Origin: Capnocytophaga periodontitidis | GTDB lineage: Bacteria; Bacteroidota; Bacteroidia; Flavobacteriales; Flavobacteriaceae | Assembly (NCBI RefSeq): GCF_016126015.1 | Contig: NZ_JAEFDB010000007.1 | Coordinates: forward strand, 1 to 64,000 | Direction of reading: 5' to 3' | DNA: 64,000 bases | Part shown: piece after piece, positions 1-64,000 of the stretch | How positions within the stretch are numbered: position 1 is the stretch's first letter | Layout: every line of letters starts with the position of its first letter | Made by a program: the position numbers and the translations under genes | The notes under the pieces: model-generated | Seen by the model: only the letters and a program-made list of their open reading frames with translations | What the model was told of the DNA's origin: nothing | Databases searched by the model: none

Positions 1-30
1 ATTTTAAATTCAATTTTAAGATAAAAACAA

Positions 31-612
31 ATGAAAAAATCAACTCTTATCCTTATTGGTGTCATTGCACTTATAGTAATATACGCGATCTCAGCCTATA
101 ATGGCTTGGTAAACAAACAAGAACAATTGCGCAGCGAGTGGTCACAGGTAGAAACTCAATACCAGCGCCGTTCTGACCTCATCCCTAACCTTGTGGCAAC
201 GGTTCAAGGCTATACCAAACACGAAAGTACCACCTTGAAAGAGGTTGTAGAGGCACGCAGCAAAGCGACTCAAATCAACATCAACCCCGACAGACTTGAT
301 GCTGAATCGTTAGCCCAATACAATAAAGCACAAGGAGAACTCTCTCAAGCCCTCGGTCGTTTGCTAATGGTTACTGAATCCTACCCCGACCTGAAAGCAA
401 GTGAACAATTTACAGCCTTACAAGCCGAATTATCAGGTTGTGAAAACCGTATTGCCGTAGCACGCAAGCGTTACAACGATGCCGCTAAAAATTACAACAC
501 TTCACGTCGACGTTTTCCTAACAACCTTTTTGCTTCAGCCTTTGGATTTAGTGAAGTTGCTTATTTTAAAGCCGATGAAGGTAGCGAAAAAGCTCCTAAA
601 GTAAGTTTCTAA
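31..612 (+). CDS. lemA: LemA family protein
   Basis: A 193-residue protein with one N-terminal membrane segment (about residues 5-23) followed by a long helical domain. The stretch after the membrane helix (LVNKQEQLRSEWSQVETQYQ, then RRSDLIPNLV) is the LemA signature, and the length is usual for the family. LemA proteins sit in the inner membrane with the helical bundle outside. Their exact role is not settled, but they are often encoded next to TPM-domain proteins and peptidases, as here, where the TPM gene starts 4 bp after the stop. Only 30 bases of upstream sequence are visible, so the promoter cannot be judged. The identification is secure; the function is not. Confidence 0.92.
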   Translation: MKKSTLILIGVIALIVIYAISAYNGLVNKQEQLRSEWSQVETQYQRRSDLIPNLVATVQGYTKHESTTLKEVVEARSKATQININPDRLDAESLAQYNKAQGELSQALGRLLMVTESYPDLKASEQFTALQAELSGCENRIAVARKRYNDAAKNYNTSRRRFPNNLFASAFGFSEVAYFKADEGSEKAPKVSF

Positions 613-616
613 AAAA

Positions 617-1744
617 ATGAATAACAAGCTATTAACCCTACTATTTTCCTTTCTCATTGGCATTGGGCTCACCTCTGCTCAAAAGGCTTATACTGTAAAA
701 AGTGTACCTAATGTACAATTGCAGGACAGTCGGCAATATACTACCGATCCTCAGCATTTGCTCACAGCTACTGAAGTTGATAGTCTCAATGCTATTTGTA
801 GAGACTTGCGCGCTGAAAAAGGAGTGGAAATGGCAGTGGTAGTATTGCCTCGCTTTACCGACGATTATGCCGATATACGCGATTTTGGATTCCAACTATT
901 TGAGCATTGGGGATTAGGACGAAAAGACCAAGATAACGGCTTACTAATGCTCTTGATCACCGACCCCGAGCAGCGAGCTATCTCTATAGAAGTGGGGTAT
1001 GGCTTAGAAGGGACTCTACCCGACGGCTTGTGCAAACTCATACAAACGCGCACGATGACTCCTCTGATGAAGAAAGGACAATACGGTGCAGGGCTCATAG
1101 CAGGAGCTGAAGAAATACGAAAAGTCATCTCAGGCGATTCCGACCTACCACAACTACTTGATGCACAAGAAAATACCAATTGGTGGGAAGAAATAAAAGA
1201 AATGTTTTCTGGAGTATTCTACAGCGCTATAGCTTTTTTCTTTTTTATCCTTATGATTTTTGGAAAGACTAGAAAAGAAATAAAAGAACAAATGGCTAAT
1301 CCTGCTATATCGCCTTATGTGAAGTATCTAACTATAGAAAATGTAAGCATCTCAAAAAAATACATTCCTCTATTCATACTCTTCTTCCCTACCCTACCTT
1401 TTGGAATCTATTGGTATTTTTATTGCAAACGACTCAAAAAGCGATTGCTCACCGAGATGATTTGCGAAGAATGTGAGCGCACAGGCACCACCGTTGTCGA
1501 AAAAGTAACCCGAGATACAATAGGTGATTACATAAAAATTACAGTGCAATTTCGTTGCAAAAATTGCAACCACCTGCATACAGAGGAAAAGAGTTTCAAG
1601 ATTGAACACAACCGTAATTACCGACGAGGCATTGGCTTTGGGGTAGGTAGTTCGTTTGGAGGAGGCAGTTTTGGAGGCGGTAGCTTTGGCGGTTCGTTTG
1701 GAGGGGGACGCTCTGGTGGTGGTGGCGCCTCTACACGATTTTAA
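617..1744 (+). CDS. TPM domain protein (YgcG-like)
   Basis: A 375-residue secreted or membrane protein. A signal peptide (about 1-21, ending near LTSAQ) is followed by a TPM domain (about 45-170, containing VEMAVVVLPRF and DNGLLMLLI). Two hydrophobic segments lie near 195-215 and 245-267, then a four-cysteine zinc-ribbon-like pair (CEEC and CKNC, about 283-316). The tail is rich in Gly, Ser and Phe (FGGGSFGGGSFGG). TPM domains in bacteria are associated with membrane-protein maintenance or phosphatase-like activity; the activity of this one is unknown. It forms an operon with lemA and ends at a bidirectional hairpin terminator. The glycine-rich tail is typical of the family. Confidence 0.88.
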   Translation: MNNKLLTLLFSFLIGIGLTSAQKAYTVKSVPNVQLQDSRQYTTDPQHLLTATEVDSLNAICRDLRAEKGVEMAVVVLPRFTDDYADIRDFGFQLFEHWGLGRKDQDNGLLMLLITDPEQRAISIEVGYGLEGTLPDGLCKLIQTRTMTPLMKKGQYGAGLIAGAEEIRKVISGDSDLPQLLDAQENTNWWEEIKEMFSGVFYSAIAFFFFILMIFGKTRKEIKEQMANPAISPYVKYLTIENVSISKKYIPLFILFFPTLPFGIYWYFYCKRLKKRLLTEMICEECERTGTTVVEKVTRDTIGDYIKITVQFRCKNCNHLHTEEKSFKIEHNRNYRRGIGFGVGSSFGGGSFGGGSFGGSFGGGRSGGGGASTRF

Positions 1745-1760
1745 AACAATTGATATGACA

Positions 1761-1800
1761 AAAAAGCTGTCTAACAAAGTAAAATGTTAGACAGCTTTTT
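1761..1800. terminator. bidirectional intrinsic terminator
   Basis: A perfect 16-bp inverted repeat (AAAAAGCTGTCTAACA and its complement) round an 8-nt loop, with A and T tracts outside. It lies between the TPM gene (plus) and the toxin gene (minus), which converge on it, so it can end transcription both ways. Confidence 0.9.
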
Positions 1801-1802
1801 TC

Positions 1803-2093
1803 TTATAAAGGTCTTTGTTTAGTACTTCTAAAATAGTGTATTTCTATTCTATTTTTATCTTCTATAACTTTATAATAAATTACAAACCTATTATCTAAAA
1901 AGTTTCTTCGATACATTCCTAAATGCTCACTATATTTTGCTAAGAAGTAAGGATTTTTTGCTATTTCTCTTTGTAAAACTTCTACTGCTTTCATTATTTT
2001 TTCAGAATAGGTATAACTCCCATTATGTTTATACCAATAAGCAAGGGTGTTGTAATAGTCTTCTTCAGCGTCGCAAATCCATTTTATTTCCAT
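1803..2093 (-). CDS. RelE/ParE-family toxin
   Basis: A 96-residue basic protein with the RelE/ParE fold pattern: an N-terminal DAEEDYYNTLAYWYKHNGS helix region, a central RRNFLDNRFVIYYKV strand region, and a C-terminal IEIHYFRSTKQRPL, close to the family ending (RxxxRxP). Family members are ribosome-dependent mRNases (RelE) or gyrase poisons (ParE); sequence alone does not say which. The gene overlaps the upstream antitoxin gene by 10 bp, as expected for a coupled toxin-antitoxin pair. Its 3' end abuts the shared terminator. Confidence 0.8.
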   Translation of the reverse strand: MEIKWICDAEEDYYNTLAYWYKHNGSYTYSEKIMKAVEVLQREIAKNPYFLAKYSEHLGMYRRNFLDNRFVIYYKVIEDKNRIEIHYFRSTKQRPL

Positions 2094-2290
2094 TGGTTGA
2101 TCATCTGTTGGGCTTTTCTTTGTACTTCAGAACTATCAGTAAACATTCCTAATTGTGATTGTTTTTCAGCTATAGCTAATTTACGTAGGTCTTCGGCTGT
2201 TAGCTCATAGTAGAAATCTTCTTCATTTTCAATTAATTGGCAAGGTTGAAAGTCCGTATTTTCTTCTAAAGGTATGACATTTGTTTGCAT
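2084..2290 (-). CDS. putative antitoxin of the ParE/RelE pair
   Basis: A 68-residue acidic protein (rich in Glu, Asp and Gln) with no strong domain signature. The N-terminal half is probably flexible and the C-terminal half helical (LTAEDLRKLAIAEKQSQLG). The call rests on its size, charge, position directly upstream of the toxin and the 10-bp overlap. A good promoter lies just upstream, so the pair is its own transcription unit, and autoregulation is likely for the family. It could belong to a family I do not recognise, hence the modest confidence in the label but not in the gene. Confidence 0.7.
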   Translation of the reverse strand: MQTNVIPLEENTDFQPCQLIENEEDFYYELTAEDLRKLAIAEKQSQLGMFTDSSEVQRKAQQMINQWK

Positions 2291-2307
2291 AACATTTCTA
2301 TTTTTTG

Positions 2308-2339
2308 CAAAGGTATGATATTATTTTTTAAGCTACAAA
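2308..2339 (-). promoter_or_regulatory. promoter of the toxin-antitoxin pair
   Basis: On the minus strand TTTG, 20 bases and TACCTTTG match the Bacteroidota housekeeping promoter form. The -7 box ends 18 bases upstream of the antitoxin ATG. Confidence 0.65.
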
Positions 2340-2352
2340 AAAGATTTTCAAA

Positions 2353-3366
2353 TTACGCTCGTAACATTATAATCAGTTCTTTGCGAAAGTCGGCTTCTGT
2401 GAGGTTATTGGTAGCTCCTACCCCTTTGCTTTTTAGGTCGATTTGGCGCAGCGTAGCAATGATAGCACTCACACGCTTCATAGGGTAGTGTTGTGCCCCC
2501 GAATAAAACTCTTTTATAAAATAAGGATTTTCTTTCAATACTGCCGCTACATTCTTTTCACTTTGGTCTGTGAGACCATGAAATAGCAATAACTTTTGAA
2601 AATAGTTATAGAGAACAGTGATAGTTCCACCTAAAGGGTTATCTTTAGGATTATCAGCGAAGTGTTTAAGGATACGCGCTACCTTATAGGCATCGTTTGC
2701 GGCAATAGCACTCTTGAGCTCAAAATTGTTAAACTCCTTGCTAATACCTATATTTTTCTCTATAATTTCGGGGGTCACTTCGGTATTTTCAGGGACGATA
2801 AGGGCTAATTTATTCACCTCATTTTGTATCCTACTCAGGTCGGTACCTAAGAAATCTACTAACATTTGTATGGCTTTAGGCTGAATGCTGAGGTGTTTTT
2901 TCTTCAATACATCGGGTAACCAAGCGGCTACTTGGGGTTCATAAAGTTTTTTGCTTTCGAGCAGTACGCAATCTTTGTTCTTTTGTAAGGTTTTTAGCAG
3001 TTTTTTGCGTGCGTCTAACTTCTCGTATTTGTAACAGAATACCAAAACCGTTGTAGGGGTAGGGTTCTCTACATAAGGCACTAACTGGTCGATGGTAGCT
3101 CTGAGGTTTTGTGCTTCTTTAACGATAATCACTTGGCGGTCGCTCATCATCGGGAAACGGCGCGCATAATCAATAATCATAGGCACCGTTACATCTTGAC
3201 CATAAAGCACGATTTGGTCGAAACCCTTTTGGTCTTCTTGCAGCATGTGCTCTTCGATGTAATCGGATACTATATCTATGAAATAAGGTTCTTCGCCCAT
3301 CAAAAAGTAGATAGAAGCGATGATGCCTTTTTTTATGTTGCCTACAATGGTTTTTACTTCATTCAT
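2353..3366 (-). CDS. holA: DNA polymerase III subunit delta
   Basis: A 337-residue clamp-loader delta subunit. It opens with MNEVKTIVGNIKKG and continues with the family's MGEEPYFIDIVSDYI; the middle carries the AAA+-like fold without a working Walker A, and the C-terminal third (FELKSAIAANDAYKVARILKHF) is the collar domain. Delta opens the beta clamp during loading. The start was set at the Met before NEVK, because the five residues further upstream lie in promoter-like sequence. It is divergent from the HsdR_N-domain gene, an arrangement I recall as common in Flavobacteriia. Confidence 0.93.
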   Translation of the reverse strand: MNEVKTIVGNIKKGIIASIYFLMGEEPYFIDIVSDYIEEHMLQEDQKGFDQIVLYGQDVTVPMIIDYARRFPMMSDRQVIIVKEAQNLRATIDQLVPYVENPTPTTVLVFCYKYEKLDARKKLLKTLQKNKDCVLLESKKLYEPQVAAWLPDVLKKKHLSIQPKAIQMLVDFLGTDLSRIQNEVNKLALIVPENTEVTPEIIEKNIGISKEFNNFELKSAIAANDAYKVARILKHFADNPKDNPLGGTITVLYNYFQKLLLFHGLTDQSEKNVAAVLKENPYFIKEFYSGAQHYPMKRVSAIIATLRQIDLKSKGVGATNNLTEADFRKELIIMLRA

Positions 3367-3370
3367 AGTG

Positions 3371-3398
3371 CAAAAATACAAAAAATATTCTACTTTTG
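3371..3398. promoter_or_regulatory. divergent -7 boxes between holA and the HsdR_N gene
   Basis: Within 37 bp between the two start codons lie TATTTTTG (minus, for holA) and TACTTTTG (plus). Neither has a clear TTTG -33 box at the right distance. The plus box ends only 4 bases before the ATG, so a leaderless or very short-leader transcript is likely. Confidence 0.45.
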
Positions 3399-3402
3399 CA
3401 GT

Positions 3403-3858
3403 ATGGAAGTATTAAATTTCAAAAACTACCCTTTTCGCACTAAAGTAGCCGATGAGAAACTGTGGATATTTGATGTGATTCGTCGCAAATATGTGGTGTT
3501 ACAGCCCGAAGAATGGGTACGCCAACACGTAGTGCATTTTCTCATTGAGGAGAAAGGTTACCCTAAATCACTTATCAATGTGGAGAAAAAACTCTCTATC
3601 AATGGGCTCACCAAGCGTTACGATGTGGTAGTATATGCTAAAATAGGAACAGTGCTCTTAGCGGTAGAATGCAAAGCACCGAATGTGCCTATTACCCAAC
3701 ATACTTTCGACCAAATTGCGCGCTATAACCTTACCTTAAACGCTCAATATCTAATGGTTACCAACGGCATTACACATTACTATTGCCAAATGGATTACCA
3801 GCACAATCAATATCATTTTTTAAAAGAACTCCCTCATTACAACGACCTCTCACAATGA
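3403..3858 (+). CDS. HsdR N-terminal-like domain protein
   Basis: A 151-residue protein resembling the nuclease domain of type I restriction HsdR subunits (PF13588 type). It has a PD-(D/E)XK core: YDVVVY supplies the Asp and LLAVECKAP supplies the ExK. No helicase part and no HsdM/HsdS genes are nearby, so this is not a type I restriction system. Stand-alone copies next to holA are a recurring Flavobacteriia feature; their role is unknown and could be in DNA repair. The start MEVLNFK was chosen because the protein homology begins there. The stop overlaps the ATG of the glycosyltransferase (ATGA), implying coupling. Confidence 0.8.
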   Translation: MEVLNFKNYPFRTKVADEKLWIFDVIRRKYVVLQPEEWVRQHVVHFLIEEKGYPKSLINVEKKLSINGLTKRYDVVVYAKIGTVLLAVECKAPNVPITQHTFDQIARYNLTLNAQYLMVTNGITHYYCQMDYQHNQYHFLKELPHYNDLSQ

Positions 3859-4832
3859 CTCTTGCCATCGTAATACTCAATTGGAACGGCAAAAAGCTGT
3901 TAGAACAATTCCTCCCGTCGGTAGTGCGTTACTCACCCGAAGGGCAACTCTACATCGTAGACAATGCCTCTACCGATGATTCTCTTGATTTCGTGCGCAC
4001 CCACTTCCCTGGAATACATCTTGTAGAAAACCCCACCAACAGCGGTTATGCGGGAGGTTACAATCGCGCTTTACAACATATTAAAGCCGATGTGTATTGC
4101 CTGCTGAACTCGGATGTGTTAGTAACTGAAGATTGGCTCTCCCCTATCTTGCGCACTTTTGAAGAGGAACGCATTGCAGTGGTACAGCCTAAAATTAAAG
4201 ATGAAAAACGCCGTACGTATTTTGAATATGCCGGTGCAGCAGGTGGTTTTATCGACCGATATGGGTTCCCGTATTGCAGAGGAAGGGTATTTGAGACCAT
4301 AGAAGAGGACAAAGGTCAGTATAACGAGCCTTCCCCCGTACCCATTTTTTGGGCATCGGGGGCGTGCTTTTTTATACGTGCAGAAGTATTCCACCAGTTA
4401 GGAGGTTTTGACGAAGATTTCTTTGCCCATCAAGAGGAAGTAGATTTGTGCTGGCGAGTGCATCACCTCGGCAAACAAGTGGTGTATTGCGCCGAGAGTA
4501 CTGTCTATCACGTAGGAGGGGCAACTCTCACCGCAGCCAACCCTAAAAAAACCTACCTCAACTTCCGCAATAGTTTGTTTATGTTGCTGAAAAACCTACC
4601 CGCTAAAGGGCTCTATACTACAATTTTCTTACGTATGGTATTGGACGGCATTGCAGGAGTGCGTTTCCTTTTACAAGGCAAGCCGCGTTTTACGTGGGAA
4701 GTAATAAGAGCGCATTTTCATTTTTACAAACGATTTTTCTTCTTTAAAAAGAAACGACCTTCAAAGCTGATTACCAATTATTACCAAGTGAAATCAATAG
4801 TGTGGGAACACTTTGTATTAGGTAAGAAGTAA
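3855..4832 (+). CDS. family 2 glycosyltransferase
   Basis: A 325-residue GT-A fold enzyme. It has AIVILNWNGKKLLEQFLPS at the N-terminus, VDNASTDDS for nucleotide binding, NPTNSGYAGGYNRAL, and NSDV in place of a classical DXD. An acceptor-side motif WASGACFFIRAEVF and FDEDFFAHQEEVDLCWR follow; the last is the usual catalytic-base region. It is closest in pattern to rhamnosyltransferase-like WbbL enzymes that act on lipid-linked or cell-surface glycans; donor and acceptor cannot be told. Translation is coupled to the gene before. Its last two codons and stop lie inside a 7-bp repeat array. Confidence 0.88.
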   Translation: MTLAIVILNWNGKKLLEQFLPSVVRYSPEGQLYIVDNASTDDSLDFVRTHFPGIHLVENPTNSGYAGGYNRALQHIKADVYCLLNSDVLVTEDWLSPILRTFEEERIAVVQPKIKDEKRRTYFEYAGAAGGFIDRYGFPYCRGRVFETIEEDKGQYNEPSPVPIFWASGACFFIRAEVFHQLGGFDEDFFAHQEEVDLCWRVHHLGKQVVYCAESTVYHVGGATLTAANPKKTYLNFRNSLFMLLKNLPAKGLYTTIFLRMVLDGIAGVRFLLQGKPRFTWEVIRAHFHFYKRFFFFKKKRPSKLITNYYQVKSIVWEHFVLGKK

Positions 4833-4850
4833 CAAGTAAGAGGTAAGAGG
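4822..4850. repeat. heptamer array at the end of the GT2 gene
   Basis: Four tandem 7-mers of the form GTAAGAG/GTAACAA. The first two encode the final Lys-Lys and the TAA stop of the glycosyltransferase. Confidence 0.8.
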
Positions 4851-4853
4851 TTT

Positions 4854-5657
4854 TTAGGGTGTTTTTCCTAATTTTTGGAGCTTTTTGGCTAAGTAAAAAC
4901 CGCTTATCAGAGCTGGGAAAAAGGTGAAACAAGTATAAGTAACTAATATTCTTGTTTCATTAATATAGGGAGGGCTAATTATATAAATTAGAACTAAAGG
5001 CGGAAGTGCCCAAACAATAATTGTAATAAACCAGCCTATTTTGAAATTTGTACTTTTAGTATAATGTGTAAAAGGAATGAATAGTGCTAAAATTGCTCCC
5101 AAAACGGTATATATACCTGCTATTGAAACAACCACAGAAAATGAATCCAATGACCCTGAATAATAAACTCCCATTATGATCATTAATATAATAGCTCCTA
5201 TCCAAAAAGAGGAAACAATGTAAAGAATTGCCCTTATTCTTGGGTTAAGCTGATTTATTGGAGGGATTGCCTCTTCTTTTTTAGCAATTCTGTGTAGCAT
5301 CACTCCTAATAATATCCCTATAATGATATTTAAACCTAAGTAACCTAAATGATTTTGAATATTAAACTCATCATAAATACGCCAAAAATTATAAATGTTT
5401 ATAATTGGCAATATGAGTAAACACAATAATGCTATAGCAATGATTCCGCCTTTGGAAAGTTTTTCAAAGGGTACAAATTGCCCTACACTATAGCTTATCA
5501 CAAAACTTTTAAGTAAAAAAATACTATTTTCTTCCCATCGCATTAAAAAAAATAAGGTTTCATAGGATAAAGCATAATACAAATTCAACAGTAATTTAGA
5601 TGCTATAAGAGCGACAAAAATGTACCATACGGTTGTTTTAGGAATCAGTGTTTTCAT
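4854..5657 (-). CDS. polytopic membrane protein of unknown function
   Basis: A 267-residue protein with about eight predicted membrane helices (for example TVWYIFVALIASKLLLNLYY near the N-terminus and ILVTYTCFTFFPALISGFYL near the end). I recognise no motif or family. It is the last gene of a minus-strand run after a secreted protein of unknown function, 11 bp away. Charged residues are confined to short loops, so an enzyme seems less likely than a transport or structural role. Confidence 0.7.
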   Translation of the reverse strand: MKTLIPKTTVWYIFVALIASKLLLNLYYALSYETLFFLMRWEENSIFLLKSFVISYSVGQFVPFEKLSKGGIIAIALLCLLILPIINIYNFWRIYDEFNIQNHLGYLGLNIIIGILLGVMLHRIAKKEEAIPPINQLNPRIRAILYIVSSFWIGAIILMIIMGVYYSGSLDSFSVVVSIAGIYTVLGAILALFIPFTHYTKSTNFKIGWFITIIVWALPPLVLIYIISPPYINETRILVTYTCFTFFPALISGFYLAKKLQKLGKTP

Positions 5658-5668
5658 TGGATATCAGT

Positions 5669-6604
5669 TTATTTTAATTGTATAAATTCTGAGATAAAGG
5701 CTGGCAGCTGAGTGTTGGGGAGTTTAGGGCTATCGTCCCAATAGCTGAGCACACAAGCTATGTGATATCCGCGCACAGTAGTAGCAATATAGTAAACAAT
5801 GAGTTTTTTATCAATGTCCTGAGATTTCTGGTAGTGCAATAGGTAAGTAATCTCTCTTGCTTTTGTAGGATTCCCTTCAAAAATTAGTTCAATTTCGCGA
5901 TCTCCTACACGATTAAAAGTAGCATCTTTTTCAGGGATTTCCATTGCATCCAATACTTCTCCAGATTTTGCTTGCAAAAAAACAGACTCTTGAGCCTCTG
6001 CTAAAGTGCGGTGCAAACTCCAATTCATTTCGCCCTTAGTAGGACAGCGCACAAGACCCAAATCTCCCCAAAAGCATTCGTCATCCAAAATTATTTTTCT
6101 ACCTAAAAAATCGAATTCTTTTCCACCTAAAGCGTTTTTTTCGAGGTCTTTTTGGTATTTACCACTCATTACGGCTTTTAGCATCTCTTCATCTATTGCA
6201 TTGCTTTTTGCAGCAGTGGTTGATTTTAAAAGCACCATTCTAATGGGTTTTTGGAGTTGTTTTTTGTCGTAGATGAAATAACAAATATTGTTATTCCAAA
6301 GCCCATCCTTTACCTTTTCGTGGGTGCTCACATAATAGTGAGATATATTCAGTTTTGGGTTTATTTTAGGAATGCTGTCGGTAAAACCTTTGTCGTGAGC
6401 AAATCCTCGAATGAATTTTGGCAAATTCTTAGTAATTACGCCATCTACCTCTACGTCGGTATATCTGAGTTGGTATTTTCCAGCTCCATAAGTAGCGACA
6501 TTATCTAATTTCTGATAATAGAGTCGGCTTTCGATATTTGTGTTTTGTGCGGTTGCTGTACCTATAAAGGACAATAGAGCAAATAAAAAAGTAAAGTTTT
6601 TCAT
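5669..6604 (-). CDS. secreted protein of unknown function
   Basis: A 311-residue protein with a clear signal peptide (MKNFTFLFALLSFIGTATAQ). The start was set at this Met because 15 upstream codons would spoil the signal sequence. The mature part mixes beta-rich stretches such as KYQLRYTDVEVDGVITKNL and REIELIFEGNPTKAREITYL. No lipoprotein cysteine, membrane helix or sorting domain is visible, so it is probably periplasmic. It lies between tyrA and the membrane-protein gene on the same strand, with no clear promoter of its own. Confidence 0.7.
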   Translation of the reverse strand: MKNFTFLFALLSFIGTATAQNTNIESRLYYQKLDNVATYGAGKYQLRYTDVEVDGVITKNLPKFIRGFAHDKGFTDSIPKINPKLNISHYYVSTHEKVKDGLWNNNICYFIYDKKQLQKPIRMVLLKSTTAAKSNAIDEEMLKAVMSGKYQKDLEKNALGGKEFDFLGRKIILDDECFWGDLGLVRCPTKGEMNWSLHRTLAEAQESVFLQAKSGEVLDAMEIPEKDATFNRVGDREIELIFEGNPTKAREITYLLHYQKSQDIDKKLIVYYIATTVRGYHIACVLSYWDDSPKLPNTQLPAFISEFIQLK

Positions 6605-6648
6605 ATAAATATAATAATTAATTTGTTCAATATAAAAACGAAGATACA

Positions 6649-7488
6649 TTATTTCAATATTTTTCTAATGTAATTGGCTTCGTGTATGTTTTGAGTAAGC
6701 GCTTCGGCTTGTTCAGTTTCAATAAGAATCTTAAAGGCTTCTAAGTTTTTAATATACTCATTCAGCGCTTTAAGTACGTTGTTTTTGTTTTCCAAAAAGA
6801 TAGGACACCACATTTGGGCATCGCTCTTTGCCAAACGCACGGTAGAGGCAAAACCGGTACTCGCCAAATCAAATATTTGAGCTTCGTCCTTTTCAATTTC
6901 TAAAACGGTCTTCCCCAGCATAAAGGAGCTTACGTGCGAAAGGTGCGACACGTAGGCGGTATGGAGGTCGTGATCGGCAGGTTGCATCATTTTCACGCGC
7001 ATATTCAATGCTTTTACGATGCTCAAAGCGCGGTCTAACAATCGCCAGTTACTTTTTTCTACTTCACAAAGTGCCATTACTTTGCCGTCGAAAAGGTCGT
7101 AGAGCGCTGCCTCAGGTCCTGAATGTTCTGTACCTGCCATAGGGTGTGCCGCGACAAAATTTTGGCGATGAGGATGAGTGGCTACTGCTTCACAAATATG
7201 TGATTTCACCGAACCAGCATCCATTACAAGGGTTTGTTCACCTATTTTATCGAGCACTTGTAGCAATACTTTGTGAATGTGATTCACGGGTACAGCTATG
7301 AGTACGAGGTCGGCATCGGTGAGGTGATTGTAATCGGTGTTTTCATCGATAATGCCTAAATCTAAGGCTTTTTGTATATGAGCGGGGTTGAGGTCGATGC
7401 CTGCAATGGTGTACCCCAAACGTTTTTTCAATTCTAAGGCAAAGGAGCCCCCAATGAGCCCTAAACCTATAATAACAGCTTTTTTCAA
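6649..7488 (-). CDS. tyrA: prephenate dehydrogenase
   Basis: A 279-residue NAD(P)-dependent enzyme that oxidatively decarboxylates prephenate to 4-hydroxyphenylpyruvate in tyrosine synthesis. The Rossmann motif GLGLIGGSFAL stands at residues 8-18, with the acidic Asp of AGIDLN at the end of strand 2. Conserved stretches DAGSVK, HPMAGTEHSGPEAA and SHLSHVSSF carry the substrate-binding and catalytic residues. The length matches a stand-alone TyrA without a chorismate mutase domain. In other Bacteroidota it often clusters with aroA/pheA genes; here its neighbours are unknown genes. Confidence 0.93.
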   Translation of the reverse strand: MKKAVIIGLGLIGGSFALELKKRLGYTIAGIDLNPAHIQKALDLGIIDENTDYNHLTDADLVLIAVPVNHIHKVLLQVLDKIGEQTLVMDAGSVKSHICEAVATHPHRQNFVAAHPMAGTEHSGPEAALYDLFDGKVMALCEVEKSNWRLLDRALSIVKALNMRVKMMQPADHDLHTAYVSHLSHVSSFMLGKTVLEIEKDEAQIFDLASTGFASTVRLAKSDAQMWCPIFLENKNNVLKALNEYIKNLEAFKILIETEQAEALTQNIHEANYIRKILK

Positions 7489-7489
7489 A

Positions 7490-7519
7490 AGTGAATAGTT
7501 TAAAGTGAATAGTTAAAAA
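7490..7519. repeat. heptamer array upstream of tyrA
   Basis: Four degenerate 7-mers (AGTGAAT alternating with AGTTTAA/AGTTAAA) in the gap between tyrA and the next minus-strand gene. Confidence 0.7.
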
Positions 7520-7527
7520 TGAGTGCG

Positions 7528-8562
7528 TTACAAATCGTATTCGTAGTATGAGACGTTGCGAGTATCAAATAGGGCATAAGGATTTAGGAGAGGTTGTGCC
7601 AGATGTCGCACATTCCAAAAAGTAGCCGAGTCTATTTTCTGAGAGTTAGTGAGTTGATAAATGAGTTGGCTCAAAGAGGGAAAAATTGGTTTTTCGAGTT
7701 CTAATACCAAAAAGACATCAGTATTGATAAAATGTTCACGCCCAAGAGGTTTGCTTTTTAGGGCTGTATGTTGTTCTATAAAACTGTTATAGAGTTTTTT
7801 AGCTTCTTGTACATCTACGGTTTCGCCTGCTTCGGCTCTTTCCAAGAGGTTGAGAAGGTTTTCAAAAGTTTTGAGCATCTCTTGATAGTCGTAGAAAGTA
7901 GTAGCTTGTCTATTGTCTTCCATCAAATGGTCACCAGCAGCGATGATGCTGTTTTGCAAGAGTGCATTTAGCCGTGATTGCATCGTAAGAAGGTGGTTAG
8001 CACGCCTTTCAAAGTTGCCTATTTTTTGTTCAACAAAGCTACCTTGCAGAGGTTTATTGAAATCAGCAATAATACTCTCGCGTGCTTCCATTATAGCAAT
8101 TACATTGGCTCTTAGTGCTTTATATGCGTTCTCTACATCGTGCTTTTCAAAACCTAATATATTAGGCACTCCTTGTGAAAGATTGTCTTTTTTGAGATTT
8201 TTCAGAAGAGTATTTTTAGTAGAAAGTTCAGGGGGTGTTTTGCCTTTTTTCACTGCCTCTAAAGCACTGTTAATTTCTCGCAACTTATCAGGAGCAGCTG
8301 CCTCATTATAGCAAGCAGCCACTAAAGTATTGCAAAAATTATAAAAATTGATAATTGCAAGATCTTCATTTTCTTTGCTTATATATACTTCTTCATCTTC
8401 CATTTCTTGATTGTAAAGAGCACTATTATCACTATCATCAGCAGTAAAAAAAGAATCTAAATCCCAATCAGGAAGTGAGAAAGTAGGGTTGTTGCCTTCT
8501 ATAAGAACATAAGCCGTGAAAGTAACGCCCAAGGCTATAAGGATATTTCTGAGTGTTTTCAT
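7528..8562 (-). CDS. membrane-anchored or secreted protein, possibly DUF3829-like
   Basis: A 344-residue protein beginning MKTLRNILIALGVTFTAYVL, a hydrophobic N-terminus acting as anchor or signal. The mature part starts with an acidic linker and is otherwise helical (NFYNFCNTLVAACYNEAAAP, then EQKIGNFERRANHLLTMQSR). The all-helical layout resembles DUF3829/YiiG-type proteins, but I could not confirm it. The upstream 21 codons were dropped because they lie in promoter and repeat DNA. It is the first gene of a minus-strand unit that probably includes tyrA, and it diverges from ybbR. Confidence 0.65.
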   Translation of the reverse strand: MKTLRNILIALGVTFTAYVLIEGNNPTFSLPDWDLDSFFTADDSDNSALYNQEMEDEEVYISKENEDLAIINFYNFCNTLVAACYNEAAAPDKLREINSALEAVKKGKTPPELSTKNTLLKNLKKDNLSQGVPNILGFEKHDVENAYKALRANVIAIMEARESIIADFNKPLQGSFVEQKIGNFERRANHLLTMQSRLNALLQNSIIAAGDHLMEDNRQATTFYDYQEMLKTFENLLNLLERAEAGETVDVQEAKKLYNSFIEQHTALKSKPLGREHFINTDVFLVLELEKPIFPSLSQLIYQLTNSQKIDSATFWNVRHLAQPLLNPYALFDTRNVSYYEYDL

Positions 8563-8586
8563 AGTTAAAAATGAAAAATGAAAGCA

Positions 8587-8618
8587 CAAAAGTAAAAAAT
8601 AATTTGCAAAATTCCAAA
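8587..8618 (-). promoter_or_regulatory. promoter of the 7528-8562 gene
   Basis: Minus-strand TTTG, 20 bases, TACTTTTG, about 25 bases before the start codon. It overlaps the octamer array, which supplies the TTTG. Confidence 0.65.
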
Positions 8619-8649
8619 TTACCAAATTTGCTCATTTGCCAATCATTTC
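8602..8649. repeat. octamer array in the divergent promoter region
   Basis: Six degenerate 8-mers of the type ATTTGCAA/AATTCCAA. It carries -33 TTTG boxes for both divergent promoters. Confidence 0.75.
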
Positions 8650-8658
8650 ATATCTTTG
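8627..8658 (+). promoter_or_regulatory. promoter of ybbR-coaE (and perhaps act)
   Basis: TTTG, 20 bases, TATCTTTG. The -7 box ends 36 bases before the ybbR ATG. No other promoter is evident before the act genes, so this one may drive the whole run to 17.1 kb. Confidence 0.7.
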
Positions 8659-8694
8659 CCCTCATTATTAGGTTACTCGTAATTTATTGTTGCT

Positions 8695-9603
8695 ATGAAC
8701 CGCCGCAATCTCACTTTTATAATATGCCTCATCTTATCGGTTTTTATCTGGTCGTTAGTAAAACTTTCTAAAAATTTACTTAGGGAAGTATCTATCCCTG
8801 TGATAGTTATCAATCCTCCTACCAACGAGGTATTACTGCCTTCTGCCCCTAACTTCGTGAGAATTATAGTTGAAGGCAATGGCTTTTCTCTACTGAAATC
8901 CTACCGACAAAACCCTACCCTTACTGTAGATTTTACCGACCTACAAGAGGTAGGCGAACACTTTTATACACTTTCTAAAAACAGTAAAGACAAACTGAGC
9001 AATACTTATCTTGCAAACTTCAAAATACGCTCGGTAGTCTCCGATACACTACAACTGTATTTAGCTCCTAAACACACTAAAAAAATCCCCGTAGTGGTAC
9101 ATCTAAACGTGGAATACCCTAAGGAATACCAACTTACAGAATTAAGGCTCTCTCCTGATTCGGTAGTGGCTTCGGGTAGCCAAAAAGTAATAGACACACT
9201 CTCTCAGGTTGTTTTTCACTATCATAGCAAACGCCCTATAAAGGATAATTTTAGTGAGACTTACACGCTTAAAAGCACCCCTTTGGTACATTTCAACGCT
9301 CATAAAATAGCGATGCAGGCCTTTGTAGATAAGGTAAGCGAACAAGAGTTGCGAGTACCCGTGAAAGTGATGGGCGTATCAAAAAACAGTCAAGTAAAAG
9401 TTTTTCCCGATGAGGTAAGCGTGCTCTGTACGGGGGAATTAAACCTACTTAAAACACTCACTCCTAACGATATAGAAGTAACTGCTGATATGTGCGAGGC
9501 TAACGCAGGGCATATTCCACTACAAATCAGCACTCATAAACGACGGATAAAGGTGGTACTAATGAACGAAACAACGGTTGATTTTCTCATACGCAAAGAA
9601 TGA
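8695..9603 (+). CDS. YbbR-domain (CdaR-like) protein
   Basis: A 302-residue protein with an N-terminal membrane anchor (about residues 7-23) followed by repeated YbbR-like beta domains. Phrases such as VIVINPPTNEVLLPSAPNFV and KKIPVVVHLNVEYPKEYQLT are typical, with alternating strand and turn. In Firmicutes the YbbR protein CdaR controls the c-di-AMP synthase CdaA. In Flavobacteriia the gene usually stands beside coaE, as here, and no cdaA is in the window. The stop overlaps the coaE start (ATGA), so translation is coupled. The domain is secure; the partner is unknown. Confidence 0.82.
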   Translation: MNRRNLTFIICLILSVFIWSLVKLSKNLLREVSIPVIVINPPTNEVLLPSAPNFVRIIVEGNGFSLLKSYRQNPTLTVDFTDLQEVGEHFYTLSKNSKDKLSNTYLANFKIRSVVSDTLQLYLAPKHTKKIPVVVHLNVEYPKEYQLTELRLSPDSVVASGSQKVIDTLSQVVFHYHSKRPIKDNFSETYTLKSTPLVHFNAHKIAMQAFVDKVSEQELRVPVKVMGVSKNSQVKVFPDEVSVLCTGELNLLKTLTPNDIEVTADMCEANAGHIPLQISTHKRRIKVVLMNETTVDFLIRKE

Positions 9604-10184
9604 TGGTAGTAGGACTTACAGGAGGTATTGGCAGTGGCAAGAGCACGATAGCCAAAGCATTTGCTGCCTTAGGCATCGCGGTATTCAATTCAGATGAACA
9701 AGCTAAAGTGCTCATCGCTAACAATGCGCAGGTAAAGAAACGCATTATCGCTGCTTTTGGTGAGGAGGCTTACCACAATGGAGAATATAACCGCGCTTAT
9801 ATCGCCCAGATTGTGTTCAACAATTCTGAGAAATTGGCGATACTCAACGGCATTGTACATCCTGCTCTTGCAAAATATTTTAAACAGTGGACAAAGAAGC
9901 AAACTTCACCTTATGTACTGAAAGAAGCCGCTATCCTCTTTGAAAGTGGAAGTTATAAGGATTGTGATTATATCATCACGGTTACAGCACCTGAGGAGGT
10001 GCGCATTGCCCGCGTAATGGCGCGCGACCATTGCACCGAAGCCCAAGTGCGAGCGCGTATAGCACAACAATGGAGTGATGCCCAGCGCATTGCCCTTTCA
10101 AATGCAGTGATTGAGAACATCGATTTGGAAAGTGCCAAAGAACAAGTAAAGAGGATACATTTTCAACTTTGCCAAAGTTTGTAA
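9600..10184 (+). CDS. coaE: dephospho-CoA kinase
   Basis: A 194-residue P-loop kinase catalysing the last step of coenzyme A synthesis, ATP-dependent phosphorylation of the 3'-hydroxyl of dephospho-CoA. Walker A is GGIGSGKST (from about residue 8). FNSDEQAK gives the substrate Asp, VHPAL is the family motif, and VMARDHCTEAQVRARIAQQW is the lid. The length is normal. It begins inside the ybbR stop codon and is followed after about 30 bp by actA, separated by a 7-bp repeat array. Confidence 0.95.
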   Translation: MMVVGLTGGIGSGKSTIAKAFAALGIAVFNSDEQAKVLIANNAQVKKRIIAAFGEEAYHNGEYNRAYIAQIVFNNSEKLAILNGIVHPALAKYFKQWTKKQTSPYVLKEAAILFESGSYKDCDYIITVTAPEEVRIARVMARDHCTEAQVRARIAQQWSDAQRIALSNAVIENIDLESAKEQVKRIHFQLCQSL

Positions 10185-10200
10185 CGCAACGGCATTATTT

Positions 10201-10230
10201 GTCAATTGTCAATTATGAATTATCAATTGA
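10201..10230. repeat. heptamer array containing the actA start
   Basis: Four 7-mers of the type GTCAATT/ATGAATT. The actA ATG lies inside, and the array encodes the first five residues of ActA (MNYQL). Confidence 0.8.
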
Positions 10231-10916
10231 AAAAGATTATCATTATATCAACCCTTATTATTGCCTTTTTAGGCATTACTTACGCTCTTTACGCCTTTCT
10301 GATGCAGATAGGGGTAGACGAGGGCTATGAACCTATACAACCTATTCACTTCTCTCATAAAATTCACGCAGGTGATAACCAAATCGATTGTAAATATTGC
10401 CATTCAGGGGCGCGGACTTCGGCAGTAACAGGCGTGCCCTCACTGAATGTGTGTATGGGCTGCCATAATACCATTTCGGAATATGAGGGTGAGGAGGATC
10501 TCGCCAATGGTTACACTAAAGAATTTTACACCAAAGAAATCAAGAAATTATACGAAGCAGTAGGCTGGGACGAGCAGAAATTTCGCTATACGGGCACTCC
10601 TAAAGGGGTGCAGTGGGTGCGCATTCACAAACTCCCCGACTTTACTTATTTCAATCACAGTCAGCACGTAGCAGTGGGTGGATTGGAATGTCAGAAATGT
10701 CACGGCGAAGTACAACAAATGGAGGTGGTACACCAGCACGCGCCTCTTACGATGGGGTGGTGTATAGAGTGCCACCGTCAAATGCCTGTGAATGCTAACA
10801 ACCCTTATTATCAGCACTATGAAGAAGTGCACAAGGCTTTGGCTAAAAAGCTAAATGTTAGCAAACTAACAGTTGCCGAAATGGGAGGCTTAGAATGTGC
10901 TAAATGCCACTATTGA
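10215..10916 (+). CDS. actA: alternative complex III subunit ActA, pentaheme cytochrome c
   Basis: A 233-residue membrane-anchored cytochrome with one N-terminal helix (about residues 6-28) and five CxxCH heme sites: CKYCH, CMGCH, CQKCH, CIECH and CAKCH, the last ending two residues from the C-terminus. In alternative complex III it passes electrons from the Fe-S subunit ActB to the soluble or oxidase acceptor on the periplasmic side. The ATG at 10215 was preferred to an upstream TTG. It is the first gene of actA-B-CD-E-F. The size agrees with the roughly 27-kDa pentaheme ActA known from Rhodothermus. Confidence 0.9.
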   Translation: MNYQLKKIIIISTLIIAFLGITYALYAFLMQIGVDEGYEPIQPIHFSHKIHAGDNQIDCKYCHSGARTSAVTGVPSLNVCMGCHNTISEYEGEEDLANGYTKEFYTKEIKKLYEAVGWDEQKFRYTGTPKGVQWVRIHKLPDFTYFNHSQHVAVGGLECQKCHGEVQQMEVVHQHAPLTMGWCIECHRQMPVNANNPYYQHYEEVHKALAKKLNVSKLTVAEMGGLECAKCHY

Positions 10917-10917
10917 T

Positions 10918-10952
10918 AATTACGAATGACGAGTTACGAATGACGAATGAGA
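10918..10952. repeat. heptamer array at the actA-actB junction
   Basis: Five 7-mers of the type AATTACG/AATGACG. Both candidate actB starts (10904 and 10940) put part of the array into the ActB N-terminus. Confidence 0.8.
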
Positions 10953-13849
10953 ATATACATAATATATCAACATCACGGCGGGATTTCCTAAAATTCTTAG
11001 GTTTTTCTACAGCGGTGGCTGCCTTGGCAGGTTGCGAAGGTGCTGTACATAAAACGATTCCGTATGTAATACAGCCTGAAAGCATTGTAGCAGGTGAAGC
11101 CAATTACTATGCTACTTGTATCGCCGATGGTTTTGACTTTGCCAGCGTACTGGTGAAAACTCGCGAAGGACGACCCATTGCTGTATTGCGCAACCCCGAA
11201 GCCAAAGCAGGAGGGGCAGTGAATGCAAGGATATTGGCATCGGTATTGAGTTTGTATGATGAGCATAGAAACCCCTCCCCTACTCTCTCTCAAGGAGGGG
11301 AATTGTGGCAACAGCTGGATACTAAAGCCATTACAGCCTTAGAGAAAGCAAAAGCTGAAGGGAAACAAATAGTGATGCTCAGTCAAACACTCGCAAGTCC
11401 GTCGAGTTATGCTCTTGTAGAACTATTAAAAGAAAAATACCCTACCTTTAAGCTCGTTGAATACGATACCATATCAGAAGAGGCTATTCTCAACGCTTTT
11501 GAAAAACGTTGTGGACTGCGCGCGATGCCCGATTACAATTTCAGCAAGGCAAAGCTCATCGTTTCCTTTGATGCCGATTTCTTGGGTGATTGGAATGGCG
11601 GAGGCTATGAAGCAGGCTATGCGCAAGGGCGTATCCCCAGCAAAGCAAACGGAATGTCGCGCCATATTCAGTTAGAAGCCAACCTCAGCCTTACAGGCGC
11701 TAATGCCGATGAACGTATCGCACTCACTCCTGACCAAGTGAAAAAAGCATTAGCTTACTGTTTCCAATACCTAAAAGGTTTTGAGGAGAATGAACAATTT
11801 CATTTCCCAAACTCTATTATAGAAAAAGAGGAGAATAAAGTTACTATTGAGGACAAAATAAAGAAAATAGCTTCCGAACTCAAAAAAGCGGGTAGCAAAG
11901 CCTTAGTAGTAACAGGTATTGATAGCGTTGAAGCTCAATTAATCGCTTTTGCTATCAATGAACATCTCCAAAGTGAAGCTTTCTCGCCTCAAACTCCCGT
12001 GCTTACCCGTAAAGGTAATGTTAAAGCTCTACAACAGCTACTCACCGATATGAACGAAGGCAAGGTAGGCGTTCTCTTTATCAACAATCTCAACCCCTTA
12101 TACAGTTTGCCTAACGCCGAAGTGTTTGCCACAGGCTTGAAGAAAGTACCTTTTTCAGTATCCTTTGCGATGCGCGCTGATGAAACTGCCCAGCAAACGA
12201 CCCTTTGGGCGCCTCAACCTCATTATTTAGAGTCGTGGGGCGATGTAGAATTTAAATACGGGCACTACGGACTGATGCAACCTTGTATACGTCCGCTTTT
12301 CAACACCCGCCAATGGCAAGACTGCTTTTTGCAATGGATAGGACACAAGGAGAGCTATTACGATTTTATCAAAGCTCATTGGGAAGTCCATATCTTAAAA
12401 GGATTTTCTTGGGAACAAGCCTTACACAATGGCACATTTGTAAAAGAAGATATAAAATCTTTTGAGTTGCCGAAAGAAGAAAAAATTCCTTCACTGAGGA
12501 AACCGCCTATGACCCTCACACGTGAGGAAACTTTAAGGCTAATAGGCACAGTACTTCCCAGAGAATTAGTAGAAACACCTTTTGAACTCACCCTCTATAC
12601 CAGCACCGCTTTGGGAGACGGACAGCAAGCTAACAATCCTTGGCTACAAGAACTCCCCGACCCTATCCACCGCACTACGTGGGATAACTTCCTCACGATG
12701 CACCCCATCGATGCCCAACGTCTAAGTATTGAGAATTGGCATACTGCCGACGGTGCTTTGGACGGACATCAGGCGAAAATCAGCGCTAATGGTAAAACTA
12801 TTGTTGCTCCCGTACTCATCACCCCTGCGCAAGCACAAGGCAGTGTAGGGCTTGCCTTAGGTTATGGGCGCAAGGCAGGCATACAAACCGAAATGCAAGT
12901 GGGCGTCAATGCCTTTGTGCTTTATAAAGACCATTGTAAAAACCAAGGCGTACAGATAGAAAAAGCAGACGGCACACACGAATTTGCCTGCTTGCAACTG
13001 CAAAATGAATTAGTAGGGCGTAAAAATATCCTCAAAGAGATTTCTTTAGAGACTTTTTTAAGCGAATCCGCTGAAGTGTGGAACCCCAAACGCTTTACAA
13101 CAAAGAAAGACCCTACTACCCCACATCACTTTAAACTCTCTATCGACCTAAATGCGTGCACGGGTTGTGCGGCTTGTGTGATTGCTTGCCACGCCGAGAA
13201 CAATGTGCCCGTAGTAGGCAAAGACGAAGTGCGCCGCTCGCGCGATATGCATTGGTTGCGCATCGACCGTTATGAATCAAGAGAAAACGAACAAAGGTGC
13301 GTAGGCTTTCAGCCCGTGATGTGTCAGCATTGTAATAATGCCCCTTGTGAGACTGTTTGCCCCGTAGTAGCCACCGCTCACGGACAGCAAGGGCAAAACC
13401 AAATGGCTTACAACCGCTGTGTAGGTACGCGTTATTGCGCTAATAACTGCCCTTACAAAGTACGCCGATTCAACTGGTTTCAGTATAGTGAAAACAAGCA
13501 GTTCAACTACAATATGAACAACGAAATAGGGCGTATGGTGCTCAACCCCGATGTAACGGTACGTTCGCGAGGGGTAATGGAAAAGTGTTCCCTCTGTATC
13601 CAGAACACCCAAGCGGTAATACTGAAAGCCAAAAGAGAAGGTCGTGCCGTTGCCCCAGGAGAGTTCAATAATGTAGTAGCTTGTGCAGCTGCTTGTAATA
13701 CAGGAGCTATGGTATTTGGCGATGCTAACGAAGAAGGAAGCAAAATCGCCCAGCTAAGTGCCAGCGATCGTATGTATCAGCTTTTAGCAGAGCTGGGGAC
13801 AGACCCTAATGTGGTGTATCAAGTGAAAATAGTGAATCGTGAAAAGTGA
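10940..13849 (+). CDS. actB: alternative complex III subunit ActB, molybdopterin-like/Fe-S fusion
   Basis: A 969-residue protein with a twin-arginine-type N-terminus (STSRRDFLKFLGFSTAVAAL), a long domain homologous to molybdopterin oxidoreductases (about 40-730), and a C-terminal ferredoxin-like part. Cysteine clusters CTGCAACVIACH, CQHCNNAPCETVCP, CVGTRYCANNCPYK and CSLC...CAAACN would bind four Fe-S clusters. In the complex it relays electrons from the quinol-oxidising membrane subunits to ActA. The upstream ATG at 10904 is an alternative start. As I recall, relatives carry a longer leader before the SRRDFL motif; here that region is repeat DNA. A hairpin-forming insert lies in frame near residue 115. 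Confidence 0.9.
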   Translation: MTNENIHNISTSRRDFLKFLGFSTAVAALAGCEGAVHKTIPYVIQPESIVAGEANYYATCIADGFDFASVLVKTREGRPIAVLRNPEAKAGGAVNARILASVLSLYDEHRNPSPTLSQGGELWQQLDTKAITALEKAKAEGKQIVMLSQTLASPSSYALVELLKEKYPTFKLVEYDTISEEAILNAFEKRCGLRAMPDYNFSKAKLIVSFDADFLGDWNGGGYEAGYAQGRIPSKANGMSRHIQLEANLSLTGANADERIALTPDQVKKALAYCFQYLKGFEENEQFHFPNSIIEKEENKVTIEDKIKKIASELKKAGSKALVVTGIDSVEAQLIAFAINEHLQSEAFSPQTPVLTRKGNVKALQQLLTDMNEGKVGVLFINNLNPLYSLPNAEVFATGLKKVPFSVSFAMRADETAQQTTLWAPQPHYLESWGDVEFKYGHYGLMQPCIRPLFNTRQWQDCFLQWIGHKESYYDFIKAHWEVHILKGFSWEQALHNGTFVKEDIKSFELPKEEKIPSLRKPPMTLTREETLRLIGTVLPRELVETPFELTLYTSTALGDGQQANNPWLQELPDPIHRTTWDNFLTMHPIDAQRLSIENWHTADGALDGHQAKISANGKTIVAPVLITPAQAQGSVGLALGYGRKAGIQTEMQVGVNAFVLYKDHCKNQGVQIEKADGTHEFACLQLQNELVGRKNILKEISLETFLSESAEVWNPKRFTTKKDPTTPHHFKLSIDLNACTGCAACVIACHAENNVPVVGKDEVRRSRDMHWLRIDRYESRENEQRCVGFQPVMCQHCNNAPCETVCPVVATAHGQQGQNQMAYNRCVGTRYCANNCPYKVRRFNWFQYSENKQFNYNMNNEIGRMVLNPDVTVRSRGVMEKCSLCIQNTQAVILKAKREGRAVAPGEFNNVVACAAACNTGAMVFGDANEEGSKIAQLSASDRMYQLLAELGTDPNVVYQVKIVNREK
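11272..11300. repeat. small hairpin element inside actB
   Basis: CCCCTCC and GGAGGGG arms enclose a 15-nt loop, in frame, encoding the low-complexity stretch NPSPTLSQGG. It looks like a dispersed palindromic repeat inserted into the gene rather than ancestral coding sequence. Confidence 0.55.
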
Positions 13850-13865
13850 AAAATCAAAAGTAAAT
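13821..13865. repeat. heptamer array at the actB-actC junction
   Basis: About six degenerate 7-mers (AATAGTG, AATCGTG, AAAAGTG and similar). They encode the ActB C-terminus KIVNREK, provide its stop and run into the actC ATG. Confidence 0.75.
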
Positions 13866-15666
13866 GGTAAATAAATCCTATCATACCATCAGTGAAGATA
13901 TAGCGCGCCCCATCGAAGGTCGTGCTTCGCGTGCGTGGTGGATTGCCTTTGGCATTACCTTTCTTGCAACCCTCTGGGGGGTGTGGGCAATATGGGTAAC
14001 CTTGCGCGACGGCATAGGCGCGTGGGGGCTCAACAAAAGCGTAGGCTGGGCGTGGGACATCACCAACTTTGTGTGGTGGATAGGTATCGGGCACGCGGGG
14101 ACACTCATCTCGGCAGTATTGTTGCTCTTTCGCCAACAGTGGCGAGTGGCTATCAATCGCTCGGCTGAAGCAATGACTATTTTCGCTGTGCTACAAGCGA
14201 GTATCTTCCCAATACTGCATTTAGGCAGACCGTGGTTGCTACATTTCAACTTGCCTATTCCTAACCAATACGGCTCGTTGTGGGACAATTTCAACTCGCC
14301 TTTGCTATGGGATGTTTTTGCTATTGCTACCTACTTTTCGGTATCCTTAGTGTTTTGGTGGGTAAGCTTACTCCCCGATTTTGCGATGCTCCGCGACCAT
14401 GCTCTCAAGCCTTTTCAGAAGAAGATTTACAGCTTGCTGAGTTTTGGGTGGAGTGGTCGTGCCAAAGATTGGCAACGTATGGAAGAAACAATGCTTTTAT
14501 TAGCTGGTATTGCCACTCCGTTAGTAATTTCGGTGCATACTATCGTCTCTTTTGATTTTGCTACTTCGGTAGTCTCTGGTTGGCACACTACTATCTTCCC
14601 GCCCTACTTTGTAGCAGGAGCTATCTTTTCGGGTTTCGCAATGGTGAGCCTGCTACTAATTATCTTGCGCAAAGTATGTAAGTTAGAAGCCTATATCACC
14701 CTCAAACACATCGAGTTGATGAATACCGTGATGTTAGTGGCTGGTAGTATTGTAGCGGTTGCTTACCTCACCGAGTTTTTTATGGCAATGCGCTCTCACT
14801 CAGAATTTGAACAATACGTATTTCGCAATCGTGCTACAGGTGCTTACGCGTGGGCATTCTGGACGATGATTATTTGTAATATAGTCCTCCCTCAACTCTT
14901 ATGGTTCAAAAAGTTACGACGTAGTATCACTTTCTCTGTATGTGTTGCTTTGGTGGTATGTGTAGGGATGTGGTTTGAGCGCTTTGTGATTATCGTTACC
15001 TCACTACACCGCGGTTATCTGCCGTCGTCGTGGACGATGTTCAGTCCTACGTGGGTGGATATAGGGATATTTGTAGGCACTTTGGGATTCTTCTTTTTGT
15101 TGTTTTTATTATATGCAAGGAGTTTCCCGATGATTGCACAAGCAGAAGTGAAAGGTGTCAGCGGACAGGTGTCAGGGGACAGATGTCAGGGGACAGATGT
15201 TAGCGGGCAGGAGTCTCTTAACTCTTATCTCTTAACTCTTACCTCGCCTGAAGAACTTTTAGATAAAATAAAAGAATTAAAATCAGAAGGCAAGGAAATT
15301 CAAGAAGTATATACGCCTTTCTATGTACACGGTTTAGACGAAGCCTTGGGGCTTAAGCGCACTCGCTTAGGCAAAGCTACTTTTCTATACGGACTCATAG
15401 GCTTGTTTTTCGGGTGTTGGCTTACCTATTTCACAATGATAAAAGACTGGCCAATGGATATTGGTGGAAAGCCTAATGCCACTTTCTGGCAAAACCTCCC
15501 CGCTTTTGTACCCATAATATTCGAGTTGGTTGTATATTTTGCAGCGCATCTATTGGTGATTAGTTTCTTTATCAAAAGTAGGTTATATCCATTCAAAAAA
15601 GCTGAAAATCCTATAAAGAGAAGTAGTGATGATAAATTTGTAATTCAGGTAAGAGATAACAATTAA
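13864..15666 (+). CDS. actC: ActC-ActD fusion of alternative complex III
   Basis: A 600-residue protein joining two usually separate subunits. Residues 1 to about 430 are ActC, an NrfD-like ten-helix quinol-binding subunit (NFVWWIGIGHAGTLISAVLL, then LHLGRPWLLHFN, ending SFPMIAQAEVK). Residues about 455-590 are ActD (DUF3341) with EIQEVYTPFYVHGLDEALGL and DWPMDIGGKPN and two membrane helices. Between them is a linker of about 25 residues encoded by a 7-bp tandem array. ActD lacks the first dozen or so residues expected of a free subunit. No internal stop or frameshift was seen. ActC should form part of the quinol site; ActD is an accessory membrane subunit. Confidence 0.9.
   Translation: MVNKSYHTISEDIARPIEGRASRAWWIAFGITFLATLWGVWAIWVTLRDGIGAWGLNKSVGWAWDITNFVWWIGIGHAGTLISAVLLLFRQQWRVAINRSAEAMTIFAVLQASIFPILHLGRPWLLHFNLPIPNQYGSLWDNFNSPLLWDVFAIATYFSVSLVFWWVSLLPDFAMLRDHALKPFQKKIYSLLSFGWSGRAKDWQRMEETMLLLAGIATPLVISVHTIVSFDFATSVVSGWHTTIFPPYFVAGAIFSGFAMVSLLLIILRKVCKLEAYITLKHIELMNTVMLVAGSIVAVAYLTEFFMAMRSHSEFEQYVFRNRATGAYAWAFWTMIICNIVLPQLLWFKKLRRSITFSVCVALVVCVGMWFERFVIIVTSLHRGYLPSSWTMFSPTWVDIGIFVGTLGFFFLLFLLYARSFPMIAQAEVKGVSGQVSGDRCQGTDVSGQESLNSYLLTLTSPEELLDKIKELKSEGKEIQEVYTPFYVHGLDEALGLKRTRLGKATFLYGLIGLFFGCWLTYFTMIKDWPMDIGGKPNATFWQNLPAFVPIIFELVVYFAAHLLVISFFIKSRLYPFKKAENPIKRSSDDKFVIQVRDNN
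15153..15245. repeat. heptamer array forming the ActC-ActD linker
   Basis: Two arrays in tandem. 15153-15212 alternates AGGTGTC with AGGGGAC. 15213-15245 is the reverse complement of the GTAAGAG-type repeat (AACTCTT units). All of it is translated in frame. Confidence 0.85.
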
Positions 15667-15702
15667 CAATCAACAATTAAGAAATAACAATTAACAAATA
15701 AT
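15647..15702. repeat. heptamer array at the actD-actE junction
   Basis: Eight 7-mers (AGGTAAG, AGATAAC, AATTAAC and variants). They encode the QVRDNN tail and TAA stop of ActCD and reach the ATG at 15701. Confidence 0.85.
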
Positions 15703-16291
15703 GGGATATGTTGATATTCATATAATATATATATTTTGTCGCTACACTTTGACAAAGTTTAAGACTTTGTCAAAGTCTCTAATGTATGTATTACTAATGC
15801 TATTGGTAGTTGGTTGCAGGAACAAACAAGAGCGCAACATTGAGTTTATGCCCGATATGTATGAGAGTCCTGCTTATAAAACTTATGAAGTCGCACCGCT
15901 CTCTCCTCCTGAGCACACTGTAAAAAGAGGTGAGTTGCCCTATAGCTACCCTAATACTATTGAAGGGTATGAGCAAGCCAAAGCTCAATTGCACAACCCT
16001 TTAGCAACTGATACCCTACAGCAAACTCAAAACCTCACCAATGGCAAAGAACTTTACGCCATCTATTGCGGGCTCTGTCACGGTGAGAAAGGCAACGGCA
16101 AAGGAGTTTTAGTGCAAAGGGAGAAATTTTTTGGAGTGCCTAATTATAAAAATAGAGATTTTACGGAGGGGAGTATCTATCACGTAATTTACTACGGACG
16201 CAATGCAATGCCCGCCTTTGCTACTCAACTCAGTGAGAAAGAACGCTGGCAAGTAACAATGTACGTAGAACAGATAACAGGTAACAAGTAA
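15701..16291 (+). CDS. actE: alternative complex III subunit ActE, monoheme cytochrome c lipoprotein
   Basis: Up to 196 residues, with a lipobox VVGC giving a lipid-anchored cytochrome c. One heme site (CGLCH, in LYAIYCGLCHGEKGNGKG) and a distal methionine in YYGRNAMPAFATQL fit a class I cytochrome. It is the mobile-type heme subunit of the complex on the periplasmic side. The start is uncertain: ATG 15701, TTG 15749 and ATG 15782 all keep the lipobox. The last has no positive n-region, which favours an upstream one. Upstream codons cover two small palindromes. The C-terminus QITGNK is encoded by a heptamer array. Confidence 0.88.
   Translation: MGYVDIHIIYIFCRYTLTKFKTLSKSLMYVLLMLLVVGCRNKQERNIEFMPDMYESPAYKTYEVAPLSPPEHTVKRGELPYSYPNTIEGYEQAKAQLHNPLATDTLQQTQNLTNGKELYAIYCGLCHGEKGNGKGVLVQREKFFGVPNYKNRDFTEGSIYHVIYYGRNAMPAFATQLSEKERWQVTMYVEQITGNK
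15746..15777. repeat. pair of ACTTTG-N-CAAAGT palindromes
   Basis: Two 13-bp palindromes with a one-base centre (A, then T) lie 5 bp apart at the 5' end of actE. Similar units occur at 38520-38567 and 61836-61868. Confidence 0.7.
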
Positions 16292-16305
16292 CAGGTAAAG
16301 GTATG
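16271..16305. repeat. heptamer array at the actE-actF junction
   Basis: Five 7-mers (CAGATAA, CAGGTAA, CAAGTAA and variants). They encode the last six residues and stop of ActE and run up to the actF ATG. Confidence 0.85.
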
Positions 16306-17094
16306 ACACTATTCACTTTTCACTATTCGCTTTTCACTATTCACTTTTCACTATTCACTTTGTTGTTTGTAGCGCTTACGTTAGTAGGGGTATTGGTATT
16401 TTATGCTATCAACAAAGTCACGCACGCTGAGTGGGCTGTGAGTTTGTACCCTATAATGAAGCGTATCACAACGCCTTTGTGGTTGGTGTTATTAGTTTTG
16501 CTGGGAGTGCTGTATATAGTGCATCGCGAACCTTATTTTCTGTTGCGTGCTGTGGGCTATATGGCAGTATGGGTGGGGTATCGCCATACTTTAAAAAAGT
16601 TTAAGAGTTTAACGCCTCACGTACTATTGTTAGTTATTTTCTTTCTTACCGAAACTCCAATGGCGTGGGATTGGTTTTTGAGTCTCACTCCCGAATGGCA
16701 TAGCACCCTATTTGCGTGGCAATTGCTCAGCAGTTTTCTGCTTTCAGGCATTGCCCTCATTACCTTATTTAGCAAGCCAGAGCACTATCACGATTTAGGA
16801 AAATACCTCTTGGGATTCTCTATTTTTTGGGCGTATTTGTGGTTCTCACAATATATGCTGATATGGTACGCCAATATCCCTGAAGAAACTGTTTATTACC
16901 AAACCCTTCTTAGCAAAGGCTATGGAGAGGCTATTGTAGCAATGCTCATTCTCAGTTTTGCGCTACCTTTTCTCATCTTGCTTTCCTCACGATCCAAACA
17001 AAAAAAGCTGCTCCTTTTTGGAACAGCTCTCCTTATATTATTAGGGCAATACCTCAATTTCTATTTAATGGTAATGCCGTTTGTGGAGGAGTAA
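16303..17094 (+). CDS. actF: alternative complex III subunit ActF (short form)
   Basis: A 263-residue polytopic protein of the NrfD-like quinol-binding type. Recognisable ActF stretches are TETPMAWDWFLSLTPEWHST, HDLGKYLLGFSIFWAYLWFS and QYMLIWYANIPEETVYY. From memory, flavobacterial ActF is over 400 residues, so this copy lacks a large N-terminal part and some of the C-terminus. Residues 2-20 are encoded by a perfect-period heptamer array and make a hydrophobic FTFHYSL/FTIHFSL repeat that would extend the first membrane helix. It is the last gene of the operon; no cytochrome oxidase genes follow. Confidence 0.85.
   Translation: MTLFTFHYSLFTIHFSLFTLLFVALTLVGVLVFYAINKVTHAEWAVSLYPIMKRITTPLWLVLLVLLGVLYIVHREPYFLLRAVGYMAVWVGYRHTLKKFKSLTPHVLLLVIFFLTETPMAWDWFLSLTPEWHSTLFAWQLLSSFLLSGIALITLFSKPEHYHDLGKYLLGFSIFWAYLWFSQYMLIWYANIPEETVYYQTLLSKGYGEAIVAMLILSFALPFLILLSSRSKQKKLLLFGTALLILLGQYLNFYLMVMPFVEE
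16307..16362. repeat. heptamer array encoding the ActF N-terminus
   Basis: Eight nearly perfect 7-mers alternating CACTATT and CACTTTT. Read in frame they give a seven-residue peptide repeat. Confidence 0.9.
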
Positions 17095-17103
17095 TCAATT
17101 TCT

Positions 17104-17574
17104 TTAAAAATTCTCCTTTTGTTTTTTCTTGCCATATACAAATATGCTTGTTAGCCCTACGATAGTAGTACCACCTAAAACAGAAGCTACTGCTTCGTGT
17201 CCATTCATTGCAAGCCTATAAGAAGCAAATAATACGCTACCTGCAATTATCATCCCACAAAGCTGACCTATGAGACTCTCTATACTATTCCATTTTATTA
17301 CTCTATTTTCTATATCCCTACGATGCTGACTTTGTTTTTCTACTTGTTGCATAAGTCGTTCTGCTCCATTAGGGATTATTTGATTATACCCATTGAGAGT
17401 TTCCACATCAGGAAGTGGACCTGAATGTACTTTTGAAATAGCTGTAACACCTATAATAGTTTGTATCAATTCCTGCCTAAGTGTAGGGTCTATCTCATTT
17501 AATGACGGATTTGAAGCAACTAAATCACTATCTATTTTTTGAACTTTATCTCTTTGCTCTGCTATTTCCCCCAT
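17104..17574 (-). CDS. DUF2335 membrane protein
   Basis: A 156-residue protein with the DUF2335 pattern: HSGPLPDVETLNGYNQIIPN, then GAERLMQQVEKQSQHRRDIE, followed by two C-terminal membrane helices (about 105-122 and 128-146, with MNGHEAVASVLGGTT between). The N-terminal half is soluble and charged. The function of the family is unknown. It overlaps the upstream 77-residue gene by 13 bp, so the two are translationally coupled. Its 3' end meets actF head-on with only 9 bp between. Confidence 0.8.
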   Translation of the reverse strand: MGEIAEQRDKVQKIDSDLVASNPSLNEIDPTLRQELIQTIIGVTAISKVHSGPLPDVETLNGYNQIIPNGAERLMQQVEKQSQHRRDIENRVIKWNSIESLIGQLCGMIIAGSVLFASYRLAMNGHEAVASVLGGTTIVGLTSIFVYGKKKQKENF

Positions 17575-17795
17575 TGCAAATCATTCATTATAGTTTTAAA
17601 ATCCTCACCTACCATAGTCCAATCGGAAGCTATAGCATTTACATCTGCTTCTTGTGCGCTTTTTGAATAATTGTAAGCGAAATACTTACCAAAAATATTA
17701 AAAACACTCCCTAAACCTACCCAAAAATTATTCTTAGGTAGTAAGAAAGTGGTACTATTAAGTTTTTTTTCTTGTTGTAATATCTCCTCATTCAT
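17562..17795 (-). CDS. small protein coupled to DUF2335
   Basis: A 77-residue protein I do not recognise. It has no signal peptide; a moderately hydrophobic middle (NNFWVGLGSVFNIFGKYFAY) may lie at the membrane surface, and the C-terminus is acidic. A strong promoter stands upstream, and the stop overlaps the DUF2335 start, so it probably acts with that protein. Confidence 0.65.
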   Translation of the reverse strand: MNEEILQQEKKLNSTTFLLPKNNFWVGLGSVFNIFGKYFAYNYSKSAQEADVNAIASDWTMVGEDFKTIMNDLQWGK

Positions 17796-17870
17796 AGTTT
17801 TGTTATTTTATTACTCATATTACAATACTTATATAATGAGTATAATATATGATATTTGCTTTTTACGTTG

Positions 17871-17901
17871 CAAAACTACAAAAACATTTTGAATCATCAA
17901 A
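17871..17901 (-). promoter_or_regulatory. promoter of the DUF2335 pair
   Basis: Minus-strand TTTG, exactly 19 bases, TAGTTTTG; a full match to the Bacteroidota promoter, 75 bases before the start codon. Confidence 0.65.
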
Positions 17902-17924
17902 GATGATGTTACAAAAACTACACC

Positions 17925-17962
17925 AAAAAAAGGTAATACTCTTTTTAAGCATTACCTTTTTT
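17925..17962. terminator. terminator after tRNA-Arg
   Basis: A GGTAAT/ATTACC stem with A and T tracts outside, immediately downstream (minus strand) of the tRNA. Confidence 0.75.
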
Positions 17963-17963
17963 G

Positions 17964-18035
17964 TGACCACAAGGGGACTCGAACCTCTATCTTCAGAACC
18001 GGAATCTGACATTCTATCCATTGAACTATGCGGCC
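17964..18035 (-). tRNA. tRNA-Arg(CCG)
   Basis: 72 bases fold as a standard cloverleaf: acceptor GGCCGCA with TGTGGTC, D-stem GTTC/GAAT, anticodon stem TCAGA/TCTGA with loop TTCCGGT, and T-loop TTCGAGT. The anticodon CCG reads the arginine codon CGG. The discriminator base is A and the CCA end is not encoded. The T-stem AGAGG/CCCCT has one A-C mismatch. It sits alone, 20 bp upstream of a terminator-like hairpin centre. Confidence 0.93.
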
Positions 18036-18054
18036 TTCTTTAAAATGTATACTA

Positions 18055-18504
18055 CTATGACAATAATTTCTTTACAATATCCGAAATCAATTTGCCGTCG
18101 GCTTTACCTGCTAATTGCTTAGTAGCTACGCCCATTACCTTGCCCATATCTTTAGGGCTTGTAGCACCTACTTGGGCGATAATGCCTTTCAACGCTTCTT
18201 CTACTTCGGCTTCACTGAGCTGGGCTGGCAAGAATTTTTCTATTACTGCCATTTGTGCCAATTCAGGTTCGGCTAAATCATTGCGACCTTGTTGGGTGTA
18301 GAGCGCGGCGCTATCTTTGCGCTGTTTTACTAATTTTTGCAAGAGTTTAAGCTCGTCGGCTTCCGATAGTTCTTCAGAGGCTCCTGCTTCGGTTCTGGCT
18401 AACAATATAGCCGATTTAATGGCTCTTAGCGATTCTAAAGCTACGGTATCTTTGGCTTTCATCGCTTCTTTGAGCGCTTCCATTACTTTAGTTTGTAAAC
18501 TCAT
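18055..18504 (-). CDS. GatB/YqeY domain protein
   Basis: A 149-residue YqeY protein: N-terminal helices (LQTKVMEALKEAMKAKDTVA, then LESLRAIKSAILLARTE) and the C-terminal GatB-tail-like domain with PKDMGKVMGVATKQLAGKAD. The domain resembles the tRNA-binding tail of the GatB amidotransferase, and free YqeY is thought to bind tRNA or act in translation. The length is normal. It is followed downstream by the tRNA-Arg gene on the same strand. Confidence 0.9.
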   Translation of the reverse strand: MSLQTKVMEALKEAMKAKDTVALESLRAIKSAILLARTEAGASEELSEADELKLLQKLVKQRKDSAALYTQQGRNDLAEPELAQMAVIEKFLPAQLSEAEVEEALKGIIAQVGATSPKDMGKVMGVATKQLAGKADGKLISDIVKKLLS

Positions 18505-18527
18505 AATTCATTTAGTGTTTTGTGGGG

Positions 18528-18558
18528 CAAAAGTAAAGCAATATTTCTAATTTGCCAA
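18528..18558 (-). promoter_or_regulatory. promoter of yqeY
   Basis: Minus-strand TTG, 20 bases, TACTTTTG, about 24 bases before the start codon. The -33 box is partial. Confidence 0.5.
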
Positions 18559-18574
18559 CACTTCTCCCCTATTT

Positions 18575-19144
18575 TTATTTCCAACGAAGGGTTTCCATTA
18601 TGCGGCGCATATCTTTCTGCAAATAATTACTCGCTGGTTGTACCGAGTCGTAGTTAGGTTCTACATTAAAATAAATAGAGCCCGAAATGAAGTGTTTTAC
18701 ACTATCGGTGGCGTAAAACTGTGATTGTGAAGCTGCATTGCCATACACTTGATAGAACATACCGTACACTTTGGTCGTATCGTTCACAAAAGTGGTTGCG
18801 GCAATATTATCGGCTTTTACGGTGTGCTTGTACGTAAAGTTTTGTGCATCGGAGAGGAGTTTGCGTATATTGCCATCTACATTTTTGTAAGTGAGGTAAA
18901 TCGTTGCTTTCATTGTGGGATAATTGATATTCACATTACAAGAGTTGGCTTTGTGTTCTATAGCCGAAAGAGTGTTTGCCTCAAAAGTAAACGGACAGTT
19001 AGGCAAGTCGGTAACTCTGCTATAAGCTGCTTGAGGGTAATCTAAGCGAAGTCCACCTTTAGGTTTAGGCAACACATCGTTGGCACAAGCGGCTACCGCC
19101 AATGCCCCTATAAGGATTAAAATACTGTAAATAAGTGTTTTCAT
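18575..19144 (-). CDS. gldD: gliding motility lipoprotein GldD
   Basis: A 189-residue lipoprotein. The signal peptide MKTLIYSILILIGALAVAAC ends at the lipidated Cys, so the start was placed at this Met and not five codons upstream. The mature part has the GldD pattern: PKPKGGLRLDYPQAAY near the N-terminus, NCPFTFE and CNVNINYP, a central TIYLTYKNVDGN, and FISGSIYFNVEPNYDSVQPA near the end. GldD is needed for gliding and type IX secretion in Flavobacterium; its biochemical role is unknown. No other gld gene is in the window, though gldD often follows gldE elsewhere. Confidence 0.9.
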   Translation of the reverse strand: MKTLIYSILILIGALAVAACANDVLPKPKGGLRLDYPQAAYSRVTDLPNCPFTFEANTLSAIEHKANSCNVNINYPTMKATIYLTYKNVDGNIRKLLSDAQNFTYKHTVKADNIAATTFVNDTTKVYGMFYQVYGNAASQSQFYATDSVKHFISGSIYFNVEPNYDSVQPASNYLQKDMRRIMETLRWK

Positions 19145-19157
19145 TAGATTCAATAGC

Positions 19158-19188
19158 AAAAAACCTCAGCGCAACTGCTAAGGTTTTC
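19158..19188 (-). terminator. terminator of the Cys/Lys-repeat gene
   Basis: An AAAACCT-AGC stem with a short loop and a T tract on the minus strand, 31 bases after the stop of the 19219-19539 gene. Confidence 0.7.
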
Positions 19189-19218
19189 TAGTAATTTTAA
19201 AATTTATATAATGAGAAA

Positions 19219-19539
19219 CTATTTAGCTTCTGCATTTTCGGCTTTGTGCTCGCCGTCTTTTTTGCAGCAAGATTTCTTTTTACCATCTTTGCTACACTCT
19301 TCTTTATCGGCTTCTTTACCGTCTTTTTTGCAGCAAGATTTTTTCTTACCGTCTTTGCTACATTCCTTTTTCTCGCCGTCTTTATCGCAAGACTTTTTCA
19401 CTTTCACGCCACCGTTACCATCTTGGTCTACGATAAGAGATTTAGCTACTTTATTGAGATTAAGGGTCATAGCCCCTGCGTTTGTACTGAACGCGAACAT
19501 AGCGAATGCTACAAGCATTAATTTAAAAGTGTTTTTCAT
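19219..19539 (-). CDS. secreted Cys/Lys-rich repeat protein
   Basis: A 106-residue protein with a signal peptide (MKNTFKLMLVAFAMFAFSTN, cleavage near NAGA). The mature part is a run of charged repeats. CSKDGKKKSCCKKDG occurs twice word for word, preceded by a related CDKDGEKKE. There are seven cysteines, four of them in CC pairs. No family is recognised. The cysteine pairs in a lysine/aspartate context suggest metal binding or redox buffering in the periplasm, but this is inference. It has its own terminator, so it is probably a single-gene unit. Confidence 0.7.
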   Translation of the reverse strand: MKNTFKLMLVAFAMFAFSTNAGAMTLNLNKVAKSLIVDQDGNGGVKVKKSCDKDGEKKECSKDGKKKSCCKKDGKEADKEECSKDGKKKSCCKKDGEHKAENAEAK

Positions 19540-19581
19540 ACAAAAATATTTATTTAGTTATTAATTTTCTTTTTTTTAATG

Positions 19582-20271
19582 TTAAGAGCGGGTGGTAAAA
19601 CCTATTCCTGCTACAGCAATTTTCACTCCTTCGATAGTGGATAACTGCTCGCAACAATGGGAGAGGGTAGCCCCCGTGGTGATAAGGTCGTCGATGAGTA
19701 ATATCTGTTTGTTTATCAGTCTTTCAGGCTGTTGTAATACAAATATATGTTCGCTTTCTTCTAAGCGTCGCCACGATATTTTTTTAGTTTGAGTAGTATT
19801 AGCGCTCACCTTTAGCAATACATCATCCATATAACTCACACCTAACACTTTAGCCACTGTTTTAGCTAATAAAGCCACTTGGTTATAGCCTCTTTTCTTT
19901 AGTTTATCGCGGTGTAGAGGCACAGGTATTACCACTTCTACTGACTGATAGAGAGGCGATTGTGAGAGACGGGTACCCAACCAATTGCCGAGCCACTCTC
20001 CTATTTGTTCTTCACCTCTGTACTTGAGGTGATGTATCAAATCTTGTGCCACACTGCCTTTCTGAAAATAAAATAATGTGGTTGCGGCTGTAATATCATT
20101 TTGTAGTGAAAGCAATTGCATTACCTCGTTATCTGCTTGTAAGTGAAAATGAGTCTCTTCCAAATCTCTGCTGCAATCGCGACACAAAAAGTGTTCTTCT
20201 TCTTTCAACATTTTGCCACAAGACCTACAATAATGAGGGGTAAAAACTGATAATAAATCTGATAGTATCAT
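19582..20271 (-). CDS. comF: ComF family phosphoribosyltransferase-like protein
   Basis: A 229-residue protein with an N-terminal zinc-finger-like region (CRSCGK and CRDCSR, residues about 15-35) and a C-terminal phosphoribosyltransferase fold. The PRPP-binding loop is ILLIDDLITTGATLSHC, and VVIPVPLHRDKLKKRGYNQV is the ComF signature. ComF acts in DNA uptake for natural transformation in Gram-positives and Haemophilus, probably bridging the import channel and helicase. Many Bacteroidota keep it without proven competence. It diverges from glyS across a 180-bp region with -7-like boxes but no clear -33 boxes. Confidence 0.88.
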   Translation of the reverse strand: MILSDLLSVFTPHYCRSCGKMLKEEEHFLCRDCSRDLEETHFHLQADNEVMQLLSLQNDITAATTLFYFQKGSVAQDLIHHLKYRGEEQIGEWLGNWLGTRLSQSPLYQSVEVVIPVPLHRDKLKKRGYNQVALLAKTVAKVLGVSYMDDVLLKVSANTTQTKKISWRRLEESEHIFVLQQPERLINKQILLIDDLITTGATLSHCCEQLSTIEGVKIAVAGIGFTTRS

Positions 20272-20451
20272 AGTTTTAGTTGTTAGGTTTAATGATTTGT
20301 TATTAGTGATTGGCTACCTAAAAAACACAATTACAACAACTTTTTCGGCAAAGATACTCCTTTTTCCAAAAAATAATAGTACTTTTGTCCAATTATTTTT
20401 AAACTGAAACGAAACTTAATCTATTTTAATAACTGAAAATCAATTGAATAT

Positions 20452-22002
20452 ATGGAAAATACAGACGATCAATTCAAAAAAGTTGTTGCTCACGCCAAAG
20501 AATATGGCTTTATTTTCCCATCCAGTGAAATCTACGACGGACTCGGAGCTGTGTACGATTATGGGCAAAATGGCGTTGAACTAAAAAAGAATATCCGCGA
20601 ATATTGGTGGCGCGCAATGGTGCAAATGAACGAGAATATTGTGGGTATCGATGCTGCTATCTTTATGCACCCTACTACGTGGAAGGCTTCTGGGCATGTG
20701 GATGCTTTCAACGACCCTCTTATCGATAACAAAGACTCTAAAAAACGATACCGCGCCGATGTGCTCGTAGAAGATTACGTAGCCAAACTCGACGATAAGA
20801 TTGAAAAAGAAATCGCTAAAGCTCAAAAACGTTTTGGTGATGCTTTTGACCGCGAACAGTTTGTAACTACCAATCCTCGTGTGTTAGAATACAAAAAACG
20901 TGGCGAAGAAATATTACACCGCTTGGGTAAATCGCTTGAGAAAGAAGACCTCGCCGATGTAAAAGCCCTTATCGAAGAACTCGAAATTGCCGACCCCGAA
21001 ACAGGTTCTCGCAACTGGACAGATGTGAAACAGTTCAACCTAATGTTCGGCACCAAAATAGGCGCCTCTGCCGATGCCTCTATGGATTTATACCTACGTC
21101 CCGAAACCGCTCAGGGTATTTTCGTAAACTTCCTAAACGTGCAAAAATCCGGACGTATGAAAATTCCTTTCGGTATCGCTCAAACGGGTAAAGCCTTCCG
21201 CAACGAGATTGTGGCACGTCAGTTTATTTTCCGTATGCGCGAGTTCGAACAAATGGAAATGCAATTCTTCATCAAACCAGGTACCCAACAACAATGGTAT
21301 GAGTATTGGAAAGAAACGCGCCTCAAATGGCACTTGTCCTTAGGAATGGGTGAAGAAAACTATCGCTATCACCCACACGAAAAGCTCGCCCACTACGCCG
21401 ATGCTGCTTGCGATATCGAGTTCCGTTTCCCTTTTGGTTTCAAAGAATTAGAAGGTATCCACTCTCGTACTAATTTCGACCTCGGTAACCACGAAAAGTA
21501 TTCAGGTAAAAAAATGCAATACTTTGACCCTGAAGAAAAAGTGAGCTATACTCCTTATGTACTCGAAACTTCTATCGGGCTCGACCGTATGTTCCTTGCA
21601 GTATTCTCTAACTCATTGCAAGAAGAAGCGTTAGAAGGAGGAGATACTCGCACCGTATTGCGCTTGCCTTTTGTGTTGGCACCTACCAAAGTAGCCGTAT
21701 TGCCATTGCTCAAAAAAGACGGACTTCCAGAAGTTGCCGAACAAATCGTGAACGAGTTAAAATACGATTTCAATGTAGCTTACGACGAAAAAGATGCTGT
21801 AGGTCGCCGTTATCGCCGTCAAGATGCGGTAGGGACACCTTTCTGCGTAACCGTTGATCACCAAACTTTGGAAGACAAGACCGTTACCTTACGCCACCGC
21901 GACACTATGGAGCAAGTGCGCATTGCCATCCCTGAATTGCGCGCTGCTATTGCCAAAGAAGTGGATATGCGCAATTGGCTGCACAAATTAGATACAAAGT
22001 AA
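20452..22002 (+). CDS. glyS: glycyl-tRNA synthetase (class II, alpha2 type)
   Basis: A 516-residue single-chain glycine-tRNA ligase of the eukaryote/archaea-like homodimeric type. N-terminal FIFPSSEIYDGLGAVYDYGQ is the catalytic-domain start. YLRPETAQGIFVNF and GKAFRNEIVARQFIFRMREF (motif 2) follow, and ETSIGLDRMFLAVF is motif 3. The C-terminal anticodon-binding domain runs from about residue 405. The length is typical of Bacteroidota. It is a single gene with the PAS-domain gene 18 bp behind. Its stop codon is inside a heptamer array. Confidence 0.95.
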   Translation: MENTDDQFKKVVAHAKEYGFIFPSSEIYDGLGAVYDYGQNGVELKKNIREYWWRAMVQMNENIVGIDAAIFMHPTTWKASGHVDAFNDPLIDNKDSKKRYRADVLVEDYVAKLDDKIEKEIAKAQKRFGDAFDREQFVTTNPRVLEYKKRGEEILHRLGKSLEKEDLADVKALIEELEIADPETGSRNWTDVKQFNLMFGTKIGASADASMDLYLRPETAQGIFVNFLNVQKSGRMKIPFGIAQTGKAFRNEIVARQFIFRMREFEQMEMQFFIKPGTQQQWYEYWKETRLKWHLSLGMGEENYRYHPHEKLAHYADAACDIEFRFPFGFKELEGIHSRTNFDLGNHEKYSGKKMQYFDPEEKVSYTPYVLETSIGLDRMFLAVFSNSLQEEALEGGDTRTVLRLPFVLAPTKVAVLPLLKKDGLPEVAEQIVNELKYDFNVAYDEKDAVGRRYRRQDAVGTPFCVTVDHQTLEDKTVTLRHRDTMEQVRIAIPELRAAIAKEVDMRNWLHKLDTK

Positions 22003-22020
22003 GAGATAAGAGGTAAGAAA
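21999..22020. repeat. heptamer array after glyS
   Basis: Three GTAAGAG-type 7-mers provide the glyS stop (TAA) and fill the gap to the PAS gene. Confidence 0.75.
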
Positions 22021-22623
22021 ATGATTGAAAATCCAACGATTAAACGCCCTGTGCCCATAGACGAAGAAGTGTTGTGGGATAAAACCACTACCCTGATGAG
22101 TCGTACCAACAAGCACGGACATATAATGGAAACCAACAAGGCATTTCAGGAAGTATCAGGCTATACTGAGGCTGAGTTATACGACCAGCCTCATAGCCTT
22201 ATCCGCCACCCCGATATGCCCAAAGTAGTTTTCAAAATATTGTGGGAAAACCTCAAAGGGCATAATAATTTCCACGCTATCATCAAGAACCTCTCTAAAA
22301 GCGGGCGCTATTATTGGGTGATTACTAATTTTGAAATAGTACGCGATGAACACGATGAGATTACTGCTTTTGTATCACACCGCAAGGCATTGCCTCAAGC
22401 ACTCATCAGCGAGCATATAGCCCCTTTGTACGAGCGTCTTTTAAAGATAGAAAAAGCCAATGGTTTGGAAGTAAGCGAACGCTATTTCAACGGCTTTTTA
22501 GAAGACCGTAAAACTACCTACGATGCTTTCATTCGCCAATTGCTCAAAGAAAACGCTGAAGAAATCAAAGCCTTCTACAACAACGAAAACACTGATAGTT
22601 TTTTGAATGATTTGATTCGATAA
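22021..22623 (+). CDS. PAS domain protein (Aer-like)
   Basis: A 200-residue soluble protein. Residues about 20-125 form a PAS domain of the Aer type: DKTTTLMSRTNKHGHIMETN, then AFQEVSGYTEAELYDQPHSL, IRHPDMPK and GRYYWVITNF. Aer PAS domains bind FAD to sense redox state. The rest is a charged helical tail without a methyl-accepting, kinase or GGDEF output, so the protein may act as an isolated sensor with an unknown partner. The initiator ATG follows the repeat array directly. Confidence 0.85.
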   Translation: MIENPTIKRPVPIDEEVLWDKTTTLMSRTNKHGHIMETNKAFQEVSGYTEAELYDQPHSLIRHPDMPKVVFKILWENLKGHNNFHAIIKNLSKSGRYYWVITNFEIVRDEHDEITAFVSHRKALPQALISEHIAPLYERLLKIEKANGLEVSERYFNGFLEDRKTTYDAFIRQLLKENAEEIKAFYNNENTDSFLNDLIR

Positions 22624-22645
22624 CCTAAAAAATATCAGTTGATTA

Positions 22646-22673
22646 TAAATCAGCAGACGCGTCTGCTGATTTA
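22646..22673. repeat. perfect 28-bp palindrome
   Basis: Arms TAAATCAGCAGACG and CGTCTGCTGATTTA with no loop. It lies in the reading frame that leads into the DUF1016 remnant. Confidence 0.9.
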
Positions 22674-22680
22674 GACATAC

Positions 22681-22710
22681 CTAAATCGTCAGTCGCGACT
22701 GACGATTTAG
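22681..22710. repeat. perfect 30-bp palindrome
   Basis: Arms CTAAATCGTCAGTCG and CGACTGACGATTTAG with no loop. It shares the TAAATC/GATTTA ends with the neighbouring palindrome 7 bp away. Confidence 0.9.
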
Positions 22711-22751
22711 CTGTTACAAACACTTCTATTAAAATTGAGGAGTTAGAACAA

Positions 22752-23537
22752 TTGTTATCTTCAATTCGGTACTCACAAGTACCAAATTACAAAGAATGGT
22801 TTGTCGAGGCTTTCTTAAACATCGGTTTCTCGCATCATAAACTTATTTTAACAACAGTAAAAGATTTAGAAGAGCGAATATTCTACATAGAATTATCTAT
22901 AAAAGAACAATTATCATTTCGAGCCCTACAAAAAGCCATTAAAGCTGATGAGTTTCACCATAGAGGTGTTCTGCCTAATAATTTTATACAAACACTTCCT
23001 TCAGCCCAACAGGCACTCAAAGCTGTGAGTATGTTTAAAGACTCCTTATTGGATTTCATCAATGTTGAGGAGTTGGGAGTGAGAGATGTTGAAGATATAG
23101 ATGAACGTGTAGTAGAACAACAGATTGTACAAAACGTAAAACAGTTTATAATGGCTTTTGGCTATGATTTTGCTTTCTTAGGCAATCAGTTTAGAGTAGA
23201 AGCCTTAGGACATACACATATTATTGACTTATTGTTTTACCACCGTGAACTTGCTTGTTTGGTAGCTATTGAACTGAAAACAGGTGATTTCAAAACAGCT
23301 TATTTAGGACAAATGAATGGCTATTTAACTGTATTAGACGATTTCGTCCGCAAACCTAACGAAAATCCCAGCATTGGTATTATCCTTTGTCGTAAAGCTG
23401 ACCAGCCTTATGTGCAATATATTGTTCGCAATTACGACAAGCCAATGGGGGTTGCTACTTTTAAAACAGCAGACGAAATGCCTGAAAAATTGCGTAAAAC
23501 CCTCCCTCCTATTGAAGAATTAAAGAAACTTTTATAA
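22752..23537 (+). CDS. N-terminally truncated DUF1016 (YhcG-like) PDDEXK nuclease
   Basis: About 261 residues are shown from a TTG; the frame is open back to 22629 but holds no ATG before the stop. The visible protein starts in the middle of the DUF1016 N-terminal domain (FSHHKLILTTVKDLEERIFY, then LSFRALQKAI). It then has the complete C-terminal nuclease domain with FRVEALGHTHIIDLLFYHRE and CLVAIELKTGDFKTAYLGQM, where D and ExK form the catalytic core. The first 90 or so residues expected of the family are absent, and two palindromes sit at the break. It may be a pseudogene remnant or a short expressed form. The real start is unknown. Confidence 0.7.
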   Translation: MLSSIRYSQVPNYKEWFVEAFLNIGFSHHKLILTTVKDLEERIFYIELSIKEQLSFRALQKAIKADEFHHRGVLPNNFIQTLPSAQQALKAVSMFKDSLLDFINVEELGVRDVEDIDERVVEQQIVQNVKQFIMAFGYDFAFLGNQFRVEALGHTHIIDLLFYHRELACLVAIELKTGDFKTAYLGQMNGYLTVLDDFVRKPNENPSIGIILCRKADQPYVQYIVRNYDKPMGVATFKTADEMPEKLRKTLPPIEELKKLL

Positions 23538-23541
23538 ATAA

Positions 23542-24579
23542 ATGAAATACTTTTTACTTTCCCTGTTTCTCTTTCCCCTCTCCCCTACTATAGCACAGGA
23601 AAACGACTCTATTCCACAAGCTACATTGGATAGCATTGCAAATGCTTTGCAAGGCTCACACCCATCTGAAGCAGATTTATCAGGCAAACAATATAAAATC
23701 AATGATAATCTAACCTATGTATACCAAAAACCGCGTTTTGTGGATATCTTCAACAAAATACCACGCAACATAGGTAAATCGGCGGTGGAGATGGTGTCTA
23801 AACCGAATTATCCTTACGGATTGGCAGCTATTGGTGCTACTGCTGCTCTTATCCCTGCCGACCCTTGGCTCATTAGAGAGAGTAGAAATTTGGGAGAGAA
23901 TTTAGGACTAAATGAAGCACATACCTATAAGAAGTTAGGTTTTTTGAAGATTATTCCTGCCGATGTAAACTCAGCAATGTATTTTATTGGCAATGGTACG
24001 ACTTTTATCATTATCAGTGGGGGGATGGCTACTTATGGTCTTATCACAGGTGATTATCGTGCCAAAAGTACTGCTATGCAGATATTAGAAAGCATCATTG
24101 TATCGGGGGCATTTGTACAACCTATCAAGCGACTTACAGGGCGCGAGAGTCCGTTTATAACCGCAGGCGATGGGCGTTGGCACAGTCAGTGGACATTTGC
24201 TCCCAGCTTTAAAGCTTACCAAGAGGATACCCCTATGTATGACGCTATGCCCTCTGGACACCTCACTACTGCAATGTCGGCACTCACAGTGATTGCCGAA
24301 AACTACCCCGACTACAAATGGATAAAGCCCGTAGGTTACACAGCCTTAGGTTTGATGTGCTACGAGATGATGCAAAGTAAAGTACACTGGGCTTCCGATT
24401 ACCCTATCGCCCTATTTGTGGGCTATATCACTGGTAAAACGATTGCTAACAGACGCATTACTAAAGTAAAAACAGAAGAAGTGAATGCTCTCAACCCTAA
24501 AAAATATCATTGGGAATTCAGTACTTCCAATACTTGGGACGGCTATCAGTTAGTAGGGGTAAATATTAAATTTAGATAA
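23542..24579 (+). CDS. PAP2 superfamily phosphatase
   Basis: A 345-residue protein with a signal peptide (MKYFLLSLFLFPLSPTIAQ) and several hydrophobic segments in the middle. The three phosphatase motifs are present: KRLTGRESP near 190, MPSGHLTTAMS near 235, and SKVHWASDYP near 280, the last giving His and Asp. Such enzymes remove phosphate from lipid phosphates such as phosphatidate or undecaprenyl pyrophosphate at the periplasmic face; the substrate here is not determined. It starts 4 bp after the nuclease remnant and ends at a strong terminator. Its stop is in a heptamer array. Confidence 0.88.
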   Translation: MKYFLLSLFLFPLSPTIAQENDSIPQATLDSIANALQGSHPSEADLSGKQYKINDNLTYVYQKPRFVDIFNKIPRNIGKSAVEMVSKPNYPYGLAAIGATAALIPADPWLIRESRNLGENLGLNEAHTYKKLGFLKIIPADVNSAMYFIGNGTTFIIISGGMATYGLITGDYRAKSTAMQILESIIVSGAFVQPIKRLTGRESPFITAGDGRWHSQWTFAPSFKAYQEDTPMYDAMPSGHLTTAMSALTVIAENYPDYKWIKPVGYTALGLMCYEMMQSKVHWASDYPIALFVGYITGKTIANRRITKVKTEEVNALNPKKYHWEFSTSNTWDGYQLVGVNIKFR

Positions 24580-24594
24580 GAGGTAAGAGATAAG
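24574..24594. repeat. heptamer array after the PAP2 gene
   Basis: Three 7-mers (AGATAAG, AGGTAAG, AGATAAG) contain the last Arg codon and the TAA stop. Confidence 0.75.
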
Positions 24595-24630
24595 AAAAAA
24601 GCTGTTCAGCGGGTGCTGAACAGCTTTTTT
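24595..24630. terminator. bidirectional intrinsic terminator
   Basis: A perfect 16-bp stem (AAAAAAGCTGTTCAGC) with a GGGT loop and T tract, between the converging PAP2 and ric genes. Confidence 0.9.
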
Positions 24631-24636
24631 TTGTTA

Positions 24637-25359
24637 TTAGCCTCTTAGTTGTTTTTCTAAAGCGATGGCTTTAGGGAAAAGGATATTGTTTTCGAGGTGG
24701 ATATGGCGGTTTAAATCGGCTTCAAACTCTTGGAGCATTTGATAGGTTACTTTGTAAGTATTGCAAGCGTCGGCGGGAGGTGTATAGTTATCGGTAAGTT
24801 TTACGATTTCTTCAAAACGATCACCTTCAACGCTGTGTTCTTGCATCATCATTGCTACAGGGTTCTCTACTGTACCGAAAGGTATTTCGCCAAGAGGCTC
24901 ACCTGATTGTTGTTTTTTCACGAGATTTTCGATGTAAGGAAAAAGTACGTTTTCTTCTTTTACAAAGTGAGATGCAAGGTCTTGTGCACTCTCATTGAAA
25001 ATACGATTGATCTCAAAAAGTTCGGGGTGGCGCTCACCGTGTACACGACATAGTTTGTCTAAGAACTGCAAGAGCATAGGGGTTTTGTCACGCACGTATT
25101 GGTGGTGGATGCGCACGATGTAGTTAGCTAAAAGGTCGAGAGGCCAATCGCGTACATCTACTTCGTTGCTATTGCCTTTAGGAAGAGCTTCTAATTCGTT
25201 GATAAGGGCTTGCTTATCTATATTTTTTTTGTCGCAAGCCTCTTCTATGGAGCGACCTCCTTTGCAGCAAAAGTCGATACCGTGTTTTTTAAATATAGCG
25301 GCAGTGCGGAAATCGTCGGCAACGATTTCGCCAATGGTTTTGTTTGTTGATATACTCAT
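24637..25359 (-). CDS. scdA: iron-sulfur cluster repair di-iron protein (Ric/ScdA/YtfE)
   Basis: A 240-residue protein. The N-terminal ScdA domain has TIGEIVADDFRTAAIFKKHG and IDFCCKGG. The rest is a hemerythrin-like four-helix bundle supplying His and Glu ligands (IVRIHHQYV, VHGERHPELF, HFVKEENVLFPYI, MMQEHSVEGDRFE and RHIHLENNILFPKA). Family members restore iron-sulfur clusters after nitric oxide or oxidative damage, which suits an organism exposed to host defences. The length is normal. A -7 box (TATCTTTG at 25381-25388, minus) lies upstream with only a poor -33 box, so another regulator may be needed. Confidence 0.93.
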   Translation of the reverse strand: MSISTNKTIGEIVADDFRTAAIFKKHGIDFCCKGGRSIEEACDKKNIDKQALINELEALPKGNSNEVDVRDWPLDLLANYIVRIHHQYVRDKTPMLLQFLDKLCRVHGERHPELFEINRIFNESAQDLASHFVKEENVLFPYIENLVKKQQSGEPLGEIPFGTVENPVAMMMQEHSVEGDRFEEIVKLTDNYTPPADACNTYKVTYQMLQEFEADLNRHIHLENNILFPKAIALEKQLRG

Positions 25360-25380
25360 AGTGAATTAAATTTTAGGGTG

Positions 25381-25388
25381 CAAAGATA
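25381..25388 (-). promoter_or_regulatory. -7 box upstream of scdA
   Basis: TATCTTTG on the minus strand, 21 bases before the ATG; the expected TTTG 19-20 bases further upstream reads TTTT. Confidence 0.4.
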
Positions 25389-25664
25389 CGAAAAGTATTT
25401 GGATAATAAAAGTGCTTAAAATCTTTTTTATTGTATTATCCTATAAAGTGCTAAAAATAAGAAGTGAAAAAGTATGAAAGACACTTTTTAACAGTATTCA
25501 ATTTTTGACATTGTTTTAACATTATCTTTAGATATTTTGTAAAGGAAAAAGAATTTTATTGTATAAAAATCAATGATAGCAAGTTTTTAATATATTTTCG
25601 GCAGTTAAAAATCATTATTTTTAATAATCCTTTTAAATATTTTTAAATATTTTTTAAGAAAAAG
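25389..25664. other. AT-rich gap without a gene
   Basis: No supported reading frame was found. The sequence is very AT-rich with several A/T runs and nothing I could identify except the promoter that follows. Confidence 0.6.
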
Positions 25665-25695
25665 TTTGGTAGTTCATAATTTTATTGTACCTTTG
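25665..25695 (+). promoter_or_regulatory. strong promoter of a candidate small RNA
   Basis: TTTG, exactly 19 bases, TACCTTTG: a full consensus match pointing into a gene-free stretch that ends in a terminator. Confidence 0.65.
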
Positions 25696-25699
25696 TGCC

Positions 25700-25880
25700 G
25701 TCAAGAAAAGGAAATGAAAGAAATAGTGACTTTTTCATAGCCATAGAAACCAAAATACAATTGTGTGTAAAAAGATAAAGCGTAAAACAAAAAGTTTTTT
25801 TCATAATTTTTATTTTTAAGTTTTCTTTTTTATTATTAAATTCAAAAAGGCTGCCTAAGAGATTGGGCGGCCTTTTTTTA
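25700..25880 (+). ncRNA. candidate small RNA or leader transcript
   Basis: About 180 bases lie between a consensus promoter and an intrinsic terminator with no credible protein gene; the only short frame is MKEIVTFS. The middle part is AU-rich. I recognise no known RNA family. It could be a regulatory RNA, a short leader whose gene has been lost, or a chance pairing of signals. The approximate ends come from the promoter and terminator positions. Confidence 0.4.
25844..25879 (+). terminator. terminator of the candidate small RNA
   Basis: A 13-bp stem (AAAAAGGCTGCCT against GGGCGGCCTTTTT, with two G-T pairs) and a T tract. Confidence 0.75.
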
Positions 25881-25910
25881 TAAGTAAGAGATAAGAAGTA
25901 AGAGGTAAAC
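25881..25910. repeat. heptamer array between two terminators
   Basis: Four GTAAGAG-type 7-mers separate the small-RNA terminator from that of the adhesin gene. Confidence 0.75.
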
Positions 25911-25941
25911 AAAAAAGCTGCCTTTTTCGGGCAGCTTTTTT
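25911..25941 (-). terminator. terminator of the adhesin gene
   Basis: An AAAAAAGCTGCC stem and its complement with a 7-nt loop and T tracts both ways, 26 bases after the adhesin stop. Confidence 0.85.
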
Positions 25942-25966
25942 GTTTTGTTATGATTTCACTTTATCA

Positions 25967-28900
25967 TTAACGATAAAGGGTGAAGTTACCGTTGAAGATA
26001 CGGGTATCAAACTCGTCGGTGAGTTCGACGATGTACCAATAGTCGCCAGTAGGCATATCTCTACCTTCATACTTACCATCCCAAGCTTCACCAGCTCTCA
26101 ACACTTTGAGTCGGCGACCGAAACGGTCGAAGATAGTAGCGCGTAGGAAAGGATATTTCTCAACGTGCATAGGAGCCCAAGTGTCGTAAACACCATCGCC
26201 GTTAGGCGTAAAGAAGTTAGGTATCATCACATCGAAGTATTCTTCGTATATAGTATCAGAGGCTATACATCCTGAAGCATCGATTACTTGTACTTCTACT
26301 TTCTTCTTAGTTTTTCCACTTATTGGGTCTACATAATCAGGATCGGTGATTTTGAGTTCGTATACATTATTTGTATCGTAATCTTGACCGTTGAATACGT
26401 AACGATATGGTTTAACTCCATCTTTACCTTCTACTTGCAAGGTATTCACTACTGTAGTAGGGGTTCTTGTAAGTTTAAGTTTTTCAACTTTTTTCACCTC
26501 AAATGCATTTGCGAGTGTAATGCTACAAGTTTTTGAGGTTTGGGTGATAGAGTGTATATTGGTATAGATAAGCTCTATGGTTTGAGTTTGGATATTGGTA
26601 TTCAAATCTGGAGGGGAGATATACCATACATTCACTCCGTTACCCCTTTCTACAAAGTTTTTAGGAGTTCCAGTTCCGTTGAGTCTATATGTTACTTTAT
26701 TCACATCAACTTGGTCTTTGAAACGCACTTGTAACTGAGTATAAGGGCTATTGTTTTTACAAGAACTAATCACTTCGAGGTCTACTCTAAGATCTGGTGC
26801 AGAATCTACGGTAAACTCGTATGTAGGAGACATTGTACAACCGCCATTAGGGCTGCTATCGGTTACTTCTATTCTCCATTCACCTGCTCCAAGTCCGGTA
26901 TCACGGAAAGGATTTGTAGTAGGAGTTACACTAGTTAATAGAAGGTGAGGACTATTAGTGTATTTATTCAATACTTTTATAGTGTAAGGAGGGCGACCGC
27001 CTTCTACTGTAAAGTCTATAGATCCATCAATATCGCCATAGCATACTTGCAATTCGGAGGTAGCTGAAACAATGGATACTTTTATAGGTTTAGGTTCTAT
27101 CACCTCTAATTGTTGTTTTGTGAGGTTACAACCCCAAGTATCCATAATTTCATAAGTATAGAAACCTGGTGATAGTCTATCAAATTTAGGTTCATTGCGT
27201 TGTGGTCCTAATACTTCTCCTGTTCCTTCATTTAGGAGTGTATAGTAGAAGTTACCTGAACCACCTGTTACAGTACCAGATACGGTGATAACGCCATCGA
27301 CACTACCTACACAAGTAGGATGTTGGGTAACAGTAACTACTGCTGCAATAGGATCGGGGTCTAACAAGGTTACACTGGTAGTACCTGAAGCTACGTTACA
27401 ACCCCAAGCATCGGTGATGGTGATGTTGTAAGTAAGCGATCCACCAGGGGTACCTGTAGCACCTAACTCTTTGAACAATACGCTATCGCCATCTAAGGTA
27501 ATGTTTTTCTGTTTAGTGGTAGCACCACCTTGTATATTTACTGTATAAGGAGCCCAACCACCTGATACGGTAACGAGTATTTCGCCACGGTTGTTATCGC
27601 AGGTTACACTTCGTGTTTCTTTAGCTAACACGGTAATAGGTTCGGCAGCTTCTACGAGTTCAAAGGTAGCTACAGCGCTACAACCTGTAATTGGAGAGGT
27701 TGCTTCTACTTTGTAGTGACCTGCTGGTAATCCTGTGTGAACGATAGTTCCTGATGGTGAGAATGGTCCTGGGATAGGTGTTCCTGTAGGTAATGGTGTT
27801 ATCACATAGTTGAAACCATTTGCCACTTGGTCACCATCGGAAAGACGGGTATCAGTAAGCTCTAAGGTGATTTCACCTGTACCACCTTTACAAGTGATGC
27901 GTTTAGGATCTTTAGCTTCGAGCAATAGAGTGTTAGGTTCTAAGACGCTATAGTTAGCTGTAATCTCACAATTAGTAACCATATTTTTTGCTTTTATGAT
28001 ATAGTTACCGGGGTCGGCGATTGTAGCAGACCAAGAGAGAGAGTTGAGAATTACTGGTGAACCAACAGTTCCTGGCCAACCTACTTTTATAATGCTATAC
28101 TCAATAGGTTCATTACTGTATACAGTAGTGGTGGTCAGTGTTATACTTAACACTTCGTTTTGAACACAAGTTTTTGTTTGTGTTTGGTTTACTATTAAGT
28201 TACTCATTATCAAGGTAGGTGAAATAGTTTCTACAGTAGTAGAAGCTGAACAACCATTGGTATCGTATACTTCGGCATAATAACTAGTTGCAGCAGTAAG
28301 ATAATTAGGCAAAGTATAAGTATATTTAGTTATGCCATCTTCTATTTGTTGCTGGTTTACTAAAGTTCCTGAGGCTGTTTTAAATTCTACTCGAGTATAT
28401 TTACCAGTACCTCCTGAGACTCCAGTGATATCAAAGTGGAGTTTAGGGTTAGTACTTTCGCCTGTAAGATAACCTTCATCATCTAATGTACATTGGTATT
28501 CCTCTTTAGTGAGTGCACCTGTTGTAACAGTTACTACATCGGGAGAGGTTACATTCACGGTGATGGTAGCTGTACAACTATATACTGATTGGGCAGAGAT
28601 ATAGTAATCGATTCCACCAGTGATCTTAGGTCCTGAAGGTACTCCTATAAATGTGATATAGTTCACATTGGTAATGCTTGTTACACCTGCTGGTGTGAGT
28701 CCTGTAGTTTTATCTACGATATTAAATGTATAAGGTGCGATACCCACAGGAGTAGCTTTCACACGGATTGTTGCGGTTTCGTTAGCACAAGTAGGTGTTG
28801 AAACTGAGAGTATTTCGAGTTGAGGTACTTCTGGTGCTACTACGTTGAAATCCATTATTTTTGCACATTCGGCTGAAGTACCAAAAGTGGTGGCATCGTA

Positions 28901-31900
28901 TATATGGATGCGATAAGCTCCAATACCATAACCGGTAGGTACACTGTAAGAGGTACCTGGTACTGCAGTGCCAGGAGATACAATAGTTACGGCACGTTCG
29001 TTAGGAGTACCCTTATCGACGATTCTATACAATCCTATTTTATAGGATCCTGAACCTCCAGTAATATTTGTTACACTGATGGTAGTAGTGGCTGATCCAC
29101 CGCAATACATAGGTGTATGAGAAGCCTTGTAGTTGATCATCTCATTCACTCTGAAAGTAGTACTAGTTTCGCAACCGTTGGCATCGCGGAACGAAATAGT
29201 GTAAGGCGACGCATTAGGTGCTAAGCGTATAGGCAAAGTAGTTTGGGTAGCTACTGTAATATTTTGCCAGTTAGTAATACCATCAATTTTGTATTGGTTT
29301 TGACCTATACCTACAGTGTTGAACAGTACACTTATAGGATAATCGGCATTGTCGCTACAAGCGTCGAGTACTGTTACTGATGCAATAGAAGGTTGAGGAT
29401 CCATTCCTACTACTACTGTAGTATTAGTGAGACAGCCATTGGCATCTTTTATAAATATTTGCCAATTACCTGAAGGTACATCTTTAGCGACACGATCAAT
29501 AGAATTTGCGAGTGCATTATCTAAAGCGTTACCTGTAGGGGCTGGAGTAGCCAAATTGTGATAGTAGTACTGGTAAGGGGCTGTTCCACCTGCAGCTTCT
29601 ACTGCTATTCTACCCAAACCTACATTAGCAGGCTGTTTGCAGTTTGCTAACTTGGTTACTGTGGCTGTAGCAGTGAGCAATGAGGTAGATTTACCTATAG
29701 TAAACTCTTTGCTACCCATAGTACAGTTATTACCATCGGTAAAGAGTATAAAGTAACGACCTGCAGGAACTCCTGTAATTGTAACATCAGTTTCTGTACC
29801 TGACACTGGGATATTTCCACCTACAGGGCCTATGGTAGGATCTAAAAGTCCTGGAATGAGAGATGGTATATAGCGATAAACTCTATAGGTCAAGAGAGTT
29901 GTTCCTGCACTCCAGTTTTTCAAGTTTACAAATACTTTACCATCATTTGCATCGGCACAAGTAGTAGAAGCTGTTCCATTGATTGTTATCTTCAAATTAG
30001 ATTGTGTAGGAACGTGGATGTTTGCTTCTTTAGTGAAGGTACATTGGGTATTAGCATCGTATACTATAAAGGTGTAAGTAACCCCTGGTACCAAACCAGT
30101 AAAGGTGTGTGTAGAGGCTTGTACTACTGTACCATCGGAAAGGGTAGTAGAGACTACTGCTCCACCGCGATACCAAGTGTGGCCATCAGGCATTGGTTTT
30201 ACACCTCCGGTTGCTCCATAAGGTATTTGCATACCTTCGTGGTAAACAGCTATGTACTGTCCGTCTTGGATTACTCCTCCACTCTTATCGTATACTGAGA
30301 TTGCTACTTCACCGCTATTTCCTGCACAACCTGTAACGCCAGTTGGGCGTACATCTAAGCCATTGGCTTCGGAATTTACGACGAAGTTGTGAGTATACTT
30401 ACAACCTTTGGCATCTTCTATTACTATTTGGTAGTTACCGATGTCTAAATTGTTGTAAGGAACAATTGTGTTTTGAGTAACATTGTTTTGAGTTTGAACA
30501 TCAACGCCATTTTTCACTAAAGTAAATTTGTATGGAGCTGTACCACCTTTTGTAACTACTGCTTCGGCAATTGCCAATTGGGTACCTGAAGAGGCACAAC
30601 GTATAGGTGTGTGAGTAACGGTTGCTACCATAGCTGTTACTTGGGAAACTGTAAATCCTACAGGTATTGATTTACAAGAGATAGCATCTTGAATTGTAAT
30701 GGTATAAGTACCAGGTTGCAATCCTGTGATATCGGCTACAGGGTGTGATTGTGTGGTGAGTCCATCGTCTACTAACAAGGTGTAAGGAGGTACTCCACCC
30801 GTTACGCTGGCAGGGTTGATGTGTATTTTACCAGTATTAGCACCTGCACAACTCACATCTTCGACAGTAGGACTTACTGTAAATGAAGGTAATACTACTT
30901 TTACTACTTGTTTATCAGAGGTAACATTACAATAGTCGCCATTAGGCATTAGGTAACGGACTCTAAAGTAGTAGTCGCCTTCTACTTTGGTTTTGAATGT
31001 ATACACATTTGCTGATTGGCTCAAGGTCATACCAGTACCTACAGCGGTAGTAAATCCAGTGGTAGGGCTATGACTCCACAAGAATTCACGAGTTCCTACT
31101 CTACCGCCTGTATAAGTAATTTTATATTCGGCTTCGCTATTTGCGACACAACTCAAGGCATTTACAGCAGTTACTTGTATACGCAATGGGTTTTCGATAG
31201 TATAGGTAGTATTAGTTTGGCAATCAGCGCCATCTTTAATTACAAAGTTGTATTGACCGGCGGTAAGATTTTCGAATATATGAGATGTACCACCAGCTAC
31301 AGAGCCATTTTCAAAGGTAGCACCACCATCTTTACTAAATTTATACTCGCCATTACCGTTGAGGACTTTTAGTTGCAAACGACCGGTATTATTTCCTCGG
31401 AAGCAAGGTTCTAAGTCGACTACTTCTACTTGTAAAGGTTTCACATCGGGAACCTCGAGGGTAGCGGTAGTAGTACAACCGTTCTTATCTTCCACCTGTA
31501 TAAGGTAAGTACCTTTAGAGAGGTTAAAGTCGGCTTCGTTATTTACTGCGCCTTTATTAGCAGCTGGTGTTGTACCTGTAATAGGTGAGAAACTGAAATT
31601 TTTATAAGGTTTTGCACCTCCATCGCCAGTAAATCGTACAGAAGCAAAAGTATTCAAACAAGTTACAGGCGCTGTAATGGTAGCCGTAACGGTGAGTGGT
31701 ATAGGTTTTTTGATTGTATAGTCGACACTTGTTTCGCAATTATGGTCGGAAGTACGACGTACAAAGAGCGTTCCGTTGTTTACTGCACTAAGAGCGGTGA
31801 TTGTAGCGACTCCTTGAGTAGCTGTAAGCGGTGTAAGTGTTAATGGAGTCCAAACGGTAGCACCAGCGACGTGATATTGTACTGAGTTACCAGCGGGGTT

Positions 31901-34900
31901 ATTGACTATTAAATAGATAGAACCATCGTCTTTTCCGCATTTTTCGTCGTAGGCAGTAGCTTGTACTGTAAATGCTCTGTTGTTATCTACTTTCACTGAG
32001 ATACTTTCGGCGCGTACGGCACATAGTTTAGTAGGTTGTGAAATTACGATATCATCAATAGCTAAGTCGCTACCTATTGTAGAGGCGGCGGCAGTATTTC
32101 TAATTTCGAGTACAGCGGTATTGAATGTAATATCAGTATCGGGGAAAGTTATTTCTTTTTGTTCCCAAGCAGCCATACGTTGCAATTCACCTAATGATCG
32201 TTGTACGCCGATAGCAGGATTACCTGGGGTATATAGGCGTACCAATATGTTAGGGTTAGCACCTCCGACAAAAGTAGGTGGCAATAGGTTGAATAATTGC
32301 ATTGCTACTTTTAGTTCGGTATTAGGGACTATATCTTTAATTGTATGTCTATAGATTACCCCGTTATCGTTATCTGGAGAAGTGCCGTTGATAGCTAAGT
32401 AGCGACCATCGGTAACGCCAGAGGCATCGGAAGGAGGGGTAGTTACCCAATTGGTTCCGCCAGTAGGTACTTGGCGAGTGATCATATATTGGTTATCACC
32501 CAAAGTAGTTGCGCCGGCGGCACAAGTGATAAATACTGATTGTGAGTCACAAGTATCATTACCTTTGCCAAAGTCTTCTTTGAACAAGATGTTAGGTGTG
32601 GTACCTGTAGCTGTAGCAGGAGTATAAATAGCTTCGATGCTATATACGCCTGGTGGGAGTGTAAAGACATTAGAGGTACGAGTTTCGCTAAGGGTACCGT
32701 CGTCTTTTATGATTCGATATTCGTAGTTACCTGCAGGATTAGCAGTTACGGTGAAGGTACCTTTACCTTCGCAATCGTAGCTGACTGTAGTAGCGGTAAC
32801 GGTAGGGGGTACTATTGGGCGGATAGTGATAGGAATTTCGAGGGTACATTTGTTGCTATCGCGTACATATACCACACTAGCTGTAGATCCTACCATTAGT
32901 ACAGGGTTAGTGCTATAGGTTACGTTGTTAGTACTATATTCGTAGCCAGTACCTGTACCACCGCTAACGTTGTTGACACGTACTTTGTACTGTGATGGAG
33001 TAGCGGTATCGCAAGAGATATCTTCGATCACACCAGCATAGGCACGCAAAGTGCTTTCTATACTGTTGATTACGATATTAGGGTTTCTATAGGTACAAGT
33101 TGCACTTGCAGAAGAACCCATTTTAATTTTTATTTCTATTTCATATTTACCAGCAGTAAGGTTATCGAAGAAACCAGTACCATTTTCGTCAATATAAGTT
33201 TTACCACCGAAGTTATCGAACTTATAGAGGGTAGTTTTTACATTTTGTATAGTGTTGTAAGTTACAGAAATCTGACCGGTATTATCGGCGAAACCACAAA
33301 GGATATCGCGTGTTTTTATGGTGTAGCCCAAGAAGCTTTCGGGATAGATTTCTACTTCGGGGGTAAGGGCATAGGCACCTGTATCATCTTTAGCGATGAA
33401 GATGTACTTACCAGGTTGATCGATATGTATATCGCTTTCGACGAAGCTAGAACCTACGGGAATAGTTGATATAAAGGCAGAAGCTGGTACGGAAGCATAG
33501 TCGGAATAGCCGTTTTGTACGATGCCGTCTATACTCCATATTGCGAATTGATAAGGGTTTTTACCGCCGGTAGCTTCAAATCGCATTGAGCGGAGGTTAC
33601 ATCCTTTCCAAGCTTTAGCAATAGCTTTAGCGCTAAGAGTAGTAACTTTTTTAATTTCTTGAGTTAATACTAACTTACAGCTATCGGGTAATGCAGGAGA
33701 GGTTATTTCTACAGTATAGGTTCCTGGTGTAGTAACAGGAACGCGGTACTCTAATTGAGTAGTATTGACAAAAGGCTGACCGTTTTGGTTTACTACGTTT
33801 CCAAAAGCATCTTTTAGTACATATTTATAGGTAATACCAGCTGTAGCCATTTGTACGTGGATATAACCTTGTTGATAGTTAGTAATATCGCCGTGGTCAA
33901 GGATTCTTCCGTTGAGAGAGTTAGTGAATACATCAAAATAGAATTTAGCATCACAACCTTCAGGATTAGTTACTTTCAATCGGAAATGGCCTTGTGCATT
34001 AGCGACGAAAGTACGGTTAGAATGTACATCTTCCCAAGCAGCATCATCGACATTAGGGCAGTTCAAGCTGGTAGGGTTAGAACCAGGTTTGAGTTTTTGC
34101 CATACGAAGTTGCTATTTTTAAAGTTTACTACTATATTGCGTGAGGGCTGGTTACACAAGATGAAGTGACTTACCCAAATGTTGTTATCGGCACACAAAT
34201 CACCTCCGTTAGACTGCGGTTTGATAGGGTCGGCGAGGTCTTCAGGGGTTTGCAATTGTATTATCTCGGTAGTGGTATAGGTTACCCCGCCACACACTGC
34301 TATTTTTTCTACTTTATAGGTAGCTGTTTGTGTAGCATCAAAGAAAGAATCGTTGTTAGGGTTAGGTTGTAAGATGTTATTTTTATACCATTTGTATTCA
34401 AGGAAACCTGGTATAGCCTGAATGCGGAAGGTACTGATGCCAGAACCGTTGCTACAAGCTAACTCGTTACGCATACAGTTTTGTGTAGAGATAGCGATTG
34501 TTTTAGATCCTGTAGCTATTTGCTCGGGGATTGTACAGCCAGTCAATCCACCTACATAGGTGAATGAATAGGTAGAAGTGAGCAAGTTCATACAAGGTTT
34601 ACCTATTTGGGTACAATCGCCATTGAGAGTGATAGGGATGAGTATGGTTCTCTCATTAGCTCCAGGGGTAAGGGTTTGTTTAGGTATATCGATTGTAAAA
34701 GTATTAGCGGTGCTAGCTACCACTGTAGGGTGGTAGATAGTTTGTTTAGCTTTACTGAAATCGGGGGTACCTATTGTGATATTGGGGTGATTAGGCAATG
34801 TAATCTGCAAGGTAGCAGTAGCGACATTGGCTGTACCTTCGTTTTTATATCTCAATCGGTAGTAGAATGTTTCGGTAAGTCCTAATTCGCGGTTGATAGG

Positions 34901-37900
34901 ACTTCCGGAAGCATCTACATAGTCGTTATCCACTTTCATTTTTACGGCACGTGAGTTTACCACTACATTGAAAGTACAAGTAGCGGTATTTCCTGATGTA
35001 TCTTTAAATACATAGGTAACGGTGTGAGTACCTATATCGAATCGTTGTCCGCTTTGGTGTGACTGGCTCCAAGTACCGATACGGCAATCGTCGGTAGCCG
35101 TTACAACACCCCAAGTAGGTACACCATAGCAACGTCCGGAGATAGCTTCAACGGTGATAGTTCCAGTAGGGCAACCTGTAATTACTGGAGGGGTTGTATC
35201 TTTAGCGAACTGAACTGTAATAGAGGCTTCACCGTTGCGATTTACGCATAAGTTAGGGTCTTGCAATTTGTAACGCACGACATATTTAGTATCGCGGGTT
35301 ACGGTATCGGAGATTGTTTGAGCGAAGCCTAATTCGGTTTCGGTACCATCAGTTTCTATACGGAACCACTCGATATCGAAGAGCTGTGTAGAACCACCGA
35401 AGGTAAGATCGACTACGTCGCCGTTACAAGGGTTTGTAGAGCGGGCAACATAACTAATTCCTGGGGAGGTATAGCTATCGGTATTTACGAGGACTTCATC
35501 GGTATAGACGCCACAAGCGTGGGAAGTAGTAACTATATAGGTGCCATTGGCTACGTTTTTGAACACGTGGTTCGTAGCGGTGGAGGTAGCCCCGAAAGTT
35601 ACTGTTCCTACCTGAGCATTGGTAACTTTGTTCTTAAGAGTAAAGGTAAGAGGGTATCGGATATAGTTGGGGTTTTTAATACCAACTGCTACGATACCTG
35701 ATCCTGCACCAGCATTACAAGAGGTACCTACCACATCACGTTGGAGTTCTCCTGTTGGTTTTACAGTGAGATATACTCTACTTCTGTGCAAGGCTGTAGT
35801 ACCGTTCATTTGAGGGTCGGATGGGTTTATGATGTCAGGAGAGTTGATCATACTATAACCATTTATCACCCCATTAGGGTCGGTAAAGTTTTGCCAATTC
35901 ATTACTCCTGTATTTCCAGACTGGGCACTATCTTTCCACGTGCCTTGTTTCATACGCATATAGTAGAAACCTCTGGCTTCGAATAAGTAGTCTCCTTCAG
36001 GGAGGTTGTTAAAAGTATGATTGGGGTTTCTTGATCCAGCTACCACTATATCATAATTACCAGAGGGGCTTTTTCTATATAAGGTGTAGACAGCATCACG
36101 TATAGTTCCTATGGGAGAGGAACTTATGTCGTAAGTTATTTTTGAAGAGCCTGCACAACCTTGTTCTACTTTCACTTCATCTCTGTCGTACTGCATTGGG
36201 GTATCAAAATTGAAATCTTTGAAGGTAGTATTACCGCAGTTATCGGTAAGTGTAATGCGATAATTACCAGCAGGTAGGTCTCCAAATTGGAAGAGCCCGG
36301 TATTAGGAGGTGCTGTTTGAGGGTTGAGCAAAGTTCTTACGATAGGGAATGTATAAGTAACTGTACGCTGAGAGGTTTCGAAGGGCATAGAAGTGCGGAA
36401 ATTGTAGGTACGATTTCCTGTTCCAGCTCCTGGGTCGTCTAAGTAATCGATTGATACAGTTACGGGATAGTTAAAATGCTCGGGAGAAAGCCATTTACGT
36501 ACGGCTACAGTACCTTTGAACACCCCTTTATCTACCTCAATTAAATGGAATTGTTTTGCTATTTCATTGGGTTTAGCTTTTATTTCGACAATGCGTTTAG
36601 GCTCGTAGCAGAAAGAAGAACCATCTGCTTTTTTAGCTTTAAACTTGACCATATAGTAACCATCGGGCAATCCGGATAGGTCGGCATAGTTTTCGTTGAG
36701 CCAAATTACGTTTCCGCTTTCATTTGACCATTTAGAAGTATCGGTTTCGTCCATTTGATTGGTAGTATAAGCGTTATTCCAACCGGGGAAGCCTGTACCT
36801 ATAAATTTATATATTTCGTAATAATATCCTGCACCTGAGAAAGAAGCGTCAGGGTGCCATTTGCCTACTAAGCCGTTATACCAATAATAAGTGCCAAAAT
36901 TTAATGTTTTGGTAGGATCATCGGCATCAGGCAAACGGACGGAGCGCCAATAGTTATCGACGTATAAATATCTTTGAGTAGGGTCGGTACATAATTTTGA
37001 AGGGTTTACGTTCAAGTCTGAACGGTTTAGAGCTTCAATCACTTTTGAACCAGCATTATCTCTAAAAATAGCGTGATCAGTATAAGCTGGGCTACTTGCA
37101 GTATTGTTTATAACATTTAAGATACTTCCATCGAGTTTAAATTTTCTTTTAATAGGGTTTTTTCCTATATTTACTATTATTTCTACTATATCGTTTTCTT
37201 GAAACACATAAGGGGTAGTGAAAGATGAAGAATTAGCTATCTGAGCTCCACGCCAGGCCATATCAAAAGTAGAGGCTATGGGATAGGAAGCAATGAAATT
37301 TCCTGCTGAATCGTAACGTTTTACGAATACAGCATTAGAAGTTTTTATTTGATTTTGGAAGTTAGAAAGTGTTACATTATCTTTACGAAGCAACTGAAAA
37401 GAAAGACCTATCTTACAGTTTTCATTCATTCGTATGCCTGAATTAAGGAAATTGAGTTCTAAATCTAAGCAGGCTAAAGAGAGAGAGGGTTGGAGTATGG
37501 TGATATTGGTTTTATTGGTATCTCCACAGTTAGGGACTCCTCCGGCTAAATCTTCTACAGAGAGTTCATAGTCACTACCGACAGTGATAGGGTGAGTTGC
37601 TCCTCCTTGAATAGTAATAGGTAGAGACTGAGAAGCGGTAGTTTTGGTATGGTTACCACTATATATTAAGGTGCCCCCTTTGGTGAGTTTTACTACAAAA
37701 GGGCCTTTGGCGCCGGGCTGGATAGTAAAAGCGACACTTCCATCATTACCTGCACCGGTACAGCTTGGGGGGTTAGATTTTAGAGTATTTGCTACAAATA
37801 GGGGTGGTACATAGGTAGAAGTAATGGTTATCACCTTTGGATTTGTAGATTTTTTATTAGTAGCTACTTCTATCATAGTAACGGTATAGATACCGGCTTT

Positions 37901-38170
37901 GAGAGTAGTAAATTCGTAGCTATCTTTACCTGTTACACCTATTTCGAGAGGCCAGGTACGACCTGTTGGGTCGTTAGGGATATCCAACTTCACTTGCAAC
38001 TTAGTGCCTGTAGGCCCCATACCTACAGGTATGGACACTTTTATTTTACCATCAGAACTACATTGGCCATTTTCACCAATGGCTGAGAAGTTGTTTAAGT
38101 TCAATGCTTGGGCACTGAGCCCACCCATTGCCATAAGTAGTAAGAAAATTGTTAGAAAAAACTTTTTCAT
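25967..38170 (-). CDS. giant SprB-like adhesin with type IX (type B) sorting domain
   Basis: About 4067 residues. A signal peptide (MKKFFLTIFLLLMAMGGLSA) set the start, since 21 codons upstream lie over the promoter. Nearly all the rest is a chain of beta repeats of 75-100 residues, each with a cysteine near its start, phrases like GGTAPYKFTL, and endings like YTITVTDANGC, as in SprB. Near 985-1075 is a HYR domain (DTTPPVITGCPTGTITVEAI), then a DUF11-like segment. About 1855-2050 looks like a jelly-roll or MAM-type domain. The last 85 residues (IPNFFTPNGDGVYDTWAPMH, then IFDRFGRRL) are the type B sorting domain. It should be secreted through T9SS and displayed as a gliding or attachment adhesin. 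No PorP/SprF partner gene is adjacent. Confidence 0.9.
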   Translation of the reverse strand: MKKFFLTIFLLLMAMGGLSAQALNLNNFSAIGENGQCSSDGKIKVSIPVGMGPTGTKLQVKLDIPNDPTGRTWPLEIGVTGKDSYEFTTLKAGIYTVTMIEVATNKKSTNPKVITITSTYVPPLFVANTLKSNPPSCTGAGNDGSVAFTIQPGAKGPFVVKLTKGGTLIYSGNHTKTTASQSLPITIQGGATHPITVGSDYELSVEDLAGGVPNCGDTNKTNITILQPSLSLACLDLELNFLNSGIRMNENCKIGLSFQLLRKDNVTLSNFQNQIKTSNAVFVKRYDSAGNFIASYPIASTFDMAWRGAQIANSSSFTTPYVFQENDIVEIIVNIGKNPIKRKFKLDGSILNVINNTASSPAYTDHAIFRDNAGSKVIEALNRSDLNVNPSKLCTDPTQRYLYVDNYWRSVRLPDADDPTKTLNFGTYYWYNGLVGKWHPDASFSGAGYYYEIYKFIGTGFPGWNNAYTTNQMDETDTSKWSNESGNVIWLNENYADLSGLPDGYYMVKFKAKKADGSSFCYEPKRIVEIKAKPNEIAKQFHLIEVDKGVFKGTVAVRKWLSPEHFNYPVTVSIDYLDDPGAGTGNRTYNFRTSMPFETSQRTVTYTFPIVRTLLNPQTAPPNTGLFQFGDLPAGNYRITLTDNCGNTTFKDFNFDTPMQYDRDEVKVEQGCAGSSKITYDISSSPIGTIRDAVYTLYRKSPSGNYDIVVAGSRNPNHTFNNLPEGDYLFEARGFYYMRMKQGTWKDSAQSGNTGVMNWQNFTDPNGVINGYSMINSPDIINPSDPQMNGTTALHRSRVYLTVKPTGELQRDVVGTSCNAGAGSGIVAVGIKNPNYIRYPLTFTLKNKVTNAQVGTVTFGATSTATNHVFKNVANGTYIVTTSHACGVYTDEVLVNTDSYTSPGISYVARSTNPCNGDVVDLTFGGSTQLFDIEWFRIETDGTETELGFAQTISDTVTRDTKYVVRYKLQDPNLCVNRNGEASITVQFAKDTTPPVITGCPTGTITVEAISGRCYGVPTWGVVTATDDCRIGTWSQSHQSGQRFDIGTHTVTYVFKDTSGNTATCTFNVVVNSRAVKMKVDNDYVDASGSPINRELGLTETFYYRLRYKNEGTANVATATLQITLPNHPNITIGTPDFSKAKQTIYHPTVVASTANTFTIDIPKQTLTPGANERTILIPITLNGDCTQIGKPCMNLLTSTYSFTYVGGLTGCTIPEQIATGSKTIAISTQNCMRNELACSNGSGISTFRIQAIPGFLEYKWYKNNILQPNPNNDSFFDATQTATYKVEKIAVCGGVTYTTTEIIQLQTPEDLADPIKPQSNGGDLCADNNIWVSHFILCNQPSRNIVVNFKNSNFVWQKLKPGSNPTSLNCPNVDDAAWEDVHSNRTFVANAQGHFRLKVTNPEGCDAKFYFDVFTNSLNGRILDHGDITNYQQGYIHVQMATAGITYKYVLKDAFGNVVNQNGQPFVNTTQLEYRVPVTTPGTYTVEITSPALPDSCKLVLTQEIKKVTTLSAKAIAKAWKGCNLRSMRFEATGGKNPYQFAIWSIDGIVQNGYSDYASVPASAFISTIPVGSSFVESDIHIDQPGKYIFIAKDDTGAYALTPEVEIYPESFLGYTIKTRDILCGFADNTGQISVTYNTIQNVKTTLYKFDNFGGKTYIDENGTGFFDNLTAGKYEIEIKIKMGSSASATCTYRNPNIVINSIESTLRAYAGVIEDISCDTATPSQYKVRVNNVSGGTGTGYEYSTNNVTYSTNPVLMVGSTASVVYVRDSNKCTLEIPITIRPIVPPTVTATTVSYDCEGKGTFTVTANPAGNYEYRIIKDDGTLSETRTSNVFTLPPGVYSIEAIYTPATATGTTPNILFKEDFGKGNDTCDSQSVFITCAAGATTLGDNQYMITRQVPTGGTNWVTTPPSDASGVTDGRYLAINGTSPDNDNGVIYRHTIKDIVPNTELKVAMQLFNLLPPTFVGGANPNILVRLYTPGNPAIGVQRSLGELQRMAAWEQKEITFPDTDITFNTAVLEIRNTAAASTIGSDLAIDDIVISQPTKLCAVRAESISVKVDNNRAFTVQATAYDEKCGKDDGSIYLIVNNPAGNSVQYHVAGATVWTPLTLTPLTATQGVATITALSAVNNGTLFVRRTSDHNCETSVDYTIKKPIPLTVTATITAPVTCLNTFASVRFTGDGGAKPYKNFSFSPITGTTPAANKGAVNNEADFNLSKGTYLIQVEDKNGCTTTATLEVPDVKPLQVEVVDLEPCFRGNNTGRLQLKVLNGNGEYKFSKDGGATFENGSVAGGTSHIFENLTAGQYNFVIKDGADCQTNTTYTIENPLRIQVTAVNALSCVANSEAEYKITYTGGRVGTREFLWSHSPTTGFTTAVGTGMTLSQSANVYTFKTKVEGDYYFRVRYLMPNGDYCNVTSDKQVVKVVLPSFTVSPTVEDVSCAGANTGKIHINPASVTGGVPPYTLLVDDGLTTQSHPVADITGLQPGTYTITIQDAISCKSIPVGFTVSQVTAMVATVTHTPIRCASSGTQLAIAEAVVTKGGTAPYKFTLVKNGVDVQTQNNVTQNTIVPYNNLDIGNYQIVIEDAKGCKYTHNFVVNSEANGLDVRPTGVTGCAGNSGEVAISVYDKSGGVIQDGQYIAVYHEGMQIPYGATGGVKPMPDGHTWYRGGAVVSTTLSDGTVVQASTHTFTGLVPGVTYTFIVYDANTQCTFTKEANIHVPTQSNLKITINGTASTTCADANDGKVFVNLKNWSAGTTLLTYRVYRYIPSLIPGLLDPTIGPVGGNIPVSGTETDVTITGVPAGRYFILFTDGNNCTMGSKEFTIGKSTSLLTATATVTKLANCKQPANVGLGRIAVEAAGGTAPYQYYYHNLATPAPTGNALDNALANSIDRVAKDVPSGNWQIFIKDANGCLTNTTVVVGMDPQPSIASVTVLDACSDNADYPISVLFNTVGIGQNQYKIDGITNWQNITVATQTTLPIRLAPNASPYTISFRDANGCETSTTFRVNEMINYKASHTPMYCGGSATTTISVTNITGGSGSYKIGLYRIVDKGTPNERAVTIVSPGTAVPGTSYSVPTGYGIGAYRIHIYDATTFGTSAECAKIMDFNVVAPEVPQLEILSVSTPTCANETATIRVKATPVGIAPYTFNIVDKTTGLTPAGVTSITNVNYITFIGVPSGPKITGGIDYYISAQSVYSCTATITVNVTSPDVVTVTTGALTKEEYQCTLDDEGYLTGESTNPKLHFDITGVSGGTGKYTRVEFKTASGTLVNQQQIEDGITKYTYTLPNYLTAATSYYAEVYDTNGCSASTTVETISPTLIMSNLIVNQTQTKTCVQNEVLSITLTTTTVYSNEPIEYSIIKVGWPGTVGSPVILNSLSWSATIADPGNYIIKAKNMVTNCEITANYSVLEPNTLLLEAKDPKRITCKGGTGEITLELTDTRLSDGDQVANGFNYVITPLPTGTPIPGPFSPSGTIVHTGLPAGHYKVEATSPITGCSAVATFELVEAAEPITVLAKETRSVTCDNNRGEILVTVSGGWAPYTVNIQGGATTKQKNITLDGDSVLFKELGATGTPGGSLTYNITITDAWGCNVASGTTSVTLLDPDPIAAVVTVTQHPTCVGSVDGVITVSGTVTGGSGNFYYTLLNEGTGEVLGPQRNEPKFDRLSPGFYTYEIMDTWGCNLTKQQLEVIEPKPIKVSIVSATSELQVCYGDIDGSIDFTVEGGRPPYTIKVLNKYTNSPHLLLTSVTPTTNPFRDTGLGAGEWRIEVTDSSPNGGCTMSPTYEFTVDSAPDLRVDLEVISSCKNNSPYTQLQVRFKDQVDVNKVTYRLNGTGTPKNFVERGNGVNVWYISPPDLNTNIQTQTIELIYTNIHSITQTSKTCSITLANAFEVKKVEKLKLTRTPTTVVNTLQVEGKDGVKPYRYVFNGQDYDTNNVYELKITDPDYVDPISGKTKKKVEVQVIDASGCIASDTIYEEYFDVMIPNFFTPNGDGVYDTWAPMHVEKYPFLRATIFDRFGRRLKVLRAGEAWDGKYEGRDMPTGDYWYIVELTDEFDTRIFNGNFTLYR

Positions 38171-38222
38171 AATGCTATAAATGCTATTTTGAAACGATAG
38201 TACACAACGGTACTTTAATGCA

Positions 38223-38253
38223 CAAAAGTACACATTTCCAACGAAACTGCAAA
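38223..38253 (-). promoter_or_regulatory. promoter of the adhesin gene
   Basis: Minus-strand TTTG, 19 bases, TACTTTTG: full consensus, 52 bases before the start codon. Confidence 0.75.
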
Positions 38254-38462
38254 ATCTATTTTTGTTAAATGTTAAAACTAATAGGGTGTTTATAAGGGGC
38301 TACCTTTATTTAATTAATGCAGCAACAATTATACAACTGTATCATTTATAAACAAATAGCATATAATTAAACTTTCTTACACAGGGTTATCAGCAGTTGT
38401 TTATATTTTATATTTTAACTTTTTGTATACAAAAATTTAACAGTTTGGAGATAGCCCCCGAA

Positions 38463-38475
38463 CCCCCGAAGGGGG
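38463..38475. repeat. CCCCC-GAA-GGGGG hairpin
   Basis: A GC-only stem in otherwise AT-rich DNA, preceded by another CCCCCG and followed by a run of G. It looks like an intergenic palindromic repeat. Confidence 0.5.
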
Positions 38476-38519
38476 ACAAGATGCAAGTGGGGGGGATAAA
38501 GGGAATGTGTCAAAAATAA

Positions 38520-38567
38520 CCTTTGCCAAAGTTTTGATAGCTTTTATGCTATAAACTTTGGCAAAGG
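38520..38567. repeat. 20-bp-stem inverted repeat after the PUL
   Basis: CCTTTGCCAAAGTTT and AAACTTTGGCAAAGG form the outer stem, ATAGC/GCTAT the inner stem, with a 2-nt bulge and TTTTAT loop. Each outer arm is itself a CTTTG-N-CAAAG palindrome. Lying 33 bases past the last PUL stop codon, it may stabilise or end that transcript. Confidence 0.8.
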
Positions 38568-38599
38568 GTGTGAATCACACGGGCAATTTTTAGATGGTG

Positions 38600-39982
38600 T
38601 TATTCTTCGTAGAATTGAATATCAGTTATACCCATCCAATGAGAGGTTGCATCATCTTTATTGACAAAATTACCTAACGCTAAGCGGATAAGAGGAACTG
38701 AGTTTTTGAATGTGATAATGAAATCACCTTTTCCACTATATGTAGCAGATCCTTGTATTTGTTCATTTCCTTGAGACAGACCAGCATACAATGAAAGAGC
38801 TTTCATTTCATTACCTTGACGAGTTTTTATAACGACCGTTTTTATATTTCTTACTTTAGGAAAAGTAAAATATACAAACGCACCTTCTTTAACATATCCT
38901 AAAGAAGAAAGATCGTCGTCTATCATATCACCTAAGTAATAAACAGTTCCATAATATGATATACGGATACCTTTTCTATTTAATTTTGTACCTAATTCTT
39001 TAGAAGCGACTTCTACGTTATCATTAGAAGCAACTAATTCTTTTACGTTTAGATTTACAACAACTCCGTTGTTTGACAATTCTTGCTCAACTCCTGAAGC
39101 ATCTTTTACTATATATTTAAGAGGTAATACATATTCTCCTTTAGCTGTGATGTTTGATGCATCTAAGTTGAATGAGAGGTCTTTGCTTATAGCGTCAAAG
39201 CTTTCTTCAGGCAATGTACCTTCTACTCCGTTAGGAGCTAACTTTTTGCTCCCTAAAGAAGGATTGGTATTGCGTACCAGAGCTACAGTAAGTCCTGAAG
39301 GTAATTCGTAACTACTCTTTACTGTAAAAGTTACTTTTTTATCGTTATCTCCAATATAGGTTGTACCATTATAATAACCTAACAATTTAGGTACTTCTCG
39401 AGTTACCGCAGTGATTTTTATTTCTTCAGGGAAGACTTTTAGTACAAATACATCTTTTCCTTTAGGAAGTGTAAGACCGCTATCAGTTACTTTTAAGGCA
39501 TAAGGCAAAATAACTTTTTTGTTAAAATTAGAGTTATTGCTAATAGTAAGCGTGAAAGTAACAGAAGTTTCACCTTTGCTAAGGGTTTTGGTAGCTTCGC
39601 TCAATTGAACAAGGTTAGCATCACCTAATTCAAAGCCTGAATAATTAGCTTTTACTTTGTTGTAAGCTGATGCATCGTAAGCAAATGATACTTGAATATC
39701 CTTATCATAAGGTTTGTCAAGCAGTTTTACTTCTACTTCTTTGGTATAATTTCTATTAATAGTTACATTACCAAAAGAGAGCATTGGCAGATCGGCAACC
39801 GTGGGTCTGAGATAAATATAGTTGAGACGAGGGTCATACCCTAATTGGGTACGAATATCGTTGTCTTCTATTTTTTTATCGATTTCCCAAGTAGTGCTAT
39901 CGTTTTTTTCGACAGTAATCTCGTCTTTTTTACAAGATACTAATAGAGAAAAACAACTTAGTGCTATTATAAATTTTTTCAT
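38600..39982 (-). CDS. DUF1735 (BT_3987-type) surface lipoprotein, copy 1
   Basis: A 460-residue lipoprotein (MKKFIIALSCFSLLVSC, lipidated Cys then KKDE). It has a DUF1735 domain (about 40-170) and a second beta domain. The C-terminal 130 residues end in LGNFVNKDDATSHWMGITDI, resembling a discoidin-like carbohydrate-binding fold. The acidic KKDE after Cys fits the lipoprotein export signal known from Capnocytophaga, so it is probably displayed on the cell surface. Such proteins bind or process glycans beside SusD in PULs. It is the last gene of the operon and a paralogue of the next two; about 23 of 33 N-terminal residues match them. Confidence 0.85.
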   Translation of the reverse strand: MKKFIIALSCFSLLVSCKKDEITVEKNDSTTWEIDKKIEDNDIRTQLGYDPRLNYIYLRPTVADLPMLSFGNVTINRNYTKEVEVKLLDKPYDKDIQVSFAYDASAYNKVKANYSGFELGDANLVQLSEATKTLSKGETSVTFTLTISNNSNFNKKVILPYALKVTDSGLTLPKGKDVFVLKVFPEEIKITAVTREVPKLLGYYNGTTYIGDNDKKVTFTVKSSYELPSGLTVALVRNTNPSLGSKKLAPNGVEGTLPEESFDAISKDLSFNLDASNITAKGEYVLPLKYIVKDASGVEQELSNNGVVVNLNVKELVASNDNVEVASKELGTKLNRKGIRISYYGTVYYLGDMIDDDLSSLGYVKEGAFVYFTFPKVRNIKTVVIKTRQGNEMKALSLYAGLSQGNEQIQGSATYSGKGDFIITFKNSVPLIRLALGNFVNKDDATSHWMGITDIQFYEE

Positions 39983-39995
39983 AATGGTGTATTAA

Positions 39996-41396
39996 TTATT
40001 GTTCATAGAACTCTACTTCATAAATTTTAAACTGATTTTCTTCTTTATCGTTTCCAAACTGTGCAAGATAAATATCGGCTATGGTTATTGCTTTTTTAAA
40101 AGTAATTACATACCAATTAGTTGAAGCATTGAATGTGAGATATCCTAACACTTGCTCATCAGCACCTGTATATACTACCATAGTTTTAATAGGCGAACTT
40201 GCGTCTACCTTTAAGCGAATTGTTTTTAATTTTTTATTTTCACCAAAGGTAAAGCCTAATTTTTCAGGTAAGTAATCGGCTGAAGCAAAGCGAGCAAAAG
40301 TAGTTTCATCACCATCTAACATATTACCAAATCCTTCTTTATCAAAATTAAAAAATTGTTGAAAATCACCTGTAACTCCTGTAATTTTATTTCCAGAAGG
40401 AATTGTTAAACTATTAGATGTTTCTATATTATTTTTAGGATAAACCAATTGGGTTGTAATAAACACTTTAGGTTTAATATTTGCTAAAGTATGTACACCT
40501 CCATTAGCATCATAAGCTACTAATTTGAGAGGAATTGTGTACCTTCCTACTCTTCCTATTAGATTTAGATTATTAAATTTAAAAGTAAATTTTGCAGTTG
40601 TTAGATTTTTAAAAGGTACTTTCTCAATAGTAGTTTCAGTTCCTATTGGTGCAAGATCTCTTGAAGTATAAGCCTCATCACGTATTAATCCTAATGATAT
40701 ATCTTCAGAAATTTTAGTATCACTTTTGATAGTAAATGTCATATCTTTAAAATCAACAGAAAGGGCATCGGTTGCAGCATCGAGGGTTACTACTCTATTG
40801 AGAGATGGAGAATCGATTGTAATAAGTGCTTCTTTTGGAAAAACTTTCACTACAAAAATATCACTACCTTTTAATATTTTAGCTTTATCTCCTTCAATTT
40901 TCAATTTAAATGGGAGAATTACTTTTTTATTAAAATCTTTATCGTTTAAAGTTGTGAATTCAAATTTAGCTACATTACCTCCTTTAGGAACAAAGATTTC
41001 ACTTTGGGTAAGTTGGACTAAATTAGGAGTTCCTAACTCATAACCACTGTAGTTTTCTCTTATTTTTTCATAAGAAGCAGCATCGTATACTAATGATATT
41101 TTAGTATCTTGGGTAGTTTTTTGAGTTAGTCTCAATTCAGCTACAGCTGTATTTATACCTTTAACAGTAAGATCTGCAAAAGAAAACATTGGCAAATCAG
41201 CTTCTGTTTTATAGAAATATGCCTGTTGTTCACGAGGGTCATAGCCAATACGTGTACGGATATCATCATCGACTATACTCTTATCGATTTCCCAAGTAGT
41301 GCTATCGTTTTTCTGAATAGAAATATCTTCTTTACCGCAGGAAAGTAATATTCCAGCGATAAAGAAGATTATAGTTTTCTTTAGCTTTTTGTACAT
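39996..41396 (-). CDS. DUF1735 surface lipoprotein, copy 2
   Basis: A 466-residue lipoprotein; the lipidated Cys follows ILLS and is followed by GKEDISIQKNDSTTWEID. It has the same layout as its neighbours: DUF1735 domain, a middle beta domain (TLDAATDALSVDFKDMTFTI), and a C-terminal domain ending in KAITIADIYLAQFGND. From the second residue after the Cys, 33 consecutive residues are identical to copy 3, although the rest has diverged strongly. It is probably a surface glycan-binding protein of the PUL. Fourteen to nineteen bases separate it from its neighbours. Confidence 0.85.
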   Translation of the reverse strand: MYKKLKKTIIFFIAGILLSCGKEDISIQKNDSTTWEIDKSIVDDDIRTRIGYDPREQQAYFYKTEADLPMFSFADLTVKGINTAVAELRLTQKTTQDTKISLVYDAASYEKIRENYSGYELGTPNLVQLTQSEIFVPKGGNVAKFEFTTLNDKDFNKKVILPFKLKIEGDKAKILKGSDIFVVKVFPKEALITIDSPSLNRVVTLDAATDALSVDFKDMTFTIKSDTKISEDISLGLIRDEAYTSRDLAPIGTETTIEKVPFKNLTTAKFTFKFNNLNLIGRVGRYTIPLKLVAYDANGGVHTLANIKPKVFITTQLVYPKNNIETSNSLTIPSGNKITGVTGDFQQFFNFDKEGFGNMLDGDETTFARFASADYLPEKLGFTFGENKKLKTIRLKVDASSPIKTMVVYTGADEQVLGYLTFNASTNWYVITFKKAITIADIYLAQFGNDKEENQFKIYEVEFYEQ

Positions 41397-41414
41397 TTGT
41401 GAAAATGTTTTTTA

Positions 41415-42815
41415 TTAGAAAAACTCCATTTCGTGGATGTCAATATATTGGTCGTCAGCGTTTCTGAAATATGCTAAATATAATTCAGTTACTTTGATAG
41501 GCTTTTTGAACTTGATATACAAGACTCTTGGTTTACTACCTGTAGAGGTATAAGTAGCTTGAAGTTTATAAGCACCTTCTTTTTGTGCATATATACTCAT
41601 AGAACCTATTCTTTTGTTTGGCGTATTTTGAGTTATCTTGATACCATTGATCAATGTTTTTTCGTCAAAAGCTACTAATACATAAGGAGAATCCTCACTA
41701 TTCTCATCAATGGAAGTGTCTATCCACCAAGGATTTCCATAAGCATTACCATCGTGCATTTTCTCGATATGGTCGGGCTTATAATTGGTTTCAAAGCTAT
41801 AATTATTTGCATTGATCAAAGCTCCTGAATAGGAACTAAGTATTTCTATTTCATTAGTATTTGGCACATCTTCATCGCCTACTTCAATAGTTACTAATAT
41901 AGGAGTATCAAGCACTTGATGGGCTGTACCTGAAGTGTTGTAAGCCATTAATTTTAAAGGTAATACATATTTTCCTTTAGCTGTAAGGCTCTCTACATTT
42001 TGCAGTGTAAATGAAATAGTACCTGTAGTTTTATCTTTGAAATTGACTTTATTGATAGTCCCAATAATATTATCAGGGGCTAAGGTTTTGCCAGCTGCCA
42101 AGCTATTATCTCTTACCAAACCTAAGGAAATATCAGTTCCAATAAGGTCGGAAGGGGTTACCGTTACACTTACATTTTTGTTACTCATCACAGCTTTACC
42201 ATTTTCTAAGACTGCACTTTTAGTTATGGCTTTATTAGCTACATCAAAAGTAATAGTTTTAGGGTAGATTCTCACTACAAAACTATCTTTACCTTCGAGT
42301 GTTTTCACTAAATTGTTGTTAGCTACTTTTACGGCGAATGGAAGAATTAGTTTTTTGTTGAAATTAGCTTGATTAGCTACTTTGAGTTCAAAAGTAGTGG
42401 TAGTGGTTCCTGCTGTAATTATTTTTTCAGCAGAGGTAATTTGCGCCAAAGAAGCTGCTCCTAATTCATATTCGGAATAATTGGCTTTTAGTTTCTCAAA
42501 TAGAGTTGCATCGTATACTAAAGAAACTTTTACATCTTGTTCGGACGCGCGAGAAAGTTTTACTTCTAAGGAACGGGTGTTTTGCCCTGTGAGTGTAAAA
42601 CCTTCTAAGCTGAGCATGGGCACTACTACTTCAGAAGTAGTAGGGTAAGCATATTGATAACGAGGGTCGTATCCGATACGTGTACGAATATCGTCATCGA
42701 CTATACTCTTATCGATTTCCCAAGTAGTGCTATCGTTCTTCTGAATGCTAATATCCTCTTTTTTACAAGCGTTTAAAGCAGTTAAACAGAAGGCGAGCAT
42801 AAATATTTTTTTCAT
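41415..42815 (-). CDS. DUF1735 surface lipoprotein, copy 3
   Basis: A 466-residue lipoprotein (MKKIFMLAFCLTALNAC, then KKED). The start was placed here because 25 upstream codons fall in an intergenic palindromic repeat and add no signal sequence. The domain order is as in copies 1 and 2, with a C-terminal discoidin-like domain (KPIKVTELYLAYFRNADDQY). It carries the same frozen 33-residue N-terminus as copy 2. It is the first of three tandem paralogues, separated from the LamG-type gene by a 135-bp gap filled with repeats, the only sizeable gap inside the PUL. Confidence 0.85.
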   Translation of the reverse strand: MKKIFMLAFCLTALNACKKEDISIQKNDSTTWEIDKSIVDDDIRTRIGYDPRYQYAYPTTSEVVVPMLSLEGFTLTGQNTRSLEVKLSRASEQDVKVSLVYDATLFEKLKANYSEYELGAASLAQITSAEKIITAGTTTTTFELKVANQANFNKKLILPFAVKVANNNLVKTLEGKDSFVVRIYPKTITFDVANKAITKSAVLENGKAVMSNKNVSVTVTPSDLIGTDISLGLVRDNSLAAGKTLAPDNIIGTINKVNFKDKTTGTISFTLQNVESLTAKGKYVLPLKLMAYNTSGTAHQVLDTPILVTIEVGDEDVPNTNEIEILSSYSGALINANNYSFETNYKPDHIEKMHDGNAYGNPWWIDTSIDENSEDSPYVLVAFDEKTLINGIKITQNTPNKRIGSMSIYAQKEGAYKLQATYTSTGSKPRVLYIKFKKPIKVTELYLAYFRNADDQYIDIHEMEFF

Positions 42816-42860
42816 TGTAATTGCCTTTTTAAGGGGTGTTTGAAAAGTTTTATTTTGTAA

Positions 42861-42936
42861 GGGCGATTTGCTAATCAGGCGATTTGCCAATCGCCCCTAC
42901 AATGTGAGTGAAAGCGATTGATTACTAAGGTAATCA
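42861..42936. repeat. composite palindromic repeat inside the PUL
   Basis: A GGCGATT/AATCGCC hairpin (42878-42895) overlaps a second copy of GGGCGATTTGC. A TGATTAC-TAAG-GTAATCA hairpin follows at 42919-42936. Similar words recur in similar order at 61750-61840. Confidence 0.7.
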
Positions 42937-42950
42937 GGACAGCTTTATTA

Positions 42951-44210
42951 CTAATTTTCTGTTTCTAAGATTTCAGCAGGGAATTTTACATTCTCTTTCC
43001 ATTCTACCGTAGGGGTAAAGGTAGCTTCATCAATATCTTTTACGAATTGATCGCCATCTTGTATTCCTGTATTACTATATGAAGTACCTTTTCTATAGAT
43101 TGTGGTATTGTTGTACTTACTCATATCTTTAAATCCGTCTTTTTTGGTGATAGGCAAGTAGACTACTAAACCTTTGCTATCTGGGTCGACAGGTAGATAT
43201 AGACCATCTGCGATTTCGGCATCAGTAAGGACTCTGTTCCACAATCTAAACTCGCGGAAATAACGATTCGCAGAATAAGAGGTTTGGGTATTTTCGATAT
43301 TGATACGCATACCAGGAGATACTTTTAAACTAGGGCGTTGGTAGGTTTTAACCAATTTGCCATTGATGTAGAGTTTAAGGAAAGAATCCTTGTAAGTAAA
43401 AGTGATTTGCACCCATTTTTTTATAGCAATATCAGAAGTTTCTGCCCAGTCGTCAGGGCTGTCACCACCACCGTTTTTCACTTGTATTTTACCAGCATCT
43501 ATACGGGTATAAGGTAACATTTCGCCTTGGAAAAGTGACATATTTACATTGGTATTATTATAGGAGTGAAATTCTTCAAACAAGAACATACCTTGTATGG
43601 TAAACTCATCACTTCCTTGTATATTATCAGCTACTTTTACTCCTAAAGCATAACCTTGTTTAATTTTGGCTACTGAAGTTTTAAATGGACGACTAAGGCT
43701 TACCACCACATCTTTATTAGAAAGAATAGGTAAAGAAGCAGAGACAATACGCAATGGAATAGCATATTTTACGCCCATAGGGAAATTATTCTCATTTAAA
43801 GGGCGTACTTTTACTCCTACTTGTACAGCGGTTTGCCCAGGTTTTAGAGTAATATTCAAACTACCGTTTGTAGATTTATTGGCAGTATTACCTTCTTCAT
43901 ACAATTCGTATTCAGAGGCGGGCAACATTTTGTAATTAGTGGTGTTTTTCTCGTTGTATTCAGGGAAAAAATCGGTAGCGGCAATGGTGATGGTTTCATT
44001 GCGGTCTCTGAGGTTAGACATACGGATTTCAAACTTAGTGCTACCCGATTCAGTAGACTTGGCAAAGCTCACATTGACATTATTGTCGTTCATATACACC
44101 GCTGAAAGGTTTCCGAGACTGTTACTATTGTCGTTGTCTAACTTTTCTTGGCAAGCGGTGAGCCCTAAGAAAAGGGCTACACTTGCTAATTTTATGATTG
44201 TATTTTTCAT
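42951..44210 (-). CDS. DUF1735/LamG-type surface lipoprotein
   Basis: A 419-residue lipoprotein (lipobox LGLTAC, then QEKLDNDN). An N-terminal DUF1735-like domain (about 30-160, with RMSNLRDRNETITIAATDFF) is joined to a concanavalin A-like/LamG domain (about 175-370, with WVQITFTYKDSFLKLYINGK and NRYFREFRLWNRVLTDAEIA). LamG-type domains bind glycans or proteins, so it may hold the glycoprotein substrate next to the GH18 enzyme, whose gene lies 12 bp upstream. PULs with GH18 endoglycosidases in Bacteroides carry similar proteins. Confidence 0.87.
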   Translation of the reverse strand: MKNTIIKLASVALFLGLTACQEKLDNDNSNSLGNLSAVYMNDNNVNVSFAKSTESGSTKFEIRMSNLRDRNETITIAATDFFPEYNEKNTTNYKMLPASEYELYEEGNTANKSTNGSLNITLKPGQTAVQVGVKVRPLNENNFPMGVKYAIPLRIVSASLPILSNKDVVVSLSRPFKTSVAKIKQGYALGVKVADNIQGSDEFTIQGMFLFEEFHSYNNTNVNMSLFQGEMLPYTRIDAGKIQVKNGGGDSPDDWAETSDIAIKKWVQITFTYKDSFLKLYINGKLVKTYQRPSLKVSPGMRINIENTQTSYSANRYFREFRLWNRVLTDAEIADGLYLPVDPDSKGLVVYLPITKKDGFKDMSKYNNTTIYRKGTSYSNTGIQDGDQFVKDIDEATFTPTVEWKENVKFPAEILETEN

Positions 44211-44222
44211 TGTAATAATTTT

Positions 44223-45605
44223 TTAAGGGAGAATGATTGTAGGTTCCATTTCTTTATATCCTGAGTAATCAGGGCGAGGGTTAGCGATGCGGATTGCTTC
44301 ACGAGTCCAAGCGTAGTGCAAATACTTACGAGTAATATTATTATCTTGGAGATATTTTTTAAAGAAAGCATCACTTTCATTGGTTACAGCATAATCACTT
44401 TGTCCGTGATAAGCACCTAAGCCCCATACTTTTCCTTCTCTCACGGCTTTACCTTTACCTATCATCACGCGGAAATTACCTGCTTGATAGTTAGCAGAAG
44501 TAGAGTTGTAGTAAGGACCTCCTAACATTGGAGGTTGAGAACCAGAAAGATTTACACCATCGTGTGGATAATCTTGCATAAAGTGTTTATCGAAATAAAT
44601 AGCGAAAGCATTACCACTTAGTATGGGTGTTTGGGAATTTGAGCCAAAGATAGGTGCGACACCACAAGGTACATCGGCACAGAAATAGTAACGTTTGGTA
44701 AGATAGTTAGCAGGTAGATAAGGTTTGAACTCATCTATATATTCTTTTTCTTTAGGGTGATAGCCAGCGGTAGAGGCATCAAACAAAGCTTTTAAATTAG
44801 CTTCACGTTCAGCTTGAGTTTTTACAGCATGATCTGTGCCTACGGGGCCAAAATATTTAGCCATTTCTTTTACAAACTTAGCAATATTTTCGTAGTTATT
44901 GTCAGAAATCATTAAAGGCGTACCTTCTTTAGTTACAGATCCGTGGTCGCCACAAGTTTCCCAGTCAACATCATAGCCATCAAAATCCATAGCGATGATA
45001 TAGCGCGCTAACTCACGAGCATAAATAGCTGGCCATTGGTCATAGTTAGCAGGATAAGGGTATTTGTTGTGGAAATTTTGGTAACCAGATATTTTGCCAT
45101 CTTTGGTAGCGGGTAAGCCTAAACCTACGCCTGGTGTTTGCCAGCACATTAAAATTGAGCTTCCTTTTTTATGGAAAATCTCAATATCTTTTTTGTGGTT
45201 AGGGGTTAGGGTTTCAGGGCGCATATTGGTACCTCCCCAGATAGAGATAGCTACTACTGAGTCGGGAACTGCTTGTAACCAGCCACGTGCTATACCTTTT
45301 ACAGGTTGCCAAGTAGGTCCATCAAACCAAAAATATACCATAGGCACCTGACCGCCAGCTTCACCTGTATTGATCCACGCTTTTTGTTTGTACTCGCGGA
45401 GCTGAGCCCAATAGGCTTCAAGAGCTTTTTTGTTCTCTTCAGTGCGTTCAGCTTCAGCGAGCCATTTAGCAGCGTCTCTTTTGTTCTTTAAGTCCTCTAA
45501 TGCCGCTCTTTCAAAATCTTCAGCATTCGACTCTGTTTCTGTCCACTTACTACAGCTTGTAAGTCCGATAGTAAGGGCTAATAGTGTGTATACAAATTTT
45601 TTCAT
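44223..45605 (-). CDS. GH18 endo-beta-N-acetylglucosaminidase lipoprotein
   Basis: A 460-residue lipoprotein (MKKFVYTLLALTIGLTSC, then SKWTETE). The catalytic motif DGxDxDxE is present as FDGYDVDWETCG, near residue 222; its Glu is the acid/base of substrate-assisted GH18 hydrolysis. Length and layout match EndoF/EndoBT/GpdG-type enzymes that cut between the two core GlcNAc residues of N-glycans, not chitinases. Placed third after susC and susD, it should act at the cell surface and release glycans for import. Specificity (high-mannose or complex type) is not visible from motifs. It is probably the key enzyme of this locus. Confidence 0.9.
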   Translation of the reverse strand: MKKFVYTLLALTIGLTSCSKWTETESNAEDFERAALEDLKNKRDAAKWLAEAERTEENKKALEAYWAQLREYKQKAWINTGEAGGQVPMVYFWFDGPTWQPVKGIARGWLQAVPDSVVAISIWGGTNMRPETLTPNHKKDIEIFHKKGSSILMCWQTPGVGLGLPATKDGKISGYQNFHNKYPYPANYDQWPAIYARELARYIIAMDFDGYDVDWETCGDHGSVTKEGTPLMISDNNYENIAKFVKEMAKYFGPVGTDHAVKTQAEREANLKALFDASTAGYHPKEKEYIDEFKPYLPANYLTKRYYFCADVPCGVAPIFGSNSQTPILSGNAFAIYFDKHFMQDYPHDGVNLSGSQPPMLGGPYYNSTSANYQAGNFRVMIGKGKAVREGKVWGLGAYHGQSDYAVTNESDAFFKKYLQDNNITRKYLHYAWTREAIRIANPRPDYSGYKEMEPTIILP

Positions 45606-45623
45606 CGTATTTTACTTTTAAAT

Positions 45624-47282
45624 TTATTTAGATTTTTTGTCCCACCATACGTTAGTAGCGGCGTTATCAGCACCACCTAAGAGGCTTTGAGCAGCTGTAA
45701 CGTTTTCTCTGTTTTGTTTAAATTCATTTTCAGGGAATGGGAAGCGGCGCATACCGAAATCTTTACCAGAAGCAGGGATGTTTTGCGCTCCTACATTGGT
45801 TCTGTTTAAAGCAGCTGTAAACATACGAGGGTATCCAGTACGACGCCATTCACTCCAAGACTCGAAACCATTAGGATAGTTAGCGAGGTATTTTTGAGTG
45901 ATAATTTGCTCTAAGTGGTCTTCAGTACTACCGCTGGAGAGCCATTTTTTATCGATAGTGCTCGCTGCATTGATATTGTAAGCAGAGTTTTTAGGGTCGG
46001 CATAGTTAGCGGGTTGAGCGCTACTATTGTAATAGCTTTGAGCTTGAGCGGCAGTTAAACCATTTTCGACGAAAGATATTTCAATACCTTTTTTGTACAA
46101 ATTTTCGGCAGTATCGTTAGTATACCATCCTATCAAAGCAGCTTCGGCGAGTAGGAATTGCACTTCGGAAGCACGCAACCAATAGGTAGGAGTTGCATTT
46201 ACTACAGTAGGTACTGAGAAATTTTTGTAGGTTGTTTCATCGGTGGTAGGGTCGATACCAGAGCGCACGGCATAGAAATCGGAGGTATGGGTATCGGCAG
46301 TTGCTTTGGTAAAGTATTTAGCCATACGAGGGTCGTTATATCCTTTTAGATAAGAATAGATAGTTGCGCCCATTTTAAGCTCACCATAACCTAACATAGT
46401 TACCAAGGAATGGTCGAAAATATATTTACTAGATGTTACTAACTTACCAGCTTGAGAATCGTCTTCAATAAGTCCCCCTGCATTAGTAGTAGCTTTAGTT
46501 ACATATTGTTGAGCGAGCGCTTGGTCGGCATAGCGCACACGCATTGCTAAACGCAACATCAATGAATTGGCTAAGCGTATCCATTTAGCTGTATCACCTT
46601 GGTACACAGGGTCAAAACTTTCTAACACTTTGTTGTTAGCCCCGTATTGGTTGAGTATGGTTACTGCATCGTCTAATTCTTTTAAGAAAGATTTATAGAC
46701 TTTTTCTTGGCTATCGTATTTAGCTTTGATTTTACCAGGTTCCATATCGCTATAAGGGATAGGGCCAAAGAGGTCGGTAGCACGGTGTATAGCCATTATT
46801 TTTACAATTTGCGCTAAAGAAAAAGCCGCTTGGCTTGTTAAATCTTTAGGGGAGTACACCAATTTACCATTTACAGTTTGGACATTGTGCAAGCGGTTTT
46901 TAATCTCAAAATAAGGGTTCATCACCTTAGTAATGAGTGTGGAGAAAGTACCATTGGCACGGAAGTCGGACACATAGTAACTGGTTTGGTTATTACCATT
47001 ATCCCATTTGTTACGCCCTGGAGAGAAATAACCTACCCAGTTATCAGTACTCATATTTTGTACTACTTGATAGTCGTTAGCAGGGTCAACACCTACTCCT
47101 GTAGGGATCGGGCGTTGTACCAACTCGGCGAAATATCCACCAGAGGCATAGCCACCACGATTGATATCTTCATCGGTAGGTTGTGTTTTATTAGTATTTA
47201 CATCGGCAAAATCTTTAGTACAAGCGCCGAGTAATATACCTGATAATGCTACAACTGCTATATTTTTATTGAATATTTTCAT
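45624..47282 (-). CDS. SusD/RagB-family glycan-binding lipoprotein
   Basis: A 552-residue outer-membrane lipoprotein (lipobox LLGAC, then TKDFADVNTNKTQPTDED). The helical TPR-like core is typical: FSLAQIVKIMAIHRATDLFG, then PIPYSDME, WIRLANSLMLRLAMRVRY, and the C-terminal YPNGFESWSEWRRTGYPRMF. It belongs to the SusD-like group with the YPNGFESWSEWRRTGYP ending and forms the lid of the SusC barrel, catching released glycan. It is encoded 18 bp after susC, the usual pairing. Confidence 0.93.
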   Translation of the reverse strand: MKIFNKNIAVVALSGILLGACTKDFADVNTNKTQPTDEDINRGGYASGGYFAELVQRPIPTGVGVDPANDYQVVQNMSTDNWVGYFSPGRNKWDNGNNQTSYYVSDFRANGTFSTLITKVMNPYFEIKNRLHNVQTVNGKLVYSPKDLTSQAAFSLAQIVKIMAIHRATDLFGPIPYSDMEPGKIKAKYDSQEKVYKSFLKELDDAVTILNQYGANNKVLESFDPVYQGDTAKWIRLANSLMLRLAMRVRYADQALAQQYVTKATTNAGGLIEDDSQAGKLVTSSKYIFDHSLVTMLGYGELKMGATIYSYLKGYNDPRMAKYFTKATADTHTSDFYAVRSGIDPTTDETTYKNFSVPTVVNATPTYWLRASEVQFLLAEAALIGWYTNDTAENLYKKGIEISFVENGLTAAQAQSYYNSSAQPANYADPKNSAYNINAASTIDKKWLSSGSTEDHLEQIITQKYLANYPNGFESWSEWRRTGYPRMFTAALNRTNVGAQNIPASGKDFGMRRFPFPENEFKQNRENVTAAQSLLGGADNAATNVWWDKKSK

Positions 47283-47300
47283 TGTTTTGTTGTTTTAGAA

Positions 47301-50300
47301 TTAGAATTTAATTTTCAAGCTCGCACCGTAAGTAGCTGCACTTGGAGTCATAAAGAACTCAGTAGTAGCATAGGTACCTACACCATAAGTAAGTTGAGGG
47401 TCGAAAGGAGCTTTGTTGTAAATCATCCAAAGGTTAGTACCAATGGCACCAATCGTTACGCTTTTTACTTTATCCCAGAAGTGTTTGCCATCTATAGTAT
47501 AGTTGAGAGATACTTCTTGGAGGCGTACATTAGTAGCGTCGTAAGAGTAATAACCAGGGAGGTCTTTAATGGTATTGTAGTATTTTTGAGCGTCGTATTT
47601 TTTACCGTTCACTACTACCCCACGGTTATCACGAGCATCGGCAGAAGCTTTTGATACTCCGTAGGCATCGAGCATAGGTTGTGTACCTGCTAAAACGATA
47701 CCTCCAAAGCTACCGTTGAACAAGAAGCTCAAATCGATACCTTTATAAGAAAGGGTGTTGCGCCATCCCATTTGGAAATCGGGGGTAGAACGTCCTAATT
47801 TTACTTCTTGAGTTTTATCAAATTTGTATTGAGAAGCTTCTTCGATAAGATCTCCGTTTACATCGCGGAGCAATACACCTCTTACTACAACATCGGACAT
47901 ACTACCTCCTTCGCGCAATACAGTGCTACCTTTGCGCACTTCGGTAATATCGAATAATTCACCAGTGAAAGGATTGCGGTAACCGCGAACTAATTCTTTT
48001 ATTTCGTTTATGTTACGAGAATAGGTAAGGGTAGAATTCCAGTTGAGTTCTTTGTTAAAGAATTCTTTGTTGTAGTTCACTGACAACTCAATACCGCGGT
48101 TTTCAACGTTACCTGCTTGCAAATAGAAAGAAGAGTAGATAGAAGAAGCGGATAATTGTTGTTCAAAGAATTGATTGTAAGTATTAGACTTGTACAAAGT
48201 CAAATCTACTGACAAGCTATTATCAAACAATTTGGTGTTTAAACCAGCTTCCCAAGAAGTAGTGCGTTCCGCTTTAAATTCTGGATAAGGATATACTTTA
48301 TTAGTTTTCAAGCCATCGGCAGTAAGGTTGTGGGTAATGGTACCTGGGGTGATACCTGTTTTGCTGATAGGAGAACCTACCTCAGTATATGAACCACGTA
48401 CTTTCAAATAATTGATAAACTCAGGCAATTTTGCCATTTGAGAAATCACTGCTGAAAGCCCTACAGAAGGATAGAAGAATGAAGGTTCGGCAGAGTTTAC
48501 TAATTGAGAAGACCAGTCATTACGACCTGTAGCAGAGAGGTATAACATACCTTTATAGCCAAGTTCGGCACTTGCAAATACCGCTACGTTTTTAGCGCGA
48601 GAATAACTCTGACCTGAGCCTCCTCGTTGAGGGTCGAAGTTAGTTGTTGAGAAGAGGTTAGGCAAACGGAACAACACGCCTCTTGCCGAAAGACCAGTGC
48701 TATAACGGTCGTTATAACTTGAACCGACGTTAGCTGTTAAAGAGAATTTTTCGCCAAAGTTTTTATTGACGTTAAACATTATATCGGCATAAGTTTGCTC
48801 ATCTTTAGTTTGGGTATTAGCATAAGAACCGTTGTTGTTAGGCCCCCATTCAGTTTTCCAACCGATTAAGAAGTTGGTAGTGCTGGCATATAGTTTTTCT
48901 TCAGCAGTACCGTAGTCGTTATCTAAACGCACACGCCCTGTAATGTTCAACCAATCGAGGATATCGTATTTCAAAGAAGCCGACATCATATAGCGTTTCT
49001 TGTTGTTCAAGAAGAGTTCGCGGTTCGCTACCCAATAAGGGTTTTCGGAGAAGTAACTGTCAACTCTATCAGAATAAGGTTGATATCTTTCATAAATACC
49101 TCTTGAAGGGTTGTAGCGTTCATAAGCTTGTACATCGCGATAATCCATACTGCGTGGCATTAAATACAAGCCTACTAAGGGGTTGAAATAACCACCTCCC
49201 GCCATCATATTACGGCTACCTTGGCGGATAAAGTTACCACTTACATCTAAGTGCAATTTATCTTTAGCAAAATTAGCAGTATTGCGCACCCCAACGTTGT
49301 AACGATAGTAAGCGTTATTAGGGATGAGACCTTCGGCATTGGTTTGTGCAGCAGATACAAAAGTTTGGTTTTGAGCATTCCCTGTAGAGAAGGTAATAGA
49401 GTTCATAAAGTTTGTACCTGTATTGAAGAATTTACGAGGTTCGAAAGTAGAAGGTGTTGCTAATTTAGCACCCCAACTTTTATCACCATTGCTACCATAA
49501 GTATTTTGGAATTCAGGTAATAATATAGGAGTCATCAACTCTACACTGCTGGATAGGTTCACTTCAGTTTTACCTTCTTTACCTTTTTTAGTGTTGATAA
49601 GGATTACCCCGTTAGCGGCTTCACTACCGTACAAAGCTGCTGCCGAAGGACCTGTAAGTACGTTGATACTTTCGATATCCTCAGGGTTGATATCTGAAAT
49701 ACCTTCTCCTCCACCTGGACGACCGAAGTTATTACCTCCACCATCACTTTGTTTGTTGAAGAGTGGTACCCCATCAATTACATAGAGCACACCGTTATTA
49801 CCGTCCAATGATTTGAGACCGCGCATTACCACTTTGGTAGATCCACCTACCCCAGAAGAGCTGCGCTGGATGTTTACCCCAGCTACTTTACCATTGAGGC
49901 TATTTACCACGTTCACGTCTTTCACCTTAGTAAGTTCTTCAGATTTCACTTGTTGTACGTTATAACTCAAGGCTTTTTCTTGGCGTTTGATACCCAAAGC
50001 GGTTACCACTACCCCACCGAGTTGTAATGCTTCTTCTTGCATCACTATATTAAGGGTGAGATGCCCTTTAGATTGAGTTACTTTTTTCTGCTGAGTAGCA
50101 TACCCTAATGAGATGAACTCAAGGGTCTCATTTGCATTTGCTTGAATTTCATACTTCCCATCAAAGTCGGTAGAAACTCCACGTGTTGTACCTTTAATGA
50201 CAACACTCACACTTGGCAGTGGCATTCCATCACCGCCAGTAACTGTACCAGTTACTTTCGTTTGTGCCATTAGCGCACCGCTAAACAATGCAAAAACGAA

Positions 50301-50327
50301 AATCAGCATTGATATTTTTACTTTCAT
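47301..50327 (-). CDS. SusC/RagA-family TonB-dependent transporter
   Basis: A 1008-residue outer-membrane receptor. A signal peptide (MKVKISMLIFVFALFSGALM) is followed by a carboxypeptidase-like regulatory domain (about 23-110, VTGTVTGGDGMPLPSVSVVI) and the plug with the family signature VVMRGLKSLDGNNGVLYVID and INPEDIESINVLTGPSAAAL. The rest is a 22-strand barrel ending in an aromatic-hydrophobic strand (AATYGASLKIKF). It imports oligosaccharides with energy from TonB. It is the first gene of the PUL operon, with a full consensus promoter upstream and no ECF sigma or HTCS regulator beside it. Confidence 0.94.
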   Translation of the reverse strand: MKVKISMLIFVFALFSGALMAQTKVTGTVTGGDGMPLPSVSVVIKGTTRGVSTDFDGKYEIQANANETLEFISLGYATQQKKVTQSKGHLTLNIVMQEEALQLGGVVVTALGIKRQEKALSYNVQQVKSEELTKVKDVNVVNSLNGKVAGVNIQRSSSGVGGSTKVVMRGLKSLDGNNGVLYVIDGVPLFNKQSDGGGNNFGRPGGGEGISDINPEDIESINVLTGPSAAALYGSEAANGVILINTKKGKEGKTEVNLSSSVELMTPILLPEFQNTYGSNGDKSWGAKLATPSTFEPRKFFNTGTNFMNSITFSTGNAQNQTFVSAAQTNAEGLIPNNAYYRYNVGVRNTANFAKDKLHLDVSGNFIRQGSRNMMAGGGYFNPLVGLYLMPRSMDYRDVQAYERYNPSRGIYERYQPYSDRVDSYFSENPYWVANRELFLNNKKRYMMSASLKYDILDWLNITGRVRLDNDYGTAEEKLYASTTNFLIGWKTEWGPNNNGSYANTQTKDEQTYADIMFNVNKNFGEKFSLTANVGSSYNDRYSTGLSARGVLFRLPNLFSTTNFDPQRGGSGQSYSRAKNVAVFASAELGYKGMLYLSATGRNDWSSQLVNSAEPSFFYPSVGLSAVISQMAKLPEFINYLKVRGSYTEVGSPISKTGITPGTITHNLTADGLKTNKVYPYPEFKAERTTSWEAGLNTKLFDNSLSVDLTLYKSNTYNQFFEQQLSASSIYSSFYLQAGNVENRGIELSVNYNKEFFNKELNWNSTLTYSRNINEIKELVRGYRNPFTGELFDITEVRKGSTVLREGGSMSDVVVRGVLLRDVNGDLIEEASQYKFDKTQEVKLGRSTPDFQMGWRNTLSYKGIDLSFLFNGSFGGIVLAGTQPMLDAYGVSKASADARDNRGVVVNGKKYDAQKYYNTIKDLPGYYSYDATNVRLQEVSLNYTIDGKHFWDKVKSVTIGAIGTNLWMIYNKAPFDPQLTYGVGTYATTEFFMTPSAATYGASLKIKF

Positions 50328-50356
50328 TACTTTATTGAAATAAATTAATTTTGGGG

Positions 50357-50387
50357 CAAAGTTATGAATACATTAACATAATGCAAA
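50357..50387 (-). promoter_or_regulatory. promoter of the PUL operon
   Basis: Minus-strand TTTG, 19 bases, TAACTTTG: full consensus, 30 bases before the susC start. Confidence 0.75.
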
Positions 50388-50760
50388 TTTTTGGGACAAT
50401 ATTTTTTTCGTTTTTTATATATTTTCTTTTTAAAATATGTAGTAGTTTGATAATCAAACGAAATTAAATAAGATTATTTTTTATTTTATTCACTTTCTAA
50501 ATTTGCAAATTTTAACTGTAAAAAAAATGAATATTGAATTATTTTTCCACTTTTTACCAAATTAAAATCATTAAAACATCAGATTTAAGATATTATTTTT
50601 ACTAAAAATGAAGTTTAGGTTAATTTATTGTTAAAATTAAAGTAATGAAGTTTTACAAGGGTATTTGAGACAAAAACAATCTTTCGATATTTTTTAAAAT
50701 ATTTTAATAACTATTCGTCTTACGTATATGAATAATATAAAAATAACAAACTAAAATTAC
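50388..50760. other. AT-rich divergent regulatory gap
   Basis: No gene is supported in this stretch between susC and the response regulator. It is rich in A and T runs and may hold regulator sites for both operons, but I see no clear inverted or direct operator repeat. Confidence 0.5.
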
Positions 50761-50771
50761 TAATTGACAAA

Positions 50772-50802
50772 TTGCTTAATTAACTAATTATCTTTATCTT
50801 TG
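50772..50802 (+). promoter_or_regulatory. promoter of the two-component operon
   Basis: TTG, 20 bases, TATCTTTG, only 7 bases before the start codon. The -33 box lies in a four-unit octamer array at 50761-50792 (TAATTGAC, AAATTGCT and variants). Confidence 0.65.
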
Positions 50803-50809
50803 CCCCCGT

Positions 50810-51481
50810 ATGAAAATATTGATAATAGAAGACGAAAAAGAACTGCGTCTTACCCTGCGACAGTTTCTTGAAGAAGAGCATTTTTTAGTAGAAACAGCGA
50901 AAGATTACACTTCTGGTCTTTCTAAACTCGCTGATTACGACTACGACTGTATACTGTTGGACATTATGTTGCCCAACGGCAGTGGTATGCAGCTCTTAGA
51001 CGAGCTGAAAGCGATGAAAAAGAACCACTCGGTACTCATTATATCGGCGAAAGACTCGGTGGAAGACAAGGTGTTAGGACTTGAAAAAGGAGCTGACGAC
51101 TATCTGGCAAAACCGTTTCACCTGGCAGAACTCTTGGCTCGGATAAAATCGATTATACGACGAAAAAACCAACAAGGTGAAGAGGTGATTCATCTTAAAA
51201 ACGTACGTCTTTTCCCGGAAACACGTACTGTGAAGGTAGGTGAGGAGACTCTGACTCTCAATCGCAAGGAATACGACTTATTATACTACTTTATGATTCG
51301 TCCTGATCGATTGGTAGAGAAAATGACACTCGCTGAAGCTGTGTGGGGTGACTATATAGACCAGGTAGACAGCCTTGATTTTATCTATTCACAAATAAAA
51401 AATCTCCGTAAAAAACTTAAAACTGCTGAAGCTGAAATAGATTTACAGGCGGTTTACGGCATTGGTTACAAATTGGTATAA
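50810..51481 (+). CDS. OmpR-family response regulator
   Basis: A 223-residue two-domain regulator. The receiver has the acidic pair E7/D8, phospho-acceptor Asp51 in CILLDIMLP, Ser79 and Lys101 in LAKPF. The C-terminal winged helix (from about 128) has TLNRKEYDLLYYFMIRPDRL and ends QAVYGIGYKLV. Once phosphorylated by the kinase encoded 2 bp downstream, it should bind DNA as a dimer. It diverges from the PUL, which makes PUL control possible, but PULs are usually controlled by HTCS or sigma/anti-sigma systems, so this link is only a guess. Confidence 0.92.
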   Translation: MKILIIEDEKELRLTLRQFLEEEHFLVETAKDYTSGLSKLADYDYDCILLDIMLPNGSGMQLLDELKAMKKNHSVLIISAKDSVEDKVLGLEKGADDYLAKPFHLAELLARIKSIIRRKNQQGEEVIHLKNVRLFPETRTVKVGEETLTLNRKEYDLLYYFMIRPDRLVEKMTLAEAVWGDYIDQVDSLDFIYSQIKNLRKKLKTAEAEIDLQAVYGIGYKLV

Positions 51482-51483
51482 GG

Positions 51484-52761
51484 ATGAAAATATCATTGAA
51501 AAACTACACTCTGCGCTACCTTACACTCGCCTTCTTAGTGATTTTGGCGGTGTGGGCAGTTGTATTCTACGCTTATATTTTAGATGAAGTGTACGACAAT
51601 ATAGACGATGGACTTAAGGATAAAAAGACGCTTATTATCCAAAATATCCTCCGCCACCCCGAACTATTGCAAGTGAATGAGTTTGGTATAGAGGATTTTA
51701 GGGTCTATCCTTCACAAGAAGATTTTTCTGACCGCAATATCTTTAGCAATGCATTTTTCTATATGCCTTTTGACGATGAAGATGAGCCTTATAGGGTGCT
51801 AAAAACAGGGTTCTACGACCACGATATGAACCCTTATACGCTTGAGATACGCACTTCGACAGTGGAAAAAGATGACCTACTATTCAACTTGGCGGTTGCC
51901 TTGGGGGTGCTTTATGTGGTATTAGTGATTTCGATGTACCTTATCAATCTATTAGTAATCAACAAAATATGGAAACCTTTTAAGGGAATTGTCTCTGCAA
52001 TTAGACAATATGAGGTGGGGAGTAAAACTACTCTACAACCTATCACTACTGAGGTTATAGAGTTCAACATACTGCACGACAACATCCAACAGATGTGGCA
52101 GCGTAATGAGGTGATGTTTGAGGAACAAAAGGTGTTTATTGAGAATGCTTCACACGAACTACAAACGCCCTTGGCTATCACGCTCAACAAATTGGAATTG
52201 CTCTGCAATGATTCGTCGCTGACTGAGAAGCAATTGGTGCAACTGAGTGAGGTAAAACAATCGTTGATGCGAATGACTCACCTAAACAAGTCGCTACTGA
52301 TGCTCACTCGTATAGAAAATCAACAATACAAGCAAGCAGAATATATTTCATTTCAAACTCTTACTACTGATATTATAGAAGACTTGAGTGATTTGATAGC
52401 CTTTAAATCATTGGAAGTAAACATAGAAGAAATAAGTGATTTTCAAGTAGAGATGAATCCTGATTTAGCAAGGGTGCTCGTTTCAAACTTATTGCGCAAT
52501 GCTATAAAATATACTGAAAAGGGAGGCAATATACAAATATTGATAGAAGAGAATCGTTTTCAAGTAAAAAATACTGCCAAAGATGCCATACACTTAGATC
52601 CTTCTAAGATTTTCCAACGCTTCCACAAGGGAGAGCAGGATGCTACTTCAACGGGTTTGGGTTTAGCTATAGTAAAATCGATTGCAGAGCGCTATCATTT
52701 AAAGGTGTATTACACTTTTGAGGAGGGAAGACACTGTTTTCAGGTAAGAGATAAGAGATAA
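51484..52761 (+). CDS. sensor histidine kinase
   Basis: A 425-residue membrane kinase. It has two membrane helices (about 12-32 and 138-160) flanking a sensor domain of about 105 residues outside the inner membrane. A dimerisation domain follows with the H-box ENASHELQTPLAITLNKLEL (phospho-His at 224). The HATPase domain has VSNLLRNAIKYTEKGGN as N-box and FHKGEQDATSTGLGLAIVKS as G-box. It phosphorylates the regulator encoded just upstream; the stimulus is unknown. The last residues QVRDKR and the stop are encoded by a heptamer array, with the same QVRD tail as ActCD. Confidence 0.92.
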   Translation: MKISLKNYTLRYLTLAFLVILAVWAVVFYAYILDEVYDNIDDGLKDKKTLIIQNILRHPELLQVNEFGIEDFRVYPSQEDFSDRNIFSNAFFYMPFDDEDEPYRVLKTGFYDHDMNPYTLEIRTSTVEKDDLLFNLAVALGVLYVVLVISMYLINLLVINKIWKPFKGIVSAIRQYEVGSKTTLQPITTEVIEFNILHDNIQQMWQRNEVMFEEQKVFIENASHELQTPLAITLNKLELLCNDSSLTEKQLVQLSEVKQSLMRMTHLNKSLLMLTRIENQQYKQAEYISFQTLTTDIIEDLSDLIAFKSLEVNIEEISDFQVEMNPDLARVLVSNLLRNAIKYTEKGGNIQILIEENRFQVKNTAKDAIHLDPSKIFQRFHKGEQDATSTGLGLAIVKSIAERYHLKVYYTFEEGRHCFQVRDKR

Positions 52762-52775
52762 GAGGTAAGAGAGGT
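52741..52775. repeat. heptamer array at the end of the kinase gene
   Basis: Five GTAAGAG/GATAAGA-type 7-mers. They encode QVRDKR and the stop of the kinase. Confidence 0.85.
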
Positions 52776-52786
52776 TTGTAACGCAT

Positions 52787-52820
52787 AAAAAAAACAGGTA
52801 ATAATATTACCTGTTTTTTT
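52787..52820. terminator. bidirectional terminator
   Basis: An ACAGGTAATA/TATTACCTGT palindromic stem with A and T tracts, between the converging kinase and outer-membrane protein genes. Confidence 0.85.
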
Positions 52821-52840
52821 ATTCATTATAATTATGTTGA

Positions 52841-53362
52841 TTAGAATCTATAACCTATTTTGATACCAAAATTAGGTTCGATAGCCCAGAATTTTTTATC
52901 ATCATTTACGCCTTTACCGAAGTTGCGAGCAATATTCGCATAAGGAGCTACAACAAAGGTATCTTCATAGTTCCATTGGTAACCTACACCAATTCCTAAG
53001 ATAAAGCTATCTAACTTTGTTTTGGAACCATCGTCGTATTTATAATTACCAAAACGTTGTTTTATAAAGGGATTGATATAGAGACCTGTACCTCCATCTT
53101 CTTCAAAATAGTAGTTATAGCCTACTTTTATACTAGTAGCATTAAATTTCCCACTACCTTTAGGAATCACTGAAAAGCGGTCGTTGAAAAACAATTCACC
53201 TTCGATAGATTGGTTGTCGGCTATAAAGTGTTCATAACCTACTTCAACTGATGCTAACCAAATGGCGTTCAAGATGTTTAAATTTACTTGATGTTGACGG
53301 TCTTGCGCGAATGTTTTTACTGAGAAAAACACAAGCATTGCAGCTACAATAATTTTTTTCAT
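52841..53362 (-). CDS. outer-membrane beta-barrel protein
   Basis: A 173-residue protein with a signal peptide (MKKIIVAAMLVFFSVKTFAQ), which fixed the start. The mature part alternates amphipathic strands (SIKVGYNYYFEEDGGTGLYI, then FILGIGVGYQWNY) and ends in an aromatic residue (FGIKIGYRF), as barrels inserted by BamA do. It is probably an eight-strand barrel of the OmpW/OmpA-like size class; the exact family was not recognised. It has its own consensus promoter, whose -33 box lies in an octamer array, and shares a terminator with the kinase gene. Confidence 0.75.
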   Translation of the reverse strand: MKKIIVAAMLVFFSVKTFAQDRQHQVNLNILNAIWLASVEVGYEHFIADNQSIEGELFFNDRFSVIPKGSGKFNATSIKVGYNYYFEEDGGTGLYINPFIKQRFGNYKYDDGSKTKLDSFILGIGVGYQWNYEDTFVVAPYANIARNFGKGVNDDKKFWAIEPNFGIKIGYRF

Positions 53363-53389
53363 CGATATTCTTAGTTTAAAAAATAATGG

Positions 53390-53420
53390 CAAAGATACAA
53401 ATAATTTGTTAATTAGCAAA
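53390..53420 (-). promoter_or_regulatory. promoter of the outer-membrane barrel gene
   Basis: Minus-strand TTTG, 19 bases, TATCTTTG, 28 bases before the ATG. The TTTG is part of the octamer array. Confidence 0.75.
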
Positions 53421-53449
53421 TTTGTAGATTGTCAAATCTATAAAATTAG
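53402..53449. repeat. octamer array
   Basis: Six 8-mers of the type TAATTTGT/TAATTAGC/AAATTTGT. It includes the stop codon of the gamma-carbonic anhydrase gene and the -33 box of the next promoter. Confidence 0.8.
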
Positions 53450-53955
53450 TTGTCTATCCAGCTGGCGTATTTGGGGTAATTGGTGGCGGTACGCTCAATA
53501 AGAGCACGTTGTTCTTCGGTTACTTCTTTGATTTTCTTAGCAGGCACTCCTGCATAAAGACTCCCTTTTTCTATATGGGTATTAGGAGGTACTACGGCTC
53601 CAGCAGCTACAATGCTATGGCTTTCTACCACACATCCGTCCATTACGATACTTCCCATACCTATAAGCACATCATCTTCGATAGTACAGCCGTGTACAAT
53701 AGCGTTATGCCCTATGGACACGCGATTGCCAATGGTTGTGGGGTGTGTTTGATAGGTAGCGTGAATCACTACACCATCTTGAATATTGGTGTCATCACCT
53801 ATGCAAATAGTGTTTACATCGCCACGAATAACCGCATTATACCACACCGTACAGCGGTCGCCTAAGTGCACATCACCGGTAAGAGTAGCATTTTCAGCAA
53901 AAAAGCAACCTTCCCCAAAGGTAGGTTGCTTTCCGTTAACTTTCTTGACTAACAT
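53446..53955 (-). CDS. gamma carbonic anhydrase-like hexapeptide protein
   Basis: A 169-residue left-handed beta-helix protein of the YrdA/PaaY type. It consists of repeated hexapeptides (for example CTVWYNAVIRGDVNTICIGD, then TNIQDGVVIH). Histidines at the positions of metal ligands are present in VVIHATYQ and SIGHNAIVHGC. Relatives bind zinc or iron between subunits of a trimer; some hydrate CO2, others have unclear activity. Carbon-dioxide handling would suit a capnophilic organism, but this is inference. The start overlaps the DUF3820 gene by 20 bp. Confidence 0.88.
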   Translation of the reverse strand: MLVKKVNGKQPTFGEGCFFAENATLTGDVHLGDRCTVWYNAVIRGDVNTICIGDDTNIQDGVVIHATYQTHPTTIGNRVSIGHNAIVHGCTIEDDVLIGMGSIVMDGCVVESHSIVAAGAVVPPNTHIEKGSLYAGVPAKKIKEVTEEQRALIERTATNYPKYASWIDN

Positions 53956-54163
53956 ATTCTTTTAGTTTATCGATTATCTCTTGTAGACCATTAGTTTTTA
54001 TCTCGAAAGTAGTAGCCAATAGCATTCCTAATTTTCCTTTGGGAAATCCCTGGGTGCTAAACCACTCGAGGTAATAGGAAGGCAAATCGGCTATCATAGT
54101 ACCCTTGTACTTGCCATAAGGCATTGGGGTAGTGATGATTTCTTTGAGAATTTCGGGGGACAT
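53936..54163 (-). CDS. DUF3820 family protein
   Basis: A 75-residue small soluble protein with the DUF3820 pattern: MPYGKYKGTMIADLPSYYLE, then WFSTQGFPKGKLGMLL. The family function is unknown; the GKYKG core resembles a nucleic-acid-binding module of exonuclease-associated proteins. It lies between bioB and the hexapeptide gene and overlaps the latter by 20 bp, so it is translated with it. Confidence 0.85.
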   Translation of the reverse strand: MSPEILKEIITTPMPYGKYKGTMIADLPSYYLEWFSTQGFPKGKLGMLLATTFEIKTNGLQEIIDKLKEYVSQES

Positions 54164-54211
54164 AGAATTAGAAAATTAGATAATTAGAAAATTAGCAGAT
54201 TTACTAATGTG
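54164..54211. repeat. octamer array between bioB and DUF3820
   Basis: Six 8-mers of the type AAAATTAG/ATAATTAG; the last contains the bioB stop codon (minus strand). Confidence 0.8.
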
Positions 54212-55337
54212 CTATTTTAACCATCTTCCTCTTTTCTTCGTTGCGCTCTATTTTATGGTTAGGGCGCGTCCATTTAGGGTTTTCGCCTAAGGAGTGATAT
54301 TGAGAATCTTCTGCTTCTACCGTTTGAGGCTGTGGATGCGTTTCAAAAGGTTTCTGAATACGCATACCAAGTACACCGAGCATTTGCATATCCTCATTGA
54401 TATCGGGGTTAGGAGTGGTGAGGAGCTTATCGCCTGCGAAAATAGAATTAGCTCCCGCAAAGAAACAGAGCGCTTGTCCTTCTTGGCTCATTTGGGTACG
54501 ACCTGCGGAAAGGCGCACTTGCGATTGTGGCATTACGATACGCGCGGTAGCTACCATACGCACCATCTCGAAGATATCTACGGGCTCACAGTCTTCCAAA
54601 GGCGTTCCTTCTACGGGCACTAAGGCATTGATAGGCACCGACTCGGGTTGTGGATTGAGCGTTGAGAGAGCTACAAGCATTCCGGCGCGGTCTTCGAGTG
54701 ATTCACCCATACCAATAATCCCTCCACTGCACACAGTGATATTAGTTTTGCGCACGTTGTCAATCGTTTTGAGGCGGTCGTCATAACTACGGGTAGAAAT
54801 GATTTCTTTGTAGTATTCTTCTGACGTATCGAGGTTGTGATTGTAAGCGTACAAGCCTGCTTCCGCCAAACGTTTGGCTTGATTTTCGGTAAGCATACCG
54901 AGTGTACAGCACACTTCCATATCCAGCTTATTGATAGTACGCACCATTTCGAGCACCTGTTCAAATTCGGGACCATCTTTTACGTTACGCCACGCTGCCC
55001 CCATACACACACGTGAAGCTCCTGCTGATTTAGCGCGGAGGGCTTGGGCTTTTACGTGAGTAACACTCATCATATCGGCGTTTTCTATCTTTACTTCGGT
55101 TTCGTAACGCGCCGATTGCGGACAATAAGCACAGTCTTCGGAGCAACCTCCGGTTTTAATAGAGAGAAGTGTAGAGACTTGTACCGAGTTAGGGTCGTGA
55201 TATTTACGGTGCACGGTAGCGGCTTCGTAGAGCAACTCCATTAGGGGTTTATTGTAAATAGCCATTATTTCTTCTTTCGTCCAATTATGACGGGTTTCGG
55301 CATTGCTACAGCCACACGTATGTTGATTTTCGCACAT
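54204..55337 (-). CDS. bioB: biotin synthase
   Basis: A 377-residue radical SAM enzyme that inserts sulfur into dethiobiotin. The [4Fe-4S] motif is CSEDCAYC (CxxxCxxC). The auxiliary [2Fe-2S] cysteines and arginine are in [19 protein letters not shown] and [23 protein letters not shown] and [10 protein letters not shown] are typical. The N-terminal leader with [10 protein letters not shown] and the tail after about residue 330 are extra to the core and look species-specific. Other bio genes are not in the window. It heads an operon with DUF3820 and the hexapeptide gene. Confidence 0.95.
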
Positions 55338-55360
55338 AGTTCTTTTCTTTATTTCGGGGG

Positions 55361-55391
55361 CAAAGGTAGTAAATTAATTACGAATGACAAA
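55361..55391 (-). promoter_or_regulatory. promoter of the bioB operon
   Basis: Minus-strand TTTG, 19 bases, TACCTTTG, 24 bases before the ATG. The TTTG lies in a heptamer array. Confidence 0.75.
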
Positions 55392-55407
55392 TTACGAATT
55401 ACGAAAG
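55377..55407. repeat. heptamer array between cmk and bioB
   Basis: Four 7-mers (ATTACGA, ATGACAA, ATTACGA, ATTACGA) overlap the bioB -33 box. Confidence 0.8.
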
Positions 55408-55421
55408 TGTGTAAAGCCATA

Positions 55422-56096
55422 TTAACTTTTAACCATTGCTAAGATTTTTTGTACTTGTTCCTCTATAGTAAGATTGGTATTGTCAATTACTACGGCATCA
55501 TCGGCTTTTTTGAGAGGTGACTCTTTGCGGGTAGTATCGATATGGTCGCGGTGCTGGATATTGGCAAGCACTTCGTCGAACGATGCTTTATCGCCTTTGG
55601 CTTGTAACTCTTTATAACGGCGCTGGGCGCGCACTTGTTCGCTAGCGGTCATAAATATTTTAAGTTCAGCATTGGGAAATACTGTTGTACCTATATCGCG
55701 TCCGTCCATTACAATACCTTTATCTTTACCCATTTTGCGTTGAAGGTCTACTAAGTAAGTGCGCACTTCGGGTTGTTTGGCAACTTCGCTCACCCAATTG
55801 GCTATTTCAATACCGCGTATTTCGTTTTCGATATTCTTACCGTCCAAATAAATTTCAGAAAATCCCAACTCAGGGTTGTACACGAACTTTATTTCCGACT
55901 TTCGCAGGGCTTTCATCAGGGGTTTTACTTCGATGCCCGAGGTAGAAACATAACCTTTTTCTAAGGCTAAATAAGTAACGGCGCGGTACATCGCACCTGT
56001 ATCGATATAGACGTAGCCCAATGCTTTGGCTACAGCTTTGGCAGTAGTACTCTTTCCTGTTGAGGAATAGCCGTCAATGGCAATAATAATACTCAT
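55422..56096 (-). CDS. cmk: cytidylate kinase
   Basis: A 224-residue nucleoside monophosphate kinase converting CMP and dCMP to diphosphates. Walker A is DGYSSTGKSTTAKAVAKAL (residues about 8-26). YVYIDTGAMYRAVTYLAL is the CMP-binding motif, MDGRDIGTTVFPNAELKIFM the conserved centre, and the lid follows. The length is normal for the type I bacterial enzyme. It is the last gene of the run that starts at murD, 4 bp after hemH. Confidence 0.95.
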   Translation of the reverse strand: MSIIIAIDGYSSTGKSTTAKAVAKALGYVYIDTGAMYRAVTYLALEKGYVSTSGIEVKPLMKALRKSEIKFVYNPELGFSEIYLDGKNIENEIRGIEIANWVSEVAKQPEVRTYLVDLQRKMGKDKGIVMDGRDIGTTVFPNAELKIFMTASEQVRAQRRYKELQAKGDKASFDEVLANIQHRDHIDTTRKESPLKKADDAVVIDNTNLTIEEQVQKILAMVKS

Positions 56097-56100
56097 TTTG

Positions 56101-57135
56101 TTAAATGTTAGGTGTTAGGTATTCGTTAATCCATTTGCTAAGGGCGTGTACCCACAAATTGGAGTCGTTGAGACAGGGAACCATTTTGAATTCTTCTCCG
56201 CCATTTTCGCGGAAAGTTTTGCCTCCAGCCATTTCAATTTCTTCGAGTGTTTCTACACAATCGGTAACAAAAGCTGGGGTAATAACCGCTAATTTTTTCA
56301 CGCCTTGTTGAGCGAGTTGGGCTATTTTATCGGCAGTAAAGGGGGTTATCCACTTATCGTTGCCTAAACGCGATTGGAATGATTGTGAGTAGGTATTTTC
56401 TTTCAATTCTAATTTTTCGGCTAACAAGCGAGTGGTTTCAAAGCAATGGCTTCGGTAACAATATTTTCCTTCCTCACTATAGGGATTGCAACAGGAGGTA
56501 TTTTCCACTATATTTTTGTGAGCAGGGGTAGGAGAGGTTTTGCGCAAATGGCGTTCGGGCACTCCGTGATAAGAGAACAGCAGATGGTCGCAAGGGTTGT
56601 TTTCTAAGTATTTGCGGGTTACTTCGGCTAATGCTTCTATATACTCGGAGCGATGAAAGAAAGCAGGGAATTTTATAAGTTTCATTTTTGGGAACTGCTT
56701 TTTTACCAATTGCTGAGCGAATACCTCAATAGTTTGAGTGGTAGCCATTGCATACTGAGGGTAAAGGGGCATCAAAAGCACCTCATCTACTCCTTGGTCG
56801 TGCAATTGTTGGAGGCCGCTGGCTATATTGGGGTTGCCATAGCGCATAGCCATTACCACAGGTACTGAGACTTGTTGTTGTATTTTTTCAGTGAGTCGTT
56901 TTGTAATCACAATGAGGGGAGAACCTTCGTTCCACCATATTTTTTGATAAGCTTTGCTTGTTTTTGGCGGACGTGTATTGAGGATGATGCCATTCACCAA
57001 AGTGTAACGCAATAGGTAAGGCAAATCAATTATACGTTCGTCCATTAAAAATTTTCTTAGGTATCGCTTGATATCCTTTACAGCAGGGGAATCAGGCGAC
57101 CCTACATTTACGAGTAATACTCCTTTTTTAGACAT
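56101..57135 (-). CDS. hemH: ferrochelatase
   Basis: A 344-residue enzyme that inserts ferrous iron into protoporphyrin IX, the last step of heme synthesis. LLVNVGSPDSPAVKDIKRYL is the family N-terminus, LLFSYHGVPERHLRKTSP carries the catalytic His, and FVTDCVETLEEIEM carries the acidic partner. It supplies heme for the cytochromes such as ActA and ActE. It lies 39 bp after the methylase gene, across a short 7-bp repeat stretch, and just before cmk. Confidence 0.94.
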   Translation of the reverse strand: MSKKGVLLVNVGSPDSPAVKDIKRYLRKFLMDERIIDLPYLLRYTLVNGIILNTRPPKTSKAYQKIWWNEGSPLIVITKRLTEKIQQQVSVPVVMAMRYGNPNIASGLQQLHDQGVDEVLLMPLYPQYAMATTQTIEVFAQQLVKKQFPKMKLIKFPAFFHRSEYIEALAEVTRKYLENNPCDHLLFSYHGVPERHLRKTSPTPAHKNIVENTSCCNPYSEEGKYCYRSHCFETTRLLAEKLELKENTYSQSFQSRLGNDKWITPFTADKIAQLAQQGVKKLAVITPAFVTDCVETLEEIEMAGGKTFRENGGEEFKMVPCLNDSNLWVHALSKWINEYLTPNI

Positions 57136-57174
57136 TTTTTAGTTAGTGAAAAAGTTAAAAGTGAAAATGTTTAT

Positions 57175-58173
57175 TCAATATTTCTCCAAAATATGAATGT
57201 ATTCAGTAGTAGTATTTGCTTTGTGAGTTCTATTTTCTTCTTTATCTGCTTTAAAGCGGTTATAGTGAGTGCTTTGCAGGTCGTATTTACCATATTTTTG
57301 CATAATATCCCTTATTTGATTAAGAGACATCAATCCTTCGTTATTATAACTAAGAAATATATAGCGAAATTGAGCATTTTTAATCAATTCATCAAAAGCT
57401 TCAACAACCATAGTTCTTTTACAATAATTAGATTTGTGATAAGGACGCAAGCCTGTTTTTCCTTGTGGGGTGAAAGTGTCGTATTTAGCAATAGTGTTGA
57501 GTAGATGATAATTAGCTCCGTATTCTCGATGATTATAAGGAGGGTCGAGATAGAGGATATCTCCACTAATTTTTGTTATAAGGGTATTACTATCTTCATT
57601 AAATACCAAATGATCATTTTCATTTTCAACAAAGAAAGCAGGCTCAAGGTACAAGTCTTTCTGAGCTGTTTTTTTGATATGTTTTAGAAAAGCACCATAT
57701 ACTGAAGCTGTATTTGCTACCTTATCAGCATTTTCAAGCAAAGAAGCTAATAGGAAAAAGTACACATTTTCAGTAATATAATTTTCTTTTTTCCACTCTT
57801 CAATTTTTTGGCGTATAGCATCAATTCGTTTACCATTATTAGCCTTAAAATAATTACGACCCGCAGTTCCTTTTTCAGAGTATTGTTCAAAAATAAAACC
57901 ATCCACTCCTTCTAAGGAGTTGAGTTCCGAGAGATGTTCCCAGTAGTTAAAAGCAATGTGATTTTCTATATAATTTTTGTTCAACACATAGCTATAATAC
58001 TCAATATCATTACTAATAATTTGTTTAACTTCTGTTTTGAAAGCTCTTCCTACTACTCCTGTACCTGCAAATAGGTCGCAACATATTTTTTGCGACAAGT
58101 CTTTACCTACAATACTATGGATAGTTTGCTTGATAAAGGGTAATAGTTTATATTTTGAGCCTATATAGTTCAT
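57175..58173 (-). CDS. D12-class adenine-specific DNA methyltransferase
   Basis: A 332-residue N6-adenine methylase. MNYIGSKYKLLPFI is the D12-class start. Motif I is DLFAGTGVVGRAF (SAM binding), and the catalytic motif IV is DILYLDPPYNHREY (DPPY). The target-recognition part lies between about 60 and 190. It begins 2 bp after the restriction-enzyme stop, so the two form a type II restriction-modification system. The recognition sequence cannot be deduced here. Codon and base usage look like those of its neighbours or slightly more AT-rich. Confidence 0.9.
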   Translation of the reverse strand: MNYIGSKYKLLPFIKQTIHSIVGKDLSQKICCDLFAGTGVVGRAFKTEVKQIISNDIEYYSYVLNKNYIENHIAFNYWEHLSELNSLEGVDGFIFEQYSEKGTAGRNYFKANNGKRIDAIRQKIEEWKKENYITENVYFFLLASLLENADKVANTASVYGAFLKHIKKTAQKDLYLEPAFFVENENDHLVFNEDSNTLITKISGDILYLDPPYNHREYGANYHLLNTIAKYDTFTPQGKTGLRPYHKSNYCKRTMVVEAFDELIKNAQFRYIFLSYNNEGLMSLNQIRDIMQKYGKYDLQSTHYNRFKADKEENRTHKANTTTEYIHILEKY

Positions 58174-58175
58174 TT

Positions 58176-59036
58176 TTAGTTATATAAGAGTATTACAAAA
58201 GCTTCTGTTCTATAGGTTTTCAATCCCAAATCTTTATGTTTAAATTTGAATGTGATAGGAGAAGGTGTTACTAAGTTTGTATTTTCTATAATTTGTTGTA
58301 TTCTAATAGGTGAAATCTCATCGTCTAAATAAACAATAAACAAGCGAGGTTGAGCTCCAAACCTACCTTCATCTTGGTATGTATAAAGATATTCAGCTAC
58401 TTTCTCGGGGTGCTCAATAGCTGTTGTCCTCCAATATTCTTTGAAATCTCTTTTAAATTCATTGGTAGGACTACGCGATACTTTTTGGTCATAACTTACT
58501 CCGTCTATAAAGAAATCGACTCCTTTTTTATGGGAAAGAGTAGGTATAATATTATCGTTTTTCAAAAACACCAACGTTTCTAAGAAATCATTGCGTTCAG
58601 TATTAAGCTCTTTTATACGCCTATACTTTACAGCTGCTAACTTTACTTTTTCATCTTTCTCAGAGCGCGTATTATTTTCTGCATTAAGTGCTTGTACAAA
58701 ATTATCAAACTGACCTTGAGAAAAAGGCCAATTGAGAACTCCTAAACCTAATGCGTGCCATTCTTTTAACAAAATAGCAATATTTTCTTCTCCTTTTAAA
58801 CCATTTTGATATTTAGGTAAGGATTTAAATATGTCCCTAATTTTATCTTTCGCTTCATTGTAATCCCATATCTTTACTATTTCACTAAACAATTCATTAG
58901 ATGATTGTTTGTTAAGACTTTTTTTATCGTAATTGTACAACTCTAAAAAAGCTATAGCATTAGTTTTATTGCTAAAAATTTTCTTAACAATATCTTGGTC
59001 AATTGTTCTTTTTATATCCCTAATATCATTCATCAT
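58176..59036 (-). CDS. putative type II restriction endonuclease
   Basis: A 286-residue protein with no recognised named family. A PD-(D/E)XK-like core is visible near residues 166-182: KKGVDFFIDGVSYDQKVSRS, with Asp in GVDF and DQK as the (D/E)xK part. The call rests on this and on the methylase gene 2 bp downstream. Its start lies 11 bp inside the end of ftsW (a second ATG overlaps by 8 bp), so its translation probably depends on ftsW ribosomes. This is an unusual way to limit or fix its dosage. It was probably acquired by transfer. Confidence 0.75.
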   Translation of the reverse strand: MMNDIRDIKRTIDQDIVKKIFSNKTNAIAFLELYNYDKKSLNKQSSNELFSEIVKIWDYNEAKDKIRDIFKSLPKYQNGLKGEENIAILLKEWHALGLGVLNWPFSQGQFDNFVQALNAENNTRSEKDEKVKLAAVKYRRIKELNTERNDFLETLVFLKNDNIIPTLSHKKGVDFFIDGVSYDQKVSRSPTNEFKRDFKEYWRTTAIEHPEKVAEYLYTYQDEGRFGAQPRLFIVYLDDEISPIRIQQIIENTNLVTPSPITFKFKHKDLGLKTYRTEAFVILLYN

Positions 59037-60258
59037 TAGTGTTTTTCTTCATTTGGCGGAGAGCGCTTTCGGCGAGTTCTTCTTCTATATCGGCTTCAGT
59101 TTTGTCTTTTTCCATTTTGCCGTCTTTACGTTTTTGAGCACTTACGGAAAGTATGCATCCTAAAGCTATACAAGTTACTAAAAATGAAGTTCCTCCACTA
59201 CTGATAAGTGGGAGGTTTTGCCCTGTAACTGGGAAGAGTTCTACTGCTACTCCCATATTGATAACTGCTTGCAGGAGTATAGGGATGCCTAAGCCTAACA
59301 CTAACAACTGACCGTATAGGGTGGGTGCTTTGAGTGAAATTGCTACAATGCGAACGAGCAATAGTATGTAGAGTAACATTATGAATATAGCTCCTACAGT
59401 TCCCCATTCTTCGGTGATGATAGCAAAGATAAAGTCGGAGGAGCTTTGAGGGAGGAAGTTTTTCATTGTGCTTTTGCCAGGGCCTTGACCTAACCCTATT
59501 CCTTTGGCTATGGCCATTTTAGAGCGTTCAATTTGGTAACCTTCTTTTTCGTCGTCACCGGCGGTAAAGGATTCGATACGGCTCATCCAAGTATCGACCC
59601 TATTAGGCATTACTTCGGGGAAAGCTTTTACAAACAAGAAGAAAACTCCCATAAAAGCAATGGCTATAAGCATAGCCGAGAGTATGTGTTTCATTGGGAA
59701 TTTACCTAAGAACGATAGAATTACCACCGAAGTGAGTATGAGTACGGCGGTAGAGAGGTTAGATATCATAATCAAGCCTGAGATGAGTCCTACCGGCACC
59801 CATAGGGGTAAGAAAGTTTCTTTGAAAGTGAGTTTTTTGCCGTAATTCTTAGCTAAATAGGAAGCTACATAAGCCATTAGTACAACTAAAGCGAGTGCTG
59901 AAGGCTGAAATGAAATTCCCCAGACACTGAGCCAACGGCTGGCGTTAGCACCTTCGATAGTAGTTCCTTTGAGGAGTGTGATAAGCAAGAGAAGCACCAC
60001 AACAGGAAGTAGTAATTTTGACCAAACGCGAAATTGAGCATAAGGGCGCTTGTGTACCAAATAAAGAATTGTATAACCTCCTGCAACAAAAACTAAATGT
60101 TTGACGAGATAGCCTATAGTTGTTCCTTTCCCAACAACATACACCAAGTTTGTACTAGTGCTATAGACTGCTGGGAGAGAAGCGAGTGTGAAGAGCAGGA
60201 TAGTTACCCATAGTCCTCGGTCTCCTTTGATGTGTGTAGAGAGCCATTCTTGCATCAC
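59026..60258 (-). CDS. ftsW: lipid II polymerase FtsW
   Basis: A 410-residue SEDS-family protein with about ten membrane helices. Typical stretches are NASRWLSVWGISFQPSALAL, SNLSTAVLILTSVVILSFLG, IGLGQGPGKSTMKNFLPQSS and DFIFAIITEEWGTVGAI, then VAVELFPVTGQNLPLISSGG. FtsW polymerises lipid II at the septum with its partner PBP. It lies 11 bp downstream of murD. In many bacteria murG follows; here the next gene is the restriction enzyme, which overlaps its stop. Confidence 0.94.
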   Translation of the reverse strand: MMQEWLSTHIKGDRGLWVTILLFTLASLPAVYSTSTNLVYVVGKGTTIGYLVKHLVFVAGGYTILYLVHKRPYAQFRVWSKLLLPVVVLLLLITLLKGTTIEGANASRWLSVWGISFQPSALALVVLMAYVASYLAKNYGKKLTFKETFLPLWVPVGLISGLIMISNLSTAVLILTSVVILSFLGKFPMKHILSAMLIAIAFMGVFFLFVKAFPEVMPNRVDTWMSRIESFTAGDDEKEGYQIERSKMAIAKGIGLGQGPGKSTMKNFLPQSSSDFIFAIITEEWGTVGAIFIMLLYILLLVRIVAISLKAPTLYGQLLVLGLGIPILLQAVINMGVAVELFPVTGQNLPLISSGGTSFLVTCIALGCILSVSAQKRKDGKMEKDKTEADIEEELAESALRQMKKNTNDE

Positions 60259-60269
60259 CTAAACAGAGA

Positions 60270-61613
60270 TTACAAGCGAGCTACAGCTGCTTTAAATTGG
60301 TCGCCACGATCTTCGTAGCTTTTGAATAAATCGAAACTTGCACAAGCTGGAGAAAGCAGTACGGTATCTCCTTCGGTAGCAAACTTTTTGGCGATTCTCA
60401 CGGCTTCGTCCATAGATTGGGTTTCTATCATTTCTTTTCCGCTATTGCTAAAAGAGCGCAAAATAGGTTCGTTATCAACGCCTAAGCACACGATAGCTTT
60501 TACTTTTTCGTGTACATAGGGTAACAAGGCGTTGTAGTCGTTGCCTTTGTCTTGACCTCCTACTATCCACACGATAGGGGTTTTAATGGTATCGAGGGCA
60601 AAATACACTGAGTTTACATTGGTTGCTTTAGAGTCGTTTACATAAGTAACGCCGTCTACCACTTTTACTTCTTCGAGGCGATGGTCGGCACCTTTAAATC
60701 CTTTGAGGCTGTCGCGCAAAGAGTTGTTGCGAATATTTACCAAGCGGGCTGCTACACTTGCAGCCATTGTGTTTTTGATATTGTGTTTACCACGCAAGCT
60801 GATTTCTTTTACATCGATTTCAGTAGTTTCAGCAGTTTGATTTTCTAACATAATGTGTATTTTGTTATCTTTTAGGAAAGCTCCGTAGGGGAGTTCTTTT
60901 TCTATGGAAAAGGGTATGAGTTTAGCTTTTAGGGTATGGTGTTGTAACCATTCTTCAATCACTGGGTCATCGGCATCGTAGATGAGGTAATCGCTTTCGG
61001 TTTGATTCATCGCGATGCGGAATTTAGAGGCGATATAGTTCTCGAACTTGTAGTCGTAGCGATCTAAATGGTCGGGGGTGATGTTGAGCAGTATTGCGAT
61101 ATGAGGGGCGAAATGCTCAATACCATCCAACTGAAAGCTACTAATTTCAAGTACATAATAGGGTGGATTTTCGGTAGCTACCAATTCGGCAAAGCTATAG
61201 CCTATATTGCCGCCTAAGCCTACTTGCAAACCTGCTTCTTTAAAGATGTGATGAGTGAGCAAGGTAGTGGTGGTTTTACCATTACTGCCGGTGATGCCCA
61301 CAATGAGACTATGTGTATACTCACTGGCAAATTCAATTTCCGAGATAATGCGGATACCTTTTTCGCGAGCTTTTTTCACGATAGGGGCTTTATCGGGGAT
61401 GCCAGGGCTTTTCATAATGACATCGGCAGAGAGGATTTTCTCTTCGGTGTGGGTACCTTCTTCCCATTCTATTCCCTCGTTAGTGAGGGTTTCGCGATAG
61501 TGAGGTTTAAGGGAATTTTTATCGGAAAGGAATACCTCCCAACCTTTTTGTTTACCCAAAATTGCGGTACCTACACCGCTCTCACCACCGCCTAATATTA
61601 CTAAGCGTTTCAT
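60270..61613 (-). CDS. murD: UDP-N-acetylmuramoyl-L-alanine:D-glutamate ligase
   Basis: A 447-residue Mur ligase adding D-glutamate to UDP-MurNAc-L-Ala in peptidoglycan synthesis. The N-terminal Rossmann part has LVILGGGESGVGTAIL. The ATP loop is GITGSNGKTTTTLLTHHI, and LLNITPDHLDRYD, DHRLEEVKVVDGVTYVNDSK and ATNVNSVYFAL are family motifs. The length is normal. It is the first gene of the murD-ftsW-RM-hemH-cmk run, and no mraY or murE is upstream, so the division cluster is broken up here. Confidence 0.95.
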   Translation of the reverse strand: MKRLVILGGGESGVGTAILGKQKGWEVFLSDKNSLKPHYRETLTNEGIEWEEGTHTEEKILSADVIMKSPGIPDKAPIVKKAREKGIRIISEIEFASEYTHSLIVGITGSNGKTTTTLLTHHIFKEAGLQVGLGGNIGYSFAELVATENPPYYVLEISSFQLDGIEHFAPHIAILLNITPDHLDRYDYKFENYIASKFRIAMNQTESDYLIYDADDPVIEEWLQHHTLKAKLIPFSIEKELPYGAFLKDNKIHIMLENQTAETTEIDVKEISLRGKHNIKNTMAASVAARLVNIRNNSLRDSLKGFKGADHRLEEVKVVDGVTYVNDSKATNVNSVYFALDTIKTPIVWIVGGQDKGNDYNALLPYVHEKVKAIVCLGVDNEPILRSFSNSGKEMIETQSMDEAVRIAKKFATEGDTVLLSPACASFDLFKSYEDRGDQFKAAVARL

Positions 61614-61654
61614 TCTTAAATCCTTTAATACTAAGGAGTACTATTATTTTGGGG

Positions 61655-61685
61655 CAAAGGTAAGAATAATTTGTCAATTAGCAAA
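61655..61685 (-). promoter_or_regulatory. promoter of murD
   Basis: Minus-strand TTTG, 19 bases, TACCTTTG, 42 bases before the ATG; the TTTG lies in the octamer array. Confidence 0.75.
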
Positions 61686-61714
61686 TTTGGAAATTAGCAA
61701 ATTTGGAAATTTAC
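61668..61714. repeat. octamer array upstream of murD
   Basis: Six units alternating AAATTTGG and AAATTAGC, one of them a base short. Confidence 0.8.
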
Positions 61715-61772
61715 TTCTATTCCGAGTTTGTCTGAAAAAGTTTTTTTCTTTAAGGGCGTTTGCAGCACATAC

Positions 61773-61868
61773 CCAGCTATCGCTGGCTTTCCTACACAAC
61801 ATAGTCTGAAAAATGATTGATTATCAGAATAATCAACTTTAGTAAAGTGTGATACTTTGCCAAAGTAT
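61773..61868. repeat. cluster of four small palindromes
   Basis: CCAGC-TATC-GCTGG (61773-61786), TTGATTAT-CAGA-ATAATCAA (61817-61836), ACTTTA-G-TAAAGT (61836-61848) and ATACTTTG-C-CAAAGTAT (61852-61868). No gene is supported between 61715 and 61997. The cluster resembles parts of the repeats at 42861 and 15746. Confidence 0.75.
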
Positions 61869-61997
61869 AGGACATAAATACGATTTTGGGACTTTTTCTG
61901 AAAAAATATCTAATACTTCTTACTATTATAGCCTTTATTTCCAAGACATATAAGTTATTGTTTTAAATACAAACGCCGTGTGTTGTTTGAATATTTT

Positions 61998-62028
61998 TTT
62001 GTTGGTTTACTAATTATCTGTATCTTTG
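61998..62028 (+). promoter_or_regulatory. promoter of the small membrane protein gene
   Basis: TTTG, 19 bases, TATCTTTG: full consensus, 33 bases before the ATG at 62062. Confidence 0.7.
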
Positions 62029-62061
62029 CGTTTTGTAACCAACATAATAGAATATCATACT

Positions 62062-62238
62062 ATGAATAAGAATACAGTTTTGGGGTGGGCAACCCTTATA
62101 ATGATTGTAGTAGGCTTAGGGCTTATCGCCTTGGGAGCTTTTAAATACAACGAAGTTGCAGGCTTTGGCTTTGGAGCTGTAGGCATTGGTTTCTTCGCTA
62201 TTGCGTGGGTGTTCAATGCCCTTAAAGGAAGAGTGTAA
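62062..62238 (+). CDS. CAL67264-family small membrane protein
   Basis: A 58-residue protein with two membrane helices (LGWATLIMIVVGLGLIALGA, then FGFGAVGIGFFAIAWVFNAL) joined by a short loop. The pattern matches the small flavobacterial family named after CAL67264 of Gramella; its function is unknown. The start was taken as the Met of MNKNTVLG, since the longer frame overlaps the promoter. It is followed by gapN across an octamer array. Confidence 0.8.
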   Translation: MNKNTVLGWATLIMIVVGLGLIALGAFKYNEVAGFGFGAVGIGFFAIAWVFNALKGRV

Positions 62239-62239
62239 T

Positions 62240-62291
62240 AATTAGCTAATTTGTCAATGAGCAAATTGGCAAATTTACAAATCGACAAATG
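62240..62291. repeat. octamer array upstream of gapN
   Basis: Six 8-mers (AATTAGCT, AATTTGTC, AATGAGCA and variants) leading directly into the gapN ATG, which arises from the array. Confidence 0.85.
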
Positions 62292-63866
62292 AATATGATT
62301 CCAGAACAATTTCAAGTAAAACCGTTTCGCCAAGAGACTTATCTCATTGATGGCGAACTCCGTGAGTGGAAAGGTGAGTTCACGGATATTTATTCCACTA
62401 TTTCATCTACTGAAAAGTATGCACACACACTCTTAGGCAGTGTACCTTCGCTGGGTGAAAGCGATGCTTTAGAAGCTTTACATTCGGCTACTGAGGCTTA
62501 TAACAAGGGCAAAGGTTTATGGCCTACAATGAAAGTTAAAGACCGCATCAGCGCTATGCTCAAGTTTGTAAAACAGATGGAAAAACAACGCGATGAGGTG
62601 GTAAAACTGATGATGTGGGAAATTGGTAAAAATTTAGATGACTCTCGCAAAGAGTTTGACCGTACGGTAGAATACATCTATGACACTATCAACGCTTATA
62701 AGGAACTTGACAACGAATCGTCTAAATTTGTACGACGTGATGGGGTGTATGCTCTTATTCGTCGTGGCCCTTTAGGGGTTGTGCTCTGTTTAGGTCCTTA
62801 CAACTACCCACTAAATGAGACTTTTGCGCTTATCATTCCCGCACTTATTATGGGTAATACCGTTATTTTCAAGCCTGCTAAACACGGGGTATTACTCTTT
62901 ACGCCTCTGTTAGAAGCTTTCCAAAATTCTTTTCCTCGTGGGGTAATCAACATTCTCTATGGGCGTGGTCGCACAGTAGCTCCGCCTATTATGCAAAGTG
63001 GCAAAGTGGATGTATTGGCGCTCATAGGCAACAGCAAAACAGCTATTGCACTACAAGACCAGCACCCTAAGAAAAATCGCTTGCGCCTTGTTTTTGGCTT
63101 GGAAGCTAAAAACCCAGGGGTTATCCTCCCCGATGCTAACTTAGATTTAGCAGTAGACGAATGTGTAAAAGGAGCCTTATCGTTTAACGGACAGCGTTGT
63201 ACAGCATTGAAAATTCTTTATGTACACGCTAAAATAAAAGATGAGTTTTTGAAGCGTTTTGCTGAAAAAGTAGATGCCCTTAAATTCGGTAATCCGTGGG
63301 AAGAGAAAGTAGCCCTCACTCCCCTACCCGAGGTAGAAAAACCTGCTTTCTTACAAGAACTCATAGATGATGCGCTTGCTAAAGGGGCTACCATTCAGAA
63401 CAAAAAAGGCGGTGAACGCACGGATAACTTTATCTTCCCAGCAGTACTCTACCCTGTTTCTAAGGATATGAGAGTGTACAATGAGGAGCAATTTGGCCCA
63501 CTTGTACCTGTAAAACCTTTCTCTAACATCAATGAGATTATTGATGAGATTTCGGATTCTAAATACGGACAGCAAATCAGTTTGTTTGGTGAAGACCCTC
63601 ACGAGCTTTCTCCACTAATTGATATGTTAGTGAATATGCTTTGCCGCGTGAATTTGAACAGTTTATGTCAGCGAGGTCCAGATGTATTCCCGTTCACTGG
63701 TAGAAAAGATTCGGCTGTGGGCACATTAAGTGTACACGATGCCTTGCGCTCATTCTCTATCCGTACTTTTGTATCGTTCCAAAACAACGATTACAACGAC
63801 AAGATAGTAGAGAATTTATTGCGTACTGGTGCGTCTAACTTCATCAATACAGATTATATTCTTTAG
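62289..63866 (+). CDS. gapN: NADP-dependent glyceraldehyde-3-phosphate dehydrogenase (non-phosphorylating)
   Basis: A 525-residue aldehyde dehydrogenase-superfamily enzyme oxidising glyceraldehyde 3-phosphate to 3-phosphoglycerate with NADPH formation. [20 protein letters not shown] is the cofactor and active-site Asn region. [10 protein letters not shown] carries the general-base Glu, [16 protein letters not shown] the catalytic Cys, and [15 protein letters not shown] follows. The C-terminus [20 protein letters not shown] is characteristic of the plant/flavobacterial GapN group. It ends at a strong terminator. A second Met three codons in is an alternative start. Confidence 0.9.
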
Positions 63867-63903
63867 GAGTTAGGAATTAGAAATTAGAAATTAGAAATTA
63901 GTG
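63863..63903. repeat. heptamer array after gapN
   Basis: Five to six 7-mers of the type GGAATTA/GAAATTA. The array contains the gapN stop codon. Confidence 0.85.
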
Positions 63904-63910
63904 ATATAAC

Positions 63911-63941
63911 AAAAAAGCTGTCTCAAAAGACAGCTTTTTTT
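63911..63941. terminator. bidirectional terminator
   Basis: An AAAAAAGCTGTCT stem with a short CAAA loop and T tract after gapN. The A tract on the other side lets it serve a minus-strand gene too. Confidence 0.9.
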
Positions 63942-63953
63942 GTTATTTATCAA

Positions 63954-64000
63954 TTATTCTTTATTCATTGTTTTTTTGCTTCCTTCATACATTTTGTACT
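63954..64000 (-). CDS. possible 3' end of a minus-strand gene, cut by the window edge
   Basis: The minus strand has an open frame from the edge to a TAA at 63956-63954, ending KMYEGSKKTMNKE. Its position just before a bidirectional terminator fits the end of a real gene, but only about 14 residues are visible, so no product can be named. Confidence 0.35.
   Translation of the reverse strand, partial: YKMYEGSKKTMNKE

Follow-up and report, generated by a model that had tools for sequence, protein, structure and literature searches.

Which process places short tandem arrays with units of 7 or 8 bp at gene borders in Capnocytophaga periodontitidis? In the window, a stretch of 64,000 nucleotides from this species, the original prediction had recognized about 20 such arrays and suggested slippage or template switching, a mobile element or a regulatory element as their source. 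We favor a mutational origin, in which DNA is iterated in steps of 7 or 8 nt and the products are filtered by selection, and assign this reading a probability of roughly 60%.

Arrays were counted with a lag-match detector (score of at least 11) in 667 intergenic regions with margins (116,422 bp), covering 864 kb of the 3.23 Mb genome. The coding comparison set comprised 668,421 bp, and the control was the mean of five dinucleotide shuffles of the same intergenic regions. Genes were called by our own script, with approximate starts. The detector found 38 intergenic arrays of period 7, 21 of period 8, 8 of period 14, and 13 of period 16. The corresponding shuffle means were 0.4, 0.2, 0.8, and 0.4, and the coding counts were 2, 3, 1, and 0. 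Periods 5 and 6 gave 0 and 1 intergenic arrays. Plain autocorrelation of the spacers has an excess at 7, 8, and 9 and also at 2–4; array counting was used instead. Both the expected excess over shuffled DNA and the location at gene borders were thus confirmed, as was the view that simple low complexity does not suffice as a cause. Chance low complexity of the AT-rich spacers, or assembly error in the 55-contig draft genome, is refuted as the origin of the arrays: the shuffles yield about 1% of the period-7 and period-8 counts, a reversed-pattern control gave 3 against 133, and array density is similar in the complete C. ochracea genome.

In the window, 17 arrays lie in intergenic regions with 25 bp margins, and a scan of the whole window gives 20, in agreement with the number first proposed; three of these 20 are weak or doubtful (8567; 38400, TTTATAT; 42862, part of a hairpin). 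TRF also reports many rows with periods 7, 8, 14, and 16 there. The words differ by locus while the period is kept, as had been noted. Calling the period strict was too strong in view of the degenerate units; alternation of two unit types also puts the best score of some arrays at period 14 or 16.

A stop codon inside the array had been predicted for seven genes, and the coordinates agree in 7/7 cases; overall, 22/91 arrays contain a stop. For comparison we used G014, another species and the closest among the genomes compared. The GTAAGAG-type 7-mer array at 4820–4851 (+) holds the stop of the GT2 gene (4830–4832) and is kept in G014. At 22000–22018 (+), a GTAAGAG array begins at the glyS stop; it is very similar in G014 and G017 and absent in G007. 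The PAP2 gene stop lies in the AGATAAG array at 24574–24595 (+), followed by a hairpin and a T run. The actD stop lies in an array of the AATTAACA type (7-mer, 15657–15701, +), whose G014 version is exactly 7 bp shorter, and the actE stop in the GTAACAG array at 16269–16303 (+), whose units are GTAAGAG in G014 and G017. The TAAGAGA array at 52745–52772 (+) holds the histidine kinase stop; in G014, GTTTCAG/GGGTCAG units have replaced it. The stop TAG of the aldehyde dehydrogenase gene (gapN) lies in the TTAGGAA/TTAGAAA 7-mer array at 63863–63901 (+). An AAAAGTG 7-mer array at 13828–13872 (+) spans a stop and a start; at this site, an additional 1.9 kb or so is present in G014, where it contains an extra gene, and in G017 and G011.

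Other arrays accompany gene starts or spacers. A period 14/7 array of AAAGTGAATAGTT (7488–7522, −), located where the prephenate dehydrogenase gene (Pfam) begins, is degraded in G014. The cytochrome gene is preceded by a TTGTCAA 7-mer array (10199–10228, +), with an additional upstream AATGACG/AGTTACG array in G014, and followed by a TTACGAA/TGACGAG 7-mer array (10920–10946, +). The gene starting at 16303 apparently takes its N-terminus from the 7/14-mer array of CACTATTCACTTTT at 16307–16361 (+). A GTAAGAG 7-mer array (25882–25908, +) precedes a hairpin, and G014 has the same units in a different order. The 8-mer array of AATTAGAA at 54166–54195 (+) is 16 bp shorter in G014, and the 8-mer array at the gapN start (62261–62290, +) is represented there by RTAACAR-like 7-mers. 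Gene-content differences between this genome and G014 were also listed, to see whether arrays mark hot spots of gene gain or loss; 9 of the 27 have an array flagged at one of the three junctions compared, some are differences in gene calling, and we make no claim of such a role.

The arrays are polar with respect to the adjacent genes. Within 15 bp of gene edges, they point outward (41:6 for 7-mers and 20:6 for 8-mers, purine threshold 0.10). Arrays overlapping a stop mostly have the stop-bearing strand as sense (18:5 and 12:2, purine threshold 0.08), and upstream of starts the opposite strand predominates (20:2 and 15:2, same threshold); G014 arrays are partly orthologous to window arrays and were therefore left out of these figures, and all polarity and phase tests were picked after inspecting the data. 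The outward polarity would suit repair scars, i.e., broken ends in spacers that were extended by iterated synthesis before joining. Head-to-head array pairs at C1:24875 and at window positions 16269/16307 fit this idea, as does the array at 13828–13872 with its extra gene in G014. However, once the stop-overlapping arrays are separated, arrays past a stop have no outward bias (7-mers 5:7 within 60 bp), and a Ku match is absent in G000, G011, G014, and G017. Hence, repair scars were dropped as highly improbable.

On one strand or both, every frame contains a stop in 62/69 7-mer arrays versus 45.9 for permuted units and in 24/42 8-mer arrays versus 25.1. Three-frame stops were rejected as the function of the arrays and retained only as part of a stop filter. 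Two arrays absent from the earlier list, AGGTGTCAGCGGAC followed by CTCTTAA/CTCTTAT, lie within the actC-actD gene (15153–15245, +). They code for the linker in the ActC-ActD fusion protein, so that a border function is impossible there.

Next, orthologous junctions were aligned with G014; 304 of the 314 were used, each no longer than 700 bp and bordered by proteins with at least 80% identity. Of 51 gaps in arrays, nine have the length of one or two units of the array concerned, which bears out the suggested slippage-like gain and loss of units. Gaps of 7, 8, or 16 bp make up 11/51 in arrays versus 18/310 outside (Fisher p 0.0007). The other 42/51 array gaps are not whole units; many of them fall where the array type has been replaced and the alignment means little. 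Such swaps of word type occur at fixed junctions. Outside promoters, arrays evolve faster than other intergenic DNA, with substitutions at 58/576 versus 953/16,359 sites (p 0.0001) and 13.8% versus 4.9% gapped bases. A substituted base matches its counterpart in the neighboring unit in 87/109 cases versus 77.2 for other offsets, a weak signal of homogenization. Identity base for base between distant species had been named as evidence against such an origin. One array, C1:82243, is identical in G011; its flanks are also 97.5–99.8% identical, so that it looks like a recent transfer.

A small vocabulary shared by many loci, words specific to the species, and the replacement of array types between fixed flanks could also point to a dispersed repeat that ectopic copying or an unknown element carried from locus to locus and that diverged later. 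For the 7-mer arrays, the longest match to another array is 13.8 bp versus 13.6 bp in unit-shuffled arrays (864 kb), and in G014 it is 11.1 versus 11.8, which speaks against block copying of 7-mers and against the mobile element first considered; the copying of single units would escape this comparison. The 8-mer arrays match each other slightly longer than shuffled ones (16.5 versus 15.9 and 14.2). Apart from this weak excess, near-identical multi-unit copies at several loci were not found in the 864 kb, and no common flanks were noticed in the junctions listed. We consider spreading between loci clearly unlikely.

Array abundance depends on the lineage: sister species of Capnocytophaga range from more than 100 arrays to near none and use different words. 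The period spectrum is shared by four Capnocytophaga genomes and is weaker in 80 mixed Flavobacteriia loci, for which the gene calls are rougher; in some relatives, the step is 11. MutS and the Y-family polymerase were matched in 20/20 genomes of the genus. Loss of mismatch repair is thus not needed, and loss of either protein was rejected as the cause.

Bacteroidota promoters consist of a −33 TTTG and a −7 TAnnTTTG box. Several arrays run into predicted promoters of this type, with TTG at −33 and N19 before TAnnTTTG. In the window, these are two weak 8-mer arrays at 8609–8658 (+; −7 box TATCTTTG at 8651–8658, TTG offsets 15 and 23) and 50755–50802 (+; −7 box 50795–50802, TTG at 23 and 31) and a weak 8-mer-like stretch at 53390–53430 (−; −7 box 53390–53397, TTG at 22), whose upstream end was set by eye. 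The TTCGTAA 7-mer array at 55361–55405 (−) enters the predicted promoter of a radical-SAM/BATS gene (−7 box 55361–55368, TTG at 22), and its G017 counterpart has TTGTCAA units. At the predicted promoter of a MurD-like gene, the 8/16-mer array at 61655–61711 (−; −7 box 61655–61662, TTG at 15 and 22) is 16 bp shorter in G014. The box pair and spacing are those of the Bacteroidota promoter; unlike it, the −33 region is iterated in 7- or 8-bp steps, often with a further TTG at 15. Among arrays adjoining a −7 box, 23/23 octamers (rotated mean 6.1) and 8/12 heptamers place TTG at −33.

This phase lock, together with the strand polarity upstream of starts, could indicate selected elements: sites that are bound by RNA polymerase, by an RNA-binding protein, or by the ribosome and retained for regulation, with the period as the step of the protein. 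Even where no array was detected, some promoters have two TTG spaced 7 or 8 bp apart (26/131 and 14/93). Against this stand the faster evolution of units outside the promoter core, the range in array number among sister species, and the arrays in a protein linker. Moreover, 5/6 orthologous promoters of arrayed genes in G017 lack an array, while TTG at 22/23 is kept in 4/6. We regard selection for binding sites as an unlikely explanation. Two observations weigh instead against a purely mutational origin. Promoters explain the start-side strand bias only in part, as 36/248 of the upstream-region array counts adjoin a −7 box. In promoter-core array bases, substitutions are few (5/157) but gapped bases number 28/185, 15 of the latter belonging to a single replaced array and 11 to the loss of one 16-bp unit. 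The regulatory role first proposed is supported by position only, for the minority of arrays entering a −33 box; the others outpace the remaining intergenic DNA.

We return to mutational iteration as the preferred origin. The step would be about 7 or 8 nt, or 11 in some relatives, and short stretches would most likely be iterated when DNA synthesis re-copies them out of alignment by slippage or short template switching; the arrays would not be a single moving element. Selection would then purge them from most coding DNA, where a step not divisible by 3 disrupts the reading frame, and tolerate them in spacers, at gene ends, and in a single permissive protein linker. Survivors at gene ends would be those whose strand supplies a stop codon, and survivors at promoters those in a register retaining TTG at −33. 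Some arrays now provide stop codons or part of predicted promoters, and the stop codon and the −33 box are the visible functional registers. Slippage alone does not account for the vocabulary shared across loci; arrays may have started at recurrent border sequences. In a more speculative extension, which we regard as unlikely, the step equals the distance from the −33 TTG to a second TTG 7 or 8 bases nearer the −7 box. Iteration would be an engine of Capnocytophaga promoter evolution, building overlapping −33 ladders that slippage shifts and that tune expression; it would also rewrite gene ends and could fill a fusion linker. If the ladders alter expression, oral bacteria would gain regulatory variation from them. 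Word replacement at fixed junctions, the differences in abundance between sister species, and the two functional registers make the origin of the arrays testable.

To our knowledge, the heptamer repeats of unrelated bacteria have no accepted cause, and the quadruplex idea was built on G-rich examples. The arrays described here agree with those repeats in period, place, and strand polarity but have AT-rich words, so the cause should be more general. The short tandemly repeated repetitive (STRR) sequences of cyanobacteria are likewise heptamer tandem arrays in spacers. With bacterial heptameric repeats, the arrays share the 7-bp unit, over-representation against shuffles (38 vs 0.4), a non-coding bias, and dispersal over the chromosome. 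The repeats GGGAATC and GGGGA(C/T)T of Xanthomonas and Nostoc are G-rich, quadruplex-forming, and of one word type (Rehm et al. 2015, PMC4692102). In contrast, the arrays here are mostly AT-rich, with many words, an octamer class, and the promoter phase lock. Among the 92 arrays listed, main words such as GTAAGAG and AATTAGCA have no G runs; a minority (CCTAACC, TCAGGGG) do. The original prediction knew of no description for flavobacteria; TAACTGA repeats with other heptamer repeats adjacent are already published for Gramella forsetii, Aequorivita sublithincola, and Elizabethkingia anophelis (MacGregor 2015, PMC4679880). TAACTGA repeats (Beggiatoaceae, Cyanobacteria, some Bacteroidetes) resemble our arrays as short spacer heptamers, many upstream of starts, with a patchy distribution and flavobacterial cases in which several heptamers occur together. 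Inspection by eye of the 92 arrays listed for the 864 kb revealed no tandem copies of TAACTGA. The TAACTGA system has one fixed word, and in the Beggiatoaceae genome its related heptamers are seldom repeated (PMC4679880), whereas the arrays here form a word family, and many lie at gene ends. They are a variant of the known bacterial heptamer repeats, of which flavobacterial examples are already in print.

The window was analysed together with 800 kb of C1, another contig of the same draft genome (G000; 3.23 Mb in 55 contigs), making 864 kb. Genes were called with our own script and named by Pfam matches, except actE and gapN, whose names come from the original prediction. In 667 intergenic regions (116,422 bp), each taken with 25-bp margins on both sides, 38 arrays of degenerate tandem repeats had period 7, 21 period 8, 8 period 14, and 13 period 16, versus means of 0.4, 0.2, 0.8, and 0.4 in five dinucleotide shuffles. 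The predicted excess of periods 7 and 8 over shuffled sequence is thus real. Period 5 was not found and period 6 once; coding sequence (668,421 bp) held 2, 3, 1, and 0 arrays of periods 7, 8, 14, and 16. A scan of the whole window gave 20 arrays, in line with the predicted number of about 20, and a looser cut-off gave 92 in the 864 kb, 17 of them in the window.

The 7-mers belong to a small number of related families (RTAAGAG and RTAACAR, AAAAGTG, AATTACG/AATGACG, AATTAAC/AATTGAC, TTAGGNN, TCAGGGG), and the 8-mers are chiefly AATTWGCW, AATTGACA and AATTAACA. For 7-mer arrays, the longest stretch shared exactly with another array averaged 13.8 bp (n = 35, 864 kb), compared with 13.6 bp when unit order was shuffled and 13.9 bp when unit columns were shuffled. 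Hence, the 7-mer arrays have words and not multi-unit blocks in common, and the suggestion of a mobile element is not supported. The 8-mers showed a slight excess (16.5 bp versus 15.9 and 14.2 bp, respectively; n = 24). Separately, a palindromic element some 120 bp long (AACTTTGNCAAAGTT ... GGGCGTTTTGCAAACGCCC) is dispersed in the genome, lying at window 61791–61870 and 15738–15776 and at C1:199620–199750. It has several copies in the 864 kb and numerous matches in G014, the closest relative compared, and looks like a small non-autonomous repeat.

The stop codon of a gene lies inside 22 of 91 arrays, and inside the arrays at all seven genes for which this had been predicted. Strand polarity was counted over G000 and two further Capnocytophaga genomes, G011 and G017 (the latter one contig of 2,612,925 bp). 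Where arrays overlap gene ends, the purine-rich strand of the 7-mers is the sense strand in 18:5 and the AATTAGC strand of the 8-mers in 12:2. Arrays beyond the stop without overlap (≤ 60 bp) have no strand bias (7-mers 5:7, 8-mers 8:6). Outward extension of broken ends had seemed to be supported by polarity, but this support vanished once stop-overlapping arrays were separated, and the idea was therefore dropped. In the 60 bp before starts, the polarity is the reverse of that at gene ends (7-mers 20:2, 8-mers 15:2); 7-mers more than 60 bp upstream show no bias (12:17). Stop codons at gene ends would act as a first filter on the arrays, and promoters upstream of starts as a second.

For the promoters, TAnnTTTG was used as the consensus of the −7 box. 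Arrays ended ≤ 25 bp from it in 36 of 248 upstream counts, in which arrays in divergent spacers enter twice. All 23 octamer arrays beside a −7 box (one duplicate removed) carry TTG at offset 22 or 23, versus 6.1 on average and at most 14 under random rotation (2000 trials); among heptamers, it is 8 of 12, versus 2.3 and at most 6. This TTG is the predicted −33 box at N19 spacing. Among 461 promoter-like sites without a detected array, the −33 TTG is at 22 in 131 and at 23 in 93. A second TTG at offset 15 occurs in 26 and 14 of these, respectively, so that the 7- or 8-bp step is seen there as a pair. In the window, predicted promoter-linked arrays lie at 55376 and 61668, with weaker stretches by 8651, 50795, and 53390.

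Among the G017 orthologues of six arrayed promoters, four keep TTG at 22/23 and one has an array. Between G000 and G014, substitutions affect 3.2% of array bases in the promoter core (5/157), versus 3.6% in cores without an array, and 7.5% of array bases upstream of the core (11/147). Core array bases gapped in G014 number 28 (15 from the replaced array at C1:97759 and 11 from unit loss at window 61614), and these count against the promoter filter; 8 of 11 junctions with promoter-core arrays have no core gap.

Only six period-7/8 arrays lie well within predicted coding sequence in the 864 kb. The two top scorers (29 and 15; the others 11) have opposite polarity, AGGTGTCAGCGGAC and CTCTTAA/CTCTTAT, and encode the ActC-ActD linker (window 15153–15245), being read through without a stop. 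As this linker has no stop or promoter duty, arrays can exist without a border function. actC-actD is a fusion in G000 and close relatives and two separate matches in most other relatives. G014 has both linker arrays and G017 the second; in G011 and G007, the fusion is present and the linker arrays are absent. Also observed were a 66-bp unit present twice (86% match) over predicted frames of both strands at window 19253–19384, and a MutS_I domain match (C1:467177–467428) within an 1808-aa open frame, in addition to a normal MutS.

The window region is almost colinear in G014. Among 314 orthologous junctions, arrays occur in both genomes at 24, in G000 only at 15, in G014 only at 3, and in neither at 272. 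Alignment of these junctions, proposed as a check for unit gain and loss, revealed clear whole-unit changes: 7 bp at C1:31340, 84610, and 173030 and window 15667, 8 bp at C1:35662, and 16 bp at window 54164 and 61614. Within arrays, 11 of 51 gaps are 7, 8, or 16 bp long, versus 18 of 310 elsewhere, and 9 of the 51 equal one or two units of the array concerned. Between fixed flanks, an 8-mer array in G000 is replaced in G014 by CACTTTT 7-mers (C1:97759) or RTAACAR-like 7-mers (window 62239). Units also differ at window 52762 (GATAAGA; GTTTCAG/GGGTCAG in G014) and 55338 (AATTACG; AATTGAC in G017). In non-promoter arrays, 10.1% of sites differ from G014 and 13.8% of bases are gapped, versus 5.8% and 4.9% in other intergenic DNA; some arrays are identical (e.g., C1:20455, 82243, 281919).

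Around C1:82243, G000 and G011 DNA is 97.5–99.8% identical over about 900 bp, compared with 83% for ActD of both species, and the region is a probable recent transfer. The junction of the iron-sulphur protein gene with actC-actD (window 13849–13864) holds an extra gene in G014, missing from the window, and is about 1.9 kb longer in G017 and G011. At window 57175–59036 lie a gene for a D12-class DNA methyltransferase and a neighbouring gene, both missing at the matching G014 junction.

Three successive RTAANAR units are common in four genomes of the genus (G000 133, versus 3 for the reversed pattern; G011 130, G014 125, G017 104), and the remaining 16 of 20 genus genomes have 0–13 matches each. 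Among 20 genomes outside the genus, G025, of the same order, has 39 and the others 0–6; over the phylum, 27 of 148 genomes have at least one match. Of 40 relatives, 9 have the 8-mer pattern, and every one of these belongs to the genus (G000 65, G007 42, G014 33, G017 27, G001 16, G011 15, G002 11, G004 1, G013 1). A word-free period scan showed that species differ in the words used: G002 gave nine rows of GAATTNT 7-mers in 80 kb and G012 CTAACCA-type 7-mers plus 11-mers; in 80 kb each, G003 gave two A-rich arrays only and G016 no arrays. Period-11 arrays, many with AACGAA-type words, abound in the intergenic DNA of G011 and G017 (L114–L153; 43 and 52, respectively, in 480 kb each) and are rarer in G000 (8 in 864 kb). 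Across 80 named loci of Flavobacteriia, which total 1.63 Mb and exclude the closest relatives, period 7 is foremost in intergenic DNA, with 11 arrays versus 0–4 per other period. A three-unit AATTATA array near position 5200 of five loci (L206, L210, L211, L214, L221), alike in five genera and upstream of promoter-like sequence, looks conserved, unlike the Capnocytophaga arrays.

A copying mechanism behind the arrays is inferred, as is whatever sets the step at 7, 8, or 11 bp. Searches of open-licence literature for Capnocytophaga spacer tandem repeats and Bacteroidetes heptamers gave no title or abstract on the present arrays. Heptameric repeats of the types GGGAATC and GGGGA(C/T)T are on record for Xanthomonas and Nostoc (Rehm et al. 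2015, PMC4692102). The original prediction knew of no flavobacterial precedent, but one paper already describes TAACTGA repeats, with other heptamers beside them, in three flavobacteria (MacGregor 2015, PMC4679880). The arrays are a richly varied case of known bacterial heptamer repeats, in which the octamer class with its promoter phase lock, the division of strand polarity between a stop filter and a bias on the start side, the replacement of words at fixed junctions, and the protein linker coded by arrays seem to be new.
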